Assembly (NCBI RefSeq): GCF_900142015.1
Contig: NZ_FQZN01000006.1
Span: 1-64,000, forward strand
From: Bacteroides stercorirosoris
GTDB lineage: Bacteria; Bacteroidota; Bacteroidia; Bacteroidales; Bacteroidaceae
Length of the DNA: 64,000 bases
Reading direction: 5' to 3'
The position numbers were made by a program, and so were the translations under genes. Positions 1 through 64,000 of the stretch are shown here, piece after piece; positions within the stretch are counted from its first letter, which is position 1, and each line of letters opens with the position of its first letter. The notes beneath the pieces were generated by a model. It made no database searches. It saw only the letters and a program-made list of their open reading frames with translations, and had not been told where the DNA came from.

Positions 1-92
1 AAAACTGACAACCTTTCCAGTAGGGAAAGATAAGATGTGACAACTTATTTAGTAACCAGCCCCGAATAGTGACAACCATTTTTAGGATAAGA

Positions 93-224
93 CATTGCAA
101 CGTTACTGCACATACGTTGCAGTAGTACTGCATATTCTTTGCAGTGGCGCTGCATATGCTTTGCAGTAACACTGTACCTGCTTTGCAGTGACACTGCACC
201 TGCTTTGCAGTGACATAGTATCAT
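93..224. repeat. 22-bp tandem repeat array (about six units), each unit with a dyad
   Basis: Six head-to-tail 22-bp units start near 93, 115, 137, 159, 181 and 203. The central units share CTTTGCAGTGACACTGC; outer units have diverged. Each central unit contains the palindrome GCAGTG-A-CACTGC, so the array presents a dyad every two helical turns. Open frames that cross it on the minus strand only translate the repeat and show no protein features. Function is unknown. A second, unrelated array of the same 22-bp period lies at 43131-43233. Confidence 0.85.
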
Positions 225-566
225 GGATATAAGAAAACTGAACTGTAGCGTATTGATTATCACCTCTAATCCCGTTAATTAAAATATAACAGAATATGGA
301 GCTTCCGGCTTCGATAAACACCTGATTAAGCTCTTTTTCGCACAGATTAAGAGAGTTTATTCGATATATGAAAAAAAAACGGGGTATATCTCTGAATGAC
401 AGCTGTATAAGCCTAAAACTGCCTGAAAAAACAGTGTTGACAAAACGTTTGTCGTCACTACCGTCAAGCCCTGACTGATAAAGGGTTTCAGGACTATTAG
501 TGCTGGTGTGCTGACAAAATTGAAAAAACTATTTTTGAAACTGTTATAGATGTTCTGACTTTTTTC
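225..566. other. Intergenic region without a recognisable gene
   Basis: About 340 bases between the 22-bp array and the MITE-like element. Short minus-strand frames (for example near 357-578) have no recognisable domain, signal peptide or ribosome site, and I do not accept them as genes. No terminator or RNA gene is evident. Confidence 0.5.
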
Positions 567-843
567 CAGGGCATCCACTCAATGACCAGAACATATGCTT
601 TTTGATTAAAACTAGTACAGAAATGAGTTTTCACCACAGAGTAACACAGAGTCTCACGGAGTTCTATTCTTTTGATTTCAAATTGATTAAACTCTGTGAT
701 ACCCTGTGTTACTCTGTGGTGAATTAATTCATAACCCATCAGAAAAGAGATTAATGCCAATTAATTGAAATCCGTGTCTAAAATCTCATTTGCCTCAAAT
801 CCCCATAAAAGAAACCAGTTTAGACTATTGAGCGGATGCCCTG
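567..843. mobile_element. MITE-like element, copy 1, overlapping the 3' end of the regulator gene
   Basis: Both ends carry an inverted terminal repeat beginning CAGGGCATCC (567-592, and inverted at 818-843), 20 of 26 bases matching. Inside are an ACTAGTACAGAAA stretch, a long palindrome with CACAGAG-type arms (about 632-723), and an ATCCGTGTCTAAAATC stretch. It has no coding capacity. Possible imperfect target duplications are ACTTTTTTC (558-566) and ACTTTTCCT (844-852). The right terminal repeat encodes the last residues (GIRSIV) and stop codon of the adjacent minus-strand regulator. A related copy lies at 26983-27314. Confidence 0.65.
632..723. repeat. Palindromic repeat with CACAGAG arms (inside the MITE-like element)
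   Basis: The arms are built from about 10-nt units of the type CACAGAGTAA and close a loop containing TTGATTTCAAATTGATTAA. The same palindrome, with an identical loop, recurs inverted at about 27037-27131. Confidence 0.75.
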
Positions 844-3800
844 ACTTTTCCTGTATTCCGAAGGAGTCACTCCATAAATCATCTTGAAGCATTTACTGAA
901 ATGCTGTGAATCTTTAAATCCCGTCTTATAAGCTATTTGAGTAAAGTTGTCCGACCCTTCTTCTATCAGTTCCGCTGCTTTTTTCAGACGGATGTTTTTA
1001 ATCAGCTCCATCGGCGAGATGCCTATCAGAGTCTTTATCTTTTTGAATAAGGCGGAACGGCTGATGCTTATATTTTCAACAAGTGTATCTACGCTCAAAT
1101 CCGGGGCATCCAGATGCTCGTTGATGAAGCAAACGATTTGGTCCAGCAAATCCTTGTCGGCTTGCGGAAGTGAACGAAGCTCCTCTTTTTCTTCGGAATT
1201 GATTTCGGTTTCTTCTTTACTTTGTATTAGCTTTGAATAATACAGGGCTTGAATACGCTTCCTTTGCTTGATGATATTCCATATCTTGGTTGTCAGATAG
1301 CTGGCACTGAACGGCTTGGTGATGTAATCATCTACGCCCAACTCCAAACCTTCGTTCTGATTCTCTACATCTGCTTTGCTACTCAACAGCACAATCGGTA
1401 TGTGGCAGGTATAAGTATTGGACTGTAGCTTTTTCACCATCTCGATTCCCGTTATTTCCGGCATCACTACATCGCTGACAATCATATTGGGCAAATACTT
1501 GATAGCCTTTTCCAATCCCTCTTTTCCATTGGATGCCGTAATGACGCGGAAATCCTCGGCAAGAATGGTATGCAAGAAGAAAAGAAGCTCCTGATTGTCA
1601 TCTACCACCAAAATAGAGTTTTTATTGCACTCCTTGCAATCTTCCTCTATCTCGTAATCGTCTTTCAGAAAAAGAGTATCGTCTTCGGACAACTGGGGAC
1701 ATTCGTTATAGTCCGACAGGATGAACTCAGTGCCCGGAGCAAAGTGCTCTTTTCCTTTGCAGAAATATATGGTGAAGGTGGAACCCTCGTTCACCTTACT
1801 TTGCAGGGCGATTCGTCCCTTGTGCAATTCCACCAACTCTTTTACTAAAGACAAGCCTATGCCTGTACTTTGCTTCTTGAAGATGTCAGAGCTTACATAA
1901 TTTTCGAAACGGTTGAAAATGTTTTTCTGCTTCTCCTGGCTGATGCCATATCCCTGGTCGGATATTTGCAGGACAATGTTGGTGTCAGTCTCTTGAGCGG
2001 ACAGTTCTATGACTGTTCCTTTGGGAGAATATTTGAAAGCATTCGTAATGAGATTGAACAGAATACTCTCCAGTTTATCCGGATCTGCCCATAAGTATAT
2101 AGGCGAATTTTTGGTCTGGAATGTGATTTCACTTTCTTGCTGGATGGCAACCGGTTGGAAGTTGTTGATGATATGCCTGATGAACGGTTTCATTTCTATT
2201 CTTTGTACGGTCAGTCTGGACTCGTTTTGTATCTTCTGTAAATCGAGTACCTGATTGATGATTTTCAGAGTATGCTTCGTGTTCCGCTTCACCAAAGCCA
2301 GGTCTTGTTGTATCACGGGACTTAACCCTTTCTGCGTGAGCATATGGTCGATGGGAGCCACTATCAGTGTAAACGGAGTACGGAGTTCATGAATGATGTC
2401 GGTGAAGAATTTGGTCTTTATGTCTAATATCTGCTTTTCTACCGACACCCGGTTCCGAAGTTTGTAGATGACGAACAGGATGTATGCTGAAATAGTAACA
2501 ATGAGGATGAACAGGATGATATACAGTATGATGCCATACGCAGACTCCCAGAATGAGGGTAATATGGTGATGGAAATATCTTTAGCCCGGTTACTCCATA
2601 CGCCGTCGCTGTTGGTTGATTTTACCTGGAAACTGTAATTCCCTTTCGGAATATTGGTATAGACTGCCATCCTGTTGTTCTTTACATAGTTCCAGTCGTC
2701 AAATCCTTCCAGACGGTAGGCATATTCTATTTTGCCGGGAAACTTCATGTCGAGCGCTTCATAGTTGATGCTGAATGAGTTCTCTTTGTGGCTAAGGATG
2801 ATTTCGGAAGAGTTGTCGGCAGATTCTTTCCTTTCTCCGTTGATGTGGATATCCGTAATGAGGAGGTTGGATGTATGCGAATCCCGCTTCATCCTTTCAG
2901 GGTTCATAGATAATAATCCCTTGTCCGTTCCGAAAAGCATTTCATTGTTTGAAAGGCGGCAGGCTCTGCTTTCGGTGAGTAGAAGTCCTTCGGGCAGGAA
3001 CCTGCTGTCGTATACTTCGATAGAGTCATTGCCTGTAAAAAGCCGGTACAAACCATTTTCCGATGGAATCCATAAATTACCTTCGTGATCTTCCGTCAGT
3101 GTCAGCGGGACATTGGAAATCATTTGCGGGGAAGAGTAGTTCTTGAAGATTCCATTGTTCTGCTTATCGAATCCCGTCAGTTTGTCAAGACCTCCGCCAA
3201 AAGTCGCGACAAAGATTTCGTGTTTGCTGCTTTCAAACACGTCGTATACATTGTCGCAACTCAGACTGTTCTTTTCGTTGCAATTGCGTACAATGGGAGT
3301 GTATGCCAGTTTGCCGTTACTCCACTTGCAGAATAATACTCCCGATGTCGTAGCCAGCCAGATGTTGTTCTGATGGTCTATACAGATGTTCTTGATTCTC
3401 GAAAAGCGGGTTGGATAATCCGGTAGCTCGTTGCCCGGATGTATGAAACGCCCGTCCCGGTCTATATAGTTGATTCCGCCTCCCAGTGTGCCGATCCAGA
3501 TTCTCCCTTGTTCATCCTCTTTTAGTGAAAATATGGAGTTGCAACTCAGGCTGAACCTGTCCGTTGGATCATTCTTATAGTATTTGAGCCGGTAATTCAG
3601 TTCACCGTTGGGGATTAATTGGATGAGGCCTTTATTGCGTGTTCCTATCCATATATTCCCCTCTTTGTCTTGTAGCAAAGCATATACGGCATCGAAATTC
3701 TCCGCTTGCCGGGATAATCTGCCGTTGGAGTTCAAGAAACCGATGAAACGCTTGTTCGGGTCATATACTTGTATGTCTCCGCTTTTGTTTCCAACCCAGA

Positions 3801-5118
3801 TGTTGTGGTCGGCATCTTCCATGATACTTCTCAACTCGTTGGTAGACGAATACTCTGCCAGGTCAGGTGCGGAAAGATTGAAGAGGTCTTTCTTGAAAGA
3901 TACTTTTATAAGTCCTTTCGGCTGTTCGGCTATCCATAGGTTGTTCTGCTTGTCGAAGTATATCTTCTTTATTTTCGGAGGGGTCGAGCCGCACCTGGTC
4001 TTGCTGATGGCAAAGAAGAGGAATTCATCTGCTTTCTCATCATAATAGTTAAGGGCTTCGTTTTTGGAGAATACCCATAACCGTCCGTTATGGTCCTGTG
4101 ATATTTTTCGTGAGGAATCGTCATACTTCTGCATCTTTAGCTGATAATGCTTGTGGTAAGTGCCGAGTGAGTCGATGCGGGTAATCATTGTCGTGTTTTT
4201 GTAGGCTATCCATATATGTTTCTGGGTATCTTCCACATACAGTGCATTCACTTCATTGCTTAACAGCTGGTTTGAAGTCGTATAGTGTACTCCCTCTCCC
4301 CGGTAACCGTCTGTCAGGAAGAAGCCGTCATTTTCAGCCGTGATAAGTAAATGACCGGAATCATAAGCTTTGATTCTTGTCAGGGTAGCGGAAGTATTGA
4401 ACTTTACTATTGAGTAATCCTCTTTCTTCGGGTCGTAAATATATAATTGCCCGTTGTCAGAGCCGATTATAAATCTGTTTGCATACTTTCTGAAACTGTG
4501 GAAATGTTTTTGGGTAGATAGGGATAAGGTCAGCTTGTTTTCTTTCTTGGAATATTTATAAATACCTTTGTCGGAGATAATCCAGATGATCTCTTTATCC
4601 TGCACGAGACTGATTACTCTGCGGACTCCATACGAACTGTCCAGAACTTGTCGGCAAGCCATTGTTTGCTCATCCGGAGTAATTCTCAGTAAGCGCCCAT
4701 TTGACTGGAACAACCAGGTGTCCCCGTCGGAGAGAGTAAACATGTTTAGGATAGGAGCAGTCTGTGACGTAAAGCGGTGGAACTTGTTGTTTTCCGGATG
4801 GAAGCGGTAAAGGGAATTCTCGTCATCCAACACCCAGAGGTGGTTGTGGGTGTCTATCTTTATGTCATCAATCCGGTTGGTTGCCAGATCATTTGCATCA
4901 CCGGGCATTACTCTATAGGTCACGAACGAATGTCCGTCGAAACGGCATAGTCCATTCCAGGTACTAAACCACATATATCCGTTTCTGTCTCGGGTGATGT
5001 CGGTTATGGTTTGTTGCGGCAGTCCGTCTTCAATGCTGTATCGGGTAATTGTATGCTGAGGTTGTCCGGATACAGAAAGGCAGAACAAAAGCAACAGCAT
5101 CGACAGGTGCAGTTTCAT
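820..5118 (-). CDS. Hybrid two-component system regulator (HTCS, SusR/BT-type)
   Basis: A 1432-residue inner-membrane sensor that combines histidine kinase, response regulator and transcription factor in one chain; members of this family activate neighbouring SusC/SusD loci when they bind an oligosaccharide in the periplasm. Seen in order: signal peptide (1-18), two-component-propeller repeats (about 25-750), Y_Y_Y domain (about 780-850), membrane helix (860-886), HisKA with HELRTP (His910), HATPase (NAFKY near 1026, later G boxes), receiver (Asp1173/1174, phospho-acceptor Asp1216, Lys1268), and AraC HTH (about 1335-1425). I chose the start at 5118 because it gives a clean signal peptide; an upstream ATG at 5202 would add 28 non-signal residues. 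The gene diverges from the susC gene at 5274. Oddity: its last residues GIRSIV are read from the terminal repeat of a MITE-like element. Confidence 0.95.
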   Translation of the reverse strand: MKLHLSMLLLLFCLSVSGQPQHTITRYSIEDGLPQQTITDITRDRNGYMWFSTWNGLCRFDGHSFVTYRVMPGDANDLATNRIDDIKIDTHNHLWVLDDENSLYRFHPENNKFHRFTSQTAPILNMFTLSDGDTWLFQSNGRLLRITPDEQTMACRQVLDSSYGVRRVISLVQDKEIIWIISDKGIYKYSKKENKLTLSLSTQKHFHSFRKYANRFIIGSDNGQLYIYDPKKEDYSIVKFNTSATLTRIKAYDSGHLLITAENDGFFLTDGYRGEGVHYTTSNQLLSNEVNALYVEDTQKHIWIAYKNTTMITRIDSLGTYHKHYQLKMQKYDDSSRKISQDHNGRLWVFSKNEALNYYDEKADEFLFFAISKTRCGSTPPKIKKIYFDKQNNLWIAEQPKGLIKVSFKKDLFNLSAPDLAEYSSTNELRSIMEDADHNIWVGNKSGDIQVYDPNKRFIGFLNSNGRLSRQAENFDAVYALLQDKEGNIWIGTRNKGLIQLIPNGELNYRLKYYKNDPTDRFSLSCNSIFSLKEDEQGRIWIGTLGGGINYIDRDGRFIHPGNELPDYPTRFSRIKNICIDHQNNIWLATTSGVLFCKWSNGKLAYTPIVRNCNEKNSLSCDNVYDVFESSKHEIFVATFGGGLDKLTGFDKQNNGIFKNYSSPQMISNVPLTLTEDHEGNLWIPSENGLYRLFTGNDSIEVYDSRFLPEGLLLTESRACRLSNNEMLFGTDKGLLSMNPERMKRDSHTSNLLITDIHINGERKESADNSSEIILSHKENSFSINYEALDMKFPGKIEYAYRLEGFDDWNYVKNNRMAVYTNIPKGNYSFQVKSTNSDGVWSNRAKDISITILPSFWESAYGIILYIILFILIVTISAYILFVIYKLRNRVSVEKQILDIKTKFFTDIIHELRTPFTLIVAPIDHMLTQKGLSPVIQQDLALVKRNTKHTLKIINQVLDLQKIQNESRLTVQRIEMKPFIRHIINNFQPVAIQQESEITFQTKNSPIYLWADPDKLESILFNLITNAFKYSPKGTVIELSAQETDTNIVLQISDQGYGISQEKQKNIFNRFENYVSSDIFKKQSTGIGLSLVKELVELHKGRIALQSKVNEGSTFTIYFCKGKEHFAPGTEFILSDYNECPQLSEDDTLFLKDDYEIEEDCKECNKNSILVVDDNQELLFFLHTILAEDFRVITASNGKEGLEKAIKYLPNMIVSDVVMPEITGIEMVKKLQSNTYTCHIPIVLLSSKADVENQNEGLELGVDDYITKPFSASYLTTKIWNIIKQRKRIQALYYSKLIQSKEETEINSEEKEELRSLPQADKDLLDQIVCFINEHLDAPDLSVDTLVENISISRSALFKKIKTLIGISPMELIKNIRLKKAAELIEEGSDNFTQIAYKTGFKDSQHFSKCFKMIYGVTPSEYRKSQGIRSIV

Positions 5119-5227
5119 TTTTGGTATTAATTGGTTTTTAAATCGAAATAACAGGTTCATAGCTGTACAATAGACGGACAAACACAAATATTGTACGCTC
5201 ATACAAAGTTAAAAAAATGCTCGGGAT

Positions 5228-5235
5228 TAGTTTTG
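5228..5235 (+). promoter_or_regulatory. -7 box (TAGTTTTG) for the susC-susD pair
   Basis: This matches the Bacteroides -7 consensus TAnnTTTG. It predicts transcription starting near 5242, which lies downstream of the first ATG of the frame (5217) and supports translation from 5274. No clear -33 TTTG is seen. Confidence 0.5.
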
Positions 5236-5273
5236 TAGCAAATAACCTTTTATTAATTAATTTATTAGGATTG

Positions 5274-8200
5274 ATGAAAACATTTATTAATGTGAAAAAC
5301 ATGCGAGTATTGCTCATTATGCTATTCGCTTTCCTAAGTGTAAATGCCATTGCGCAGAACATTACGGGAACTGTAAAAGACAATTTGGGAGAGCCTGTCA
5401 TAGGTGCTTCTGTAATGGAAAAAGGGACAAGTAACGGAACAATTACCGATGTTAATGGTCAGTTCACTTTGAGAGCTTCCGGGAAGTATCCTATTGAGGT
5501 CTCTTATATAGGGTACGTGAAGCAGGTCTTCAGCTTGAAAGGGAAAACGACTTTTAGTATCGTTCTGGAAGAAGATGCGAATACGCTGGATGAGGTGGTT
5601 GTGGTTGGTTACGGTACAGTGAGGAAGGCCGACCTCAGCGGTTCAGTGGTGTCTATAAGTAAGGAGGACATCAAAGGTACGCCGACCAGCAATGTGATGG
5701 AAGCCCTTCAAGGTAAAATTGCGGGTGCCGATATCATGATGGGGTCCGGTGCAGTAGGAGAAGACGTAGATATTTTATTACGTGGTTCCCGTTCCATCAA
5801 CGGAAGCAATGACCCCTTATTCATTATCGACGGTGTGCAGGGTGCCAGTTATAGTCAGCTGAATCCGAATGATATTGAGCAGATTGACGTATTGAAAGAT
5901 GCGTCGTCAACAGCAATTTACGGTTCGGCGGGTGCCAATGGTGTTATTATCATCACCACGAAAAGGGGTGCTGCAGGAAAGGTTACGGTCAACTTGGATA
6001 CCAAATATAGTATTTCGGGAGGAGCCAACTTCGTACATGGTATGATAGGGGACGAATGGTACCGGTATCAGAGCGAATACTATCGTACTAAGAACGGGGA
6101 ATATCCGGAAGATTTCTCCCGGATGTTTACTTCCGAGGCCATACAGCAGGCTTATGCAAACAATCAGTGGATAGACTGGATTGACGAGGCTACCAAAGGG
6201 AATGCTTCTCAGAAAGACGTGAACCTGTCATTGCGAGGTGGAAGTGATAAAATTAAGATATATACCTCTTTCAGCTATAACAATACGGAAGGCTTGCTTT
6301 CCAACGAAAACCAGACGCGTTACGGGATGAGGTTTAATGTAGATTATCAAATCCGGAAATGGGCAAAGATCGGTGCGAGTTCGGCGCTTACCTATACGAT
6401 TAAGAATTCGCGGGGTAAGAATATCTTCACTAAGTCATTGACCGCTTTTCCTCTGGGTAAGCCTTATGATGAGAATGGCAATATCAATGTTGATTTCATT
6501 GAAGGGGAAACATCCCCGTTCGGAGATGAAATGGAGAATCAATATGCCAATCAGACGCGTACGACTTATGCTAACGTCAACGGTTATCTGGAGATTACCC
6601 CATTGAAGGGACTTTCATTTCGTTCGCAAATCAGTACCACGCTGAATAATTCCCGTAACGGACAATACATTGGCGAACATTCTTTGCAGGGAGTGGAGAA
6701 TGGATATTCGGCACCGTATGCATACATTAATAACAGTTATGGTTACAGTTACTTATGGGATAATGTGCTGACTTATAATGTGGAACCGTTAAAGGGGCAT
6801 AAAGTGACGTTGACCGGTGTGACCTCCTGGAGTCATGGTCAGAGTGACTACAACAATATGCGGGCTTCCGGTCAGCCTCTCGATTCCTACTTGTTCTATA
6901 ATATGGCTTCGGGCATTACGAAGTATGGCGTGAAGTCCAATTATTCTCAGAGTCAGAAGATGTCTTATGCTTTGCGTTTCAACCATGTGTATAAGGATAA
7001 ATATATAGCTTCGTTTACTACACGCTGGGATGGTGCGTCCCATCTGGCAAGCGGACATAAGTGGGAGTCATTCCCGGCAGGAGCATTGGCATGGCGTGTT
7101 TCACAAGAACCTTTCATGAAACCGACCAAGAAATGGTTGAGTAACTTGAAGCTTCGTTTAAGTTATGGTGTCACCGGTAACTCTGGAGGTATGGGAGCCT
7201 ATTCTTCACAAACAGGGGCAGCCACTTATTCTCCGGTATCCATCGACGGTGTGCTGAGTTCGGTAAGCCAGCTTGTATCTCCTTACGGAAATCCTTCTAT
7301 CGGTTGGGAGAAAACCTATCAGTGGAACTATGGTGTGGACTTGGGATTTTTCAACAACCGCATCAGTTTGAGTTTCGATTATTACGACTCAACAACGAAA
7401 GACCTTCTGTTTAGCCGCACGTTGCCTGTCACTTCGGCCATTACCGCTTGGGGATCTCCCATGACCACCTGGCAGAATATCGGTGAAACCAGCAACAAGG
7501 GTTATGAAATCCAATTGTCTACGGTCAATATAAAAAGCAGGAATTTCCAATGGTCTTCATCCATTTCTTATACTCATAACGATGAAAAAATTGTAGACTT
7601 GCCCGATGGTGACCTCATTGCCAAGAAGTTATTCGAGGGACATCCTATCAAGACATTCTACGATTTTAAATATGCCGGAATATGGAGCACTGCCGAGGAA
7701 GAGGAAGCGGCGAAATATGGATGCCAACCGGGATATGTAAAGATTCAAACGGTGGAACAGTTCACTACGGATGAGAATGGAAATCTTGTAGGAGATGGTG
7801 GCGTACATACTTACAGTAACACGCGCGACATGCAGATATTGGGCTCGAATGTACCTGACGGTATCCTGGGTGTAAATAATACATTTAAGTACAGAGATTT
7901 TGATTTAAGCGTTTTCGCTATGATAAGATACGGACAGATGATAGAAAGCAAAACAATCGGCTGGTATTCTGCTAATGGTAATAACCAACCCAAAGGCACG
8001 GACTACTGGACTCCTGAAAACCAGTCGGCTTACTTCCCCCGGCCAGGTGTTGCCAGTACTACGGGTATAGGTTCGCTGAAGTATATTGATGGTTCTTATG
8101 CCAAGATCAAGAACATCACTTTAGGATATACCTTCCCCAAGAAACTGTGTAAGACTCTGGGGCTTGAGAAGTGCAGGCTCTATGCAACGGCATATAACGT

Positions 8201-8312
8201 ATTCGTCCTGCCATTTAAGAGCGAATTGAAGCATACTGACCCGGAGAATAATGGCTCCGATACATTCCCGCTCTATAAAACGTATCTTTTGGGACTTAAC
8301 GTATCATTTTAA
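5274..8312 (+). CDS. SusC-like TonB-dependent outer-membrane receptor
   Basis: A 1012-residue transporter that imports oligosaccharides across the outer membrane in complex with a SusD lid, powered by TonB-ExbBD. Seen: signal peptide ending near AIAQ (about residue 28), a carboxypeptidase-D regulatory-like Ig domain (about 30-105; GTVKDNLGEPVIGASV), the Ton-box region DEVVVVGYG, a plug (about 125-240), and a C-terminal beta barrel ending in a hydrophobic strand with final Phe. I start it at 5274 rather than 5217 because the -7 box lies at 5228-5235. The susD partner follows 23 bp downstream. Substrate cannot be read from sequence; no glycoside hydrolase gene is adjacent. Confidence 0.95.
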   Translation: MKTFINVKNMRVLLIMLFAFLSVNAIAQNITGTVKDNLGEPVIGASVMEKGTSNGTITDVNGQFTLRASGKYPIEVSYIGYVKQVFSLKGKTTFSIVLEEDANTLDEVVVVGYGTVRKADLSGSVVSISKEDIKGTPTSNVMEALQGKIAGADIMMGSGAVGEDVDILLRGSRSINGSNDPLFIIDGVQGASYSQLNPNDIEQIDVLKDASSTAIYGSAGANGVIIITTKRGAAGKVTVNLDTKYSISGGANFVHGMIGDEWYRYQSEYYRTKNGEYPEDFSRMFTSEAIQQAYANNQWIDWIDEATKGNASQKDVNLSLRGGSDKIKIYTSFSYNNTEGLLSNENQTRYGMRFNVDYQIRKWAKIGASSALTYTIKNSRGKNIFTKSLTAFPLGKPYDENGNINVDFIEGETSPFGDEMENQYANQTRTTYANVNGYLEITPLKGLSFRSQISTTLNNSRNGQYIGEHSLQGVENGYSAPYAYINNSYGYSYLWDNVLTYNVEPLKGHKVTLTGVTSWSHGQSDYNNMRASGQPLDSYLFYNMASGITKYGVKSNYSQSQKMSYALRFNHVYKDKYIASFTTRWDGASHLASGHKWESFPAGALAWRVSQEPFMKPTKKWLSNLKLRLSYGVTGNSGGMGAYSSQTGAATYSPVSIDGVLSSVSQLVSPYGNPSIGWEKTYQWNYGVDLGFFNNRISLSFDYYDSTTKDLLFSRTLPVTSAITAWGSPMTTWQNIGETSNKGYEIQLSTVNIKSRNFQWSSSISYTHNDEKIVDLPDGDLIAKKLFEGHPIKTFYDFKYAGIWSTAEEEEAAKYGCQPGYVKIQTVEQFTTDENGNLVGDGGVHTYSNTRDMQILGSNVPDGILGVNNTFKYRDFDLSVFAMIRYGQMIESKTIGWYSANGNNQPKGTDYWTPENQSAYFPRPGVASTTGIGSLKYIDGSYAKIKNITLGYTFPKKLCKTLGLEKCRLYATAYNVFVLPFKSELKHTDPENNGSDTFPLYKTYLLGLNVSF

Positions 8313-8335
8313 TTAATAATTCAACAAGAATAGAT

Positions 8336-10216
8336 ATGACTACAAAAATGAAAAACTGGCTGGCTGTGATGGCAATGGCAGCAACAATGAGCAACGCTTC
8401 TTGTACGCTTGACGAATATAATCCTTCGGGATACACAATGGATGCGCTGTCCGCTTCGGTAGAGGGCTATCAGACTATACTCAACAATGTGTATTTCGGT
8501 ATGGAGAGAGCACTCTACGGGTATGGGCAGTTCATGCAGATGACCGAGGGCGGAACTGACATCTGGACCTCCCAGAAGAACAGTGATAATCTCTACTTAA
8601 AGTATGGTATGGGGTCGGACTTTGCCAATAATATGATGGCAAACACGCTGAACTGCTGTTATGACGGTATCTGCTATTGTAATCAGGCAATCGTACAAGC
8701 CAATAAAGTTCCTTTCACTTCCGAAGAAGAGAAAAACCGGAAACTGGCGGAAGCTCATTTCATGAGAGCGGTGTATTACTACAACCTGGTGGAGCAATTG
8801 GGGGGAGTGACGCTGCAAATGGCGCCTGTCGAGGATGTGGACTTGCATCCCGGCAAGGACACTCCCTGGGATATCTATGAGAAGTGTATCATTCCCGATC
8901 TGGAGTTTGCCGTTCAGTGGCTTCCGGTAGAAGAAAGAACTACCCGTCCGTCCAAGAAGTCGGCGATGGGAATGCTGGCGAGAGCCTGCCTGCAATCCAT
9001 AGAGTACGATTCTTCTAAGAAGTATGCGCAACGGGCTTTGGAGGTTGCCAAAGAGATGGTGGAAGATTGCAAGGCGGGAGGAGCTGCTTTGGGAGTTTAT
9101 ATGTATGAAAACATAGAAGATGTCTTTGCCGAAAGCAACAATTTCGAGAATAAGGAGGCCTTATGGAAACATCGCTATGTAGTGGGTGGTGTGAGCAATC
9201 AGGCCTGGATTATGAATCAGAATGATGAACAGTTTTATTGCCCGCTTACAGCTTTCTCGGCCATTCAGTTCAAGACGGACTTACATTCCGGCAATGAATA
9301 TGATGGCTTGTCCGATTATCAGATTTATGGCAGACGTGCCGGAGGAACCTTTATGCCCTCGAAGTTTCTGCTTGACCTGTATATGCAGGAGGATGGTACA
9401 TTGGACCCGAGATATCATGAGTTCTTCCAAACATCCTGGACCTGTAATAAAGATAAAGGTCAGTCGTGGAGTGAGTCGCAAGTGAAGCAGTTTGATAAGA
9501 ATCTGGAATCTCCTGAGATTTCCGCTATGGAGATTGACCCGAAAACCGGTGAACTGGTGCGGAAATATACGAAGTTCCTTTTTGGTGAGAAAGCGCTGGA
9601 ATTTATCCGTCCGGGAGATGAGGGATATGCTGAAAAGGCGGGTGACAAGAAGAATACAAAAATCCTGTATACTGATTACAAAGATCTGTATGGTGAGGAT
9701 TATCGAGTAATCATGAATTATCACAGAGATTATGATGATACGGATGTGGTCAGTCCCTGGCTTAATTTCTATCCGTCCCTGGCGAAGCATAACAGTAGCC
9801 ACTATTATCTTAACAACTTGGGCAAGAAGCGTCTTGGCAACCTGAATGCCACTTTTATGATGCGCACGCCCGAAGTCTTCTTGATTGCCGCTGAGGCTGA
9901 CATCTATGTGAATGGCGGGGCGAATGCAATGCAATATATAAATATGGTGCGCGAGCGTGCCGGTGCAAAGCCATTGTCGGGTGCGGCTACAGTGGAAACC
10001 GTATTGGATGAGAGGGCACGTGAGTTATGCGGAGAGTATGTCCGTTTCTATGACTTGAAGCGTACCGGCAAGCTGACTGATGCCTACCTGAAATCGAAGA
10101 ATCCGGATGTCGGTCAGTATTTTGTAAATGGTAAGCACGAAGTCAGACCATTCCCGCAGTCATTCCTTGAGAATCTGGAAGATGGCGGTGTTTATTATCA
10201 GAATCCCGGGTATTAG
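8336..10216 (+). CDS. SusD/RagB-like surface glycan-binding lipoprotein
   Basis: A 626-residue lipoprotein that forms the lid of the SusC transporter and binds glycan. The N-terminus has a lipobox with the lipidated cysteine at about residue 23 (SNASC). TPR-like helices follow (AEAHFMRAVYYYNLVEQ near 140), and the C-terminus has the family pattern RERAGA, ELCGEYVRFYDLKRTG and a final FPQSFLEN-type segment. The gene lies 23 bp after susC and is the last gene of this unit. No CAZyme, SGBP or peptidase follows, so the pair is an orphan core. Confidence 0.93.
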   Translation: MTTKMKNWLAVMAMAATMSNASCTLDEYNPSGYTMDALSASVEGYQTILNNVYFGMERALYGYGQFMQMTEGGTDIWTSQKNSDNLYLKYGMGSDFANNMMANTLNCCYDGICYCNQAIVQANKVPFTSEEEKNRKLAEAHFMRAVYYYNLVEQLGGVTLQMAPVEDVDLHPGKDTPWDIYEKCIIPDLEFAVQWLPVEERTTRPSKKSAMGMLARACLQSIEYDSSKKYAQRALEVAKEMVEDCKAGGAALGVYMYENIEDVFAESNNFENKEALWKHRYVVGGVSNQAWIMNQNDEQFYCPLTAFSAIQFKTDLHSGNEYDGLSDYQIYGRRAGGTFMPSKFLLDLYMQEDGTLDPRYHEFFQTSWTCNKDKGQSWSESQVKQFDKNLESPEISAMEIDPKTGELVRKYTKFLFGEKALEFIRPGDEGYAEKAGDKKNTKILYTDYKDLYGEDYRVIMNYHRDYDDTDVVSPWLNFYPSLAKHNSSHYYLNNLGKKRLGNLNATFMMRTPEVFLIAAEADIYVNGGANAMQYINMVRERAGAKPLSGAATVETVLDERARELCGEYVRFYDLKRTGKLTDAYLKSKNPDVGQYFVNGKHEVRPFPQSFLENLEDGGVYYQNPGY

Positions 10217-10262
10217 TCAATATACAGTGATTGCTTGAATTCAGAGGTGCGGATGATAGAAG

Positions 10263-10400
10263 TTATCGTTTCAATATAATGACCGTCACCACTGAAATAA
10301 TCAATGCGATGCCTGAAGCGATGCTTTGAGTAAAGGCTTCTCCGAAGATGAGAATGCCCACGCAGACGGCGGTAACAGGTCCCATGGCTCCCAACACAGA
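10263..10400 (-). pseudogene. 3' remnant of an EamA/DMT-family transporter
   Basis: The last roughly 43 codons before the stop read as the end of a drug/metabolite transporter: GAMGPVTAVCVGILIFGEAF, then a hydrophobic helix ending VIILKR. This matches the last two membrane helices of EamA proteins, with the usual proline and GE motif. Upstream on the minus strand the frame runs straight into a repeat (10405-10495) and then the end of the helicase gene, so the other eight helices are missing. It is probably a deletion remnant. Conceivably it is a chance match, but the motif order and stop position fit well. Confidence 0.6.
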
Positions 10401-10407
10401 GGGGAGA

Positions 10408-10494
10408 TGATAAAGTGATAGGGTGATAAAGTAATAGGGTGATGTTATTATTATCACTCTGTCACTTTACCACCCTATTGCTTTACTATCCTAT
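10408..10494. repeat. Imperfect inverted repeat made of 16-bp direct units
   Basis: The left arm has two 16-bp units, GATAAAGTGATAGGGT and GATAAAGTAATAGGGT. The right arm carries their approximate reverse complements. It sits between the transporter remnant and the helicase stop codon and could act as a bidirectional transcript end, or be the debris that replaced the missing transporter gene. Confidence 0.65.
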
Positions 10495-10498
10495 ACTG

Positions 10499-12466
10499 TT
10501 ATTTTTTCTTCGGTGTCCGTCTTGCCCAGCCCTCTTCGCTGAAGTCGGGCTCTTTATCGCGGAACTCCTTGTTGTCGTTCTGAAAAAATTGTCTCCAATC
10601 ATCTTTCTTTCCACGGGCGCCGGTGTAGCCCCGTTCTTCGCGGCTTGGCTTGCTCTTCTTCTTGTCGGCGGGAGCGCCCTTTTTGTCAGCCGGAGCGTTT
10701 TCGGATTTACTTCTGCCCTTTCTGGGGGCATCGCTGCGCTTTTCGTCCTTGAAACTGCGCTTCTTGCCGTAACCGCCTTCTTTAGCGTAGCCACCTTCAC
10801 TTTTACGTTTGCCTTTGGGCGCTTCCTTGCCTTCTTCGCCGGCAATCTCCACTGATACTTTGCGGCCATTCCAATTGGCGCGGTTCAGGGATTTCACCAC
10901 ATTGGCGGCTTCTTTCTCGTCCACCTCAAAGAAAGAGAATTTGGGCATCAGGTCGATACGCCCCAGCTCTACTCGTCCGCGGGTGTTGTTGTTCAGCAGG
11001 CTTATCAGTTCGTTGGGGAAGAAGTTGTCCATCTTGCCCAGGTTGATGAAGAGGCGGGTGTATCCCGGTTCCGCTTTGCGGCTACGGTCACCGTTGCGGT
11101 CAGTGTTGCCTCTGCTGCTGCGTTCTCCACGGCTGTCGGTAGGTATTTCTATATCTCCACGATTGCGATAATACTCTGAGAAACGGTTGAACTCGTGAGA
11201 AACCATACGCTTGATAAGGTCTTCTTTGCTCAGCCAGTCCAGTTTGCGGTATATATCGGGCATGAAGTCAGCCATGTCTTCCTCGTTCACCTTCACCTTT
11301 TTCAGATCGTCGATAACTTTCAGAAGTTGTTTCTCGCAAATCTGCTTGCCGGTAGGCATTTCTCCGATGATGAATTTCTTGCTGATGATGCGTTCAATCT
11401 CACGCATCTTTCCTTTTTCGCGCAGGTTGATGATGGCGATGGAAGTACCTGTCTTTCCGGCACGTCCTGTACGTCCGCTGCGGTGGGTGTAGCTTTCTGT
11501 ATCATCGGGCAGGCCGTAGTTGATGACGTGGGTCAGGTCGTCTACGTCCAGTCCGCGGGCGGCAACGTCCGTAGCAACGAGGATTTGCAGGTTGCGGATG
11601 CGGAATTTCTGCATCACGGTGTCACGTTGTGCCTGGCTCAGTTCGCCATGCAGTGCGTCGGCGTTGTAGCCTTCCTGCATCAGTTTGTCGGCAATCTCCT
11701 GCGTTTCTTTGCGGGTGCGGCAGAAGATGATACCATATATCTGGGGATAATAGTCTACGATGCGTTTCAGCGCAGCGTATTTATCTTTGGCATGAACGGT
11801 GAAGACCACATGCTTCACGTTGCTGGTGCTTTCATTTTTCCGTCCGATGGTGATTTCTTTGGCGTCACGCAGGTACTTTTTGGAGATGCGTGCTATCTCC
11901 GGGCTCATGGTGGCGGAGAACAACAGTGTGTTGCGCTCCTGCGGCACGTCGGCCAGGATGGCGTTGATGCTGTCGGTGAAACCCATGTTCAGCATTTCGT
12001 CAGCCTCGTCCATCACTACGTTCTGGATGGTGGTGAGTGACACGGTCTTGCGCTCCATCAGGTCGAGCAATCGTCCCGGGGTAGCAACAATGATATGTAC
12101 ACCTTGTTTCAGTGCGCGTATCTGGCTGTCGATGGATGAGCCACCGTATACGGGCAGCACCCGCAGTCCGGTGATGTATTTGGAATAGTCATTCAGATCA
12201 CCTGCAATCTGCAAGCAAAGTTCGCGTGTAGGGCAAAGTATAAGGGATTGTGGAATCCGGTTCTTTACATTAATTTTCTGGATAAGTGGCAGGCCGAATG
12301 CGGCTGTTTTTCCTGTTCCTGTCTGTGCAAGTGCTACAACATCGTTATTTTCTCCTAAAAGGTAAGGAATCACTTCCTCTTGTACCGGCATGGGACACTC
12401 ATATCCCATCTCTTCAATGGCGCGGCGTATCTCCGGCGACAGACCGAGCTCTTCAAAATTCTTCAT
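10499..12466 (-). CDS. deaD: DEAD-box ATP-dependent RNA helicase with DbpA-type RNA-binding domain
   Basis: A 655-residue cytoplasmic RNA helicase, likely acting in ribosome assembly and cold-sensitive RNA remodelling. Seen: Q motif region (residues 1-30), motif I AQTGTGKT (47-54), motif II DEAD (about 152), SAT, and motif VI HRSGRTGRAG. A DbpA-like RNA-binding domain follows (about 470-545; RLFINLGKMDNFFPNEL), then a long Lys/Arg/Gly/Ser-rich tail of about 110 residues typical of DeaD/CsdA-type proteins. A -7 box on the minus strand lies at 12498-12505. deaD is the best fit; RhlE-type naming is possible, but the DbpA domain favours DeaD. Confidence 0.93.
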   Translation of the reverse strand: MKNFEELGLSPEIRRAIEEMGYECPMPVQEEVIPYLLGENNDVVALAQTGTGKTAAFGLPLIQKINVKNRIPQSLILCPTRELCLQIAGDLNDYSKYITGLRVLPVYGGSSIDSQIRALKQGVHIIVATPGRLLDLMERKTVSLTTIQNVVMDEADEMLNMGFTDSINAILADVPQERNTLLFSATMSPEIARISKKYLRDAKEITIGRKNESTSNVKHVVFTVHAKDKYAALKRIVDYYPQIYGIIFCRTRKETQEIADKLMQEGYNADALHGELSQAQRDTVMQKFRIRNLQILVATDVAARGLDVDDLTHVINYGLPDDTESYTHRSGRTGRAGKTGTSIAIINLREKGKMREIERIISKKFIIGEMPTGKQICEKQLLKVIDDLKKVKVNEEDMADFMPDIYRKLDWLSKEDLIKRMVSHEFNRFSEYYRNRGDIEIPTDSRGERSSRGNTDRNGDRSRKAEPGYTRLFINLGKMDNFFPNELISLLNNNTRGRVELGRIDLMPKFSFFEVDEKEAANVVKSLNRANWNGRKVSVEIAGEEGKEAPKGKRKSEGGYAKEGGYGKKRSFKDEKRSDAPRKGRSKSENAPADKKGAPADKKKSKPSREERGYTGARGKKDDWRQFFQNDNKEFRDKEPDFSEEGWARRTPKKK

Positions 12467-12497
12467 TAAATCTTTGTATATCTTTATATTTCGGCCG

Positions 12498-12505
12498 CAA
12501 AGATA
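12498..12505 (-). promoter_or_regulatory. -7 box (TATCTTTG) of the helicase gene
   Basis: On the minus strand this is a perfect TAnnTTTG, 31 bp before the helicase ATG. The -33 element is not convincing. Confidence 0.5.
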
Positions 12506-12612
12506 GAAATAAAAGCTGAGATAAACATCAGACTTATTGTTTATTCGGAGGCAACTACATCAAAATTATTGTTTTCGTGATATAGTTTTCCTTTTCGGAA
12601 AGCGTTTTTTAC

Positions 12613-13680
12613 TTACTCGTCCTTTACCAGCAGAATCTTCTGCAACTTTTTGATTTCCTCTTTGCTGAGTCCGATGGCTCTCTGCAGATAGGTATCTACA
12701 TCACCGTATCTGCGTTCTATTTCCTCTTTGGCGGCGTTCAGGAAATCTTCTCTTGCCGAGTAGATGGTGGTGATGGCCTCTTGCGAGCGTGCTGGCAGAT
12801 TGTAGGCATAGCTGGAAGCGCTGGGAATGTTGAAGTAATCATTGCTGAGGCGATAATCTTCCATGATGATGTCGCTGTTCACGCGGAGAGAGGCGAGTAT
12901 CAGTGCCGAAGCGATGCCCGTACGTCCCTTGCCGGAAGAACAATGGATGACGATGGGGTAATTGGTGCTGTCCAGCAGGATATCAAATATCTGACGGTAT
13001 TCCTTGTGGTAATTCATCACTAATTCGCGGTTCATCCGCTCTACCATGCGGTAGACGGTATCGCTCTTTATCTTCTGTTCCTGAATACCTTTCAGAATAT
13101 CTTCCATATCTCCTGTCTTTATGGGGATATGTACTACGTTGAATCCCGGTTGCAGGGTGGTATGGCCTTTCAGCTCCGATTCTGACCGGAGGTCGACGAT
13201 TGTCTTTATGCCTATATTCTTCAGTTCCCTGCGCGAATAGCATTCCAGGCTGTCTATCTGTGCCGAGCGGTAAAGCATGCCCCAACGCAACCGTTTCTTT
13301 GTGGGATAAGACGGATAGCCACCCAGATCGCGGAAGTTCTGTATGCCGGGGATGTTGACATTGCGGGTGGCAATCTTCACACGGTATTTATCGTTGAATA
13401 CAAGTGTGTAATAATAACGCTGCGCAGGGTCTGTGGTGACAATCGTCATGCGCTGGTCGGCGATGTTTGCCATAGCCACAGGCGAATCTTCGGGGATGTT
13501 GTTCGGGTCGGTCGAAGCATACACTTTCACATTCCCCTTGATAAGGGGAGTTATCTCCCATTTTACAATACTGTTTCCGACATTATTTTCTTCGCAAACA
13601 ACGGAAATATGAGGGGCTGTGCCGCTACAAGCCGGTAGCAGCAACACACACGTTAGTAAACTCAACAGATTTCTATACAT
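12613..13680 (-). CDS. Tyrosine-phosphatase-family lipoprotein (Y_phosphatase3 type)
   Basis: A 355-residue lipoprotein. Seen: lipobox LLPAC with Cys18, an N-terminal beta-rich region (20-105), then a phosphatase domain with NFRDLGGY (115-122) and the P-loop HCSSGKGRTG carrying nucleophile Cys247. The CX5R loop of the GKGRTG form is shared by lipid and tyrosine phosphatases of the LipA/MptpB class, so it may act on phospho-Tyr or phosphoinositides. I chose the start at 13680 because it begins directly with the signal peptide and lies after a -7 box at 13705-13712. It stands alone between the helicase and the kinase gene. Confidence 0.88.
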   Translation of the reverse strand: MYRNLLSLLTCVLLLPACSGTAPHISVVCEENNVGNSIVKWEITPLIKGNVKVYASTDPNNIPEDSPVAMANIADQRMTIVTTDPAQRYYYTLVFNDKYRVKIATRNVNIPGIQNFRDLGGYPSYPTKKRLRWGMLYRSAQIDSLECYSRRELKNIGIKTIVDLRSESELKGHTTLQPGFNVVHIPIKTGDMEDILKGIQEQKIKSDTVYRMVERMNRELVMNYHKEYRQIFDILLDSTNYPIVIHCSSGKGRTGIASALILASLRVNSDIIMEDYRLSNDYFNIPSASSYAYNLPARSQEAITTIYSAREDFLNAAKEEIERRYGDVDTYLQRAIGLSKEEIKKLQKILLVKDE

Positions 13681-13704
13681 AGTTTGATTGTCTGGCATAT
13701 AGTG

Positions 13705-13712
13705 CAAAGATA
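13705..13712 (-). promoter_or_regulatory. -7 box (TATCTTTG) of the phosphatase gene
   Basis: A perfect TAnnTTTG on the minus strand, 24 bp before the chosen ATG at 13680. It overlaps the longer frame starting at 13707, which argues against that upstream start. Confidence 0.5.
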
Positions 13713-13781
13713 TGTATTCTGATGACTTTTGTTACTCTCGGGTGCAGAGTTTCACAGAGTTTTTTCTCCTTTAACGGGGAT

Positions 13782-14711
13782 TTAGTTAACAGGAGGCAGT
13801 TGCCGGGCAAATTCTGTCGATATAGAATTGTTGAAACTCCGGCATACGTCTGCCGCAAACTCGGTTCCGCACCGGATGATCTTATCCCATGTAGCTTCGC
13901 TCACTCTGCCCAGGTCGCGATGCCGCACATCGTACTTCAGCAACCCGTAGATGATGCCGGCATTGAAGTTGTCGCCTGCACCGATGGTGCTGACTGCCTC
14001 CAGCGGAGAAATCGGGTAGTCCTTGACGATGTTGTCCGTACGCAGCGAAATTTCTTTGGCTCCGGCGGTGCAAAGGAAGTTAGGGCAATAAAAGTGGATT
14101 TTATCTTTATACAGCTTGTTTACGTCTCTCTGGTTATACATATAGAAGAAGTCTTCGACAGACCCCCGCACGATGTCGGCATATTCCAGGTTCTCGATGA
14201 TAGTCGGAGCCAATTTCAGTGCCTCGTCTTTGTGCGAAGAGCGGAAGTTGGGGTCGTAGTAGACAATCGCTTTCTTGTCACGTGCCTGCTCCAGTAGATC
14301 CAGAACCTTCTCGCGCAACACCGGATTCAGGGCGAAGTATGAGCCGAAAACAACGATGTCGTCTTCTTCCAGTTTAGGGTAGACCACATCCAGGCGTTGT
14401 TTGGGGTAGTCTTTATAGAAGATGTATTCCGCATCACCCTGTTCGTTGAGGTATGCCAGTGATACGGGAGATTTGCCGTCGGGAAACACATTGACATGGT
14501 CGGTGGACATTCCGCTGTCCCGCATGAATTGCAGGATGGTATTGCCTACCCGGTCATTCCCCGTCTCGCTGATGAAGCTGACGGGAACGCCTGCCCGTGC
14601 CAATGACACGATGCCGTTGAATACTGAACCGCCCGGTACGGCAGCGGTCGGCTGCCCGTCGCGGAAAATGATGTCAAGGATAGTTTCTCCTATACCGATT
14701 ACTTTTCGCAT
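13782..14711 (-). CDS. PfkB-family carbohydrate kinase (fructokinase-like)
   Basis: A 309-residue cytoplasmic sugar kinase. Seen: N-terminal GETILDII, the PfkB signature-1 region GGSVFNGIVSLARAG, and signature 2 with the anion hole GAGDNFNAGI, catalytic Asp247. Length and motifs fit fructokinase/ribokinase-type enzymes; the exact sugar is not readable. Its ATG at 14711 lies inside the upstream SIS-domain gene (overlap 14699-14711), so the two are probably translationally coupled and may act on linked sugar phosphates. Confidence 0.9.
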   Translation of the reverse strand: MRKVIGIGETILDIIFRDGQPTAAVPGGSVFNGIVSLARAGVPVSFISETGNDRVGNTILQFMRDSGMSTDHVNVFPDGKSPVSLAYLNEQGDAEYIFYKDYPKQRLDVVYPKLEEDDIVVFGSYFALNPVLREKVLDLLEQARDKKAIVYYDPNFRSSHKDEALKLAPTIIENLEYADIVRGSVEDFFYMYNQRDVNKLYKDKIHFYCPNFLCTAGAKEISLRTDNIVKDYPISPLEAVSTIGAGDNFNAGIIYGLLKYDVRHRDLGRVSEATWDKIIRCGTEFAADVCRSFNNSISTEFARQLPPVN

Positions 14712-15304
14712 AATTTTCTTGATTTTTCACCCAGATAACCACCGTGGTGGCGTTTAGAATAGTCTCCGATGGTAAATCCGGTTTGTTTCATTACTTGTAC
14801 CACGAGGATATCACCGATAACCGTCATTACAGTGGTAGAAGTGGTGGGAGTCATGCCCAGTGCACAAACTTCCTTCGGTTTTCCTGTGCTGAGGCATACA
14901 TCGGATTCATGCGCCAACGGGCTGTCCGGGTTTCCGGTGATAACAATAAACTTGAGGTCCGGGTTCAAATTATGAGCCAATTGTGTGAGTTCCACGATTT
15001 CACGTGTTTTCCCGGAGTTGGAAATCAGCAGTAGTAAGTCGTTCTCCTGCAAGATACCCAAATCGCCGTGTTGTGCTTCGCTGGGATGCAGAAATACGGA
15101 AGGGATGCCCGTAGAACAGAACGTTGTAGCAATGTTCATGGCAATTTGCCCTGCTTTTCCCATGCCTGAGGTCACCAGTTTACCTTTCCGCCGATGAATC
15201 TGTTCTACGATAAGTTCTACCGCACGCTCATAAGCGTCTGTCACGGGGATGTTTAGCACAGCTTGTGCCTCTTTCTGCAAAAGCTCTTGAATGGATGTAA
15301 TCAT
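14699..15304 (-). CDS. SIS-domain sugar-phosphate isomerase (arabinose-5-phosphate isomerase-like, no CBS)
   Basis: A 201-residue single SIS domain. Seen: SGMGKAGQIA, HPSEAQHGDLG and ISNSGKTREIV, which are the substrate-binding loops of KdsD/GutQ/KpsF enzymes that convert ribulose-5-P to arabinose-5-P for Kdo synthesis. The usual C-terminal CBS pair is absent. From memory, a structurally studied Bacteroides fragilis homologue is also SIS-only, so this may be the normal Bacteroides form. I chose the start at 15304; the longer frame from 15352 adds non-conserved residues. It overlaps the kinase gene by 13 bp. A hexulose-phosphate isomerase role is the main alternative. Confidence 0.85.
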   Translation of the reverse strand: MITSIQELLQKEAQAVLNIPVTDAYERAVELIVEQIHRRKGKLVTSGMGKAGQIAMNIATTFCSTGIPSVFLHPSEAQHGDLGILQENDLLLLISNSGKTREIVELTQLAHNLNPDLKFIVITGNPDSPLAHESDVCLSTGKPKEVCALGMTPTTSTTVMTVIGDILVVQVMKQTGFTIGDYSKRHHGGYLGEKSRKLCEK

Positions 15305-15424
15305 TATACTATTTTTGTTAGTAGTTAGGTTATAGCCTACAAATATCTGCAATTTTCCATAAATGGCAATAAGTTTTATTGTATTTTTGCTTTGCGAAGA
15401 TAGGCAGGGTTCATCAGTTTGCGC

Positions 15425-15432
15425 TATCTTTG
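15425..15432 (+). promoter_or_regulatory. -7 box (TATCTTTG) for the M16 peptidase gene
   Basis: A perfect TAnnTTTG, 27 bp upstream of the ATG at 15460. It supports that start over the in-frame upstream ATG at 15379. Confidence 0.5.
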
Positions 15433-15459
15433 CGCCCTCAATCAGTTTTAAACGTCGGA

Positions 15460-16707
15460 ATGAAGAAGTTAGTATCTTTCCCCTTGCCGGGGCATAATCA
15501 ATATACGCTTGCCAATGGTTTGCGCATTATTCACCAGCCTTCTCTCTCGAATGTGGCTTATTGTGGCTTTGCAGTCGATGCAGGCACGCGCGATGAGCTG
15601 GAGAATGAGCAGGGGATGGCGCATTTTGTAGAACATCTCATCTTTAAAGGCACGCAGAAACGGAAAGCCTGGCATATACTCAACCGCATGGAGAATGTGG
15701 GCGGTGACCTGAATGCCTATACCAATAAGGAGGAGACTGTGATTTATTCCGCTTTCCTGACCGAACATTTCGGAAGGGCGTTCGAGTTGCTGGCGGATAT
15801 TGTATTTCACTCCACTTTCCCGCAGCGTGAAATTGAAAAGGAAACGGAAGTGATTATTGACGAAATTCAGTCTTACGAAGATACTCCTTCCGAGCTTATT
15901 TTTGATGATTTCGAGGATTTGATTTTCCGCGGGCATCCGTTGGGGCGCAATATTCTGGGTAATCCCGAATTGCTGAAAACCTTTCGCAGCGAAGATGCTG
16001 CGGCTTTTACCTCCCGCTTTTACCATCCCGGGAATATGGTTTTCTTTGTTTGGGGAAATCTGGACTTCAGGCAAATCGTCCGTTGGGCTGAGAAACTTCT
16101 TGCCGATGTACCGGCGGTGACGGTGGATAACCGTCGCACTCCACCGCCCCTCTATACCCCCGAACGGCTTATTGTGCCTAAAGATACGCATCAGGCTCAC
16201 GTCATGATAGGCAGTCGCGGTTACAATGCTTACGATGATAAGCGCACGGCTCTTTATCTGCTGAATAATATTCTGGGCGGTCCCGGAATGAACAGCCGTC
16301 TGAATGTTGCTTTGCGCGAGCGCCGTGGCCTTGTCTATAATGTAGAGTCCAATCTGACTTCCTATACGGATACCGGTGTTTTCTGCACCTATTTTGGTTG
16401 CGACCCGGAGGATGTGGATACCTGCACGCGACTGGTGATGAAGGAGTTGAAACGGATGCGCGATGTCAAGATGACTTCCCAGCAGCTTGTTGCGGCACAG
16501 AAGCAACTGATTGGCCAGATTGGGGTGGCTTCGGATAATAATGAGAACAATGCCCTCGGTATGGCAAAGACTTTCCTGCACTACAATAAATACGAAAGCT
16601 CCGAAGCGGTTTATCAACGTATTGAAAAACTCACTCCGGAGATTCTGTTGGAAGTGGCCAATGAGATGTTTGCGGAAGATTATCTGTCGACGCTGATTTA
16701 CCGCTGA
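15460..16707 (+). CDS. M16-family zinc peptidase (processing-peptidase-like)
   Basis: A 415-residue single-chain M16 peptidase without a signal peptide, so probably cytoplasmic. The inverted zinc motif is HFVEH (His55, Glu58, His59), with the downstream glutamates of EIEKETEVIIDEI as the third ligand region. The C-terminal half contains the M16 Arg/Tyr region (NVALRERRGLVYNVES), so both the active and substrate-closing halves are present. I chose the start at 15460 from the -7 box and homology of the beginning (PGHNQYTLANGLRI). It converges on the phosphodiesterase gene with only 5 bp between stops. Confidence 0.92.
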   Translation: MKKLVSFPLPGHNQYTLANGLRIIHQPSLSNVAYCGFAVDAGTRDELENEQGMAHFVEHLIFKGTQKRKAWHILNRMENVGGDLNAYTNKEETVIYSAFLTEHFGRAFELLADIVFHSTFPQREIEKETEVIIDEIQSYEDTPSELIFDDFEDLIFRGHPLGRNILGNPELLKTFRSEDAAAFTSRFYHPGNMVFFVWGNLDFRQIVRWAEKLLADVPAVTVDNRRTPPPLYTPERLIVPKDTHQAHVMIGSRGYNAYDDKRTALYLLNNILGGPGMNSRLNVALRERRGLVYNVESNLTSYTDTGVFCTYFGCDPEDVDTCTRLVMKELKRMRDVKMTSQQLVAAQKQLIGQIGVASDNNENNALGMAKTFLHYNKYESSEAVYQRIEKLTPEILLEVANEMFAEDYLSTLIYR

Positions 16708-16712
16708 TTCTC

Positions 16713-17618
16713 TTACTTGAATACTTGCTTCATCGGGCGCCCTATCCAGACTTGCGGTTGCTTTAATCCAAAGATATAAGCTATGGTGGAGGCTACGTCA
16801 TATTGCATCATGCTTTCGTGGAATTCACCGCTTTTCTTCACGTTTTTACCGGAAATGATGAAAGGGGTTTGCATCTCATTCATGGTCTTGCCGCCATGAC
16901 CTTTTTCGATGCCGCCATGATCGGCTGTGATGATGAAGATTGTTTCTTTCAGCATACCGGCGTCTTTCACGGCTTGGATAATGCGGGCTACATAGGTATC
17001 CAGTTCTTTCAGTTTGGCATAATATTCGGGAGTATCGTGTCCGGCCTGGTGGCCTACGTGGTCGGGATTGTCAAAACATACGGCGAGTAAGGCGGGTCTT
17101 TTCTCTTTGATATATGTTTCCGCCATTGTGCACAGGGCTTCAGGATGCTTGTTGTAGTCGGGAGCCTGGGCGTAGTGGCTTAAAGCAAGGGTGTCTACAA
17201 GATATTTGATGCCGTCCCATTCGTACAGGCAACCGATTTCCGCTTCCGGCTGTGCGTCGCGCAATAGTTGGAAGACAGTCGGGAATATGCCATGCTGATT
17301 GAGTACGCGTGAAGGGAGTTCGGGAGTTTTGGAGCCCCATTGTGTATACCCATGCAACTCCGGTCCGGCACCCATGAACATGGAAGCCCAATTGATGGCG
17401 CTGGAAGAGGGAAGGGCCGAACGCTTCTCAAGCGTATAGGCTCCGTCGGCCATGAGTTGTTTGACGTTGGGCATGTCGGCTTTAGGTACGCTGTAAGCAC
17501 CCCATCCGTCCAAACCGATTAATACGACATGTTTTGCTTTTCCTTTTGCGTTGCAAGGAGTGGTGGCAAATAGCACTGCGATGATAGAGAGTGCCAGTGT
17601 GATAGTAAATTTCTTCAT
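16713..17618 (-). CDS. Secreted alkaline-phosphatase-superfamily phosphodiesterase (NPP-like)
   Basis: A 301-residue exported enzyme. Seen: signal peptide (1-24, cleavage after CNA), metal ligand Asp37 in LIGLDG, a nucleophile region ALPSSSAINW (Ser71-73), metal ligands in DNPDHVGHQAGHD, and TADHGG. The fold and motif order match nucleotide pyrophosphatase/phosphodiesterase relatives, although the usual nucleophile is threonine and here a serine cluster occupies the site. It is the last gene of a minus-strand three-gene unit, 11 bp after queH. Substrate is unknown. Confidence 0.87.
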   Translation of the reverse strand: MKKFTITLALSIIAVLFATTPCNAKGKAKHVVLIGLDGWGAYSVPKADMPNVKQLMADGAYTLEKRSALPSSSAINWASMFMGAGPELHGYTQWGSKTPELPSRVLNQHGIFPTVFQLLRDAQPEAEIGCLYEWDGIKYLVDTLALSHYAQAPDYNKHPEALCTMAETYIKEKRPALLAVCFDNPDHVGHQAGHDTPEYYAKLKELDTYVARIIQAVKDAGMLKETIFIITADHGGIEKGHGGKTMNEMQTPFIISGKNVKKSGEFHESMMQYDVASTIAYIFGLKQPQVWIGRPMKQVFK

Positions 17619-17629
17619 GTTTTTCCATA

Positions 17630-18199
17630 TTAAAGTCTGCGCATACTGAACTCGCACCCGCAATACTGTTGGTTATAAAATTCATGTTCTTTGAGAAGCT
17701 GGTTCCTCCGGTCCTGTAATCCTCCTTTTCGCCAGTTCTGTTCCCAGAAGGTGGTGCCGGGATAGAGGGAGGAGGCACGGCGTCCCGCCTCATTTATCTG
17801 GTCGAGGCTTTTCCAGCGGGAGGAGGCGAGGGTAGTGGTGAACAGGGTGAAGCCGTGTTCTGAAGCATACCGGGCAGTCTCTGTCAATCGGTGGGTGAAA
17901 CATTTCAGGCAACGGCTGCCACGTTCGGGTTCGTTTTCCATGCCCTGCATGGACGAACGCCACAACTGATAATCATAGTCACCATCAATGAAGTCGAGTC
18001 CAAGACCCTGGACGTAGCGGATGGCTTCGGCTTTCCGGATTCCGTACTCTTCCTGAGGATAGATATTGGGATTATAATAAAATACGGTAGGTCGGATGTC
18101 ATTGGCAAGCAGACATTCGATAATGGCGGAAGAACAAGGTGCGCAACAGGAATGGAGCAGCACCTTGTTTTCGTTGTTGGGAGTTTGTAACTTTAACAT
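17630..18199 (-). CDS. queH: Epoxyqueuosine reductase QueH
   Basis: A 189-residue cytoplasmic enzyme for the last step of queuosine tRNA modification (epoxyqueuosine to queuosine), a non-orthologous replacement of QueG. Seen: HSCCAPC near residues 17-22 (Cys18, Cys19, Cys22), RCLKCF in the middle and QYCGC near the C-terminus, all typical of QueH (former DUF208) and used for iron-sulfur and metal binding. Length is normal. It lies 12 bp after the acyltransferase-like gene and 11 bp before the phosphodiesterase, so it is probably co-transcribed, without an obvious functional link. Confidence 0.93.
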   Translation of the reverse strand: MLKLQTPNNENKVLLHSCCAPCSSAIIECLLANDIRPTVFYYNPNIYPQEEYGIRKAEAIRYVQGLGLDFIDGDYDYQLWRSSMQGMENEPERGSRCLKCFTHRLTETARYASEHGFTLFTTTLASSRWKSLDQINEAGRRASSLYPGTTFWEQNWRKGGLQDRRNQLLKEHEFYNQQYCGCEFSMRRL

Positions 18200-18211
18200 A
18201 AATCTTAAAAG

Positions 18212-19396
18212 TTATACTTTCAGTTTTATTTTAGCCTTCACCAGCAGTCCGGTCAGTTGGACGATGATTAGGGAGAATATGAGCGAACGCAGTAAACCCG
18301 GTGTACCGGCATTCAGCACTTCGGGGTAATACAAACCTAATAGCTGCTGTACGGAATACCATAGATAAGGAATGATATAACATGTCAGTGTTGCAGTTCC
18401 GGCAGGTTTGATGATATCGAACCACGGCGTTTTGCCTTTCACATCCGTCAGCCAATAGAACAATCCGAACAGCGGGAAGAATGCGGCAAGGCAATAGAAC
18501 AACCAGCTCGGAGTGGCCTGTATCTTCGAGATAATCCAGTAAGGATGCGAACAAAGCGCGGCAATGAGCATGACGACACCCAACACGCAAAGCATAGTGA
18601 TGAACTTGCGCGGATGTTCACGGTCGGCGTATTTCTGCATCAACAGCGAAGTGAGCACGCCCGACATGCCGAATGCATGCAGTGTCCAATCGCTGGGGAT
18701 GAAAGGCAGCAGGATGACACGCAATCCGTACTCCTGCGGTATCAGGCTGGAATGGCTGATTACGGCAAGCAACACAACCACCAGCCACGCAATTACATTC
18801 TTACGTAAACTCTCGCGGGTAAACAGATAAATACCGGCACAAACCACGTATGTCCAACCGATAAGTCCCAGTATGCCCCACCAACCTTGATGGAAAGGTT
18901 TCCCGTTTAAATCTTTATACAGTACAAGGAACGCCAGCAGTGCGACTCCTACGACTTTCATCGCGATGAAAAGGTACTTTTTTGAACCTTCGGCCTTCGG
19001 ATAAACCGCCCATACCAGGAAGAAACCGATAACCATCAGTATCGTGAACCATTGATGGGAGAGGCCTCCTTCGATGCCGCCCGAATTGAGCGAAAACAGT
19101 CCCATTGCAATCAGTGCCACTGTACGCCAGAAGACGTGCGCAATGACCTGCAAAGTAGTGTCACCTTTCCGGTAACGGTTCTGTATGGCAAAAGAAACGG
19201 ACATACCCATACAGAACAAGAATGCGGGGAAAATAGTGTCGGAAAATCCCATCATATCTTCGTTCATTTCGGCATGTTTAAGCCAGTGGGGGATGTTTTT
19301 CAGACCGGGGATGTCGTTCACAAAGAGCATGAGGAACATGGTGAGTGCGCGGAATACATCGACCGCTGCCACTCGTTGGGGTGCTAAGTTTTTCAT
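18212..19396 (-). CDS. Multi-pass membrane acyltransferase-like protein (HGSNAT/NagX, DUF5009 type)
   Basis: A 394-residue inner-membrane protein with about ten to eleven hydrophobic helices. The N-terminus ([20 protein letters not shown]) and the [19 protein letters not shown] segment match bacterial relatives of heparan-alpha-glucosaminide N-acetyltransferase. The family is thought to acetylate amino sugars across the membrane, but the bacterial role is mostly unproven. The start at 19396 (MKNLAPQ) is preferred; an ATG four codons upstream is also possible. It is the first gene of the unit with queH, reading from a -7 box at 19425-19432. Confidence 0.82.
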
Positions 19397-19424
19397 TATT
19401 GGATACATTTGGGGGTTAATGCTG

Positions 19425-19432
19425 CAAATATA
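19425..19432 (-). promoter_or_regulatory. -7 box (TATATTTG) of the acyltransferase-queH-phosphodiesterase unit
   Basis: A perfect TAnnTTTG on the minus strand, 28 bp before the ATG at 19396. It lies back to back with a plus-strand copy at 19447-19454. Confidence 0.5.
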
Positions 19433-19446
19433 GGAAACAAATTTTT

Positions 19447-19454
19447 TATATTTG
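19447..19454 (+). promoter_or_regulatory. -7 box (TATATTTG) of the DUF6377 gene, almost touching its ATG
   Basis: A perfect TAnnTTTG that ends only 5 bp before the ATG at 19460. If used, the transcript would begin at or next to the start codon, giving a leaderless or nearly leaderless mRNA. Confidence 0.4.
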
Positions 19455-19459
19455 TCCCC

Positions 19460-21052
19460 ATGAAGATAAAACTGCTGATATTTTTAGGGCTGGCTTTGGC
19501 AGGCATTCGCGGAATGTCGGCTCCGGCTGATATACCTCCTTTGGACGGATGGACCGCGGCCCTTGATGAGGCTATCGCTGACCATAAAGACTATGTGGCG
19601 GTGCGGGAAGCCCGTATTGAGGCGTTGAGGCAGCAGTTGGCGCGGACGGATGCGGAAGCAACGGATTATTTCCGGTTGAATGCGGAAATGTATCAGGAAT
19701 ATAAAGCGTACATATGCGATTCCGCCCTCTATCATCTCAGCCGCAATCTGTGTTGGGCGCAGCGGCATGAAGACCGGGAGGCTGCGGATGAAACCCTTAT
19801 CCGGCGTGCGCACCTGATGTCTGCGGCGGGTATGTATAAGGAGGCTTCCGAGGATTTGGAGAAAGTAATCTCTTCTGAACTTCCCGCCCGGTTATTGCCC
19901 GATTATTACGAATGTTTCCGCCATTTGTACAACGAATTGGGAATGTATACGCAGGACACTTTCCGGCGGAGATGTTATTACGACTTGTCTGCACGCTATA
20001 ATGATTCGTTGATACAGGCTCTTTCTCCCGCTTCCGCCTTTTATCTGGAACGGCTGGAGATGAAGGCCGCTGCTTCCGAACAATTGGAAGAAGCCTTGAA
20101 GATTAATGATACCCGTCTGGCGAATGTGCGTTCCGACACTCCCGAATATGCTTTGGCAACGTATCACCGTTCCTTGCTCTATCGTCTTTTGGGAGACAGG
20201 GAACAAGAGAAGTATTATCTTGCCTTGTCTGCGCTGACGGATATCCGCCTCGCCATAACCGACCATGCTTCCCTGTGGACACTGGCGCAATTGCTTTACG
20301 AAGAAGGAGATATTGAGCGGGCTTACCGTTATATTCGTTTTTCGTGGAGCGAAACCAACCATTACAATGCTCGTAGCCGCAGTTTGCAGACGGCAGGCAT
20401 CCTGTCTCTGATAGACCTCACCTATCAGGCCATGCAGGAGAGGCAGAATGACCGCCTCCGCTTTTACCTTTGGTTGATTAGCATCCTGTCCCTGTTGCTT
20501 ATTATGGCCGTCATCTGGATTTACCGGCAGATGAAACATCTTTCCATGGCCCGCAGCCATCTGGAACAAGCTAACGAGCAGCTGCAAATATCCAATCACA
20601 TCAAGGAAGAATATATCGGCCGTTTCCTGAAACTCTGTTCCGCTTACATCGACCGCCTGGATGCTTACCGCCGCATGGTCAACAAGAAGCTTTCCGGCGG
20701 GCAGACGGAGGAACTTCTGAAGATGGTGCGTTCAAGAGATGTGCTCGATACCGACCTGAAAGAACTGTACACGAACTTTGATACGGCTTTCCTTCATCTT
20801 TTCCCCGATTTTGTAGAAAAGTTTAACGGGCTGTTGCAGCCGGAAGAGCGCATCCTGCTCCGTAAAGGCGAACTGCTGAACACGGAGTTGCGTATCTTTG
20901 CCTTAATCCGCCTGGGCATTGATGATAGTTCGCAGATAGCCGAGTTCCTTCGCTATTCCGTTAATACCATTTATAATTACCGTGCTAAAGTGAAGAACAA
21001 GGCGTGTATTTCGCGCGATGACTTTGAAATGTATGTGATGAAGATACGCTAA
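19460..21052 (+). CDS. DUF6377 membrane regulator (TPR-like sensor, TM helix, coiled coil, HTH)
   Basis: A 530-residue Bacteroidales protein. Seen: signal peptide (1-20), a helical, TPR-like periplasmic part (about 20-350), one membrane helix (about 355-375, [17 protein letters not shown]), a coiled coil ([20 protein letters not shown]), and a C-terminal HTH-like end ([20 protein letters not shown]) resembling LuxR-type domains. This fits a one-component membrane-bound regulator. It faces the GH30-GH5-GH3 genes 187 bp downstream on the same strand and is a plausible regulator of them, though no direct evidence shows this. The start at 19460 gives the signal peptide; the frame is open upstream to 19409. 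Confidence 0.85.
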
Positions 21053-21199
21053 TCATACGTCATTCCCTTCCTGCCTATCCACTTTTTTACTTTCTCAGCT
21101 AAAATATAATATGTTGTTTTATAGTGTATTATCTGGATAAGTCAGTTCATCTTATCCACATATTAGCAAGACGGGGTTACGTGGTGCCTTTATCTTGTC

Positions 21200-21207
21200 T
21201 ACCTTTG
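21200..21207 (+). promoter_or_regulatory. -7 box (TACCTTTG) for the GH30-GH5-GH3 genes
   Basis: Matches TAnnTTTG, 32 bp before the GH30 ATG. Two short inverted segments (ATCTGGATAAG and CTTATCCACAT) lie just upstream at about 21130-21162 and could be an operator; this is only a suggestion. Confidence 0.45.
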
Positions 21208-21239
21208 GAGACGATTAATTAACCCCTGAAAAACATACC

Positions 21240-22715
21240 ATGAACTTGAAACTACCTCTTTTATTAGGATGCTGCTTATCCATCGCCATGACGGCTTTTG
21301 CCGGGAATTCCGCTTCATTGGGCGAAGATGCGGCCGGTAAGAAAAAAGCAGACGTGTACGTTACGACTGCCGACCGTCGGCTGAGCTTTGACCACACTAC
21401 TCAGAAGCTCTCCAAATCTCCTGCATTCGCTTCTGTCGTCACTCTGAACCCTGCTGTGAAATACCAGGAAATGGATGGTTTCGGTGCTGCTGTCACCGGC
21501 TCTACCTGCTACAACCTGATGCAGATGGCTCCTGCCGACCGGGCAAAGTTCCTGACCGAGACTTTCTCCGAGAAAGACGGGCTGGGCTTCAGCTATATCC
21601 GTATCTCCATTGGTTGTTCCGACTTCTCACTGAGCGAATATACCTGCTGCGATACGAAAGGTATCGAAAACTTTGCCTTGCAGACCGAAGAAAAAGAATA
21701 CGTAATACCTATCTTAAAAGATATTCTCGCCATCAATCCTGCTATTAAGATACTGGGCTCTCCGTGGACTTGTCCCAAATGGATGAAGGTGAACAATCTG
21801 AAGGAAAAACAACCTTTCGACTCCTGGACGAGCGGGCAACTGAATCCGGATTACTACCAGGATTATGCCACTTATTTCGTGAAATGGATACAGGCATTCC
21901 GCGAAGAAGGGATTGAAATTTATTCCGTCACTCCGCAGAATGAGCCGTTGAATAGGGGCAATTCCGCTTCTTTATTCATGGGCTGGAAAGAAGAACTCGC
22001 CTTTGTGCGCGATGCCCTTGGCCCTGCCTTCAAAGCTGCCGGACTGGACACGAAGATTTATGCTTTCGATCATAATTACAACTATGATAACATGGCCGAT
22101 CAGCAACAATACCCCGTTAAGATATATGATGATGAAGTAGCCGCCGCCTTCCTCACTGGAGCCGCTTACCACAATTATGGCGGCAGGCGCGAGGAACTGA
22201 ACAATATCCGACAGAAGCGTCCGGACAAGGAATTGATTTTCACCGAAACCTCCATCGGCATGTGGAATGACGGGCGCAATCTTGAAAAACGACTGATGGA
22301 AGATATGCGTGAAGTAGCCCTCGGAACGGTAAACAACTGGTGTAAAGGCGTTATTGTCTGGAATCTGATGCTGGATAATGAGCGTGGTCCCTGGCGTGAA
22401 GGAGGATGTAAGACCTGCTACGGTGCGGTCGATATCAGTCGTGAAGACTACAGGACGATGACTTATAATTCTCATTATTACATCATCGGCCACCTGTCGT
22501 CTGTGGTGAAACCGGGTGCAGTCCGTATCGAAAGCAAAGGCGTGGCAGAGAAAGGTTTGATGTACTCTGCGTTCGAAAATCCCGATGGAACCGTGGCTTT
22601 TGTACTGTTGAACGAAGGAAGCTCTGAAGCCAGGCTGACGGTAACGGACGGAAAGAACTGTGTGGATTGTGTAGTGCCTGCCAAGGCTGTGGCATCTTAT
22701 CGCTGGAAGAAATAA
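21240..22715 (+). CDS. GH30 family (subfamily 3-like) secreted endo-beta-1,6-glucanase
   Basis: A 491-residue exported glycoside hydrolase. Seen: signal peptide (1-22), a (beta/alpha)8 barrel with acid/base Glu235 in PQNEPL and nucleophile Glu336 in IFTETSIG, then a C-terminal beta-sandwich (about 420-491). Residues such as GFGAAVTGS, SPWTCPKWMK and WNLMLDNERGP are typical of GH30_3, characterised members of which cleave beta-1,6-glucan. It has no lipobox, so it is probably periplasmic or secreted, unlike the lipoprotein paralogue at 57694-59247, to which it aligns along its whole length. It starts a three-gene unit with GH5 and GH3. Confidence 0.92.
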   Translation: MNLKLPLLLGCCLSIAMTAFAGNSASLGEDAAGKKKADVYVTTADRRLSFDHTTQKLSKSPAFASVVTLNPAVKYQEMDGFGAAVTGSTCYNLMQMAPADRAKFLTETFSEKDGLGFSYIRISIGCSDFSLSEYTCCDTKGIENFALQTEEKEYVIPILKDILAINPAIKILGSPWTCPKWMKVNNLKEKQPFDSWTSGQLNPDYYQDYATYFVKWIQAFREEGIEIYSVTPQNEPLNRGNSASLFMGWKEELAFVRDALGPAFKAAGLDTKIYAFDHNYNYDNMADQQQYPVKIYDDEVAAAFLTGAAYHNYGGRREELNNIRQKRPDKELIFTETSIGMWNDGRNLEKRLMEDMREVALGTVNNWCKGVIVWNLMLDNERGPWREGGCKTCYGAVDISREDYRTMTYNSHYYIIGHLSSVVKPGAVRIESKGVAEKGLMYSAFENPDGTVAFVLLNEGSSEARLTVTDGKNCVDCVVPAKAVASYRWKK

Positions 22716-22733
22716 TCTTATATTTATAATACC

Positions 22734-23981
22734 ATGTTCAAATCAATTTTAGTGGGTACATCCCTCCTTGCCGCCTCCCTGATGTTAGGCAGTTGCGGTG
22801 AAAAGGCAGAAAAGGCAGAGAAGCCTGCCGTGTTTATAACTATTCAAGGGCAAGACCTGATAAAGCCCGACGGTACAAAACTCTTTATAATGGGTACTAA
22901 CCTGGGCAACTGGCTGAACCCGGAAGGGTATATGTTTAAGTTCAGCAAGACCAACTCGCCCCGTTTCATCAACGAAATGTTCAGCCAGCTGGTGGGGCCT
23001 GACTTTACCGCTGAGTTCTGGAAAGCGTTTAAGGACAATTACATCACCCGTGAGGATGTACAGTTCATCAAGAACACAGGTGCGAACACTATCCGGCTCC
23101 CGTTCCATTATAAACTCTTCACCGATGAGGACTTTATGGGACTGACCACCGCTCAGGACGGCTTTGCCCGTGTGGACAGTGTAGTGGAATGGTGTCGTGA
23201 AGCTGACCTTTATCTGATTCTCGATATGCACGATGCTCCGGGCGGACAGACTGGCGATAATATCGACGATAGTTACGGATATCCCTGGCTGTTTGAAAGC
23301 GAAACGAGTCAGCAATTGTATTGCGACATCTGGCGCAAGATTGCAGACCGGTATAAGAATGAGCCGGTCATCCTCGGTTATGAGCTTTTCAATGAGCCCA
23401 TTGCCCCGTACTTCCCCAATATGGAAGAACTGAACGGTAAGCTGGAGGATGTCTATAAGAAGGGTGTTGCTGCTATCCGTGAGGTGGATAATAACCATAT
23501 TATCCTGTTGGGCGGTTCGCAGTGGAACGGTAACTTCAAGCCGTTCAAGGACTCTAAGTTTGACGATAAGATCATGTATACCTGTCACCGCTATGGGGGC
23601 GATCCTACAAAAGAAGCTATCCAGAGTATTATTGATTTCCGTGACAAAGTGAATCTGCCGATGTATATGGGCGAAATAGGCCATAACACGGATGAATGGC
23701 AGGCCGCTTTCTGCCAGACGATGCGTGACAATAATATAGGCTATACCTTCTGGCCATATAAGAAGATGGACGGTTCCAGTTTCGTCGGTATTACTCCTCC
23801 GGAGAATTGGGCGAATATCGTTTATTTCTCCGAGGCTCCCCGTACATCTTATAAGGAAATCCGTGACGCACGTCCCGACCAGGCAATGGCTCGCAAAGCC
23901 ATGATGGACTTTATCGAGGCATGTAAACTGAAGAACTGCGTGGTGCAGGAAGGATATATACAATCGTTAGGTATGAAATAA
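22734..23981 (+). CDS. GH5 family lipoprotein glucanase
   Basis: A 415-residue lipoprotein hydrolase, lipobox LMLGSC with Cys21. The GH5 barrel shows NLGNWLNPEGYM (55-67), RLPFHY (121), acid/base Glu221 in FNEP and nucleophile Glu314 in YMGEIGH. The NLGNWL segment resembles exo-beta-1,3-glucanase members of GH5, so laminarin-like or branched beta-glucan is a possible target, but the subfamily is not certain from sequence. It follows GH30 by 18 bp and precedes GH3 by 86 bp. The lipid anchor suggests a surface or periplasmic-membrane position. Confidence 0.9.
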   Translation: MFKSILVGTSLLAASLMLGSCGEKAEKAEKPAVFITIQGQDLIKPDGTKLFIMGTNLGNWLNPEGYMFKFSKTNSPRFINEMFSQLVGPDFTAEFWKAFKDNYITREDVQFIKNTGANTIRLPFHYKLFTDEDFMGLTTAQDGFARVDSVVEWCREADLYLILDMHDAPGGQTGDNIDDSYGYPWLFESETSQQLYCDIWRKIADRYKNEPVILGYELFNEPIAPYFPNMEELNGKLEDVYKKGVAAIREVDNNHIILLGGSQWNGNFKPFKDSKFDDKIMYTCHRYGGDPTKEAIQSIIDFRDKVNLPMYMGEIGHNTDEWQAAFCQTMRDNNIGYTFWPYKKMDGSSFVGITPPENWANIVYFSEAPRTSYKEIRDARPDQAMARKAMMDFIEACKLKNCVVQEGYIQSLGMK

Positions 23982-24067
23982 TGGAGATACCCCCGTAAAT
24001 CACACCGCTAAATTATCATTTATATTACGAATTAATTTTGATTGAGTACTTATTAATAAACATCAAT

Positions 24068-26290
24068 ATGAAGAAAGTATTATTCGGTTTGGCATTCGCT
24101 GTTGCCCTCCCGCTTTTTGCGCAACAGAAACCAGCTTATCTGGATGCGACCAAACCTATTGAAGAAAGGGTAGAAGATGCGTTGAAAAGGCTGACTATCG
24201 AAGAAAAGGTGGCCATGCTGCATGCGCAAAGTAAATTCAGCAGTCCGGGCGTGCCCCGCTTGGGCATTCCGGAATTCTGGATGACAGATGGTCCCCACGG
24301 CATCCGCCCCGAAGTTCTTTGGGATGAATGGGATCAGGCAGGATGGACCAACGACTCCTGTGTGGCTTTCCCGGCTTTGACCTGTCTGGCCGCTACCTGG
24401 AACCCCGATATGTCCATGCTTTATGGAAAAAGCATCGGTGAGGAAGCGCGTTATCGCAACAAGACCGTCCTTTTAGGCCCCGGAGTCAACATCTACCGTA
24501 CACCGCTGAACGGACGTAACTTTGAGTACATGGGCGAAGATCCATATCTGGCTTCCCGCATGGTAGTTCCCTACGTGCAAGGCGTGCAGCAGAATGGCGT
24601 AGCTGCCTGTGTGAAGCACTATGCGCTGAACAATCAGGAAATCAACCGTCACACCACCAACGTCATCGTAGACGACCGTGCCCTTTATGAAATCTATCTG
24701 CCCGCTTTCAAGGCAGCCGTTCAGGAAGGCAAGACGTGGTCTATTATGGGTGCTTACAATCTGTATAAAGGCCAGCATGCCTGCCATAACCAATATCTGC
24801 TGAACGATATTCTGAAAGGCGAATGGGGTTTTGATGGCGTAGTCGTTTCCGACTGGGGCGGCACGCACGATACTGACCAGGCTATTATGAACGGCCTCGA
24901 TATGGAGTTCGGCAGTTGGACGGATGGCCTTTCCAACGGGCATAGCAATGCTTACGATAATTATTATCTGGCCATGCCTTATCTCGAACGTATTAAGTCC
25001 GGTAAGGTAGGTACGAAAGAACTGGACGACAAGGTGCGCCGCATCCTGCGTCTGGCATTCCGCACTACGATGGATGCGAACCGTCCTTTAGGTTCCATAC
25101 TTTCTCCCGAACATTATGAGGCGGCGCGCCGCATTGGTGAAGAGGGCATTGTGCTGTTGCAAAACAACGGTGGCGTATTACCCATCGACCTGAATAAAGC
25201 GAAAAAGATTGCCGTTATCGGTGAGAATGCCGTGAAGATGATGACCGTAGGCGGTGGCAGTTCCTCTTTGAAAGTGCAACGTGAACTTTCACCGTTGGAT
25301 GGCATCCGGAAGCGTGTGGGCGATAAGGCGGAAGTGGTTTACGCCCGTGGTTACGTGGGTGATGCGACAGGTGAGTATAATGGTGTGGTAACGGGGCAGA
25401 ACCTGAAGGACGACCGTACGCCTGCAGAATTGATAGCCGAAGCCGTAAAAGTGGCTGCGGATGCTGATTATGTAATCTTTATTGGCGGACTGAATAAGAG
25501 TAACAATCAGGATTGCGAAGATTCCGACCGCGAAAGTCTTGGTCTGCCTTACGCACAGGATGATGTCATCTCCGCTCTGGCAAAAGCCAATAAGAATCTG
25601 ATTGTTGTGAATGTTTCCGGCAATGCCGTGGCGATGCCCTGGATTGCGGAAGTTCCTTCGGTATTGCAAGCCTGGTTCCTGGGCTCTGAAGCCGGAAATT
25701 CGATTGCCGCCGTATTGATGGGGGATGCCAATCCTTCCGGTAAGTTGCCTTTCACTTTCCCCGCCCGTCTGGAAGATGTACCGGCCCACAGCCTTGGCGA
25801 GTACTTTGGCGACCGTAGCAAGGAAGTGGTGGATATGAAATATAACGAAGGTATCTTCGTAGGTTATCGTTGGGCCGATAAACAAAAGAAGGTGAAGCCC
25901 TTATTCCCCTTCGGACACGGACTTTCCTATACGACATTTGCTTATGGTAAACCTGCCGCTGACAAGAAAGTGATGTCTGCCGCTGATCAGATTTCCTTTA
26001 CCGTAACCGTAAAGAATACGGGTGACCGCGAGGGTCAGGAAGTTGTGCAGTTGTATATCAGCGATAAGAAGTCCAGTCTGCCCCGTCCCGTTAAGGAGCT
26101 GAAAGGTTTCAAGAAAGTGAAACTGGCTCCGGGCGAAGAGAAAGAAGTTACCTTCACCATCGACAAAGAAGCCTTGAGTTTCTTCGACGATGCCCAACAT
26201 GCCTGGGTAGCCGAACCGGGTAAGTTTGAAGCCGTCATAGCAGCTTCGGCAGCGGATATAAAAGGCATTGTTCCTTTTGAATTAAAGTAG
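24068..26290 (+). CDS. GH3 beta-glucosidase (periplasmic)
   Basis: A 740-residue exported GH3 enzyme. Seen: signal peptide (1-18), N-terminal barrel with the substrate-binding MTDGPHGIR and KHYALNNQE motifs and nucleophile Asp262 in VVVSDWGG, the alpha/beta sandwich domain (about 390-600) with the acid/base region LNKSNNQDCEDSDRESLGLP, and a C-terminal Fn3-like domain (about 655-735). It would remove terminal glucose from beta-gluco-oligosaccharides made by the GH30 and GH5 enzymes upstream. I chose the start at 24068; the in-frame ATG at 24038 precedes the signal peptide. Confidence 0.94.
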   Translation: MKKVLFGLAFAVALPLFAQQKPAYLDATKPIEERVEDALKRLTIEEKVAMLHAQSKFSSPGVPRLGIPEFWMTDGPHGIRPEVLWDEWDQAGWTNDSCVAFPALTCLAATWNPDMSMLYGKSIGEEARYRNKTVLLGPGVNIYRTPLNGRNFEYMGEDPYLASRMVVPYVQGVQQNGVAACVKHYALNNQEINRHTTNVIVDDRALYEIYLPAFKAAVQEGKTWSIMGAYNLYKGQHACHNQYLLNDILKGEWGFDGVVVSDWGGTHDTDQAIMNGLDMEFGSWTDGLSNGHSNAYDNYYLAMPYLERIKSGKVGTKELDDKVRRILRLAFRTTMDANRPLGSILSPEHYEAARRIGEEGIVLLQNNGGVLPIDLNKAKKIAVIGENAVKMMTVGGGSSSLKVQRELSPLDGIRKRVGDKAEVVYARGYVGDATGEYNGVVTGQNLKDDRTPAELIAEAVKVAADADYVIFIGGLNKSNNQDCEDSDRESLGLPYAQDDVISALAKANKNLIVVNVSGNAVAMPWIAEVPSVLQAWFLGSEAGNSIAAVLMGDANPSGKLPFTFPARLEDVPAHSLGEYFGDRSKEVVDMKYNEGIFVGYRWADKQKKVKPLFPFGHGLSYTTFAYGKPAADKKVMSAADQISFTVTVKNTGDREGQEVVQLYISDKKSSLPRPVKELKGFKKVKLAPGEEKEVTFTIDKEALSFFDDAQHAWVAEPGKFEAVIAASAADIKGIVPFELK

Positions 26291-26363
26291 GAAAAGCACC
26301 CCTTATTTGTTCCATTTTGTTTCACTCAATTGGAACAAGATTTTCTTGCCTGAGAAACAAGAT

Positions 26364-26423
26364 TTCCATCGAATAGAAACGACCGTTCCATAGGAGTGGA
26401 ACGGTCGTTTCTATTCGATGGAA
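26364..26423. terminator. Perfect 27-bp inverted repeat, probable bidirectional terminator
   Basis: The arms at 26364-26390 and 26397-26423 are perfectly complementary over 27 bp around a 6-nt loop (TAGGAG). It lies between the convergent GH3 and DUF6078 genes. The arms begin with TTCCATCGAATAG; related TTCCA/TGGAA motifs occur just upstream (26310-26338). No strong T tract follows on either strand, so another role is possible. Confidence 0.7.
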
Positions 26424-26437
26424 CAATATACGCCCTT

Positions 26438-26872
26438 TTACCACTCGTATTGTTCTACGTATTCGTCATATACAGGCTCTTCGTTTATTCCCCATTTGAG
26501 GAATATCTGGCGGATACGTTCTTGTTCTCCGGGTTTGATGAGCCGTTCCTTGCGCCAACAGCGATAATAGGTGGCACGTTGCAGTTCTGCTATCATTTCG
26601 CGTTTGATACTGACGGCTTGGCTGTGTGGTATCTTGTCCAACAGATAGGTGATGCCGAGTGCGAACCGTTTCTTTTCGTCCGGCATGAAGTACGGGCAGG
26701 CGTCTTTGCAAGAGGCTATAAAGTTCGGATTTACGGTACTGATGGCGGGATATCTGGCCGGAACATAGGCTGTTACCATATATCTCAGGCATTTGGAAGC
26801 TTTTTTGCATTGCTTGTTGAGGCAATGGAGGAAAGTAAGCGGCACCTCGTTGTAGTTGAAGTCGGGACTCAT
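26438..26872 (-). CDS. DUF6078 family protein (small cysteine-containing protein)
   Basis: A 144-residue cytoplasmic protein without signal peptide. Seen: FNYNEVPLTFLHCLNKQCKK with Cys17 and Cys22, then CLRY (Cys28), a CKDACPYF motif and the ALGITYLLDKIPHSQ region, all in the order I know from the Bacteroides DUF6078 family. The cysteine spacing suggests metal binding, but no function is established. It is transcribed alone and converges on the GH3 gene. Confidence 0.75.
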   Translation of the reverse strand: MSPDFNYNEVPLTFLHCLNKQCKKASKCLRYMVTAYVPARYPAISTVNPNFIASCKDACPYFMPDEKKRFALGITYLLDKIPHSQAVSIKREMIAELQRATYYRCWRKERLIKPGEQERIRQIFLKWGINEEPVYDEYVEQYEW

Positions 26873-27036
26873 GATTGCATTTTGTAAGTTTATAAAATAA
26901 CGGTAAAGGTACTATTTGTTGGGGTAATAATCATTCAATATCGGAGAAATAATAGTTTTAATTTCTGATCGCCATTTCTTATCAGGGCATCCGCTTAATA
27001 ATCTGAATAGGTCTCTTTCTTACACGGATATGAATC

Positions 27037-27131
27037 TTTTCACCACAGAGTAACACAGAGTATCACAGAGTTTAATCAATTTGAAATCAAAAGAATAGAA
27101 CTCCGTGATACTCTGTGTCCTCTGTGGTGAA
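27037..27131. repeat. Palindromic repeat with CACAGAG arms
   Basis: Inverted copy of the palindrome at 632-723, including an identical loop (TTGAAATCAAAAGAATAGAA on this strand). The arms consist of 10-nt CACAGAGTAA-like units. Confidence 0.8.
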
Positions 27132-27158
27132 AACTCATTACTTTTTCAGTTTTGATAC

Positions 27159-27251
27159 ACCACAGATTACACAGATTTACACAGATTAGGGAAGATGTCT
27201 CTGATTATTAATAAATTAAATCTGTGCTAATCTGTGTAATCTGTGGTGAAA
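27159..27251. repeat. Palindromic repeat with CACAGATT arms
   Basis: A second palindrome inside the same element, starting ACCACAGATTACACAGATT and ending with its complement, with a different loop. It is the CACAGATT sub-type of the same family. Confidence 0.75.
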
Positions 27252-27324
27252 TAATTCCTTTCTGTACTAGTTTTGAATCAAAAGCCATCTGTTCAGATTA
27301 TTGAACGATACCCTCATCTCTTAT

Positions 27325-27818
27325 AATTAAAGTAAGAATAAAAAGCCTTTAATGTAGTAATTATTACAAAATTGTTTCATTTGAAATCTTGCCTTTATTC
27401 CTTATGAAAGGCTCAAGAGATACTTGTAGGGCATGTCTTATCTATAAACTTGTATATTTATATATTATCAACTTGTATATATTGATAATCTTTCCTCTTT
27501 TCATATATTAAATAATTTGATTTTATTTCTCTCGTAAGTTTCGGATATTGAAACAATTGAATATTAAATATTCATATAGTGCAAATAAATGCCTCCATCA
27601 TCTTCTTTTTTTTATTTCAGCAACTTCCCTACCGGGCAATCGCTTAATTAGTTGTCTCCTTACTTTTTTAGTGCCTATAACAGAAATAGATACAATTTAT
27701 CGTCTCCCTTATTACTCCGATATTTGCATACTGAGATTTTAGGCTGTTTTCGGACGTTTCAGAGGTGAGAATGTGGATCCGGTTTATAAAATGATTTTAT
27801 AATAAAAACGAGAATTGA
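27325..27818. other. AT-rich upstream region of the pilus operon
   Basis: About 490 bases with no convincing gene; the frame at 27548-27742 has no domain, signal or ribosome site. It contains a short inverted repeat ATTATCAA/TTGATAAT (27464-27489) and the AACTTGTATAT direct repeat beside it. Regulatory sites of the pilus operon should lie here, but I see no clear TAnnTTTG box with a -33 element. Confidence 0.4.
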
Positions 27819-28388
27819 ATGAAGAAGATATTAGTATGCATACTATTCATATTGGGTTTGTTGCCGACTGAAAGTAAGGCTCAGAAGATTGCCGTAAAAA
27901 GCAACCTTCTTTATGATGCTACCACTACTATGAATCTCGGTCTGGAAGTAGCATTGGCACGCAAGTGGACATTGGATATTCCGGTCAATTATAACCCTTG
28001 GAAGTTTGATGATACCCGTTTGAAGCACTGGGGCATACAGCCGGAACTTCGGTACTGGTTCTGCGAAAGCTTCAACCGTACATTCATCGGGCTGCACGCC
28101 CATTACGCAGACTTCAATGTGGGCGGATGGCCCGACTGGCCGTTCGTCAGTGAGAACATGCAGAATATGCGCTATCAGGGGCGCTTGTATGGCGGTGGTA
28201 TTTCGATAGGCCACTCATGGATATTGAGAAAACGCTGGAGTATAGAGGCTTCCCTCGGTTTGGGATATGCACGCATTGTGTATGAAAAGTATCCCTGTGC
28301 AACGTGTGGCACTAAACTGAAAGATACCGGCAAGAACTACCTGGGCCCTACTAAAGCAAGTGTGTCACTTATTTACGTAATTAAATAG
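27819..28388 (+). CDS. DUF3575 outer-membrane protein, first gene of the pilus operon
   Basis: A 189-residue exported protein. Seen: signal peptide (1-21, cleavage after SKA), then alternating amphipathic strands (KIAVKSNLLYDATTTMNLG, GGGISIGHSWIL) and a final VSLIYVIK strand, which suggest an eight-stranded-type outer-membrane barrel. The family regularly precedes DUF3868 and Mfa-type fimbrillin genes in Bacteroides. Its stop is 2 bp from the next start, so the two are coupled. It probably helps assemble or anchor pili; no direct function is known to me. Confidence 0.87.
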   Translation: MKKILVCILFILGLLPTESKAQKIAVKSNLLYDATTTMNLGLEVALARKWTLDIPVNYNPWKFDDTRLKHWGIQPELRYWFCESFNRTFIGLHAHYADFNVGGWPDWPFVSENMQNMRYQGRLYGGGISIGHSWILRKRWSIEASLGLGYARIVYEKYPCATCGTKLKDTGKNYLGPTKASVSLIYVIK

Positions 28389-28389
28389 A

Positions 28390-29916
28390 ATGAGAAGGAT
28401 GAAAAGAAATGTGCAATTCATCATATGGGTACTGACTGCCTTATGCCTGAATCTCGACGGAGTCATGGCTCAGGAACGCTCTTATGAAGGAGCTATCACT
28501 ATAGAGCCTGTGCGACTGGAGCAACTGGGGGAAACTATCCATATAGATTTTGACATAGTGATGGATAATGTGAAGGTGAAATCATCTCATGGGGTGGACT
28601 TTATCCCGCAATTGGTTTCTCCCACCGTTACCTACGATCTTCCGCGGGTTTCCATCAAGGGGAAAAACGAGTATCTGGTTTATGAACGCAGGCTGGCGGT
28701 GATGAGCGCTAAGGCGAAGAAGAGCTACAAGGCACCTTATCTGATAGAGAAAAATCAGAAGAAGAAGAGTGGTGTTATTCGCTACCGATATACGTTGCCT
28801 TACGAGGCTTGGATGGCGAATGCCCGTCTGAACGTGCAGCGTGATGAGTGCGGTTGTGGCGAAAGCACACTGATGAATGTGGAGTATGCTTTTGATAAGG
28901 TTACACTCGAACGTATGCTGGTGCCGTATGTGGTGACTCCCTATCTCTCGTACGTAGAGCCTACGGTGGAGGAGATAAAGAGCCGTGATGTGCAGGCGGA
29001 ATGTTTTCTGGATTTCGAGGTGAATAAGGTGAATATCCGTCCCGAATATATGAACAATCCTCAGGAACTGGCTAAGATACGTGCGATGATTGACGATCTG
29101 AAGTCTGATGCCAACGTGAAGGTGAAGCGTCTGGATATCATCGGCTATGCTTCTCCCGAAGGAACGCTGGAGGCGAACAAACGTTTGTCCGAAGGTCGTG
29201 CCATGGCATTGCGTAATTATCTGGCTGCCCGCTATGACTTCCCGCGCGACCAGTATTACATCATCTTCGGCGGTGAAAACTGGGACGGGCTGATAAAGGC
29301 GCTCGATACGTTTGAGATGGATTACAAGGACGAAGTGCTGGACATCATTACGAATATTCCTATTGAAAAGGGTAGGGAAACGAAGTTGATGCAGCTTCGT
29401 GCGGGAGTGCCTTACCGGTTTATGCTGAAACATATATTTCCAAGTCTGCGTGTAGCTATCTGTAAGGTGAGTTACGATGTGAGGAATTTCAATCTGGAGG
29501 AGGCGAAGGAGGTGATAAAGAAACGTCCGCAGAATCTGAGCTTGAATGAGATGTTCATGGTGGCCAATACCTATCCGAAGGGTTCGCAGGAGTTTATCGA
29601 TATTTTTGAGTCTGCCGTCCGCATCTATCCGGAAAGTGAGATTGCCAATATGAATGCGGCTGCCGCAGCCCTTTCGCGCAATGACCTGGTTTCTGCGGAA
29701 CGCTATCTGGAAAGAGTGAAGTCGGACGCTTGTCTACCCGAATATAACAATGCAATGGGAGTTTTACTATTAATGAAAGGAGAGTATGAATCATCGGAAA
29801 AGTATTTGAAGGCTGCCGAACAGTCGGGACTGGATGCGGCAAAGGGAAATCTGGAAGAATTAGCAAAGAAAAAGGCTAATGCGGCCGAGATAAAGAGAAG
29901 GAATAAAAGTGAGTAA
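28390..29916 (+). CDS. DUF3868 / OmpA-like pilus-associated periplasmic protein
   Basis: A 508-residue exported protein. Seen: signal peptide (1-27), DUF3868 domain (about 30-150), a CGCG cysteine pair near 158, an OmpA-like segment (about 205-310; FEVNKVNIRPEYMNNPQEL, IIGYASPEG, NKRLSEGRAMALRNYL) that could bind peptidoglycan, and C-terminal TPR-like repeats (about 390-490). In P. gingivalis an OmpA/TPR protein of similar type affects fimbrial assembly. It lies 2 bp after the DUF3575 gene and 36 bp before the major fimbrillin. Confidence 0.87.
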   Translation: MRRMKRNVQFIIWVLTALCLNLDGVMAQERSYEGAITIEPVRLEQLGETIHIDFDIVMDNVKVKSSHGVDFIPQLVSPTVTYDLPRVSIKGKNEYLVYERRLAVMSAKAKKSYKAPYLIEKNQKKKSGVIRYRYTLPYEAWMANARLNVQRDECGCGESTLMNVEYAFDKVTLERMLVPYVVTPYLSYVEPTVEEIKSRDVQAECFLDFEVNKVNIRPEYMNNPQELAKIRAMIDDLKSDANVKVKRLDIIGYASPEGTLEANKRLSEGRAMALRNYLAARYDFPRDQYYIIFGGENWDGLIKALDTFEMDYKDEVLDIITNIPIEKGRETKLMQLRAGVPYRFMLKHIFPSLRVAICKVSYDVRNFNLEEAKEVIKKRPQNLSLNEMFMVANTYPKGSQEFIDIFESAVRIYPESEIANMNAAAAALSRNDLVSAERYLERVKSDACLPEYNNAMGVLLLMKGEYESSEKYLKAAEQSGLDAAKGNLEELAKKKANAAEIKRRNKSE

Positions 29917-29952
29917 ATTATATATGTATTAATTCTAATAAATGTTTGTTTT

Positions 29953-31653
29953 ATGCTAAAGATTAAATCTATTTTAGTGTCATTGCTGGCTGTTGCGGCA
30001 TTGGCGAGTTGCTCAAAAGAGAATGACGAAAATGATTCAACGACACAGGGCTCCAATATGGATGTGGCTTATATGTCGCTGCGGATTAGTTTGCCTAGTC
30101 AAAAGGCGAATACTCGTGCGTCAGGAGAATTAGATCCTGAAGGAGCGGAGGGTGATATCAAGACTCTTCATGTTATTACATTCAATGATAGTAAAAAATT
30201 GGTGCATCATTCCAAACAGAGTCCGGTTATAGTTTTGCAGGGCACTAGTTTGACAGGTTCGGGTAATAGTAGAGGTACAAATGCCATTATGGTGAGTGCT
30301 GACACCAAGTTTCTGCTTGTAGTTGCCAATCCGGGTACGAAGCTGGCAGCCAGATTGGGAAGCATGACTTCTGGTTCCTCGTACGATGAGTTCAATGATA
30401 TGGTTCAAACAGCACTTGCAGATCCCAATGACAAGCCCGAGACACTTGTAGGAGAAATTGTGGATAATACGAAAGGTTTTACCATGATTAATGCAGGTTT
30501 TTATAATGACGTTAGTGATGTATGGGAGCAAGGCTGCTTGCTTGATGTATCGGGTAATGTGGTTGTTTACGATGGCACCAATTATGCGGATGAAGATGCG
30601 GCTAAAGCTGCGGCAGAAGCTTCAGGTAAGAGGGCGACCTTGGATATTGAACGTCTTTCTGCAAAGGTGGAGGTATCTGTAAAAGATGCTTCTGAGTTGA
30701 CGGTGCTGCCTGAAGGTGCAACATTCGAATTTCTGAATTGGACACTTGATTATTACAACAGTCTTTTCTTCCCGTTTGCTGAGAAATCTACAACTAAGGC
30801 GACTCATACCTCTGCTTTCTATAAAAATAATTTCTATACTACGGATCCGAACTTTGCAGATCCTGATCATAGAAATGGAATTACCCTAAATAAGGTTGTT
30901 GATCGTGCGCCTAATGTAACTTGGAAAAATAAGAGTGTAAGACCTGCAACTCCGGTTGTTGAATATTGTATCGAGAATACAATGGCTGATGGCGACCAAA
31001 AGTTTGGTGCAGCTACACGCATAGTAATTAAAGGAAAATATGCTCCTAAAGACTATACACTTGGAGAGGATTGGTTCTCTTATGCCGGCATAACCTATAA
31101 AGATCTTGACGAGATTCAGACAGCCTATAGTGATGCTAAAAAAGTACTTGATGATAGAGTTACTGAAATTGGGGGAGATCCGACTGCTGCAATGGATCAG
31201 GCGAAACTTGAATTTCCTGTAGAGGCCAAGTTCGTGGAAGTCTGTGACAATTTCCTTGGTGCAGTAAACGCTGCTCTTGCTCCAACTGCGATTGCTACTT
31301 TTGCAGATATTAAGCAAGATACTCATCTTGACGCTATTACTAATGGTGGTGAAATTGTTAAAATCGCTGATTGTATTAAATGGTATCCAAAAAGCATAAA
31401 TTATTATTATTACGAAATCCGCCATGACAATACTAACGACGAATACATGTATTTCGGTAAATACGGTGTGGTGCGTAATAACTGGTATAGCCTTTCTTTG
31501 GGTAAGGTTAACGGTGCCGGTACACCATGGTATCCTGGTGGCGGTCCCGAAGATCCCGATCCTGAAACTCCTATCGATGAAAAGCCGGGATTCCTTGCTT
31601 TTGATATTAAAGTCGCCCCATGGGTATACTGGCAAACTGATTTTGAAATTTAA
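29953..31653 (+). CDS. Mfa1-type major fimbrillin (type V pilus subunit)
   Basis: A 566-residue lipoprotein precursor. Seen: lipobox LAALASC-type with Cys20, then strand-rich Mfa1-like N-terminal domain and a C-terminal domain ending in WYSLSLGKVNGAG and a final FDIKVAPWVYWQTDFEI strand, typical of the donor strand in this family. TRAS at Arg55 is a likely Arg-protease maturation site. Type V subunits are lipidated, exported, cleaved after Arg and polymerised by strand exchange. A Pro/Asp-rich linker (GGGPEDPDPETP) precedes the end. A hairpin at 31671-31708 follows and may limit readthrough to the minor subunits. Confidence 0.92.
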   Translation: MLKIKSILVSLLAVAALASCSKENDENDSTTQGSNMDVAYMSLRISLPSQKANTRASGELDPEGAEGDIKTLHVITFNDSKKLVHHSKQSPVIVLQGTSLTGSGNSRGTNAIMVSADTKFLLVVANPGTKLAARLGSMTSGSSYDEFNDMVQTALADPNDKPETLVGEIVDNTKGFTMINAGFYNDVSDVWEQGCLLDVSGNVVVYDGTNYADEDAAKAAAEASGKRATLDIERLSAKVEVSVKDASELTVLPEGATFEFLNWTLDYYNSLFFPFAEKSTTKATHTSAFYKNNFYTTDPNFADPDHRNGITLNKVVDRAPNVTWKNKSVRPATPVVEYCIENTMADGDQKFGAATRIVIKGKYAPKDYTLGEDWFSYAGITYKDLDEIQTAYSDAKKVLDDRVTEIGGDPTAAMDQAKLEFPVEAKFVEVCDNFLGAVNAALAPTAIATFADIKQDTHLDAITNGGEIVKIADCIKWYPKSINYYYYEIRHDNTNDEYMYFGKYGVVRNNWYSLSLGKVNGAGTPWYPGGGPEDPDPETPIDEKPGFLAFDIKVAPWVYWQTDFEI

Positions 31654-31670
31654 TATACTTTTTATGAATA

Positions 31671-31708
31671 TACGGGGCGGTGCGAACAGCCTGCCCTGTA
31701 TTTTCTTT
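31671..31708 (+). terminator. Hairpin with T tract after the major fimbrillin (attenuator)
   Basis: TACGGGGC pairs with GCCCTGTA (one G-T pair) around an inner GC stem, followed by TTTTCTTT. It lies 17 bp after the fimbrillin stop, inside an operon that continues, so partial termination is the likely role. Confidence 0.65.
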
Positions 31709-31918
31709 AAAAAACATTCCGTGCGGAACTTACTGCCGGAAAATTAGAACGAGCCGGTGACAGGCTTTCCAAAAACAGCACGTAACCCCCTCTGCGCATC
31801 CGGAATATATAAAATACGGAAAGCGCCCTAAAAGTGGAAATAACCGGAGGTCACTAAACACGGTCTCTGACAATATAATCGGCAGCCTTAAAAACGCTGT
31901 CCATAGAAGTAAAAAGAT

Positions 31919-32917
31919 ATGTTCGGAAAAATCAAATCGCTATTCCTTGTCATGATCTCGGTGCTGTACATCACCTCGTGTGATAGTATACGTGAAGACT
32001 TGCCCCGGTGTGAACTTTGGCTGGAATTTGTATTCGATTACAATATGGAATATGCGGATGCATTCAACCCGCAGGTTAAATCGGTTAATGTATTTGTGTT
32101 CGGCAGCGATGACAAACTGCTCTTTTCCAAGAGCGCTGAGGCTACAGCGCTGGTTGGTGGTAACCGGATGTCACTTACTGATGAACTTGAGTTCGGTAAC
32201 TACAAAGTATTGACCGTTGGTGGTTTGTCTGATAGTTTTCATGTTCTGAACAATGTTGGTCATGACCTGGTTCCGGGAACAACCACCCTTCAGCAATTAG
32301 TTGTAGCCTTGAAGCGTGAGTCGGATATAGTTGATTTCGAGTTTTCGCATCTCTATTTTGGAGAAGTTGTAGAAGTAGATCACTTGCCATCCAATACCAG
32401 TCACAAGGTTTATCAGGTAGATCTGATACGTGACACCAATCGGTTTAATATCGCATTGATGGGGTATGAAGAAAGCGAAGTAAGCGGAACTCAATATACT
32501 TTTGAAATTCAGGCATCGGAAAATGCGGCTTATTCTTGGGAAAATGAACCCACAGGACAAGGACCGGTCATATATGCGCCTTACTATATTAGTTTGAGCG
32601 AAACTTCGGATGTGATAATGACTGCACGTCTGAACACCATGCGTCTGCTTAATAGGAATGAATTGGATTATAAGTTCATTATAAAGGATGCGGCTACCGG
32701 AGCCGGAATCTGGAGTTACAGCTTGATGAAGTTGCTGAACATTGCCCGGCCGGAATACCGTTATGATGGAACTGAACTTCCTTTTCAGGAATATCTCGAC
32801 CGTCAGAGCGAGTGGAATCTGATATTTTCTGTTATCGAAAAACCAGGAGGAGGATTCCTCCAGATTGGTCTTGTAGTGGGACCTTGGATATACTGGTTTC
32901 ATGATATCGAAGTGTAA
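31919..32917 (+). CDS. FimB/Mfa2-family pilus anchor lipoprotein
   Basis: A 332-residue lipoprotein. Seen: lipobox YITSC with Cys21, then DSIREDLPRCELWLEFVFDY, the start pattern of Mfa2/FimB proteins, and a C-terminus ending GPWIYWFHDIEV like the fimbrillin end. Unlike the other subunits there is no obvious maturation Arg in a loop before the first strand, consistent with an anchor that keeps its lipid and ends pilus growth. It is 265 bp after the fimbrillin and 3 bp before the next gene. Confidence 0.88.
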   Translation: MFGKIKSLFLVMISVLYITSCDSIREDLPRCELWLEFVFDYNMEYADAFNPQVKSVNVFVFGSDDKLLFSKSAEATALVGGNRMSLTDELEFGNYKVLTVGGLSDSFHVLNNVGHDLVPGTTTLQQLVVALKRESDIVDFEFSHLYFGEVVEVDHLPSNTSHKVYQVDLIRDTNRFNIALMGYEESEVSGTQYTFEIQASENAAYSWENEPTGQGPVIYAPYYISLSETSDVIMTARLNTMRLLNRNELDYKFIIKDAATGAGIWSYSLMKLLNIARPEYRYDGTELPFQEYLDRQSEWNLIFSVIEKPGGGFLQIGLVVGPWIYWFHDIEV

Positions 32918-32920
32918 AAA

Positions 32921-34027
32921 ATGAAGATTAGACTATTACATATTATGTGTTTGGCATTTACAGTCCTTTTGTTCTCATGTAACAGAGATGCAGATGTACT
33001 CGATGAGATGCTTCCCATTACCCGGACACAGCTTGATATCGGATTGATAGACAGCGGGGATGAGGAACAGCAGGAGGAGATAAAATCCATTCGCTTTATC
33101 GTGTTCAGTAACGCGTCCGGTGACGTGAAACTGAATGTGAATAAGCGTGTCATATTGGATACTCCGGGAACAGCTACAGATATAGCTGCACAGTATCTGG
33201 AAGTGACACCTAACAATGATATTATGATAGTAGTCGTTGTCAATGAACCACAGAGTCTTACGAGTAAGCTTAATGATGTTACCAGTTCATGGACACTGCG
33301 GGATTTGGATTATGATATCGCTACCATATTGGACGGTGGGCAGATCAATTCTACGACCGGGATGCCTATGGTGGGAGTAATCCGGGATATATCAGTGGCT
33401 TCCGATGAAACCAAATCTGTAGAAATGGTAATCGAACGTGCCGTAGCCCGGGTAGATGTCTTTCTCGAAGCTATAGACGGCGGGGCGGTGACCGGATATA
33501 CAGCCGGAAGCACCAGTGTCACTTTGCACAATCTCTCCAACGATAGTTATTTCGTGATGGGAAACGTGGACAATGGCACACGAGATAATGCCAATCCTTC
33601 GAAGAACTACGGTAAAGTGAAGGAAGACGTGCCGGAAAGCGATTTGTTACCGGGTACCTGGACGGCAACGGCATCAGAAACGTGGGCGTATTCATCGGCT
33701 GCCGGAGCTAAAAACCGGAAATTGCTTTGCTCGTTCTATACTGCCGAGCGCATATTCAAGTCGGATTATTCCGACCGGCTGGCTGTCAGTATGGCTAATG
33801 TCCCGAAAGGGCCTTCGGGCGTCACCGGGATCACTGAAAAGGTGATTGAAACCATAACGAAGGTTGATGATAAAGGTAGCCCGACAGCGCAGCCTTTTAC
33901 GGAGATCCGACGTAACAACGTGTACCAGATAACGGCACGTGTAGGAAAGATCGGTATTCAGATACTGACGATAACCGTAGAAGATTGGGGTGAAAGGCAA
34001 GACATAGATTTGGATATGGATTTGTAA
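32921..34027 (+). CDS. Accessory fimbrillin-family lipoprotein (FimX-like)
   Basis: A 368-residue lipoprotein precursor. Seen: lipobox LLFSC with Cys20; LPITRTQLDI with Arg35 as a likely cleavage site; SIRFIVFSN and MIVVVVNE strands of the fimbrillin N-domain; ARVDVFLEAIDGG, shared with FimA/Mfa1 proteins; and a C-terminus ending ITVEDWGERQDIDLDMDL. It follows the anchor gene by 3 bp. A minor shaft or sub-tip subunit is the best guess. Confidence 0.83.
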   Translation: MKIRLLHIMCLAFTVLLFSCNRDADVLDEMLPITRTQLDIGLIDSGDEEQQEEIKSIRFIVFSNASGDVKLNVNKRVILDTPGTATDIAAQYLEVTPNNDIMIVVVVNEPQSLTSKLNDVTSSWTLRDLDYDIATILDGGQINSTTGMPMVGVIRDISVASDETKSVEMVIERAVARVDVFLEAIDGGAVTGYTAGSTSVTLHNLSNDSYFVMGNVDNGTRDNANPSKNYGKVKEDVPESDLLPGTWTATASETWAYSSAAGAKNRKLLCSFYTAERIFKSDYSDRLAVSMANVPKGPSGVTGITEKVIETITKVDDKGSPTAQPFTEIRRNNVYQITARVGKIGIQILTITVEDWGERQDIDLDMDL

Positions 34028-34072
34028 TACCTTTCACTGCTTGTGTTTTTTTAATTTCGGAAAAGAAGTAAG

Positions 34073-35698
34073 ATGATAAAGACTATAAATAATATCAGGA
34101 TGATTATAACAGCGGCTATCCTTTCGGCTGTGCTCTTTTCGTGTATCGGCGAAGAGATGACGTGCGATAAGGAATTGATTGTTGTGCAACGTATCGGAGA
34201 AGGCGGCAATGTCGACACTCGTGGTACGGTTATCTCTTCGAATACCGACCTGAAAGGAGAAACATTTGGTCTTTTCGGTTCTCTGACACCCAATTCTTCT
34301 GCTCCTCAACAATATTTCAATGCAAGTGCCAGAGTAAACGCCGACCTGACCGCTACGATCTCGCCGCTGCAATATTGGCCCGGCTTGCAAAATGCGAGCA
34401 TGAGATTCTTTTCCTGGTATCCGTTCAGCGGTGCGAATGTACCTACTACGGATTTCACCGACCCCAGCGAAATGGTGCTGAACTATACAGCGAATGCGGC
34501 AGCCTCTAATCATGTGGATGTATTGGCGGCTGTATCGGGACCTGCATGGGTGGAAGGTGTGAACATACACTTCTACCACACACTGACTAAGGTTACCTTT
34601 ACCTTCAAAAAGGTAGCCCCGGTACCTGATGAAGTAACCATCGAGAAAATAGAGTTTCAGAATGTGGGACAAAGCGGCAAGCTCACTGTGGCTGAAATAC
34701 CAACCACCACTACGAAAAATGGCAAACCGAAGTTTGTCTGGAGCAATGTGACCACCGGAAATATCGCTTCTACCCCCACCGGAAATAAGACGGTGACCGG
34801 GGATGCCACCTTGATTGGTGATACGTTCCTCATGTTACCGACCGACAACTTCTCTGCAACAGCCAAGATCGTTGTCACCACTAACTATGGCGATTATGAA
34901 TTCCTGCTCAGCGAGATTGTCACTAAGAATCCACACTCTTGGGAGTCGGGAGAATACATCAACTATAACTTTACGATATCGAATGAGACCTATCAACTGT
35001 CAGCTACTCCGCTTGAGTGGGGTGAGAGTCCGGTGAATGTGATTTTCGACAAGCAGTATTATCTTAAATTGTCGCAGACTAAGGTGCAGACAGCCGACAA
35101 GCCGGCCACAGTCGATATAGAAGTGAAAACAAACTACGACGCGATTCCGAATACAGGTTATCTGCCGGGTGCGCAATTAGACACGGATGGCATGAAAACG
35201 TGGGCAACAGTCAATATGACGCAGACGTCCTTTTCGGAAGGTGTGTACACTTATAATGTCCACGTCTCGATGCCCAAATTTACTCCCAATCCCAAAGAAG
35301 GAGAAGAAGAAGAACGGTGGACGAGATTTTATATTAATGCAGGCAATCTGCATCATCTGGTGGCTGTACAGCAATGGAAAGAAGACGGAGAGTGGATGAA
35401 CTATGATGTACAACTGGATGATAATGATGGAGGAACCGGGATTATGCAACGTCGCAAGATTGTTTTTACCTCGGGCAATCCGGGTTGGTGGGAGTGGAAA
35501 ATAACCCAAGTGGATGATACTGACAATATTCTGCTCAATACTGAAACTATATTAGAGTCAATAGGTAAGAGTGGCGGTGCGGTTTATTTCTACTTCAAAG
35601 CGAACGCTGTGCCCGGTAAGAAGGCCACGCTTACACTGAGCAATACAAACGGAGACAATCCGGATATACCGGTAGAATTGACTGTACCGAGTATATGA
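34073..35698 (+). CDS. Fimbrillin-family accessory subunit with BACON-like C-terminal part
   Basis: A 541-residue lipoprotein precursor. Seen: lipobox LFSC with Cys24, NVDTRGT with Arg50 as likely maturation site, then a fimbrillin-like fold (YFNASARVNADLTATISPLQ, VDVLAAVSGPA, INYNFTIS), and a second half (about 330-541) with beta-sandwich features (KLSQTKVQTADKPATVDIEV, then SGGAVYFYFKANAVPGKKA) resembling BACON/Ig modules that bind carbohydrate or mucin. It is 45 bp after the preceding gene and 25 bp before the tip gene. Confidence 0.83.
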   Translation: MIKTINNIRMIITAAILSAVLFSCIGEEMTCDKELIVVQRIGEGGNVDTRGTVISSNTDLKGETFGLFGSLTPNSSAPQQYFNASARVNADLTATISPLQYWPGLQNASMRFFSWYPFSGANVPTTDFTDPSEMVLNYTANAAASNHVDVLAAVSGPAWVEGVNIHFYHTLTKVTFTFKKVAPVPDEVTIEKIEFQNVGQSGKLTVAEIPTTTTKNGKPKFVWSNVTTGNIASTPTGNKTVTGDATLIGDTFLMLPTDNFSATAKIVVTTNYGDYEFLLSEIVTKNPHSWESGEYINYNFTISNETYQLSATPLEWGESPVNVIFDKQYYLKLSQTKVQTADKPATVDIEVKTNYDAIPNTGYLPGAQLDTDGMKTWATVNMTQTSFSEGVYTYNVHVSMPKFTPNPKEGEEEERWTRFYINAGNLHHLVAVQQWKEDGEWMNYDVQLDDNDGGTGIMQRRKIVFTSGNPGWWEWKITQVDDTDNILLNTETILESIGKSGGAVYFYFKANAVPGKKATLTLSNTNGDNPDIPVELTVPSI

Positions 35699-35723
35699 TA
35701 TCTATAAGAAAGGAAATAAAAAT

Positions 35724-38700
35724 ATGCAATATAAGACTTTAATATTTAGAAAGAACTTTCTCTTAGCAGCCTTGTTGGCATCAGTATGGCTTACCGGTTG
35801 TGTACAAGAGGAGTTCGAGTCAATACCTCTTCAAACAGGAAATGGTGTCCGGTTCAGCCTGACGGTTCCCGACGTTGAAATGCCATCCGTATCTTCGCGC
35901 ACAATGACCGGAACGGGAGTAGCCAAGAAGGAAGATGAAATAAAAACGGTAGATGTCCTTGTTTTTGATGCGTCGAAAACACCTGCGGTATATTTGGAAT
36001 GGGTTAGTGGCACGGGAGTTACACAGGATTTGGCTAATAATAACTCTACGGTGAGTTTCTCTGCTGTGCTTTCTCCCACTACCGCATCAACCTGTATCGT
36101 GGTTGTGGCGAATAGGGAACTTGACGGTATTGCGTCGAAATTTAAGAAGGGAGAAACTACTAAAGTCCAGGCGATGGAAGCGATGCTCCATACCCGAATA
36201 AGTAAATGGACGGCAGACGGTTCGACTTCTGGCGGTTATACGCCGATTCCCATGTACGGGGAGATAGAAGTGGCGAAAATCACTCCTTCGATGAATCCCA
36301 TAACAGGCATCAACATGAAACGTATGCTGGCTCGTATTGACATCCGTAACTCCGCATTGAACTTCACGGTGGAGGAGGTTTATCTGGCCAATTACAATAC
36401 TATCGGATACATTGCCCCGGCATGGGATGCGGATGGAAAGCTTAAAGATCCGGCTCCGGATGATCCGAACCTTCCGGCCGACGGTGGCAAGAAGACGGAG
36501 GAAGGGGATGCAATTCTTTATTCCGTGAGTGGAAACACACCCTACAACGGTGAGATTTATACATTCGAAGCACCTGCTGCAGTGGATGCCGGCGGTGTGG
36601 GACAAGACGGAGCTTCGAGCCGTAAGGAAGCTGTTTGCCTGATTGTGAAGGGAAAGATCGGTAGCGGTAAATCAACTTTTTACCGTGTTGATTTCACAAA
36701 AACCGGAAAGATAGGGGCGGAGGTTGAATATCTGTCTTTGAAGCGAAACTATAAATACATTGTCACCGTAACGGAAGCCTCGGGCATTGGCTATGAAAGT
36801 TTCAGGGAGGCACTGGCATCCTATACAGTCATGTCCAATCTTAAGTTCCGGGTGATACATTATAACCGGGAGAAGGTCAAAGATGTAGTCTACAACGGGC
36901 AGTATATGCTTGGTGTGGGTGAATCGGAAATCAGTGTGACGCAGCACCAGAATAACGGATACGCTATCAACGTCTTTACCGACCACCCCGGTGGCTGGAA
37001 GGCTACTGTTACGGAAGGGAACGATTGGCTTGGCTTTTCTGCGGGAACTGCTACAGTGTCAGGTGTTGCGAACGAAGATACACAACTTTTGCTGAGAATT
37101 CCTTATTATCATAATGGAATTACCGGAACCACCCGCATGGCGACCGTCACTCTGACAGCAGGCCGGTTGACTTACGATATTAAAGTGACGCAGGGAGTGA
37201 TAGACCCGGGAATCATCAAGTTTGTCGATGCATACGGGAATGAGTTGGAGAATGGGCTTTTCTTCCCGATCAGAAACCCTGACGGCGATGATCTTCCTAT
37301 TGAGGCGCAGACGGTATATGTGATGTTTTCCGTGGATAAGATTGACGTCCAGCTTTATGGGAGTGTGGAACAGGCCAGAGTCCAGTATCCTACCGGTGGT
37401 CTGATCCCGCAATTGTATAGAGATAGCAGGAAGTCATTCACTGAAAAAGTACAGGCGTTTACCGTGCAGCCCAATCCGAGGCGTGTGGGCGACGGAACCA
37501 GTGAAAATACCGATGGCTGGTGGTGGCGTTGGGATAACCTCGTTTTCAATCTGTTTGATAAGGACGGCAGTTACCTTAACGAAATATCCCTTCCCATTAA
37601 TCAGGGCGAATTGCAGTTCTCATTCCGATATTACTCTACTCTTGGTAATAGCCGTACCTATAAAGTACATTTAGGTGCGGAGCAATATCTGCAACTGTTT
37701 GTTAATAATAACTGGGCAATTGAGAATGTCGAGATACTGGATGTAGCCGGTGATGACGGTACCGGATTGATGCGGCCCGACGCGGATAATGATATAGTGG
37801 CGGGCAGAACGAATGCGGAGCCGAAGATGTATCAGGAATCTATTATAGACACTGATAATGATGGTAAGGGAAATGATGTTGTGAACCGTGGATATGACTT
37901 TAGACTAAAACTCAATCCCGGAAAATGGAAAGAAGGAAAAAGCGGAACGATAAGAATTACGTTCAGGAATGTAATGCATACGGTGGCAGGTGCATATTTC
38001 CCTTTTTATAGTACACTCGACCTTCAGATGGTGTCCGAAAAGAAGTCCTATACGACTGCCGGAGACCCTCTTTTCTATCTTTACCCAATTCGGCACGACA
38101 ATCGGCTTCTTGCTACGGGTGGGCGGTACGAGGGACGTAAGGCAAGTGTTGCCGATGCACAAACTATATGTGAAAACATAGGTGATGGCTGGCGTCTGCC
38201 CACTGCAAGTGAATTGTTACTGTCGTTTGCCTATCTGGATGCTGTGGGTGGTGATGCAACAGGAAGTAATGCCGGGTATCAGCAGGATATACATGGGTGG
38301 TATCGGAACTGGAGTGGCAACTACTGGTCCTCGTCCTATTATTCGGAAGGAAGTCCCGGTGCGTATTTTGAACTGGGCTTTACGGTAGGGTATCCGCAAT
38401 CCGGATCTACTACCAATTACTTCCGCTGTGTGAGAGATAACACCAATAGCGGAACAACGAAGTATCCTTATATTTCAGTGGCTACCTCAGGGGTTACTGT
38501 TGTTTCCCGCGATGCGAGTGGAGGAGTAGACCCCTCGGCGTTGCTTCCTTCAGGGGTAACTCCGGATAAGACTGAAGCGATGAACAAGGTTGCTCCGATG
38601 TTTCAGGTAGAGAACACCAGTGTTTACGGTAAGACCTGGCCAGAGGCAAAGGCTGCATGTGAAGCTAAGGGGAATGGTTGGCGTCTGCCTACACAGCGTG

Positions 38701-38963
38701 AGTTGTATTTGATTCACAGTTTGGGAGGTTCACTCTTTAGCCCCGATAATGAAGGTTTCGGTAGTACGATAAACTGGGGAACTGATTATCAGAAAATCGC
38801 TGCTGTACACTGGGCGCTGACTGAGTATGAAGGTAACTATTGGTTAGTTGGATACAACAGGAATGGTGACCGTGATCGTTATGAGTTCAGTGCATGGTCA
38901 GAGGCAGGATCGACGAACTGGGCCTGGCACCGTTGTGTGAGGACGGTAACTACAATCCCATAA
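35724..38963 (+). CDS. Large pilus tip adhesin with BACON-like and two C-type-lectin-like (DUF1566) modules
   Basis: A 1079-residue lipoprotein precursor, last gene of the pilus operon. Seen: lipobox LTGC with Cys26; likely maturation Arg59 (SSRT); fimbrillin/Mfa2-like part (about 40-385; IKTVDVLVFDA, MLARIDIRN); BACON-like domain (about 395-492); a linking region (500-790); and two related C-terminal modules at about 795-905 and 945-1075. Each module has ADAQTICENIGDGWRLPT or EAKAACEAKGNGWRLPT near its start and ends in RCVR, the DUF1566/C-type-lectin-like layout. The second module has a variable-looking stretch (GYNRNGDRDRYEFSAW). This resembles adhesins diversified by retroelements, but no reverse transcriptase is in the window. 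Confidence 0.85.
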   Translation: MQYKTLIFRKNFLLAALLASVWLTGCVQEEFESIPLQTGNGVRFSLTVPDVEMPSVSSRTMTGTGVAKKEDEIKTVDVLVFDASKTPAVYLEWVSGTGVTQDLANNNSTVSFSAVLSPTTASTCIVVVANRELDGIASKFKKGETTKVQAMEAMLHTRISKWTADGSTSGGYTPIPMYGEIEVAKITPSMNPITGINMKRMLARIDIRNSALNFTVEEVYLANYNTIGYIAPAWDADGKLKDPAPDDPNLPADGGKKTEEGDAILYSVSGNTPYNGEIYTFEAPAAVDAGGVGQDGASSRKEAVCLIVKGKIGSGKSTFYRVDFTKTGKIGAEVEYLSLKRNYKYIVTVTEASGIGYESFREALASYTVMSNLKFRVIHYNREKVKDVVYNGQYMLGVGESEISVTQHQNNGYAINVFTDHPGGWKATVTEGNDWLGFSAGTATVSGVANEDTQLLLRIPYYHNGITGTTRMATVTLTAGRLTYDIKVTQGVIDPGIIKFVDAYGNELENGLFFPIRNPDGDDLPIEAQTVYVMFSVDKIDVQLYGSVEQARVQYPTGGLIPQLYRDSRKSFTEKVQAFTVQPNPRRVGDGTSENTDGWWWRWDNLVFNLFDKDGSYLNEISLPINQGELQFSFRYYSTLGNSRTYKVHLGAEQYLQLFVNNNWAIENVEILDVAGDDGTGLMRPDADNDIVAGRTNAEPKMYQESIIDTDNDGKGNDVVNRGYDFRLKLNPGKWKEGKSGTIRITFRNVMHTVAGAYFPFYSTLDLQMVSEKKSYTTAGDPLFYLYPIRHDNRLLATGGRYEGRKASVADAQTICENIGDGWRLPTASELLLSFAYLDAVGGDATGSNAGYQQDIHGWYRNWSGNYWSSSYYSEGSPGAYFELGFTVGYPQSGSTTNYFRCVRDNTNSGTTKYPYISVATSGVTVVSRDASGGVDPSALLPSGVTPDKTEAMNKVAPMFQVENTSVYGKTWPEAKAACEAKGNGWRLPTQRELYLIHSLGGSLFSPDNEGFGSTINWGTDYQKIAAVHWALTEYEGNYWLVGYNRNGDRDRYEFSAWSEAGSTNWAWHRCVRTVTTIP

Positions 38964-38968
38964 AACTA

Positions 38969-39017
38969 AATGAGCTGTATCAGAATGCTTCCAAACAACA
39001 TTCTGATACAGCTCATT
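38969..39017. terminator. 19-bp perfect hairpin, bidirectional terminator
   Basis: The arms at 38969-38987 and 38999-39017 are perfectly complementary (start AATGAGCTGTATCAGAATG) with an 11-nt loop, and T-rich sequence follows. It separates the convergent pilus tip and HTH regulator genes. An alternative reading, as the cruciform found beside retroelement-variable regions, is discussed in the findings. Confidence 0.8.
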
Positions 39018-39048
39018 CCTTTATAACCTTTTCCGTTACAGTACCTTC

Positions 39049-40011
39049 CTAAAGCATCTCAATAATGCTCCTCTGTTTCTCCAGAAACGCAATCCTCTGC
39101 GCCTCTCCACTTCCCGAAATCAGTGTCGAGTGTCTTTTCAGCGATTGAATCCAGTTCTTCTGCAGCTGGCAAATCTGCGGGCTTTGCGAATCCATCGAAT
39201 TGATGGAATACACCCTGAAAAGGCTGATTTGGAAATCCCGGTTGCTCACATACGTATAGGTCGCTTCAAAATCGATGTTCGACAAATAGATGAACAGCTC
39301 ATGCCCTTCACTATATTCCCCTTTCACTGACAAGTGCTCCAGGTCGATGAGCAACTGCTGCAACTCATTTTTCATATACATCACGTCCGAGGTGGATATC
39401 AAATTCAGCCCTGCAAAATACTTTATCTCCTTCACGAAAGATTGGAAGATGTTACTGTCCCATATAAAGAAAGTCTTTCTGGGTCTTTTCAGTCCCTCGC
39501 TTAATTTTTTGTGAGCGGTAATTATTTTATCGGGCACATGCATATCGCTCAGGGAATTGGGAGTCTTCACCTTTCCGTTCTGATAAATCCACCGGCACAG
39601 GCGGAACTTGGACAAGTACTCATAAGATGAGTAGAGGGTAAAGGGAACGGTATTGGTAGCCGAATATACCTCGGCGTTGCCATCCTCTTTCATCGAACTG
39701 AAGATTCGCAGATAGCGCTCAACGATTTCATGGTAACTTTCATACAGGTTGGGCGAATGCAATAGGTTCAGGTCGAAAGTGACCCGGTTCGATAGATGAT
39801 TTCCGATAATCTGGTCGATGGAGATACCCAGGTTATGAGAAATTACGGCTATTTCATCAAAGGTAAATGCGACTTCCCCCCGCAATCTGCGGTAGACGGC
39901 TTCTTTCCCCATATATAACGTATCTGTCAGATAATTGGCTAAGTTCTGCCCTTGGGGAATCCTCTCCTTCATTTCATTAATCAACTCTTTTACAATGTAA
40001 TTCTTTGCCAT
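39049..40011 (-). CDS. HTH transcriptional regulator (XRE/BetR-like), paralogue A
   Basis: A 320-residue cytoplasmic protein. Seen: an N-terminal HTH of the XRE/BetR type (about 20-70; YMGKEAVYRRLRGEVAFTFDE and ISHNLGISIDQIIG), then a long alpha-helical part with YLSKFRLCRWIYQNG and a C-terminal FEATYTYVSNRDFQISLFRVYSIN segment that could bind a ligand. I chose the start at 40011 because a purine-rich site (AAAAGAAGAGG) precedes it. It aligns throughout with the next gene at 40252-41211, and both face the pilus operon, so they are candidate regulators of it. Confidence 0.82.
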   Translation of the reverse strand: MAKNYIVKELINEMKERIPQGQNLANYLTDTLYMGKEAVYRRLRGEVAFTFDEIAVISHNLGISIDQIIGNHLSNRVTFDLNLLHSPNLYESYHEIVERYLRIFSSMKEDGNAEVYSATNTVPFTLYSSYEYLSKFRLCRWIYQNGKVKTPNSLSDMHVPDKIITAHKKLSEGLKRPRKTFFIWDSNIFQSFVKEIKYFAGLNLISTSDVMYMKNELQQLLIDLEHLSVKGEYSEGHELFIYLSNIDFEATYTYVSNRDFQISLFRVYSINSMDSQSPQICQLQKNWIQSLKRHSTLISGSGEAQRIAFLEKQRSIIEML

Positions 40012-40251
40012 AGCCTCTTCTTTTTTGTTAATAATCAAATGTCATAGGTCGAATTTGTGACATATACAAATATAGAGCTTGTTAATGGAACTTTTGTGAT
40101 TGAAATCATGTGAAGAAAACGCGCGTCTTTTCTATTTGAAAAGAATAGGATAGTGGATGGTTGAATGATGAAAAAAAACAGATAGGAGTTCTATCTGTTT
40201 CCGATATTAGAGAATAAATGCGTGAACAATTGCATTATACGGAAAGAGTGG

Positions 40252-41211
40252 TTACAATGTACCGATAATTTCTCGCTGTTGTTTAAAGAATTGAATGCGT
40301 TGCATCTCACCGCTTTCCGATATCAGCGTAGAGAACTTCTTCAACGACTGGATCCACTCCTTCAGCCCGCGGAACATTTCGCTATCCTGTGTAGTGATGG
40401 AATTGATGGAGTATATCCGGATCAGGCTGAGCTGTATGGTGTCCGTCTCCAGATAACTGTAAGTAGCCTCGAAGTTGATATTCGAAATATAGATTTTGAC
40501 GTCGTTGCCCGTCTTGCTCTTCCCGCGGGTGGCCAGTTCTTCCAGGTCGTCCACCACCAAGAGCAGTTCCTCCTTAAGGAGGTTCTTGTCTTCATCGGAT
40601 ATGAGGTGTACGTCGCAGAAGTACTGGATGTCATTGACCAGATGGCTGAAAATCATATTATCCCAGATGTAATCTACGGAACGGATATGGGCTACCGCAC
40701 TGGCATACTCCTTTTGCTTATCCACTATCTGCTGCGGGATTTCCATTTCTTCAAAGTGCCTGCACTTGATGTTTTGATTCTGATACATCCACTTGAACAG
40801 CCGGAATTTGGAGAGCATATTATAGTTCAATGAGAGGGTGAGCGGAATGATGTTGGATGAAGTCCCGATCTCCGAGTTCTCTTCTTCTTTCACTTTCCGG
40901 AACAGTTCCACCTGCTTTTCCAGGATGGAGTAGTAAGTTTCGAACGGCTGGCTGCCATCCACTATATTCATGTCGAATACGGCATTGTTCTGGAAGCTCA
41001 CGCCTATCATCTTATCCAGCGATATACCCAGTTTACGGGATATAACGGCTGCTTCGGCCAGCGTGAAAGGTACTTCACCGCGGAGCCGGCGGTAGATAGC
41101 TTCTTTGCCTATATAAAGAATGTCCATTAAAGTATTGGCAAGATTTTCTTTGGATGGGAGTTTCTCTCTGACGGCATTAACTAATCCTGTATTTAACTCG
41201 TTTGTTATCAT
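40252..41211 (-). CDS. HTH transcriptional regulator (XRE/BetR-like), paralogue B
   Basis: A 319-residue paralogue of the neighbouring regulator. Seen: the same N-terminal HTH (LYIGKEAIYRRLRGEVPFT, VISRKLGISLDKMIG), the central LSKFRLFKWMYQNQ, and the C-terminal FEATYSYLETDTIQLSLIRI followed by TLISESGEMQRI. It is about 240 bp upstream of paralogue A on the same strand, with its own intergenic region. Tandem duplication is clear. The ligand and target genes are not known. Confidence 0.82.
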   Translation of the reverse strand: MITNELNTGLVNAVREKLPSKENLANTLMDILYIGKEAIYRRLRGEVPFTLAEAAVISRKLGISLDKMIGVSFQNNAVFDMNIVDGSQPFETYYSILEKQVELFRKVKEEENSEIGTSSNIIPLTLSLNYNMLSKFRLFKWMYQNQNIKCRHFEEMEIPQQIVDKQKEYASAVAHIRSVDYIWDNMIFSHLVNDIQYFCDVHLISDEDKNLLKEELLLVVDDLEELATRGKSKTGNDVKIYISNINFEATYSYLETDTIQLSLIRIYSINSITTQDSEMFRGLKEWIQSLKKFSTLISESGEMQRIQFFKQQREIIGTL

Positions 41212-41559
41212 AATCTTCTGTCTGAGTTAGAGGTTTGTCTATTGTCTATTTAACACTTTTGGAGGGCTACTTGTTTCGAAAATCGTAACATTTCTTTTTT
41301 TCGGAAGGCGTATTTCCGAAAATTGTGTTTGATGAACCTTAGGCAGTCATATATAGAAAGCCGGATTGTTCTACATTTCTTATTACTGGCACGGAAGTGT
41401 ATGCGTTGTGATGTAATTTTGTGAAGCAGTTTAATCCACCACAGAGGACACAGAGTTCACAGAGGTTTATGCTTCTGATTCTGGGATAATCTAACCTCCG
41501 TGACCTCTGTGTCCTCTGTGGTGAAACCTGCATTTACTAACTAATTGAAAGATATTGAT
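41212..41559. other. Intergenic region with a palindromic repeat
   Basis: About 350 bases between the HTH paralogue and the Ig-fold gene. The only structure is the CACAGAG-type palindrome at 41437-41526. No coding frame is credible. Confidence 0.5.
41437..41526. repeat. Palindromic repeat with CACAGAG arms, third site
   Basis: Starts ACCACAGAGGACACAGAG and ends with CTCTGTGTCCTCTGTGGT, loop around ATTCTGGGATAATC. Same family as 632-723 and 27037-27131, but the CAGGGCATCC terminal repeats are not seen around it. Confidence 0.75.
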
Positions 41560-42012
41560 ATGATGAAAGATAAGAAGAAAATAGTGGCAGAGTTACACCA
41601 TAAGAAGCAGGATAAGAATGAAGTTCCGATGCTTTTCGGGAAGAAAGTTCCTGTTATCAGTAGTGTATACGATCCGCTGACGGGCATGCGCGACGGCACC
41701 ATTACTGCAAACGCTCCTGTTGTCATCACGGGTGAGAATCTGTGCTTATCTTCACTCGGAACCATATACCTGGGTCTTTCTCCCGTCTCCGATAAGGGCA
41801 CATTGATACATGTAAAAAGAGTGTTTAAGTATACCGACACAGAGGTGTTGGTAATCCTGCCTGAATTGGAGCCGGGAGAATACTCCCCGGTTATGATGAT
41901 TCACACGGGGGGGAAGGTGAACTTCACCTATACCTTGCCGGTATCGTGGAGAGTGCTCGACGAAAGATATGCAGCTCTCTTTGTAAGGAGGAGTTGCAGC
42001 GACTTAATTTGA
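41560..42012 (+). CDS. Small DUF4469-like Ig-fold protein
   Basis: About 150 residues, no signal peptide. Seen: basic N-terminus (MMKDKKKIVAELHHKKQDKN), then an Ig/IPT-like sandwich with VPVISSVYDPLTGMRDGTI, APVVITGENLCL, VLVILPELEPGEY and a final strand. The order of these motifs resembles the DUF4469 domain that normally sits at the C-terminus of HU-like DNA-binding proteins in Bacteroides; the HU part is absent here. The start may be 41560 or the ATG five codons earlier (41545). Function is unknown. Confidence 0.6.
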   Translation: MMKDKKKIVAELHHKKQDKNEVPMLFGKKVPVISSVYDPLTGMRDGTITANAPVVITGENLCLSSLGTIYLGLSPVSDKGTLIHVKRVFKYTDTEVLVILPELEPGEYSPVMMIHTGGKVNFTYTLPVSWRVLDERYAALFVRRSCSDLI

Positions 42013-42049
42013 TGTTTTTTTAAGCTGAAAGTAAAAAACATAGAAGTAT

Positions 42050-42082
42050 TTTGTTATTGAATATGAAAAAAACGTATCTTTG
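42050..42082 (+). promoter_or_regulatory. Full Bacteroides promoter (-33 TTTG, -7 TATCTTTG) for the structured RNA
   Basis: TTTG at 42050-42053 and TATCTTTG at 42075-42082 with a 21-nt spacer, a good match to the Bacteroides housekeeping promoter. Transcription should begin near 42089. Confidence 0.75.
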
Positions 42083-42088
42083 CAGGTG

Positions 42089-42295
42089 AACAAGTGACAT
42101 ATAGTATTGCGTATACATATATGTCCTCTTCCGGTTAGAGAAAAATGTGGGAGTTTTATCTGGCAATCGGATGAGCGTAGCCTGTATCAGTTCTTGGTAC
42201 GGGCTTACTCTTCCTTTTGCTAGGGGTACCCACATACCTTCTCTAGGGGAAGACGTAATGCCCCGTACCTCTTGTAATAACCAGTTATAGCCGTA
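42089..42295 (+). ncRNA. ssrS: Probable 6S RNA (Bacteroidales-1 type)
   Basis: About 200 nt beginning just after the full promoter at 42050-42082. It folds into one long interrupted rod: GTCCTCTTCC (42123-42132) with GGGGAAGAC (42246-42254), AGAGAA (42137-42142) with TTCTCT (42239-42244), ATGTGGG (42145-42151) with CCCACAT (42229-42235), and an inner hairpin around 42173-42210. An internal bulge-rich rod of this size is the form of 6S RNA, which binds housekeeping RNA polymerase. A structured leader of the gene at 42333 is the alternative, because no terminator is obvious between them. Confidence 0.5.
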
Positions 42296-42332
42296 TAGGG
42301 TTGATTTGAAACTTATTAATCAAACACTCTAT

Positions 42333-42806
42333 ATGGCTAATTGGCTTTCTGTAAGTTTGGCCGCTGAGAAATACGGCATATCCGAAGAGCAAATCCACGA
42401 ATGGATAAGGCTCGGTTATCTGAGATGTTCATCTCTGGATAAAGACCCCTATGAGGACTCCGACCCGATGGTGGATGCGGAGGATCTTGAAAAATCCCTT
42501 GAGTTTAATTCAACGAAGTCTTACCCGGAAGATGACGCAACTGTCGAACGGGTTCCGAAAGAGCATTTGGACTGGCTTTATAAGGAAAATGCACGCTTAA
42601 CAAAAGCCTATGATGATCTGCTGGAGGAGAACTACCAGCGTTCTCAGAGGGAGGCCAAGCTGCAGGCTGAATTTGAGAATATGGCGGACCTTACCCATAG
42701 AATCCTTTCATTAAACGAAAAGATACTGAATCATAATAGAGCGATAAAAGGCAAGAAAACATCTGCTTGGTCTTTCCTGTGCCGACTATTCCGAAAAGAG
42801 TCATAA
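42333..42806 (+). CDS. Small MerR-like HTH protein with coiled coil
   Basis: A 157-residue cytoplasmic protein. Seen: WLSVSLAAEKYGISEEQIHE, an excisionase/MerR-type helix-turn-helix (about 2-40); an acidic middle; a long coiled coil (about 75-140; LYKENARLTKAYDDLLEENY); and a short basic end (FLCRLFRKES). I chose the start at 42333 (MANWLS); the frame is open to 42306. It could be a DNA-binding scaffold or phage-like accessory factor. It follows the probable 6S RNA and ends before a good terminator at 42869-42905. Confidence 0.65.
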   Translation: MANWLSVSLAAEKYGISEEQIHEWIRLGYLRCSSLDKDPYEDSDPMVDAEDLEKSLEFNSTKSYPEDDATVERVPKEHLDWLYKENARLTKAYDDLLEENYQRSQREAKLQAEFENMADLTHRILSLNEKILNHNRAIKGKKTSAWSFLCRLFRKES

Positions 42807-42868
42807 TAGGTAATTCCTCATCTAACCAATATATACCCTGTTTTTTTCTCAATCCTTTTTCATCTCGT

Positions 42869-42905
42869 GAGTGCGGAGTTCCTTTGGGAGCTTCGCATTC
42901 TTTTT
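42869..42905 (+). terminator. Rho-independent terminator after the MerR-like gene
   Basis: GAGTGCGGAGTTCC (42869-42882) pairs, with G-T wobbles, to GGGAGCTTCGCATTC (42886-42900), followed by TTTTT. Confidence 0.75.
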
Positions 42906-43468
42906 AAGCTCTGATTCGTGCAGAAATGAAAGTCAGGTATTACGCTTTGTTCCTAACAAAAAGTAACCGGAATGATTCTTTTAATGACAAGGGCTTTTCC
43001 GGAAATCTCCGAAATAGAGTCCGGTTGCATAATTTATGGAATATAAATCCATGCTTTCTGCATAAAAGAGGCAGTATATACAATGCGTATGCAAGAATCT
43101 ATGCTTCTTTCACCAAGGAACTATATATCTGACGTGAACAATCTATAGATGGGACGCGAACGATCTATATATCTGATGCGAACGGTCTACATATGGGAGA
43201 CAAACGGTCTATATACGGGAGACGAACCATCTGTTTTCAACTGACAGACCGTCTGTTTTTCTTTTATTAGACTTGTCCTTATTTATGTATTCTTCTTTCA
43301 ATCAGCAAGATGCTGGTTTCCGTTCGTTTCTTTTCGTCCTTCCCTGCACCGGGACGGAACTATCGCATTCTCGTTATGCATAAAAAGCAAAGTGTCACAT
43401 CATGTCCATGAAACGACTTTTCTTTTAATTTATCGGTAAATTCACTGATAAAATGGTTTATAATAAGT
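42906..43468. other. Long intergenic region with a tandem repeat
   Basis: About 560 bases between terminators. The frame at 42926-43132 has no supporting features. The main structure is the 22-bp tandem repeat at 43131-43233; the rest is plain AT-rich sequence. Confidence 0.5.
43131..43233. repeat. 22-bp tandem repeat, about 4.7 units
   Basis: Units start at 43131, 43153, 43175, 43197 and 43219 (partial), consensus near GACGCGAACGGTCTATATATGG. The sequence is unrelated to the array at 93-224, but the period is identical. Confidence 0.85.
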
Positions 43469-43510
43469 TACGGGCTACAGGCACGAGTGATAAGTGCCTT
43501 GTAGCCCGTA
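43469..43510 (-). terminator. Hairpin terminator of the uxuA unit
   Basis: TACGGGCTACAGGCAC (43469-43484) pairs with GTGCCTTGTAGCCCGTA (43494-43510), one bulged base, 20 bp beyond the uxuA stop on the minus strand. Confidence 0.8.
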
Positions 43511-43529
43511 TTAATTATAAAGAGGCTTC

Positions 43530-44699
43530 TTAAAAGATAGACTTTGCGATGCCCATTTCCAGTCCGCGCAATTCTGCCAGTCCGCGCAGGCGGCCGATGC
43601 AGGAATATCCCGGATTGGTTTTCTTCTTTAGGTCATCCACCATCTGATGCCCGTGGTCGGGACGCATGGGGATAGATACTCCGCGACGTTGTTGCAGTTC
43701 GAGGAAAGCCTTCATGACGTGATACATATCTACGTCACCTTCCAGGTGGTTGGCTTCGTAGAAGTTGCCTTCTGCGTCGCGTTGCGTGCTGCGCAGGTGA
43801 ACGAAGTTGATGCGGTCGGCAAATTGCTGCATGATGGCGGCACAGTCGTTGGCGCTGCTTACACCGAGTGAACCGGTGCAGAGGCAAAGGCCGTTGCTCT
43901 TGTTGGGAACAGCGTCAATCAAAGCCTGGAAATCGGCGGCGCTGCTCATGATGCGCGGCAGACCGAGGATGGAGCAGGGAGGATCGTCCGGGTGGATGAC
44001 CAACTCTACGCCGGCTTCATCGGCAACCGGGGCGATTTCCTGCAGGAAGTAAATCAGGTTGGCACGCAGCTTCTCCGGAGTGATGTCCTTGTAGCGGTCC
44101 AGTTCCTGCTGGAATTGTTCCAGGGTGAAACTCTCTTCCGAACCGGGAAGGCCGGCAATCATGTTGCGGACAAGCAGTTGCTTGTCGGCTTCCGTCATTT
44201 GCTCGAAGCGGGCTTTTGCCTTGGCTTTCTCCTCGTCGGTGTAGTCGTTCTCGGCACCGGGGCGTTTCAATAGGAAGAGGTCGAAAGCAACGAAAGCGGC
44301 ACGTTCAAAGCGCAGGGCACGGCTGCCGTCGGGCAGTTCGTAGGCAAGGTCGGTACGCGTCCAGTCCAGTACAGGCATGAAGTTGTACGTCACGATGTTT
44401 ACGCCGCACTTACCGAGGTTGCGCAGGCTTTCCTTATAGTTATCGATGTATTTCTGGAAATCTCCCGTTTGGGTCTTGATATGTTCGTGCACAGGCACGC
44501 TTTCCACTACCGACCAGCGCAGGCCGACAGCTTCAATCATTTCCTTACGTTTCATGATTTCTTCTACCGTCCACACCTCGCCGTTGGGGATGTGGTGCAG
44601 GGCGTTCACGATGCCGGTTGCTCCGGCTTGCTTGATGTCCCACAGGCTGACCGGGTCATTAGGACCATACCAGCGCCAGGTTTGTTCGCATAATACCAT
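43530..44699 (-). CDS. uxuA: Mannonate dehydratase UxuA
   Basis: A 389-residue cytoplasmic enzyme that dehydrates D-mannonate to 2-keto-3-deoxygluconate in the hexuronate pathway. Seen: [20 protein letters not shown] at the N-terminus, [42 protein letters not shown], and the metal-binding region MRPDHGHQ near the C-terminus, all standard for UxuA. I chose the start at 44699, immediately before the conserved beginning, rather than 44720. It follows the SDR mannonate oxidoreductase by 40 bp and supplies the end of glucuronate catabolism for the lyase-GH88 products made upstream. Confidence 0.96.
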
Positions 44700-44739
44700 A
44701 CTTGAATTATTAATTATCAATTATTAAATATGAATCGGC

Positions 44740-45549
44740 TTAGATGGAGAAAGCGTCAAAACCGCCGTCTACTACCGACAGGGCACCTGTCACGAAGCTG
44801 GAAGCATCGCTGATGAGGTAGTGGATGGTTCCGAACAGCTCTTCCGGTTCGGCGAAACGTCCGCACGGAGTGTGGGCGATGATGGTCTTTGCGCGGTCGG
44901 TATATGAGCCGTCCGGGTTGGTCAGCAACGCACGGTTCTGGTTCGTCAGCAGGAAGCCCGGAACGATGGCGTTTACGCGAAGTTCGGGGCTGAATTTGGT
45001 GGCCAGTTCCGTTGCCATATAGCGGGTGTAGTTGGCAATGGCAGCTTTGGCAGAGCCGTAACCTACCACGCGGGTCAGCGGACGCAGGGCGGATTCGGAG
45101 CAGAAGTTTACGATAACACCTTTCTTATTCTTAGCCATTACGTCTACGAATGCCATTGTGGGCAGCACCGTGCCGAAGAGGTTCAGGTCCACTACCTTTC
45201 TGAAAGCGTCCACTTCCAGGTCGAGGATGGTCTTATCCGGGGCGATAGTGGCGCCGGCCATGTTTCCGCCAGCGGCGTTCAGCAGCACGTCGATGGTTCC
45301 GAAGCGTTCCAGTATGGCTTTCTTGTTCTCTTCCAGCACTTCTTTGTTCAGCACGTCCGTCATCAGGAACAGGGCTTCCGTCTTCTGGCTGAGTTCGGCT
45401 TCCAGTTCTTTACCGATTTCCTCCACGCGGTCCAGGATAACGATTTTGGCACCTTGTTCGGCGAGGTAATTGGCGATACTCTTTCCTAAGATACCGCAAC
45501 CGCCGGTCACGATAATCACTTTGTCTTTAATGTCGAATAAGTTTTTCAT
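44740..45549 (-). CDS. SDR-family D-mannonate oxidoreductase (fructuronate reductase)
   Basis: A 269-residue short-chain dehydrogenase. Seen: NAD(P) loop TGGCGILGKS (15-24), NAAGGNM, catalytic SESALRPLTRVVGYGSAKAA (Ser, Tyr and Lys), and ELRVNAIVPGFLLTNQNR. SDR-type mannonate oxidoreductases replace UxuB beside uxuA in Bacteroides; the pairing here (40 bp apart) supports reduction of D-fructuronate to D-mannonate. It has a -7 box at 45590-45597. The substrate follows from the neighbour, not from the fold. Confidence 0.87.
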   Translation of the reverse strand: MKNLFDIKDKVIIVTGGCGILGKSIANYLAEQGAKIVILDRVEEIGKELEAELSQKTEALFLMTDVLNKEVLEENKKAILERFGTIDVLLNAAGGNMAGATIAPDKTILDLEVDAFRKVVDLNLFGTVLPTMAFVDVMAKNKKGVIVNFCSESALRPLTRVVGYGSAKAAIANYTRYMATELATKFSPELRVNAIVPGFLLTNQNRALLTNPDGSYTDRAKTIIAHTPCGRFAEPEELFGTIHYLISDASSFVTGALSVVDGGFDAFSI

Positions 45550-45589
45550 GTCTTTTTCTTTTATAAAATGATTCTAAATCTCTGTGCTA

Positions 45590-45597
45590 CAAAAATA
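45590..45597 (-). promoter_or_regulatory. -7 box (TATTTTTG) of the mannonate oxidoreductase-uxuA unit
   Basis: Matches TAnnTTTG on the minus strand, 40 bp before the ATG. It implies these two genes can be expressed apart from the lyase-GH88 gene upstream. Confidence 0.45.
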
Positions 45598-45718
45598 GTG
45601 GAAAAGTAGTTCGCTTACCATACAAAACGTCTCAAAAAGATGAACTACTGTCTCAAAAAGTACTAATTATGCGAATTAGGAGTTGAAATTAACTCCTTTT
45701 TGTGCGGTTATGAATATA

Positions 45719-45795
45719 TTTAGACACGGATTACACGGATTACACTGTTGCAGTATATAAAAACAACAGTGTAATCCGTGTAATCCGTGTCTAAA
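45719..45795. repeat. Perfect 32-bp palindrome (CGGATTACAC arms)
   Basis: The arms at 45719-45750 and 45764-45795 are perfectly complementary, built from ACACGGATTACACGGATTAC; the loop is 13 nt. The sequence after the palindrome (ATCCGTGTCTAAAATCTCATT) also occurs at 773-794 in the MITE-like element. It lies between the lyase-GH88 gene and the mannonate oxidoreductase gene and could end the upstream transcript. Confidence 0.85.
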
Positions 45796-45852
45796 ATCTC
45801 ATTTATCATTTGTTTCATTTCTGCACCGTTATGAATCTGTTTCAACTATTAA

Positions 45853-48186
45853 TTACTGCCCAAGAGCAGCTTTTCTTGCCAATGCTTCCAGATAATAATA
45901 GTCGGCATAGTTGATTGGGACATCTATTTCGTCCCCTCCCGGATGGTGTCCGGTGGAGTGGAGCAGGAGGAAGCCGTAGGTTGTTTCAGGTTCGGCACGG
46001 TAATGCTGGTTGAGGCTGTCCACTATCTTGTCGGCGATGTCCTGATAACGTTTGCCGTCTTCTGCCGAAACGTAGCCACGGAGTTCATACAAGGCTGATG
46101 CCATGATGGCACCGGCAGAAGCGTCACGGGGAACGTTGGGGATGCCGGGAGCTTTCATATCCCAATAAGGGATTAAGTCTTCGGGCAGGTTGGGCAGGCC
46201 GAAAAAGAAGTCGGCGATGTGGCGCGCCTGTTGCAGGTAGGCGGGGTTCTTGGTGAAGCGGTAACACATGGTGTATCCGTAAAGCCCCCATGCCTGTCCG
46301 CGGCTCCAGAAAGAGTCGTCGGCATAGCCTTGCGCGGTTTGCCGGGCACGGACTTCGCCGGTTTCGGGATCATAGTCCACTACATGGAAAGAAGAGTAAT
46401 CCGGGCGGAAATGGTTCTTCATTGTTGTATTGGTGTGGTTGACGGCAATCTTCCAGTAGATGGAGTCGCCGGTCTCCTGGGTGGCCCAGAACAGCATCTC
46501 CAGGTTCATCAGATTGTCGATGATGACGGGGAACTTCCACTTGTCGCGGTTGTGGTCCCACGAACGGATGCTCTTTACCTTCTTGTTGTAGCGGGTTATC
46601 AGCGTCCGGGCGCTTTGCAGCACTACATCTTTGTAGGAACGTTCGCCGGTCAGCTGATAGGCTTTGCCGAAGCTGTTGTTCATCATGAAACCGAGGTCGT
46701 GGGTGCCTTTGTGCCATTTGGCTTCTTCTATCATCCAGGTGTTGCTGATGGCTTGCTGACGCCAGAAGTCATCGTTCGTGTAGGCATACATCTGCCACAG
46801 TGAACCGGGGAAGAAGCCTGAACACCAGTCGTGGGGATGTATCATCCTCAGTGAGCCGTCTTTGTTGAGGCTGCGCGGTGTGACGCGGTGCTTGCACTGG
46901 TTGTCCCCTTCTTTTCTGGCTTTATCGGCGCACTTCAGGGCAAACTGGAGTTGTCCGCAGGCGAAAGCATAGGCGTTGTCCACATCGTCGGCTTCTACCC
47001 ATAGCAGGTTGAAGCGGTCTTTCCAGTTGATGATGCGGTGGGCTTTATAGAGTTCCAGGTAGTCTTTCCGTGCAGGGTTGAACAAGCTGGTGCGGTATAA
47101 ATCTTTGCAGAACTCCTGCTGTTTATGTTCCCACTCGCTGATTTGACGGTAAGGCCAGTCTTTCACTTCTTTTCCCACGTAGGGAACCAGGAAGTCCATA
47201 GCTTTGTAGAAGTTGCGCCCGTCTGCCGAGGTGGCGTTGTCAATGGAGATTCCGATCTTCCGTGCCATCATGAAGATGTCGATGAAGTGAGACAGGTTGA
47301 ACTGTGAGTAACCGAAGGCAAGGGTGCGACGCAGTTCGTGCGGTTGCTTTCCGTCCGGTTCTATCTGGGTGAAGATGCGCTTCTGGGGAATGGCATTGAT
47401 GACTTCCTGCGCTACTTTCGTATTTCCTGCGTACAAGGCGAAAGCGATGACTTGTGCGTCGTGCGCCGTACTGTGGTTATTGGCTTGGCGTGCTTCTTCC
47501 TGTCCCTGCGGACTGTTCAGTATCCAAGTCAGCAACTTGCCGAACCATGCTTTCAGTTGCTTGGAATCTTTCGGGGTGAAGGCCTTTGACCCCTCCAGCA
47601 ATTGCACGGCATCCAGCATCTCGACGAAGGAATAGGTATCGATGACCCCATAGCAACGCCCTTTATTGTTGTTGTGTCCCGGTATCATCTGGGCATATTC
47701 CAGGTTGGGATTCATGCGCGTATCCTTATTAAAGAACCATACGCGTATCAGTTCCGTAGCTTTTTGGGCATACTTCTCGTCACCGCTGAAGTACCAGGCA
47801 AGGGCAAGGGTGGTGACACGTTGGGCGGTTGCCCCGAGGCGGTTACGGTCCAGCTTGTTCAGTTCCGGGTTCGATTCACCGTCACGGCTGATGTAGGGCA
47901 GTCCGTCCGGTTTGGTCGGGTCGGGCCAGAAATAGCGTGCCTGACTCATGTAGTCATGCTTGTCTCCGCTGCCGGGTGTCTTCTCTTTCATCATGACGGA
48001 CAAGGGCTGTGCGTCAAGCGTTCTTTCAGCATCCGTTATCAGTTCCTGATAAGCAGCCGAAAAGTACGGTTGATGTAATGATTGTTTTACTCTCTCCAGG
48101 TGTGCCTTGTCCCAGATGGACTGTGCATGTATGCTGCTTGCCGCAAGCATCAGACTGGTGATAATTAAGCAGATTTTAGCTCTCAT
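45853..48186 (-). CDS. Fused glucuronan lyase (PL38-like) and GH88 unsaturated glucuronyl hydrolase
   Basis: A 777-residue exported two-enzyme fusion. Residues 1-21 are a signal peptide. Residues about 25-390 form an alginate-lyase-superfamily domain of the PL38 type, with GHNNNKGRCYGVIDTY, the NNHS motif (236-239) and FGYSQFNLSHFID (291-303). Residues about 400-775 form a GH88 domain with HDLGF (Asp497) and IIDNLMNL (Asp557), the two catalytic aspartates of unsaturated glucuronyl hydrolases. The lyase would release 4,5-unsaturated glucuronate ends, and the GH88 half would remove them as the hydrolysis product. PL38 members I know of act on glucuronan. It lies 18 bp after GH2. Confidence 0.85.
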   Translation of the reverse strand: MRAKICLIITSLMLAASSIHAQSIWDKAHLERVKQSLHQPYFSAAYQELITDAERTLDAQPLSVMMKEKTPGSGDKHDYMSQARYFWPDPTKPDGLPYISRDGESNPELNKLDRNRLGATAQRVTTLALAWYFSGDEKYAQKATELIRVWFFNKDTRMNPNLEYAQMIPGHNNNKGRCYGVIDTYSFVEMLDAVQLLEGSKAFTPKDSKQLKAWFGKLLTWILNSPQGQEEARQANNHSTAHDAQVIAFALYAGNTKVAQEVINAIPQKRIFTQIEPDGKQPHELRRTLAFGYSQFNLSHFIDIFMMARKIGISIDNATSADGRNFYKAMDFLVPYVGKEVKDWPYRQISEWEHKQQEFCKDLYRTSLFNPARKDYLELYKAHRIINWKDRFNLLWVEADDVDNAYAFACGQLQFALKCADKARKEGDNQCKHRVTPRSLNKDGSLRMIHPHDWCSGFFPGSLWQMYAYTNDDFWRQQAISNTWMIEEAKWHKGTHDLGFMMNNSFGKAYQLTGERSYKDVVLQSARTLITRYNKKVKSIRSWDHNRDKWKFPVIIDNLMNLEMLFWATQETGDSIYWKIAVNHTNTTMKNHFRPDYSSFHVVDYDPETGEVRARQTAQGYADDSFWSRGQAWGLYGYTMCYRFTKNPAYLQQARHIADFFFGLPNLPEDLIPYWDMKAPGIPNVPRDASAGAIMASALYELRGYVSAEDGKRYQDIADKIVDSLNQHYRAEPETTYGFLLLHSTGHHPGGDEIDVPINYADYYYLEALARKAALGQ

Positions 48187-48204
48187 GGCGTTTTTGTTTT
48201 GAAG

Positions 48205-50871
48205 TTAATAAAGTTTTCTGAGTTTTATACCGTTCAGAAAGCTTTTTCCATTCCGAACAGGGAAGCGTATTTCAATTTTATTCCGAAAGTTTGTAATATT
48301 GTATCTTTTCCGCAAAGCATGGAAGTAACCGCTCTCCCGGCAAGGAGAAAAGTCTTCTTCTACAGTTTCATCATTAACGATTATGCTGAAGCAGTTCTCG
48401 CGGCTTTCTACATCGGAATTCCGTCCTAACTGGTAGGCGGTGGCTGCATTCTCCCGGAATATATCTGTAAAAAGAAATTCTATCTCGTAAACTCCGTTGG
48501 GAACATCGAAACAATAGCCTTCAATGTCATTGCGAAGGGTTTGGAACAACGGTCCGTCATTGGTATTCTCAACCTGTGTCTGACTACTTTTGCTTTCTCC
48601 GCCAATATATCCCCAACTGTTTTCAGTGTAGGGCTGATCGGGTAGCCATGTGAGCCGGCTTTCATCGGAAGTATAGAAGCAATTGCTGCCTACGTTGACG
48701 GCAAGCTCCAGATTCCGTAAGTTTGTTTCATTCAGATTCGCAGGGGCAGGGGTGAAGCTGAGGTGGATGCCGTCTTCAATGGTACGGAGATTACGGGCAG
48801 CTTCTTTGCTTTCAGCTTTGGCGGAAATGAAGTGTTCTTTCCGGCTGAACGGTACTTCAAATATAACGGTATAATTCTCAGTCTTTTGCTTGCCCAGAGA
48901 CTTGCCGTCAATGAAAAGTTCCACTTCCGGAAGGTTGGTATATACTTTGACCGGCAGCATTACCGGGGCTTCTCCCTGCTGTATGCCGGTGCGGTGAATC
49001 CAGTCGCGGCTGGCGATGTGCAACACGGGAATGTCTTCTCGCCAGGCTGCCTTGTAGTAATAGTACACGTCTTTTGGGGTACGATCCGAATATACCAGTC
49101 CTTTGTTGTTGATGCGCGGCATAGATTCATCACGCAGGGCGGAGGAGAAATCGATAAAGTTCCAGTGCGTTCCGCCACAGACGTAAGGCGTTTCTTCCAG
49201 TACGGGCAGGTAATGCTCCAGGTACTTTTGCTGATACTCGATGCTGAAATCGAAAGCGTTCGGTTGTAGCGAATGTATGCGCTTGTCAGAACCTGCGCCG
49301 TATTCGCTGACAATCATGGGGTGCGAAGGAAACTTTTTGTGTTGTTCTGCCAGGAAGCGTTCGAAGCCTGTAAGGTTGCCTCCATACCAGCCTTGATACA
49401 GGTTCCAGCCGACAATATCGGTAATATTGCCCAATCCTACCTCGTTGTAACTGTTGCTGCCGTGAAAGGCCATAGTGCTGACACGAGTGGAGTCTTCTTC
49501 TTTCAAGACTTTCTCCAGACGATTGGCGAGTGCCAGTGTCCGTTCCAGCACGGGTTTCAGTTCTTCTTCTTTTTTATAGCGGCGCTGGGTGACGAGTAAT
49601 ATCTCATTCATATATCCCCAGGTGATGATGGAGGGGTGGTTATAGTGCTGGCGTATCATTTCCCGCAGATTGCTTTCGCAGTTTTCTGCGTAACCCGGAG
49701 TGTCGGGCACGATGTCGATGATGGGTATTTCTTCCCAGGCCAGCATGCCGAGTTTGTCACACATTTCCAACAGGGCATCATCTTGCGGATAATGGGAGAT
49801 GCGGATAAAGTTGGCGCCCATCTCTTTCATCAGCATCATGTCGCGGCGGTGCATCTCGTCCGTCAGTGCGACTCCGATGGGCTTTTGGTCCTGGTGGCGG
49901 CAAATGCCGCGTAATTTATAAGGCTTTCCATTGAGGGAGAAGCCTGTCTTGCCATCGAAGCCAAACCAGCGGAAACCTGTATGATGATTACTGCGGTCGA
50001 GGATGGCTTTTGTTTTTTTATCGCGCAGAATGCTTTCTACCCTGTAGAGATGAGGTGTCTCGGGTGTCCATAATCGGGGGGACAGGATAGGGGCGGTTTC
50101 GGTATGAAAAGAGTATAATTCTCCACCTTTTATCTGGATAGACTGTTTCTGGGTTTGGGCAATACTTCCGTCGGGATTGTATACGATATGCTCCAGTTCA
50201 AGAGATGCTTTCTGTTCTGCATCGTTCTTTATCTCTCCGCGAATAAGTATCGTGCCTTTTTCTTCGGACACTTGCGGGGTGCTGATGAATATCCCGTCCG
50301 AGCCGTGGTTGGTCAGATGGAAATGCTGTTTGGATACTGCCGTGAGCCATACATCCCGGTAGATGCCGCCAAAGAATGTAAAGTCGGCGGAGATAGGGGG
50401 GATATCCTGCCGGGCGTTGTCTACACGGATAGCGAGAGAGTTGGGAGAGTTGAACGAACAGAGCGAAGTGATATCGAATGTGCAGGCGGTATATCCGCCG
50501 TTATGTTCGCCTGCTTCTTTACCGTTGATGTAGATGGCAGCGGCCTTGCTGGCCGCATCCAGTTTTAGGAATACCTGTTTGTCTTGCCAATGCTGCGGCA
50601 ACGTCAGTGTACGGCGATACCAACCTGTTCCCTGGTAATACTTTTTTTCGGTATATGCATCCGTATTCCATGTGTGCGGGAGATGTATGCTGTTCCACGC
50701 ACTATCATCGTAAGCCGGAGAAGCTGCGGCCTCGCACTCACCTTTATGGAATTTCCAACCGTCGTTGATTGTTTTACTTTCATGCTGTGCGCAAACTGTC
50801 TGGGACAGGAACAGAATCATGGGTATCAGTATCCGGAGTTTCCGGGCTGGAAATGTTTTCTCTTTACTCAT
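48205..50871 (-). CDS. GH2 family hydrolase with C-terminal malectin-like domain (possible beta-glucuronidase)
   Basis: An 888-residue exported enzyme. Seen: signal peptide (to CAQ near 29), GH2 sugar-binding domain (about 35-180), Ig-like domain (185-300), barrel with acid/base Glu423 (YMNEI) and nucleophile Glu523 (VSEYGAG), an Asn-Asn-Lys triplet (588-590) before GLVYSDRTPKD, then an Ig-like and a malectin/di-glucose-binding-like domain (about 720-885). The NxK triplet is required by beta-glucuronidases, but NDKG-type versions also occur in Bacteroides beta-galactosidases, so it does not settle specificity. Glucuronidase fits the neighbouring lyase-GH88 and uxuA; galactosidase is the main alternative. 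Confidence 0.88.
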   Translation of the reverse strand: MSKEKTFPARKLRILIPMILFLSQTVCAQHESKTINDGWKFHKGECEAAASPAYDDSAWNSIHLPHTWNTDAYTEKKYYQGTGWYRRTLTLPQHWQDKQVFLKLDAASKAAAIYINGKEAGEHNGGYTACTFDITSLCSFNSPNSLAIRVDNARQDIPPISADFTFFGGIYRDVWLTAVSKQHFHLTNHGSDGIFISTPQVSEEKGTILIRGEIKNDAEQKASLELEHIVYNPDGSIAQTQKQSIQIKGGELYSFHTETAPILSPRLWTPETPHLYRVESILRDKKTKAILDRSNHHTGFRWFGFDGKTGFSLNGKPYKLRGICRHQDQKPIGVALTDEMHRRDMMLMKEMGANFIRISHYPQDDALLEMCDKLGMLAWEEIPIIDIVPDTPGYAENCESNLREMIRQHYNHPSIITWGYMNEILLVTQRRYKKEEELKPVLERTLALANRLEKVLKEEDSTRVSTMAFHGSNSYNEVGLGNITDIVGWNLYQGWYGGNLTGFERFLAEQHKKFPSHPMIVSEYGAGSDKRIHSLQPNAFDFSIEYQQKYLEHYLPVLEETPYVCGGTHWNFIDFSSALRDESMPRINNKGLVYSDRTPKDVYYYYKAAWREDIPVLHIASRDWIHRTGIQQGEAPVMLPVKVYTNLPEVELFIDGKSLGKQKTENYTVIFEVPFSRKEHFISAKAESKEAARNLRTIEDGIHLSFTPAPANLNETNLRNLELAVNVGSNCFYTSDESRLTWLPDQPYTENSWGYIGGESKSSQTQVENTNDGPLFQTLRNDIEGYCFDVPNGVYEIEFLFTDIFRENAATAYQLGRNSDVESRENCFSIIVNDETVEEDFSPCRESGYFHALRKRYNITNFRNKIEIRFPVRNGKSFLNGIKLRKLY

Positions 50872-50908
50872 GGTATATTTATTGTTGATTTGTTAGCTGA
50901 GAAAGAAA

Positions 50909-50948
50909 GGAGGCAGTAACCAGGCCGGTTATGCCAGTTGCTGCCTCC
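50909..50948. terminator. Inverted repeat between susD and GH2
   Basis: GGAGGCAGTAAC (50909-50920) pairs with GTTGCTGCCTCC (50937-50948), one G-T pair. On the minus strand it lies between the susD stop and the GH2 start and may reduce transcription of the enzyme genes relative to susCD. Confidence 0.55.
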
Positions 50949-51010
50949 AAACCTTCATTCAATCTTTCTACTTATATCCTTTGAAAACCAATCAAAAAAC
51001 TGTCTTTTCT

Positions 51011-52987
51011 TTACCAACCATAGTTCTGCGGAATACGTCCTTCGGCCAGTTCTATCACATTCTGATGAATAGGATAGAGATAGAGCTTGTCTGTCCATTG
51101 GCGGTTTTCCAGCTTCGTACGCGTATAGTAGGAGGTAGGTTCGCCCGGAGCTTTATCTTTCGAGCCCTTCATATTCATTCCGTAGAAGCGTGTCTGGTCG
51201 CAACCTATTCTGCCTTCGTCACCGCAGACCATCCAGCGGCGAACGTCGAAGTAGCGTTGTCCTTCACAATAGAGTTCTACGTAGCGTTCGTGCTGGATGG
51301 CATCGAACTGTTTGTCGTAATTGCCGATTACACCGGTCTTTATGCCGTTATCGTTCATGGTCTGGTAGCCTGGGATGCCTGCACGTTCACGCACTATGTC
51401 GATATACTTGATGATGTCCGCATTGCCCGGATCTATTTCATTGAGTGCTTCGGCATAGAACAGGTAGAACTCGGCCAAACGGTAGATGATGGAAACACGT
51501 TTCCAGCTCTGTGTATCACCGCTGGCATGGTTCACAGTACGGTTTTTGAATTTGCCCAGCATATATCCGCCTTTCACGTTGTCACCGTTGGAGAGGTCGT
51601 TTCCGCCACCTGCCGAGAAGTCTACGGTGTAGTTAGGGTTACCATTCATCCATTTCTTGAACCAGCTTCTTCCCTGGTATACCACGCTTGCGTAGAAACG
51701 CGGTTCACGGTTGGCGTACATATTGGAGATATTCTGATCCGTCTTCTTATCTTTATAGTCGGGGTCATAGCAACGGTTTTCTACAGCGCTGAAGCCGGTT
51801 TCATCGTAACCACTGTTCGGATCATCGATATCGAGTCCATTGTCCATGAAGAACATATCTACAGCGTCTTGAGACGGGCCGATAGTGCCATAGCATGAGT
51901 TTACATCACGCGGGTTGGTACGTTTCTCCATCTTGTACTGGTCAGAGTAACTGTTGTTGGTACTGCACCACAGGATTTCTTCATTATACACCTGGAAAAG
52001 GTTGTATACCGAACGGTCGGGTTGCTCCACTCCGTTTGCCATCACGCGGTAGAGGGCGTGGTGTTGTGCTTCGGCATAATCTATCAAGTCCTTTACGCGG
52101 TCTCTGGCAGTCACCCATTTCTGCGGGTCCTTGCTCTGCGGGAAGATGTATTCGCCTTTGGAGTTTTGCAGTTTCTGCAATCCCTGGTAGTATTCGGAAC
52201 CGTCTCCGCCGTTGAACAGTTTGGAGGCGGCATACATCCACAACTTGGCACGCAGTGCTTTGGCCACTACGATGGTGGGGCGTACCACTTCATTGGTGTT
52301 GAAATTGTATGCACCGTCTGCGTATGACGTGATGACTGATTCGGGCAGTTTGGACTGTGCGGGGTCGCAGAGGGGGGCCAATATGCCGTCAATGTAGTTC
52401 ACCATTTCGTCCACCGTGGCACGGTCATAATCCGTCACGTGCGGTTCGGCAGCATCGTCTATCTCCGTCACGATACAGGCGGGGCCGTAAAGTTCGAACA
52501 TGGAGAAGTAATAATAGGCGATCATGAATCGGCATTCATCCTTCATACGGGCTATTTCTTCGGCTGTCAGCTTGTTGGTGCTGGTAGGGTCGCCTACACC
52601 TCCGTCGTGGGCACGTTCAATGAAAATCATAGCCTGACGTATATCCTTGTAGAAGGTGGCCCAGCGGTGATAGCTTCCGCTGGCAGCCGTGAAGCCCGCC
52701 ATCATGACGTCGCGTGAGCTGGCCTTTTCCGAAGCGATTTCACCGCAGAGGTTGGACCATGGGTTTTTGAAAGCATTGACTTCCGAACCGGTTTCGGAGT
52801 ATTCCATCAGATTGCGGTAGATAACTCCGTACCAGTTTCGCGTATAGGTTGCATTGTCCCAAACCTGATCGACTCCCAGGCTGGCGTTGAATTCGCCTGA
52901 TATGTCGAGATAGTCTGAACAAGATGCTGTGCTGAATGCAAGGACGGCAGAGCCGACGGTTGCGTATAGTAAATTTTTCAGTTTCAT
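51011..52987 (-). CDS. SusD/RagB-like surface glycan-binding lipoprotein (second locus)
   Basis: A 658-residue lipoprotein, lipobox STASC with Cys23, then DYLDISGEFNASLGVDQVW. Helical TPR-like parts are visible (ECRFMIAYYYFSMFELYGPA), with the late GNADIIKYIDIVRERAGIPG and YVELYCEGQRYFDVRRWM patterns standard for the family. Sits 20 bp after susC in the minus-strand unit and would form the lid of that transporter. The following intergenic hairpin separates it from GH2. Confidence 0.94.
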   Translation of the reverse strand: MKLKNLLYATVGSAVLAFSTASCSDYLDISGEFNASLGVDQVWDNATYTRNWYGVIYRNLMEYSETGSEVNAFKNPWSNLCGEIASEKASSRDVMMAGFTAASGSYHRWATFYKDIRQAMIFIERAHDGGVGDPTSTNKLTAEEIARMKDECRFMIAYYYFSMFELYGPACIVTEIDDAAEPHVTDYDRATVDEMVNYIDGILAPLCDPAQSKLPESVITSYADGAYNFNTNEVVRPTIVVAKALRAKLWMYAASKLFNGGDGSEYYQGLQKLQNSKGEYIFPQSKDPQKWVTARDRVKDLIDYAEAQHHALYRVMANGVEQPDRSVYNLFQVYNEEILWCSTNNSYSDQYKMEKRTNPRDVNSCYGTIGPSQDAVDMFFMDNGLDIDDPNSGYDETGFSAVENRCYDPDYKDKKTDQNISNMYANREPRFYASVVYQGRSWFKKWMNGNPNYTVDFSAGGGNDLSNGDNVKGGYMLGKFKNRTVNHASGDTQSWKRVSIIYRLAEFYLFYAEALNEIDPGNADIIKYIDIVRERAGIPGYQTMNDNGIKTGVIGNYDKQFDAIQHERYVELYCEGQRYFDVRRWMVCGDEGRIGCDQTRFYGMNMKGSKDKAPGEPTSYYTRTKLENRQWTDKLYLYPIHQNVIELAEGRIPQNYGW

Positions 52988-53007
52988 ATCGTTTATTAAT
53001 TAGATGT

Positions 53008-56000
53008 TTAGAATGTAACTTCTGCTCCAAAAGTCCAAGTGCTGGAGATGGGGTATTTGGCACCTGAGTTTGCATCACCCAGTTCCGGATCCCAATATTT
53101 CACATCGTCCCAGGTCTTCAGGTTGGTGCCTTGTACGTAGAGGCGCAGGTTGGTGAGGCGCAATGACTTCAGTTGCTTCTTGTTGAACTGGTAACCGAAT
53201 TCCACGTTCTTCAGACGGAGGAAACTTGCGTCACGATACCACCAGGTGCTCGGTTGCAGGTTGTGTGCAAAAGTATTGTTGCGCAAGCGCGGGTAGAGCA
53301 CGTTGTCGTTGTAGGGATCAGATGCTTTCCAGCGGCTCATAGCCTCCATACGTGCGGAAGAAGCGTCCTTACCCTGGTTGAACGGCATGAAGTTGGATGC
53401 CTTGCTCATCAGGTTGATGGAACAGCCCGTCACACCCTGGAAGAAGATGCCGGCAAAGAATCCTTTCCATTCGGCGTTCAGTGAAAGACCATATACGCTA
53501 CGCGGGGTCTTGTCCAGATGACCGTTATGGTAGGTTTTGTCATCGTCGTTGATGACACCGTCATTGTTCAAGTCGCGGTACTTGATGTCACCGGGTGCTA
53601 CGGCTGCTCCCGGATCGGCTACACCGGATTTCAGTTGGTAGCTTTCGGCACCGCTCACAGGATCTACAGTGATGTTGAAATCATCGGGTGTATAGAGTCC
53701 GTCGGCGATGTAGAGGAAAGGAGTCCACAATGACATACCCGTGAGATCTTGGTAGCTGTATTTATGTCTGATTTCATCCGTTTCCACAATCTTGTTCTTC
53801 GCATACGTGTAGTTGGCACGGAACGTCAGGTTCAGATTGCCTACGTGTTGTTTGAAAGTCAAACTTCCGTCAACACCCTTGTTGCTTACGATACCATAGT
53901 TCTGGGTAGGGTTGGATTGCAGACCGCTCATTGAGGGAACCGTGTTACGGGTAATCAGGATGTCCTTACGACGGTTGGAGAAGTAGTCCATAGAGAGGTC
54001 TAACTGTCCGTTCAACAGACCGAGGTCGAAACCGAAGTTGGTTTTGTCCTCAATCTCCCAACGCAGGTTGGCGTAGTAGGCGCGGTTTTCGCTCAATCCG
54101 CCGAACCAGTTCTGTGCATTACCGTTTGATATGCCTGATATACCCAGGTTGAGGCCGCCGGCATCGGTGTTCATTGCTTCCTGGTAGGGGAAACGGGTAT
54201 TGCCCAACTGGTCGTTACCGGTACGTCCATAGGATGCACGCAGTTTCAAGGTACTGATTACTTTCTGTACAGGTTCGAAGAACTTTTCGTGGCTTACATA
54301 CCAGGCTCCACCCACAGCGGGGAAGATACCCCAACGGTGACCCGGGGCGAAGTTCTCACTACCTGTCATACCGAAGCTACCTTCGATGGTGTAGCGGTTG
54401 TCGTAAGTATAAGAACCACGACCTACGACGCTTTGTTTACGATAAGGAAGCAGGTTGAGGCCACCGACGTTCTGGTTCTGGGTTTCCTTTTGGTTGTAGA
54501 GCAGCAATCCCGTAACATCGTGCTTGTCGCTAAAGTTACGCTTGTAGTTGAGGGATGCCTCAATGTAGATCTTCTTGTTACCGCCGGATGAACCACTTGA
54601 GGGGTTACTCAGTGCCGAACCCGCTTCCAATGACTTGAATATCAGGTTGCCATCGGCGTCGCGTCCGGTAGCCGTAAAGGTAGCGGGCGACATGGTGCGG
54701 TTGACATACTGGTTGGAGTTGGCATCGAAGCTGACGCTACCTCTTACAGAAAGTCCCTTCGTGATGAAGTCCAGGTCTTGTTCCAACAATACCTTGCTTT
54801 GGAATGTGGCATCCCAACTCTTACTGTAACCACTGAAGTAGAGGAAGTTGTAAGGGTTCTGACGAAGACCCGAATTGTCATAGTTGGGGTGCTGTGCGGC
54901 TGAACCGTCCGAATAGATCTGCGGATAGAGGTGCACAGGTTGCAATGTCATACCACCGAAGATGTCAGCGGCTGTCTTGGAGGGAGCCGTACGGTTGATG
55001 TACTGTCCGGACATATCTACAGACATGCGGGTGGTCTTGCTCAGTTCGAAGTCGATATTGGAACGCAGGTTGTAGCGGTCGAAGCTGATGTTTGAATCGT
55101 AGTCGGCGTTCTTCTTCTCTTTATATACACCGTCTTGCGTATAGTAGGCACCCGATACGAAGAAGCGTACGCGGTCGCCACCACCACGGAAGTTGATGGT
55201 GTAGCGTTGGCTGCTGGTGTGGTCGCGCAACATGCTCATCCAGTCTGCATCCGGATAGAGGTCGGGGTCTACACCGCTACGGTATTTTTCCAGGTCAGCA
55301 TCGCTCACCGGTGCTGTGTAGTTGGCGCGCGGGTTGCCGTTGCTGTTCCAGTCTGCTTCGTTGTATAAGCTCAAATAGTCGTAAGAACTCATGAGGTTGG
55401 GCAGGCGGAGCGGCGTGGCGTAGCCGTATTCGGCTGACATGCTGACAACCGTCTTCTGTGATTTACCACGTTTGGAAGTAATCAATACTACACCGTTAGC
55501 ACCTTCGGCACCATACACGGCCGTTGCGGCGGCATCCTTCAGAATAGAGAATGTTTCGATTTCATCTACGTCAATGTCATTCATTTTACGGGGTACACCG
55601 TCTACCAATACCAGTGGGTCTGTTCCACCGGCATACGAACTGATACCACGGATAAAGAACTGAGCATCGTCCCAACCCGGTTCACCCGAACGCTGTACGG
55701 CAATCAGACCGGACAGCTTACCGGCGATGTTGTTGGTAAGGTTGGCGCTCTTAACACTCAATTGAGCCGGTCCTACGGTTGACATGGAGCTTACTACGCT
55801 CTCTTTCTTCTGCTTACCGTAACCCACAACCACTACTTCTTCCGTGGCGATGGCATCCATCTCCATTCGGAGGTTAAAAGTGGTTTCGTCGGCTTTCACT
55901 CTGTGATCTACACTGACGAATCCGATATAGCTGAATTCCAGCACTTCGCCGGGAGCTGCTTCGATGGAGTATCGTCCCTCGACATCACTGATGACACCGC

Positions 56001-56202
56001 GGTTGGTGGTACCTTGTACCCTGACGGTGGCACCGATGATGGGGTCACCATTGGAATCGGTCAACAAACCGCTGATGCGTTGTTTTTGTTGCTGTACGGT
56101 TTCAATACCGTTGGCTTCGTCAGCAGCGCTGGCGCGTAGAGTGGCAGGTTGTGCTACCAAACCAAGGGCAAACATGGCTGCTATATAATATCTTTTTTTC
56201 AT
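53008..56202 (-). CDS. SusC-like TonB-dependent receptor (second locus)
   Basis: A 1064-residue outer-membrane importer. Seen: signal peptide (1-26 or so, ASAADEANG after it), a carboxypeptidase-D regulatory-like domain (about 43-120; ISGLLTDSNGDPIIGATV), the EEVVVVGYGKQ Ton-box region, a plug with RGISSYAGGTDPLVLVDG, and a barrel ending STWTFGAEVTF. Imports glycan fragments made by surface enzymes together with SusD. It is 42 bp downstream of the surface glycan-binding lipoprotein gene. Confidence 0.95.
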   Translation of the reverse strand: MKKRYYIAAMFALGLVAQPATLRASAADEANGIETVQQQKQRISGLLTDSNGDPIIGATVRVQGTTNRGVISDVEGRYSIEAAPGEVLEFSYIGFVSVDHRVKADETTFNLRMEMDAIATEEVVVVGYGKQKKESVVSSMSTVGPAQLSVKSANLTNNIAGKLSGLIAVQRSGEPGWDDAQFFIRGISSYAGGTDPLVLVDGVPRKMNDIDVDEIETFSILKDAAATAVYGAEGANGVVLITSKRGKSQKTVVSMSAEYGYATPLRLPNLMSSYDYLSLYNEADWNSNGNPRANYTAPVSDADLEKYRSGVDPDLYPDADWMSMLRDHTSSQRYTINFRGGGDRVRFFVSGAYYTQDGVYKEKKNADYDSNISFDRYNLRSNIDFELSKTTRMSVDMSGQYINRTAPSKTAADIFGGMTLQPVHLYPQIYSDGSAAQHPNYDNSGLRQNPYNFLYFSGYSKSWDATFQSKVLLEQDLDFITKGLSVRGSVSFDANSNQYVNRTMSPATFTATGRDADGNLIFKSLEAGSALSNPSSGSSGGNKKIYIEASLNYKRNFSDKHDVTGLLLYNQKETQNQNVGGLNLLPYRKQSVVGRGSYTYDNRYTIEGSFGMTGSENFAPGHRWGIFPAVGGAWYVSHEKFFEPVQKVISTLKLRASYGRTGNDQLGNTRFPYQEAMNTDAGGLNLGISGISNGNAQNWFGGLSENRAYYANLRWEIEDKTNFGFDLGLLNGQLDLSMDYFSNRRKDILITRNTVPSMSGLQSNPTQNYGIVSNKGVDGSLTFKQHVGNLNLTFRANYTYAKNKIVETDEIRHKYSYQDLTGMSLWTPFLYIADGLYTPDDFNITVDPVSGAESYQLKSGVADPGAAVAPGDIKYRDLNNDGVINDDDKTYHNGHLDKTPRSVYGLSLNAEWKGFFAGIFFQGVTGCSINLMSKASNFMPFNQGKDASSARMEAMSRWKASDPYNDNVLYPRLRNNTFAHNLQPSTWWYRDASFLRLKNVEFGYQFNKKQLKSLRLTNLRLYVQGTNLKTWDDVKYWDPELGDANSGAKYPISSTWTFGAEVTF

Positions 56203-56244
56203 ATATCTATACTTAATTGTTTATCTATACTTTAAGAAAGTTGG

Positions 56245-57642
56245 TCATTCGTCCATTTCATACAAGGGGAGTTCGTCCAAGGCCTTTATCCAGAGTCCGT
56301 TCGGGCTGGTGCTGGTTTCTACAGTCATCACCATGTATTTGCCGGCGGGCCAGGCATCGTTGGCGTTGAAGTTACCGTCACTGGCGTACTTGATGTAATT
56401 GCCGCCTTCTTTTGCACTATATGCTCCGGGACCTATCCATTCCAATCCCCATCCTTTCTGTCCGAAGAACTTGAAGTTGACGCCATTTACGTTTTGCCCT
56501 ACAAGCATTATCAGTTCATACTTGGTATCGGTGAGCGGAACCAGGTTGAATGCTTTGCCCGTGTTCCAGTTAATGTTGTTCTGAGCGTATGATGGGAATC
56601 CTATCTTATCATTACCAATCACCCACATAGCAGTGGCATTCTGTGTGCTTGATGAAGAAGCGTTTTCCAACTGTTCCATCATGATTGCTTTCATACCTTT
56701 ATCCAGCGTGAGTTTGTACTTACCGTCTCTTCCGCGGAAGTGGAGCAGAGTTTCGTCTCCATCTACGAGGTCAAACCAGGTGGGGTTCTTCCAAAGTTCG
56801 GCATACTCTTCTTTGATGCCGCTGATTTTGATGATGTCGTCCTTCTTGAATTCGGTCTCAACGTAGAATACATTGCCCGATCCGTCGAATTCCATAAACT
56901 TGTTCTGCGTGTCGAAGCGTATACCGAATTTCGGGAATGGGGCACCTTCAAAAGTCAGGGTGTTGAATGTGATTTCATACTTGCCGTCTTCATCATAGCC
57001 TGTGGTTTCGAAGCCGATACCTTTGGGGGCATTGAGGGCTATCTTGCCATTGTCCATACCGAATTGCAATTTGTTGCCTTGCAGGTAGGGGTTGTTTGTC
57101 CCGTCAGAATAGGCCGGTGCTATGATAGATGCTTCCATGTCGGCCGGGAAAGCTTCACGTGCTTTGTATTCATACTCTTTGCCGGGGACAGGAGTCATGG
57201 TGTATTCTTTGCCATTGGCAGCCACCAACTTCAATGTTTTGTACTTGGGTCGTTCGATGGCAACGGTCATTTCTTTGCTGTCGTTGCTGAAACGCTCGTT
57301 CTGGATGCGCAGGATAACCTTTGCATCTCCGTCGGGTGTGTTTTTCTGGTAGGGGGCCAGTACTTTTCCGCTGTACTTTCCATCGGCTTTCAGACTGTAG
57401 AAAGCTTCGGATACCATTTCTTCTCCATAATAGAGTTGAACCTTGGCCTGGTTGATTTTCACGCCTCCGCTTTTTACTTCGAAGTCGAAGGTGATGCTAT
57501 CGCCCATGTAAGCTTTTTCACTGCCTACAAAGGATACGATAGTCGAGCTGCCGTGATCATCGAACTGGTCAATCTCATCTTTGCACGATGTCATGCCGAT
57601 AAGGCTGAGTGCCATCATGCCGAGCAAAAATCGATTTCTCAT
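56245..57642 (-). CDS. Surface glycan-binding lipoprotein (DUF5125/DUF5121-type SGBP)
   Basis: A 465-residue lipoprotein, lipobox GMTSC with Cys20. Seen: an N-terminal Ig-like domain (about 35-130; VSFVGSEKAYMGDSITFDF), a central region (FGMDNGKIALNAPKGIGFET) and a C-terminal region (about 340-465; FFGQKGWGLEWIGPGAY) resembling SusE/F-type modules with exposed aromatic residues. This layout matches the SGBP found in the Bacteroides thetaiotaomicron beta-1,6-glucan locus as I recall it. It lies between GH30 and susC and should hold glycan at the cell surface. Ligand is not proven. Confidence 0.8.
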   Translation of the reverse strand: MRNRFLLGMMALSLIGMTSCKDEIDQFDDHGSSTIVSFVGSEKAYMGDSITFDFEVKSGGVKINQAKVQLYYGEEMVSEAFYSLKADGKYSGKVLAPYQKNTPDGDAKVILRIQNERFSNDSKEMTVAIERPKYKTLKLVAANGKEYTMTPVPGKEYEYKAREAFPADMEASIIAPAYSDGTNNPYLQGNKLQFGMDNGKIALNAPKGIGFETTGYDEDGKYEITFNTLTFEGAPFPKFGIRFDTQNKFMEFDGSGNVFYVETEFKKDDIIKISGIKEEYAELWKNPTWFDLVDGDETLLHFRGRDGKYKLTLDKGMKAIMMEQLENASSSSTQNATAMWVIGNDKIGFPSYAQNNINWNTGKAFNLVPLTDTKYELIMLVGQNVNGVNFKFFGQKGWGLEWIGPGAYSAKEGGNYIKYASDGNFNANDAWPAGKYMVMTVETSTSPNGLWIKALDELPLYEMDE

Positions 57643-57693
57643 AATCTATAAATTTAAAATTAAAAAAAGTGATGTATTATATTTAAGTCTCTG

Positions 57694-59247
57694 TTATTTC
57701 CATTTGAAAGAGTTTACCGAGCGCGGCTGCAAGTTGCAGTTTGCCGAGTGCTTCTTGCCTGAGGCGTCGGGGGCGGTGAGCACGATACTCTTGGCCGAAC
57801 TGCTTTTGTTGATGATGACAAAGGCATAGCTTCCATCTGTATTCTTGAAGGCGCTGTAGGCAATGTCATTGTCGGTGTATCCGCTTGTCCCGATTCGTAC
57901 GGCATCGGGCTTTACCACTGCTGAGAGGTGACAGATCATGTAGTAGTGCGAATTCATGTAAATGGTCTTCAAGTCGCTCATGTTCAGGTCTACGGCTCCG
58001 AAGCAGGTTTGGCATCCACCGGGACGGTTGGGCTGCCCGCCGTTGTTGCTGGGTACGGCTCCGTTGAAGTCTGTCTCCAGCATCAGGTTCCAGATGGTCA
58101 CTGCGCTGCAATAGTTGTTGATGGTGCCTATACCGATGCTTTCCATATTGGAAAGGAGGGTTTTGGTCAGGTCGTGGCCGTTATTCCAAGTGCCGATGGA
58201 AGATTCTGTAAAGATCAGGTCTTTCTCGGGGGCACGCTGGTAGACGTTGAGCAGTTCGCTGCGGTTGCCTCCATAGTCGTGGTAGGCGGCTCCGGCCAGG
58301 TATTTGGCAGCTTCGGGATCGTTGTATATCTGGTAGGGATAACCATTCTGGTCACCCTTGTTATCATAATTATAGTTGTGGTCGTAGGCGTAGATTCTGG
58401 TGGAAAGTCCGGCTGCCTCGAAGGCGGGGCCCAGCACTTTCACGAAGTCACGCTGTTCTTTCCATTCCATCACCAGCGAGGCCGAGTTTTTGTTGTTGAG
58501 AGGTTCGTTCTGTATGGTGACGGCGTTGATGGGGATGCCGGCTGCCTGGAATGCTTGTACCCACTTCACGAAGTAGGTGGCATAGTCGGCGTAGTATTCG
58601 GGTTTCAACTGCCCGGCGGTGTATTCCCGGTTTTGATAGACAGGGTATTTCTGATAGTCTTTCATCCATAGAGGGCAGGTCCAGGGTGAAGCCAGTATGC
58701 GGATATTCGGATTGATGGCTATGATTTCCTTTAATATAGGTATCACGTAATCTGTTTCTTCCGAAGTCAGGGCGAAGTTCTCTATGCCCGGTGTGTCGCA
58801 GCAGGTATATTCTCTTAAGGAGAAGTCGGAGCAGCCGATGGCAATGCGCACATAGCTGCTTCCGTAGCCTTCGGTCTGCGAATAGGTCTTTTTGAGGAAG
58901 GCTGTCCGGTCTTCCTGTTTCATCAGTTTTAGGCAGAAAGCTGATGAGCCTGTGAGTGCAGCTCCGAATCCCTGCATGGTCTGGTAGGTCTGCTCTGGAT
59001 TCAGCAGAATGTTTTTGGGTGACATACTGGCTTGGGGTTCGAATTCCACCGTAGATTCCTTTAGATCATAGGTACGGGTGTCAGTGGTGGTAAGCATATA
59101 GGCTTGTAGACCGATAGGGGGCTCCGGATTTTCACCACCGGGTGTTTCGGGGGGATTTGTTTCGTCGTTGTCCGACCCGCATGCACTGCCGCTGATGAGC
59201 AGGCTGAATAGGAACACGCACGTGAATAGATAAGATGCTTTTTTCAT
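57694..59247 (-). CDS. GH30 family (subfamily 3-like) surface lipoprotein endo-beta-1,6-glucanase
   Basis: A 517-residue lipoprotein, lipobox SGSAC with Cys23, followed by a Pro/Glu-rich linker (TNPPETPGGENPEPP). The barrel has acid/base Glu248 in IQNEPL and nucleophile Glu348 in IFTESSIG; the C-terminal beta-sandwich follows. It aligns along its length with the GH30 at 21240-22715, but differs in lipidation. GH30_3 enzymes of this form cut beta-1,6-glucan, and this is the first gene of the minus-strand PUL, which reads from a -7 box at 59293-59300. Confidence 0.92.
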   Translation of the reverse strand: MKKASYLFTCVFLFSLLISGSACGSDNDETNPPETPGGENPEPPIGLQAYMLTTTDTRTYDLKESTVEFEPQASMSPKNILLNPEQTYQTMQGFGAALTGSSAFCLKLMKQEDRTAFLKKTYSQTEGYGSSYVRIAIGCSDFSLREYTCCDTPGIENFALTSEETDYVIPILKEIIAINPNIRILASPWTCPLWMKDYQKYPVYQNREYTAGQLKPEYYADYATYFVKWVQAFQAAGIPINAVTIQNEPLNNKNSASLVMEWKEQRDFVKVLGPAFEAAGLSTRIYAYDHNYNYDNKGDQNGYPYQIYNDPEAAKYLAGAAYHDYGGNRSELLNVYQRAPEKDLIFTESSIGTWNNGHDLTKTLLSNMESIGIGTINNYCSAVTIWNLMLETDFNGAVPSNNGGQPNRPGGCQTCFGAVDLNMSDLKTIYMNSHYYMICHLSAVVKPDAVRIGTSGYTDNDIAYSAFKNTDGSYAFVIINKSSSAKSIVLTAPDASGKKHSANCNLQPRSVNSFKWK

Positions 59248-59292
59248 GTTAGTATGACTTAATTAGGTTTAACAAAATGGTTTTATCCGCTG

Positions 59293-59300
59293 CAAATATA
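59293..59300 (-). promoter_or_regulatory. -7 box (TATATTTG) of the PUL operon
   Basis: A perfect TAnnTTTG on the minus strand, 45 bp before the GH30 ATG, in the intergenic region shared with the divergent regulator. Confidence 0.5.
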
Positions 59301-59474
59301 TGCGTGTAATGAGGTTGTTTCCTAAAAAAACGCTACATCAAAACTTTCTCATTGATTAGTTTTGACTACATCAGAACTTTCTCTTGGCTTAATTATTTAA
59401 TTGATAATTAAATGTTTATTATAATAAATTAGCTACATCTGAAAATAATTCTTTTATTTATAGATAAAATACTC

Positions 59475-59482
59475 TATCTTTG
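59475..59482 (+). promoter_or_regulatory. -7 box (TATCTTTG) of the regulator gene
   Basis: A perfect TAnnTTTG, 28 bp before the regulator ATG at 59511. No certain -33 TTTG. Confidence 0.5.
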
Positions 59483-59510
59483 TTTTTATAAGAATGAAAC
59501 GTTAACTGCT

Positions 59511-62387
59511 ATGAAACAAAAGCTCTCTTGTTTTTATATTCTTCTCATCTTTATATCTATTCCTGTAAGTGCCGGATGGCAACGTCCCGTGAGTAACTAT
59601 ACCCGCCATACTTATAAAGCCGGTAATCAGAATTGGAATATTCAGCAGCATGATAATGGCTGGATATATGCAGCAAATAATAAAGGACTATTGGAGTTTG
59701 ATGGTGTAGAGTGGAATATTTACCCGATTCATAATGCTAAAACGCGTGCGGTAAAGGTGGGGTATGACGGACGGATTTATATCGGTGGAATGGAGCAATT
59801 TGGTTATTTTACGCCAAATCGTCTTGGCGGGTTGGAGTATACTTGCCTTTCTGATAGCTTATCTCCCAATGTGAATGTGGGAGTCATTTGGAATATTCTG
59901 CTGGATAGAGACCGGGTATATTTTCAATCGGATCGTCATTTCTTTTATATAGAGAAAGATGTGGTGAATAGAATAGATTATTCTTCGGAGATCTATACTT
60001 CATTGATTGTACAGAACAAGCTATATATTGTTTCCGCTGAAGGGTTGTTGGTGTTAAACGGGACAGAATTCAGACGGGTATCGGATTCTTCGACAATAGG
60101 CGCTACGGTTAAGATTGGAGGACTATTACCCTATCAGGACAGTCTGCTGGTAGTGACCCGGGATAATGGTCTTTTCATTCATGATGGCACTTCTTTCACT
60201 AAATATCCCACTGTAGCCGAAGAGTTTTGCCGTAAAAACCGGATCTTTTGTGCGGCGTTGCAAGATTCATTGCTGGCATTGGGCAGCATTCAAGGTGGAG
60301 TTTGTCTTTTAAATCTGAAGACGAATGAAATGGAGGTGATATCTACGGAGAATGGTTTGCAAAACAAAACGGTGTTAAGTATGATGTTTGATAAGGCCGG
60401 TAGTCTCTGGTTAGGTTTGGATAATGGCATCGATTGCATTCATTTGAATGCACGGCTTGCTTCACTCTATGGAGGTAAACCGGTGATCGGTTCGGGGTAT
60501 GCTTCATGTAGTTATCGCGATAAATTCTATTTTGCAACGAATCAAGGTTTGTATTGTTCTACTCTCCCGGAACAGTTGAGCCAGAGAAATCCTATTAACT
60601 TTGTACCGGGTACGGGTGGTCAGATGTGGTCGCTTCACCAGTACGACGATAAGCTTTTCTGTTGTTCGGATAATGGCATCTTTATAATAGATGGAGATCG
60701 TATGGAGTATCTTAATAATCCTAAAGGTGTATGGGGGGTAGTTCCGGTAGATGCCCGGAAAGACGTGCTGATTGCGGGAACTTATAGCGGGTTGTATTTG
60801 CTTACAAAAAAAGGAGCGGATTGGACGGTAGAAAGTTATATAGAAGGTTTCAGCCGTTCATGTAAGGATATGCTGATGGAAAATTCTACCCATATTCTAT
60901 GGATAGGAAATAAAGAGAATGGAGTTTCCCGTTTGACTTTGACAGACGACTTACGAAAGGTAGAAAAAATAAAGGATTACAATAGTATAAACTTTCCACG
61001 TGGTTATGATGCATGCTTGCTGCGGGTGAAGGATGAAGTAACTATAGCTTCCCATTATGGTTTATGGCGCTATGATCAGAGTCGTGACTGTCTGGAAGCA
61101 TGTACCTGGCTCGAGCAATTATTGGAAGGCAAGGCAGCATATACCTATATGAAGATAGATTCATTGCAGAATATCTGGTACGTAGTGGATGGTGCATTGA
61201 AAGTGTTGCATTATGATGCCGTTAAGCGGGAATATCGTCGGGTGAATAATGAATTGTTTTTGAAGGGGGCATTGATAGAGAACTTTGAAGATGTACATCT
61301 TTATAAAGCTAATCAGGCAATTGTCGGAACAGAAGAGGGCTTTTCATTGATAAAAATGGATAGTTTGCAGACGCAGCGCCCACCGCTGACTTTGCAAATC
61401 AGAAAAGTGTATCTGACGGGATTACGTGATTCTCTTATTTATGGTCGCAGTTATTTGTATGATACGGCTCCAATAGTGATTCCTTATTCTCAGAATTCGA
61501 TGAGGATAGAATATAGTGTGAATAATTATAATAAGGCACAGACGGTCTTATATTCATATCAGTTAAGTGTAGGCGGTGAGAAAGAAGCCTGGAGCGAATA
61601 CAGTGAGAATAATGTGAAAGAATTCACAGGTTTGCATGAAGGCAAGTATGTGTTTAGTGTGAAGTTGTTGACTGATGGGGATCAGGAACCGGTGGAGACT
61701 TCTTTTGCTTTTGAAATCCTGCCGCCCTGGTATCGTACATGGTGGAGCTATCTGGTGTATTCGGTAGTTGTAGTATTGTTGTTTTACTATATGTATTATC
61801 GTATTTCAGAAGGCCGTAAGCGTTTGTTGATGCAAAAAGAACTGGAACTTTACCGGCAAGAACAGAAATTCCAGAAGGAGAGTGATTTGAAAGATAAGAA
61901 GATTGATATACTGAAGGAAGAAAATTTGCAGTCAGAGTTACGCCATAAATCAGAAGAATTGATTCGTACTACACTCAATATTGTGCGCAAGAATGAAATC
62001 CTGTTGGATATCAAGAAAGAGGTGCTGGGCATTTCCCATTCCATCAGTGAAGAGAATCTTGTCTCCCTTCGCCGGAAGACACTCCGGTTGTTGGGACAGA
62101 TTGATACGAACATTGAGCATGATGACGATTTGCAGGCTTTTCAGAGTACTTTTGATTCGGTTCATCATGATTTCTTCAAAAAACTGGAAGAGACATTCCC
62201 CGAACTGAATAATAAAGAAAAATTGCTTTGTGCTTATATCAAGATGAATCTGCTTTCTAAGGAGATTGCTCCGCTGCTGAATATCTCTTTGCGCGGAGTC
62301 GAAATCAGCCGTTACCGTCTGCGCAAAAAGTTAGGTATAGAAGAAGGAGGAAATCTTGCGGAGTTCCTGCAAAAGTTCTCAAAATGA
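59511..62387 (+). CDS. Propeller-sensor LuxR-type transmembrane regulator without kinase
   Basis: A 958-residue membrane regulator. Seen: signal peptide (1-21), propeller-type sensor repeats (about 40-615), a Y_Y_Y-like domain (about 640-735), a membrane helix (743-763), coiled coil (765-830) and C-terminal HTH (about 900-955; LLSKEIAPLLNISLRGVEIS) of the LuxR type. There is no HisKA, HATPase or receiver domain, so ligand binding must pass straight through the membrane to the HTH, unlike the HTCS at 820-5118. It diverges from the PUL starting with GH30, matching the usual position of a local regulator. Confidence 0.9.
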   Translation: MKQKLSCFYILLIFISIPVSAGWQRPVSNYTRHTYKAGNQNWNIQQHDNGWIYAANNKGLLEFDGVEWNIYPIHNAKTRAVKVGYDGRIYIGGMEQFGYFTPNRLGGLEYTCLSDSLSPNVNVGVIWNILLDRDRVYFQSDRHFFYIEKDVVNRIDYSSEIYTSLIVQNKLYIVSAEGLLVLNGTEFRRVSDSSTIGATVKIGGLLPYQDSLLVVTRDNGLFIHDGTSFTKYPTVAEEFCRKNRIFCAALQDSLLALGSIQGGVCLLNLKTNEMEVISTENGLQNKTVLSMMFDKAGSLWLGLDNGIDCIHLNARLASLYGGKPVIGSGYASCSYRDKFYFATNQGLYCSTLPEQLSQRNPINFVPGTGGQMWSLHQYDDKLFCCSDNGIFIIDGDRMEYLNNPKGVWGVVPVDARKDVLIAGTYSGLYLLTKKGADWTVESYIEGFSRSCKDMLMENSTHILWIGNKENGVSRLTLTDDLRKVEKIKDYNSINFPRGYDACLLRVKDEVTIASHYGLWRYDQSRDCLEACTWLEQLLEGKAAYTYMKIDSLQNIWYVVDGALKVLHYDAVKREYRRVNNELFLKGALIENFEDVHLYKANQAIVGTEEGFSLIKMDSLQTQRPPLTLQIRKVYLTGLRDSLIYGRSYLYDTAPIVIPYSQNSMRIEYSVNNYNKAQTVLYSYQLSVGGEKEAWSEYSENNVKEFTGLHEGKYVFSVKLLTDGDQEPVETSFAFEILPPWYRTWWSYLVYSVVVVLLFYYMYYRISEGRKRLLMQKELELYRQEQKFQKESDLKDKKIDILKEENLQSELRHKSEELIRTTLNIVRKNEILLDIKKEVLGISHSISEENLVSLRRKTLRLLGQIDTNIEHDDDLQAFQSTFDSVHHDFFKKLEETFPELNNKEKLLCAYIKMNLLSKEIAPLLNISLRGVEISRYRLRKKLGIEEGGNLAEFLQKFSK

Positions 62388-62414
62388 CACCTGAAAGTTC
62401 TGGTGGTTACAATT

Positions 62415-63056
62415 TTATCTGTTGCAAATAGATTGTTGTAACACCAGCAGGCTTTCCGGACCCATATTGAATAATAAGTCGACGATGCTGAGATTGGGCA
62501 GGAAACCGAGACGTTCCTGAAAAACCTGATAATAAGGTTGTGCCGTGAACTCCGGATCTTCCTTACGGAAATCTTTCTTCGGATGGATGCGATCACGGAA
62601 ATCGTCTTCATTGACGGTGAAAGTGGTCTTATATTCTGTGGTGCGCTCCATGTCAGGCTGTATGTCTATCAGCGAACAGATGAGGCGGCACAATTCCTCG
62701 TTGAAATCGGCTAAGAACTCATACTTCTTTTCATAGAAAGGACGGAAGTCGTCTTTGTAATATTCAAAAAAGGGGGTGTGGTTGTAGGAAGAAGACAAGG
62801 CATTCCAGTGAAGGTGCCGCCAGTTTCCGTGGTCGGAGATGCGGATATCGCGGAAGGGACATTTCAGGGTATCGGGCTTTACAGTGGGGATGGAAAGAGC
62901 TAACTCACCGTCGGGTGCTGCAATGGTGCAACGGTTGCGGTAGGTTTGTTTCACATAGTGGTCATGCTGTTCGATAAAAACTTTATCATATGCCAATAGT
63001 TTGGCGTAATATTCTACAGGTGCCAGATAGGCGGAAGAAAGATATATCGTTTTCAT
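62415..63056 (-). CDS. WbqC-family protein
   Basis: A 213-residue cytoplasmic protein with the WbqC pattern: SSAYLAPVEYYAKLLAYDKV at the N-terminus, QTYRNRCTIAAPDGELALSI, WRHLHWNALSSSYNHTPFFE and a final NLSIVDLLFNMGPE. The family occurs near O-antigen genes in other bacteria; here it is next to a signal-peptidase-like gene, an arrangement I have seen in Bacteroides genomes. Biochemical role is not established. It is 31 bp after the signal-peptidase-like gene and converges with the regulator. Confidence 0.85.
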   Translation of the reverse strand: MKTIYLSSAYLAPVEYYAKLLAYDKVFIEQHDHYVKQTYRNRCTIAAPDGELALSIPTVKPDTLKCPFRDIRISDHGNWRHLHWNALSSSYNHTPFFEYYKDDFRPFYEKKYEFLADFNEELCRLICSLIDIQPDMERTTEYKTTFTVNEDDFRDRIHPKKDFRKEDPEFTAQPYYQVFQERLGFLPNLSIVDLLFNMGPESLLVLQQSICNR

Positions 63057-63087
63057 TTCATTTATATTTTCAGTGATTGTTCCTCCC

Positions 63088-64000
63088 TTATTTTATGGGA
63101 TTGAAAAAGCGCTTCCAACGGTAACCTCTGAACCATCCGGTTCCTTTTTCTTTGGAGAACCAGATGAGAGAGGCTTTGCCGATGACATGGTCTTTCGGTA
63201 CGAAGCCGAACAACCGGGAGTCGGAGAGGTTGATGGAATTATTGGCGCCTACCCAATAATAATCTTTGGAAAAATAGCAATGCTGCACAGGCTTGCCTTC
63301 TATGTACAGGGTATCATTCTTGATTTCAGCCTGTTTGTTCTCATGTAATACAAGTGTGTTGCGCAACAATGTCCGGTTCCATGGATATACGCGTATCGCT
63401 TTGCCTTTGCCGGGAATAATGAGTGGCCGCAGGGCTTCTACAGAATCTTCTTTGTTTAGTAACTCTATCCAGCAGTTTCCGTTCATGGCCTGTTCCAACA
63501 GATAAAATTCATAACGGCTGAAACTGCGTACATTTCTGATACTGTCCTGTCCCATCAGACGATTGTTTTGTATGGATAGGAGAGCCAGTAATGAATCGAG
63601 TTGCTTCTCTTTCTCCCGGGGATAGGCGTACAGGAACTTCTGGTCGGGTGCATTCTTTTCCGATGGAATGACGGAAAACAGGGAGTCTATCAGCAACGTA
63701 TCTCCCGGTACACCGATGCAACGGCTGATAAAGACTTCACGCCGGTCTATGGCGGACTCCGAAAGATTGGCGGGATTATTAAAAACGATGATATCCTCCT
63801 TTTGCACAGGACTGTCTCCCCAACGATGGTAATTCCATAGAGACATGAAAGGAAGACGCAGTCCGTAGCTCCATTTGTTCACCAGAATGCGTTCTCCCTG
63901 AAACAAGGAATTCTCCATGCCCGATGAGGGGATAAGGTAGGAAGTTACGACACAGCCCCGGAGTAATACTATAACGAGTATTATTCCAATGACTGTTCCC
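63088..64000 (-). CDS. Signal peptidase I homologue (S26), catalytic dyad lost, cut by right window edge
   Basis: The frame runs off the right edge, at least 304 residues. The visible N-terminal part has a membrane helix, then LIPSSGMENSL and ILVNKWSYGLRLP, the S26 boxes B and C; box D reads FISRCIGVPGDTL; the C-terminus has WVGANNSINLSDSRLFGFVP (box E). At the position of the catalytic serine (IPSxSM) there is Gly, and at the position of the general-base lysine (IKR) there is Ser. So the fold is kept, but both dyad residues are missing. The ATG at 63918 is internal: an in-frame membrane segment precedes it. Confidence 0.85.
   Translation of the reverse strand, partial: GTVIGIILVIVLLRGCVVTSYLIPSSGMENSLFQGERILVNKWSYGLRLPFMSLWNYHRWGDSPVQKEDIIVFNNPANLSESAIDRREVFISRCIGVPGDTLLIDSLFSVIPSEKNAPDQKFLYAYPREKEKQLDSLLALLSIQNNRLMGQDSIRNVRSFSRYEFYLLEQAMNGNCWIELLNKEDSVEALRPLIIPGKGKAIRVYPWNRTLLRNTLVLHENKQAEIKNDTLYIEGKPVQHCYFSKDYYWVGANNSINLSDSRLFGFVPKDHVIGKASLIWFSKEKGTGWFRGYRWKRFFNPIK

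Follow-up and report, generated by a model that had tools for sequence, protein, structure and literature searches.

Gene content of the locus

The window analysed was a 64,000-nucleotide stretch of Bacteroides stercorirosoris DNA (contig NZ_FQZN01000006.1, positions 1 to 64,000). Genes were identified by Pfam and NCBIfam profile searches and by sequence comparison to PDB entries. Every gene that the original prediction had placed between positions 43530 and 62387 was confirmed, including a GH2 with a malectin-like tail, a PL38-like lyase fused to GH88, an SDR gene and uxuA.

All genes but one in this interval lie on the minus strand. uxuA (43530-44720) encodes a D-mannonate dehydratase (TIGR00695 equivalog, 596.5 bits against a cut-off of 199.55) and its neighbor (44740-45549) an SDR-type D-mannonate (fructuronate) oxidoreductase (NF006132, 341.6 against 281; the KduD model scored 129.6 and did not reach its cut-off of 369). 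UxaC and a KduI-family gene (84.5 bits) are encoded elsewhere in the genome.

The PL38-GH88 fusion (45853-48186) joins a predicted lyase to a predicted unsaturated glucuronyl hydrolase, with an export signal recognized by eye. PDB entry 3nfv matched residues 25-372 (the PL38-type Alginate_lyase domain) and 3wiw matched residues 435-774 (the GH88 domain); the Pfam profile search of the fusion protein reported no GH88 model, and the GH88 half also matched 3wux, an unsaturated chondroitin disaccharide hydrolase. The NNH and Tyr of the Alginate_lyase domain were conserved in an alignment to 3nfv and the 8bdq series, and the His next to that Tyr in 8bdq is Gly in the window lyase, as in 3nfv. Enzymes of the 3nfv/8bdq type go by the family name PL38, and the mutant chains suggest that the NNH and Tyr residues are important. 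Assignment to the PL38 lyase class is based on the domain and these conserved residues, and lyase activity is predicted. The family is polyspecific: a figure legend gives glucuronan, alginate and GAGs as substrates, and one Akkermansia PL38 is described as active on GAGs.

The GH2 gene (48205-50871) starts 139 bases past susD, and the fusion starts 18 bases past GH2. The GH2 protein is of the β-glucuronidase type: 6d50 matched residues 6-888 (1575 bits), and the NxK motif of GH2 β-glucuronidases is present (RINNKGLV). The 6d50/5uj6 enzyme, which we take to be the B. uniformis β-glucuronidase, is a close GH2 homolog from a different species. No NCBIfam β-glucuronidase equivalog cut-off was reached, the best model being NF050095 (497.6 against 950). 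In GH2 β-glucuronidases the NxK motif is located in loop 8 (PMC12243196).

A hairpin between susD and GH2 (50872-51010; fold z -2.87, with 1 of 200 shuffles folding equally well) is a possible attenuator. Beyond it lie genes for a SusD-like lipoprotein (51011-52987; PF07980), a SusC-like TonB-dependent transporter (53008-56202; TIGR04056 and tree placement), a surface glycan-binding protein (SGBP; 56245-57642; DUF5125, DUF5016 and DUF5121) and a GH30_3 endo-β-1,6-glucanase that appears lipoprotein-like by eye (57694-59247). The glucanase narrowly passed NF053856, 'endo-1,6-beta-glucanase BT3312' (708.6 against 700), was 61% identical to 5ngk over 463 aligned residues, and has Glu248 and Glu348 as its catalytic residues. 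A membrane sensor-regulator (59511-62387, plus strand) diverges from this series as expected; its C-terminal LuxR-type HTH match was weak, and Y_Y_Y scored 20.8, below the cut-off of 26.6. Elsewhere in the window, a phosphodiesterase-family protein (16713-17663) has a secondary Sulfatase match (E 2e-12).

Comparison with the B. thetaiotaomicron β-1,6-glucan locus

The gene order reported for the B. thetaiotaomicron locus (BT3309-BT3314) is SusR-SusC-SusD-GH30-SGBP-GH3 (PMC5481569). This order was found in locus L153 and also in L139, where the stretch covered has no SusR. The window order is regulator, divergent, then GH30-SGBP-SusC-SusD, which contradicts the prediction of a B. thetaiotaomicron arrangement. 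The canonical β-1,6-glucan SusC and SusD used for comparison came from canonical-type loci (L139, L153 and G039), standing in for BT3310 and BT3311. The window SusC was 27-31% identical to canonical-type SusC and fell in a separate clade of the SusC tree; it also lay outside the SusC' clade that is commonest beside PL38-GH88. A search with the window SusD at E 1e-8 did not match the canonical SusD of G039. The proposed β-1,6-glucan-type transport core was therefore not upheld, and a core of the BT3310-3313 type is ruled out by gene order, identity and the SusC tree.

The window and BT3309-BT3314 have the GH30_3 endo-1,6-glucanase in common, and the three domain families of the window SGBP recur in the canonical-type SGBP of L139. 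Identity of the window SGBP to that of G039 was 33% over 407 residues, for comparison with a threshold of 35% that applies to BT3313. The window operon differs from BT3309-BT3314 in the absence of GH3, the type of regulator and the added uronate genes. Relatives of the window SusCD lay near an M60 peptidase, F5/8-type or BT_3987-like proteins in four of seven loci scanned; the ten proteins scanned around them included no glycosidase family. Among relatives of the window core, GH30 was broken in G056, which kept the remaining genes, and was not found in the core of G035.

The predicted absence of GH3 holds inside 43530-62387 and fails for the whole window, where a plus-strand SusR-GH30_3-GH5-GH3 cassette occupies 19409-26290. 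It comprises a SusR-family regulator (19409-21052; NF058541, 576 against 480), a second GH30_3 (21240-22715; NF053856, 869.6 against 700), a GH5 enzyme (22734-23981; PF00150) and a GH3 of the β-glucosidase type (24038-26290; PF00933/PF01915, with no NCBIfam equivalog cut-off reached). In L152 and L156 the stretch covered contained wbqC, SDR-uxuA and GH3-GH5 but lacked PL38-GH88. Closeness of the two cassettes was not accepted as proof that they work together, since inherited synteny may explain it within Bacteroides, and the functional case was rested on differently arranged loci.

A published counterpart

GUL-2 of B. cellulosilyticus WH2 (BcellWH2_02537-02542) is a fungal β-glucan locus induced by Fusarium β-glucan (PMC10229575). 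Compared through the DSM 14838 ortholog (G042) in place of the WH2 sequence, six consecutive genes from GH30_3 to PL38-GH88 matched GUL-2, and the window carries the same order (GH30-SGBP-SusC-SusD-GH2-PL38-GH88). The GH30 catalytic residues of DSM 14838 are E247/E347, as printed for BcellWH2_02537, and those of the window are E248/E348. The original statement that no glycan or locus with exactly this set was known to its author is corrected here: the locus type is printed as GUL-2 (PMC10229575), and fungal β-1,3/1,6-glucans with 6-linked glucose and 4-linked glucuronic acid are described in PMC9568501 and PMC10574063.

GH30 activity and joint induction are published for this close relative only (PMC10229575): the GH30 ortholog was assayed on pustulan, the GH2 was reported active on β-1,3-glucobiose, and all GUL-2 proteins, 02541 and 02542 included, rose on a Fusarium β-glucan that had been alkali-extracted from cell-wall material. 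The available text of that paper mentions 02542 once by number, with no stated function, and contains neither 'uronic' nor 'monosaccharide composition'; the inducer may therefore have been either a plain glucan or one bearing uronic acid. SDR-uxuA, which come after the fusion gene in the window, are outside the published GUL-2 (PMC10229575). The string 'glucuron' occurs 0 times in the main texts, without supplements, of PMC10229575 and PMC7553746, and no paper naming BcelPL38 was found among open-licence papers. Judged by open-licence papers and main texts, the glucuronic acid half of the published locus seems to have been overlooked.

Survey of PL38-GH88 loci

An in-frame PL38-GH88 fusion was present in 41 of 79 fetched loci. 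Any GH30, GH5 or GH3 occurred in the flank of 23/41 fused and 2/38 other loci (Fisher 6e-7, ignoring relatedness); the two non-fused loci with such a gene were L051, which has PL38 without GH88, and L052, where the frames of PL38 and GH88 are broken. No GH30, GH5 or GH3 was found in the flank covered for 18 of the fused loci, and GH30 was in the flank of only five. Such a gene lay on the strand of the fusion in 13 fused loci, three of the window type and ten in four other arrangements, in which GH5/GH3 (or GH30/GH3) lay within about 10 kb of PL38-GH88. Same-strand placement, even in differently arranged loci, does not prove one operon: in L041 a reading frame of 262 codons on the opposite strand intervenes.

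GH2 was present in 26 and uxuA in 18 of the 41 fused loci. SusC' was found in 20 and the window-type SusC in three, and the two formed separate clades. Loci with PL38-GH88/GH2 and SusC'D' (Bacteroides, Alistipes, Dysgonomonas and Muribaculaceae) have a homologous fusion and a different SusC/SusD pair. The slot between wbqC and SDR-uxuA contained three SusCD types in all, and G017 and G043 carry tandem forms. In G017 a relative of the window core, which there includes GH18, stood in tandem with SusC'D'.

The SDR-uxuA slot

The gap between the fusion and the SDR gene (45550-45852, minus strand) holds two features. Alignment of relatives' gaps revealed a promoter-like region that is conserved ahead of the SDR gene. 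Of 22 loci surveyed (raw counts), 17 had a TAnnTTTG box at 36-67 bases from the stretch end, L044 and L049 had it farther away, and L032, L036 and L145 had none. A two-box promoter pattern search, which returned none in the SDR gaps and three matches in the window against 1.23 expected, counts against a separate promoter. Sigma-70 and terminator scans were at shuffle level (29 against a shuffle mean of 25.8, and 20 against 21.4). With a promoter-like TAnnTTTG box of their own upstream in most loci, SDR-uxuA are unlikely here to belong to the susCD operon and appear to be earlier occupants of the slot.

The second feature is a palindrome of 33 pairs, one of them G-T (fold z -10.48). It was missing from B. 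timonensis, B. oleiciplenus and B. cellulosilyticus in the alignment, and its half-motif occurs eight times in the genome, including two in this gap. It was therefore rejected as a conserved terminator and read as an inserted repeat.

Proposed substrate and alternatives

We put at an even chance the reading that the locus is a PUL for a fungal β-1,3/1,6-glucan carrying 4-linked β-glucuronic acid, with its native transporter replaced. The surface GH30_3 would cut β-1,6-glucan stretches, and the SGBP and SusCD would import the pieces. The exported PL38-GH88, its location like that of GH30_3 being suggested by signals seen by eye, would cut at internal 4-substituted glucuronic acid and then remove the unsaturated end; saturated β-glucuronic acid would be removed by GH2, and the neutral glucan finished by the GH30_3-GH5-GH3 cassette that lies 17 kb away. 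Saturated glucuronic acid would pass through UxaC, the SDR enzyme and UxuA to 2-keto-3-deoxygluconate. The predicted hexuronate route from a glucuronic-acid-containing β-glucan gained support from the UxaC and KduI-family genes elsewhere in the genome, and the predicted fungal candidates from the described glycans (PMC9568501, PMC10574063). Several observations count against this reading: the reported GH2 activity on β-1,3-glucobiose, the polyspecificity of PL38, the possible synteny of the two cassettes, the neighbors of the SusCD relatives, the broken or missing GH30 in G056 and G035, the 18 fused loci without GH30, GH5 or GH3 in the flank covered, and the narrow model pass of the window GH30. 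As for origin, the GH2/PL38-GH88 module may have entered the slot between wbqC and SDR-uxuA when this already lay next to a canonical β-1,6-glucan locus. A GH30-SGBP-SusC-SusD cassette from a different lineage may have taken the place of the native SusC'D' in the B. cellulosilyticus group.

It is unlikely that the locus instead serves two distinct polymers found together in fungal walls, a neutral β-1,6-glucan and a polyuronide of the glucuronan type. In favor of this, the figure legend lists glucuronan among PL38 substrates, chitin and β-glucan are joint targets of a C. pinensis PUL (PMC10449523), and the G017 core has GH18; against this, the lyase by eye looks exported but not a lipoprotein, and a long polyuronide would be left with no surface cutter in the locus.

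Slightly less probable still is a plain β-1,6-glucan locus, in which GH30 to SusD would serve neutral β-glucan and the uronate genes would be leftovers of an older glucuronide locus. WH2 induction on Fusarium β-glucan (PMC10229575) and the hairpin after susD fit such a division, and the window core is unlike most fusion loci, so may be a replacement. However, 02541 and 02542 are among the rising GUL-2 proteins (PMC10229575), GH2 and the fusion follow susD at spacings of 139 and 18 bases, and glucanase genes lie on the strand of the fusion in other arrangements. It is improbable that the locus targets an acidic glycan from the host or elsewhere (like a glycosaminoglycan, or from a glycoprotein) and that the GH30 activity is incidental, despite the Akkermansia PL38, the 3wux match and the M60 peptidase and BT_3987-like proteins near SusCD relatives, since neither a hexosaminidase family nor a gene with a sulfatase family as its leading match turned up among the window proteins scanned, and GH30 matches the endo-1,6-glucanase equivalog and has a WH2 ortholog assayed on pustulan (PMC10229575).

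The glucuronic-acid-bearing fungal β-glucan reading gains support from the same-strand glucanase genes beside PL38-GH88 in four further architectures. More tentatively, and below an even chance, the loci may represent a widespread unrecognised system for such glucans, combining a fusion with its own specificity, for 4-substituted glucuronic acid set in a β-glucan chain, and a slot that swaps whole transporter cassettes while the enzyme module stays constant.

Significance

If the proposed reading is right, only half of a fungal-glucan locus already published for a common gut Bacteroides has been understood, and the reported GH2 activity on β-1,3-glucobiose conflicts with the sequence family of the enzyme. 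PL38-GH88 would then gain a candidate natural substrate in acidic mushroom and perhaps Fusarium glucans. The slot itself is a natural example in which the transporters differ and the enzyme set stays the same.

Gene content of the locus

Eight genes were encoded on the minus strand (59247 to 43530), in the transcription order GH30_3, surface glycan-binding protein (SGBP), SusC, SusD, GH2, PL38-GH88 fusion, SDR D-mannonate oxidoreductase and UxuA; a regulator at 59511-62387 was divergent from them. The GH30 kept both catalytic glutamates and narrowly passed the NCBIfam BT3312-type endo-1,6-glucanase model (708.6 vs 700). The GH2 was a close homolog of PDB 6d50, which we take to be a B. uniformis beta-glucuronidase. 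It also contained the NxK motif, interpreted following PMC12243196. The C-terminal half of the fusion was plainly GH88 when compared with 3wiw and unsaturated glucuronyl hydrolases; a Pfam search of the fusion did not report this half. Signals read by eye were lipoprotein-like in GH30, SGBP and SusD, of export type without a lipobox in GH2 and the fusion, and absent from SDR and UxuA. UxaC and a KduI-family gene were located elsewhere in the genome. The window also contained a secondary Sulfatase match.

Expression of GH2 and the fusion may be dampened by a hairpin 3' of susD. A conserved region lay upstream of the SDR-uxuA pair in the five loci aligned, and 17 of the 22 loci examined had a promoter-like box there; a two-box pattern search, however, found no match at this position. 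The gap before the SDR gene contained a 33-pair palindrome with one G-T pair (45700-45849), which was missing from three named relatives. Its half-motif occurred in eight copies in the genome, including both at this site.

Transport core and second glucan cassette

The original prediction described a beta-1,6-glucan-type transport core in the gene order of the B. thetaiotaomicron locus (BT3309-BT3314, the canonical type). That order is SusR-SusC-SusD-GH30-SGBP-GH3 in PMC5481569, and is seen also in loci L153 and, with no SusR in the stretch covered, L139; the window instead starts with GH30 and SGBP, before SusC-SusD. The window SusC was 27-31% identical to canonical-type SusC and fell in a separate clade. 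Identity with the B. thetaiotaomicron core was ruled out by gene order, SusC identity and the SusC tree (FastTree, 62 proteins). Judged on 41 grouped rows, with 21 ungrouped rows left out, canonical-type SusC (6 rows), SusC', the commonest SusC beside PL38-GH88 (19), and window-type SusC (5) each occupied one side of a branch with local support of 100. The window type grouped with the cores of G017 and G035, and next with two relatives. Among seven loci of wider SusC relatives (ten neighbour proteins scanned), four had M60 peptidase, F5/8-type or BT_3987-like proteins nearby and none had a neighbouring glycosidase family.

A GH3 partner had been called absent. This held within the locus; a GH3 lay nearby in the window, 17 kb past uxuA, behind fimbrial-type genes. 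It belonged to a cassette at 19409-26290 in which a second GH30_3 (869.6 bits), GH5 and GH3 follow a SusR-family regulator, and SusCD and SGBP are lacking; the cassette thus amounts to the enzyme side of a canonical-type locus for beta-1,6-glucan. In L152 (genome G036), a complete canonical-type locus with the same GH5 and GH3 adjoined wbqC-SDR-uxuA with no PL38-GH88 between; SDR-uxuA there are glucan-locus neighbours, not acquired with the lyase.

Between the two glucan cassettes, 27819-38963 encoded fimbrial (Mfa1/Mfa2, fimbrillin) and related families; the equivalent gap in B. cellulosilyticus DSM 14838 (G042) was filled by reading frames of comparable size. At 820-10216, genes for SusC and SusD diverged from a hybrid two-component regulator. 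The next scanned gene on the far side was a DEAD-box helicase, and thus no enzyme was seen in the window with this pair.

Transporter variety at a single chromosomal slot

In the window and in G056, G042 and G022 the locus was preceded by S26 and wbqC; in G017 and G032 it was preceded by wbqC. The transporter behind this anchor was of the window type in the window, G042 and G056, and was SusC' in G022 and G032. In G017, wbqC was followed by a tandem of a window-core relative and SusC', separated by a GH18. G043, in which the anchor was not in view, had a third type and SusC' in tandem; its fusion was 90-93% identical to the window fusion despite the different transporters. We infer transporter replacement at this slot.

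One contig of G043 (L131/L132) carried GH2, the fusion, SusC' and, on the other side of a regulator gene from SusC', the third-type SusC, accompanied by DUF4466 and a pectate-lyase-like protein. In G056, an internal deletion had cut GH30 to a remnant (L126, 9861-10318), beside which SGBP, SusC, SusD, GH2 and the fusion were all open.

Published counterpart and candidate glycans

BcellWH2_02537-02542 (GUL-2 of B. cellulosilyticus WH2) are reported in PMC10229575 to rise on beta-glucan from Fusarium venenatum. The GH30_3 of this set, 02537, was assayed there as an endo-1,6-glucanase, and 02541 is a GH2. Six consecutive DSM 14838 genes encoded GH30-SGBP-SusC-SusD-GH2-fusion, and this GH30 had E247 and E347, the residue numbers printed there for 02537. 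From this correspondence, 02542 is most likely the fusion. A word search of that paper's main text found no "glucuron". The GUL-2 GH2 is said there to cleave beta-1,3-glucobiose, which disagrees with our family reading of GH2; in the passage on cloning, 02541 is missing from the list, yet the results call it expressed.

The earlier view that no described glycan fits is answered by two fungal polysaccharides, each a candidate match to the locus. Echinodontium tinctorium EtGIPL1a is a beta-(1,3)(1,6)-glucan with beta-(1,4)-GlcA (9.2% 4-GlcpA by linkage; PMC9568501), and Ganoderma GLPC2 contains 6-linked Glc and 4-linked GlcA (PMC10574063, a review). Fusarium is named in PMC9568501 among fungi with acidic polysaccharides. 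PL38 is described as polyspecific; substrate, lyase specificity and cell location are predicted here.

Distribution of the fusion and its glucanase partners

A scan of a one-genome-per-species collection yielded 79 loci from the best 80 of 171 matching stretches, and 41 of these loci contained an in-frame fusion. Within this set, the fused loci carried SusC' (20), window-type SusC (three: B. timonensis, B. oleiciplenus and B. cellulosilyticus), the third, DUF4466-marked SusC (three), canonical SusC (none) or no typed SusC (15, some cut by contig ends). L031, a typical Bacteroidota locus, came from a record titled Lachnospiraceae MAG, likely a binning error.

At least 13 of 100 relatives had the fusion among the matches listed, one (G055) split in two pieces. 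By hand count from two lists of such matches, GH5 was present in 11 of the 13 vs 12 of the 87 others. In eight of these 11, among the matches listed, fusion and GH5 shared a contig, at distances of 4.5 to 36 kb.

In the same best 80 of 171 stretches, GH30, GH5 or GH3 lay in the flank covered by the stretch in 23 of 41 fused loci vs 2 of 38 others, and were on the fusion's strand in 13 of 41. Three of these were of the window type. The remainder were arranged as fusion-GH5-GH3-GH2 (L027, L031), GH2-fusion-GH2'-GH5-GH3-SDR (L032, L033 and L036, Alistipes), GH2-fusion-SusR-SusC'-SusD'-GH5-GH3 (L034, L035, L037, L041) and GH30-SGBP-GH3-gene-GH2-fusion (L054). Because closeness within Bacteroides may be plain inheritance, it is these varied arrangements that most suggest the glucanases and the fusion to be functionally linked.
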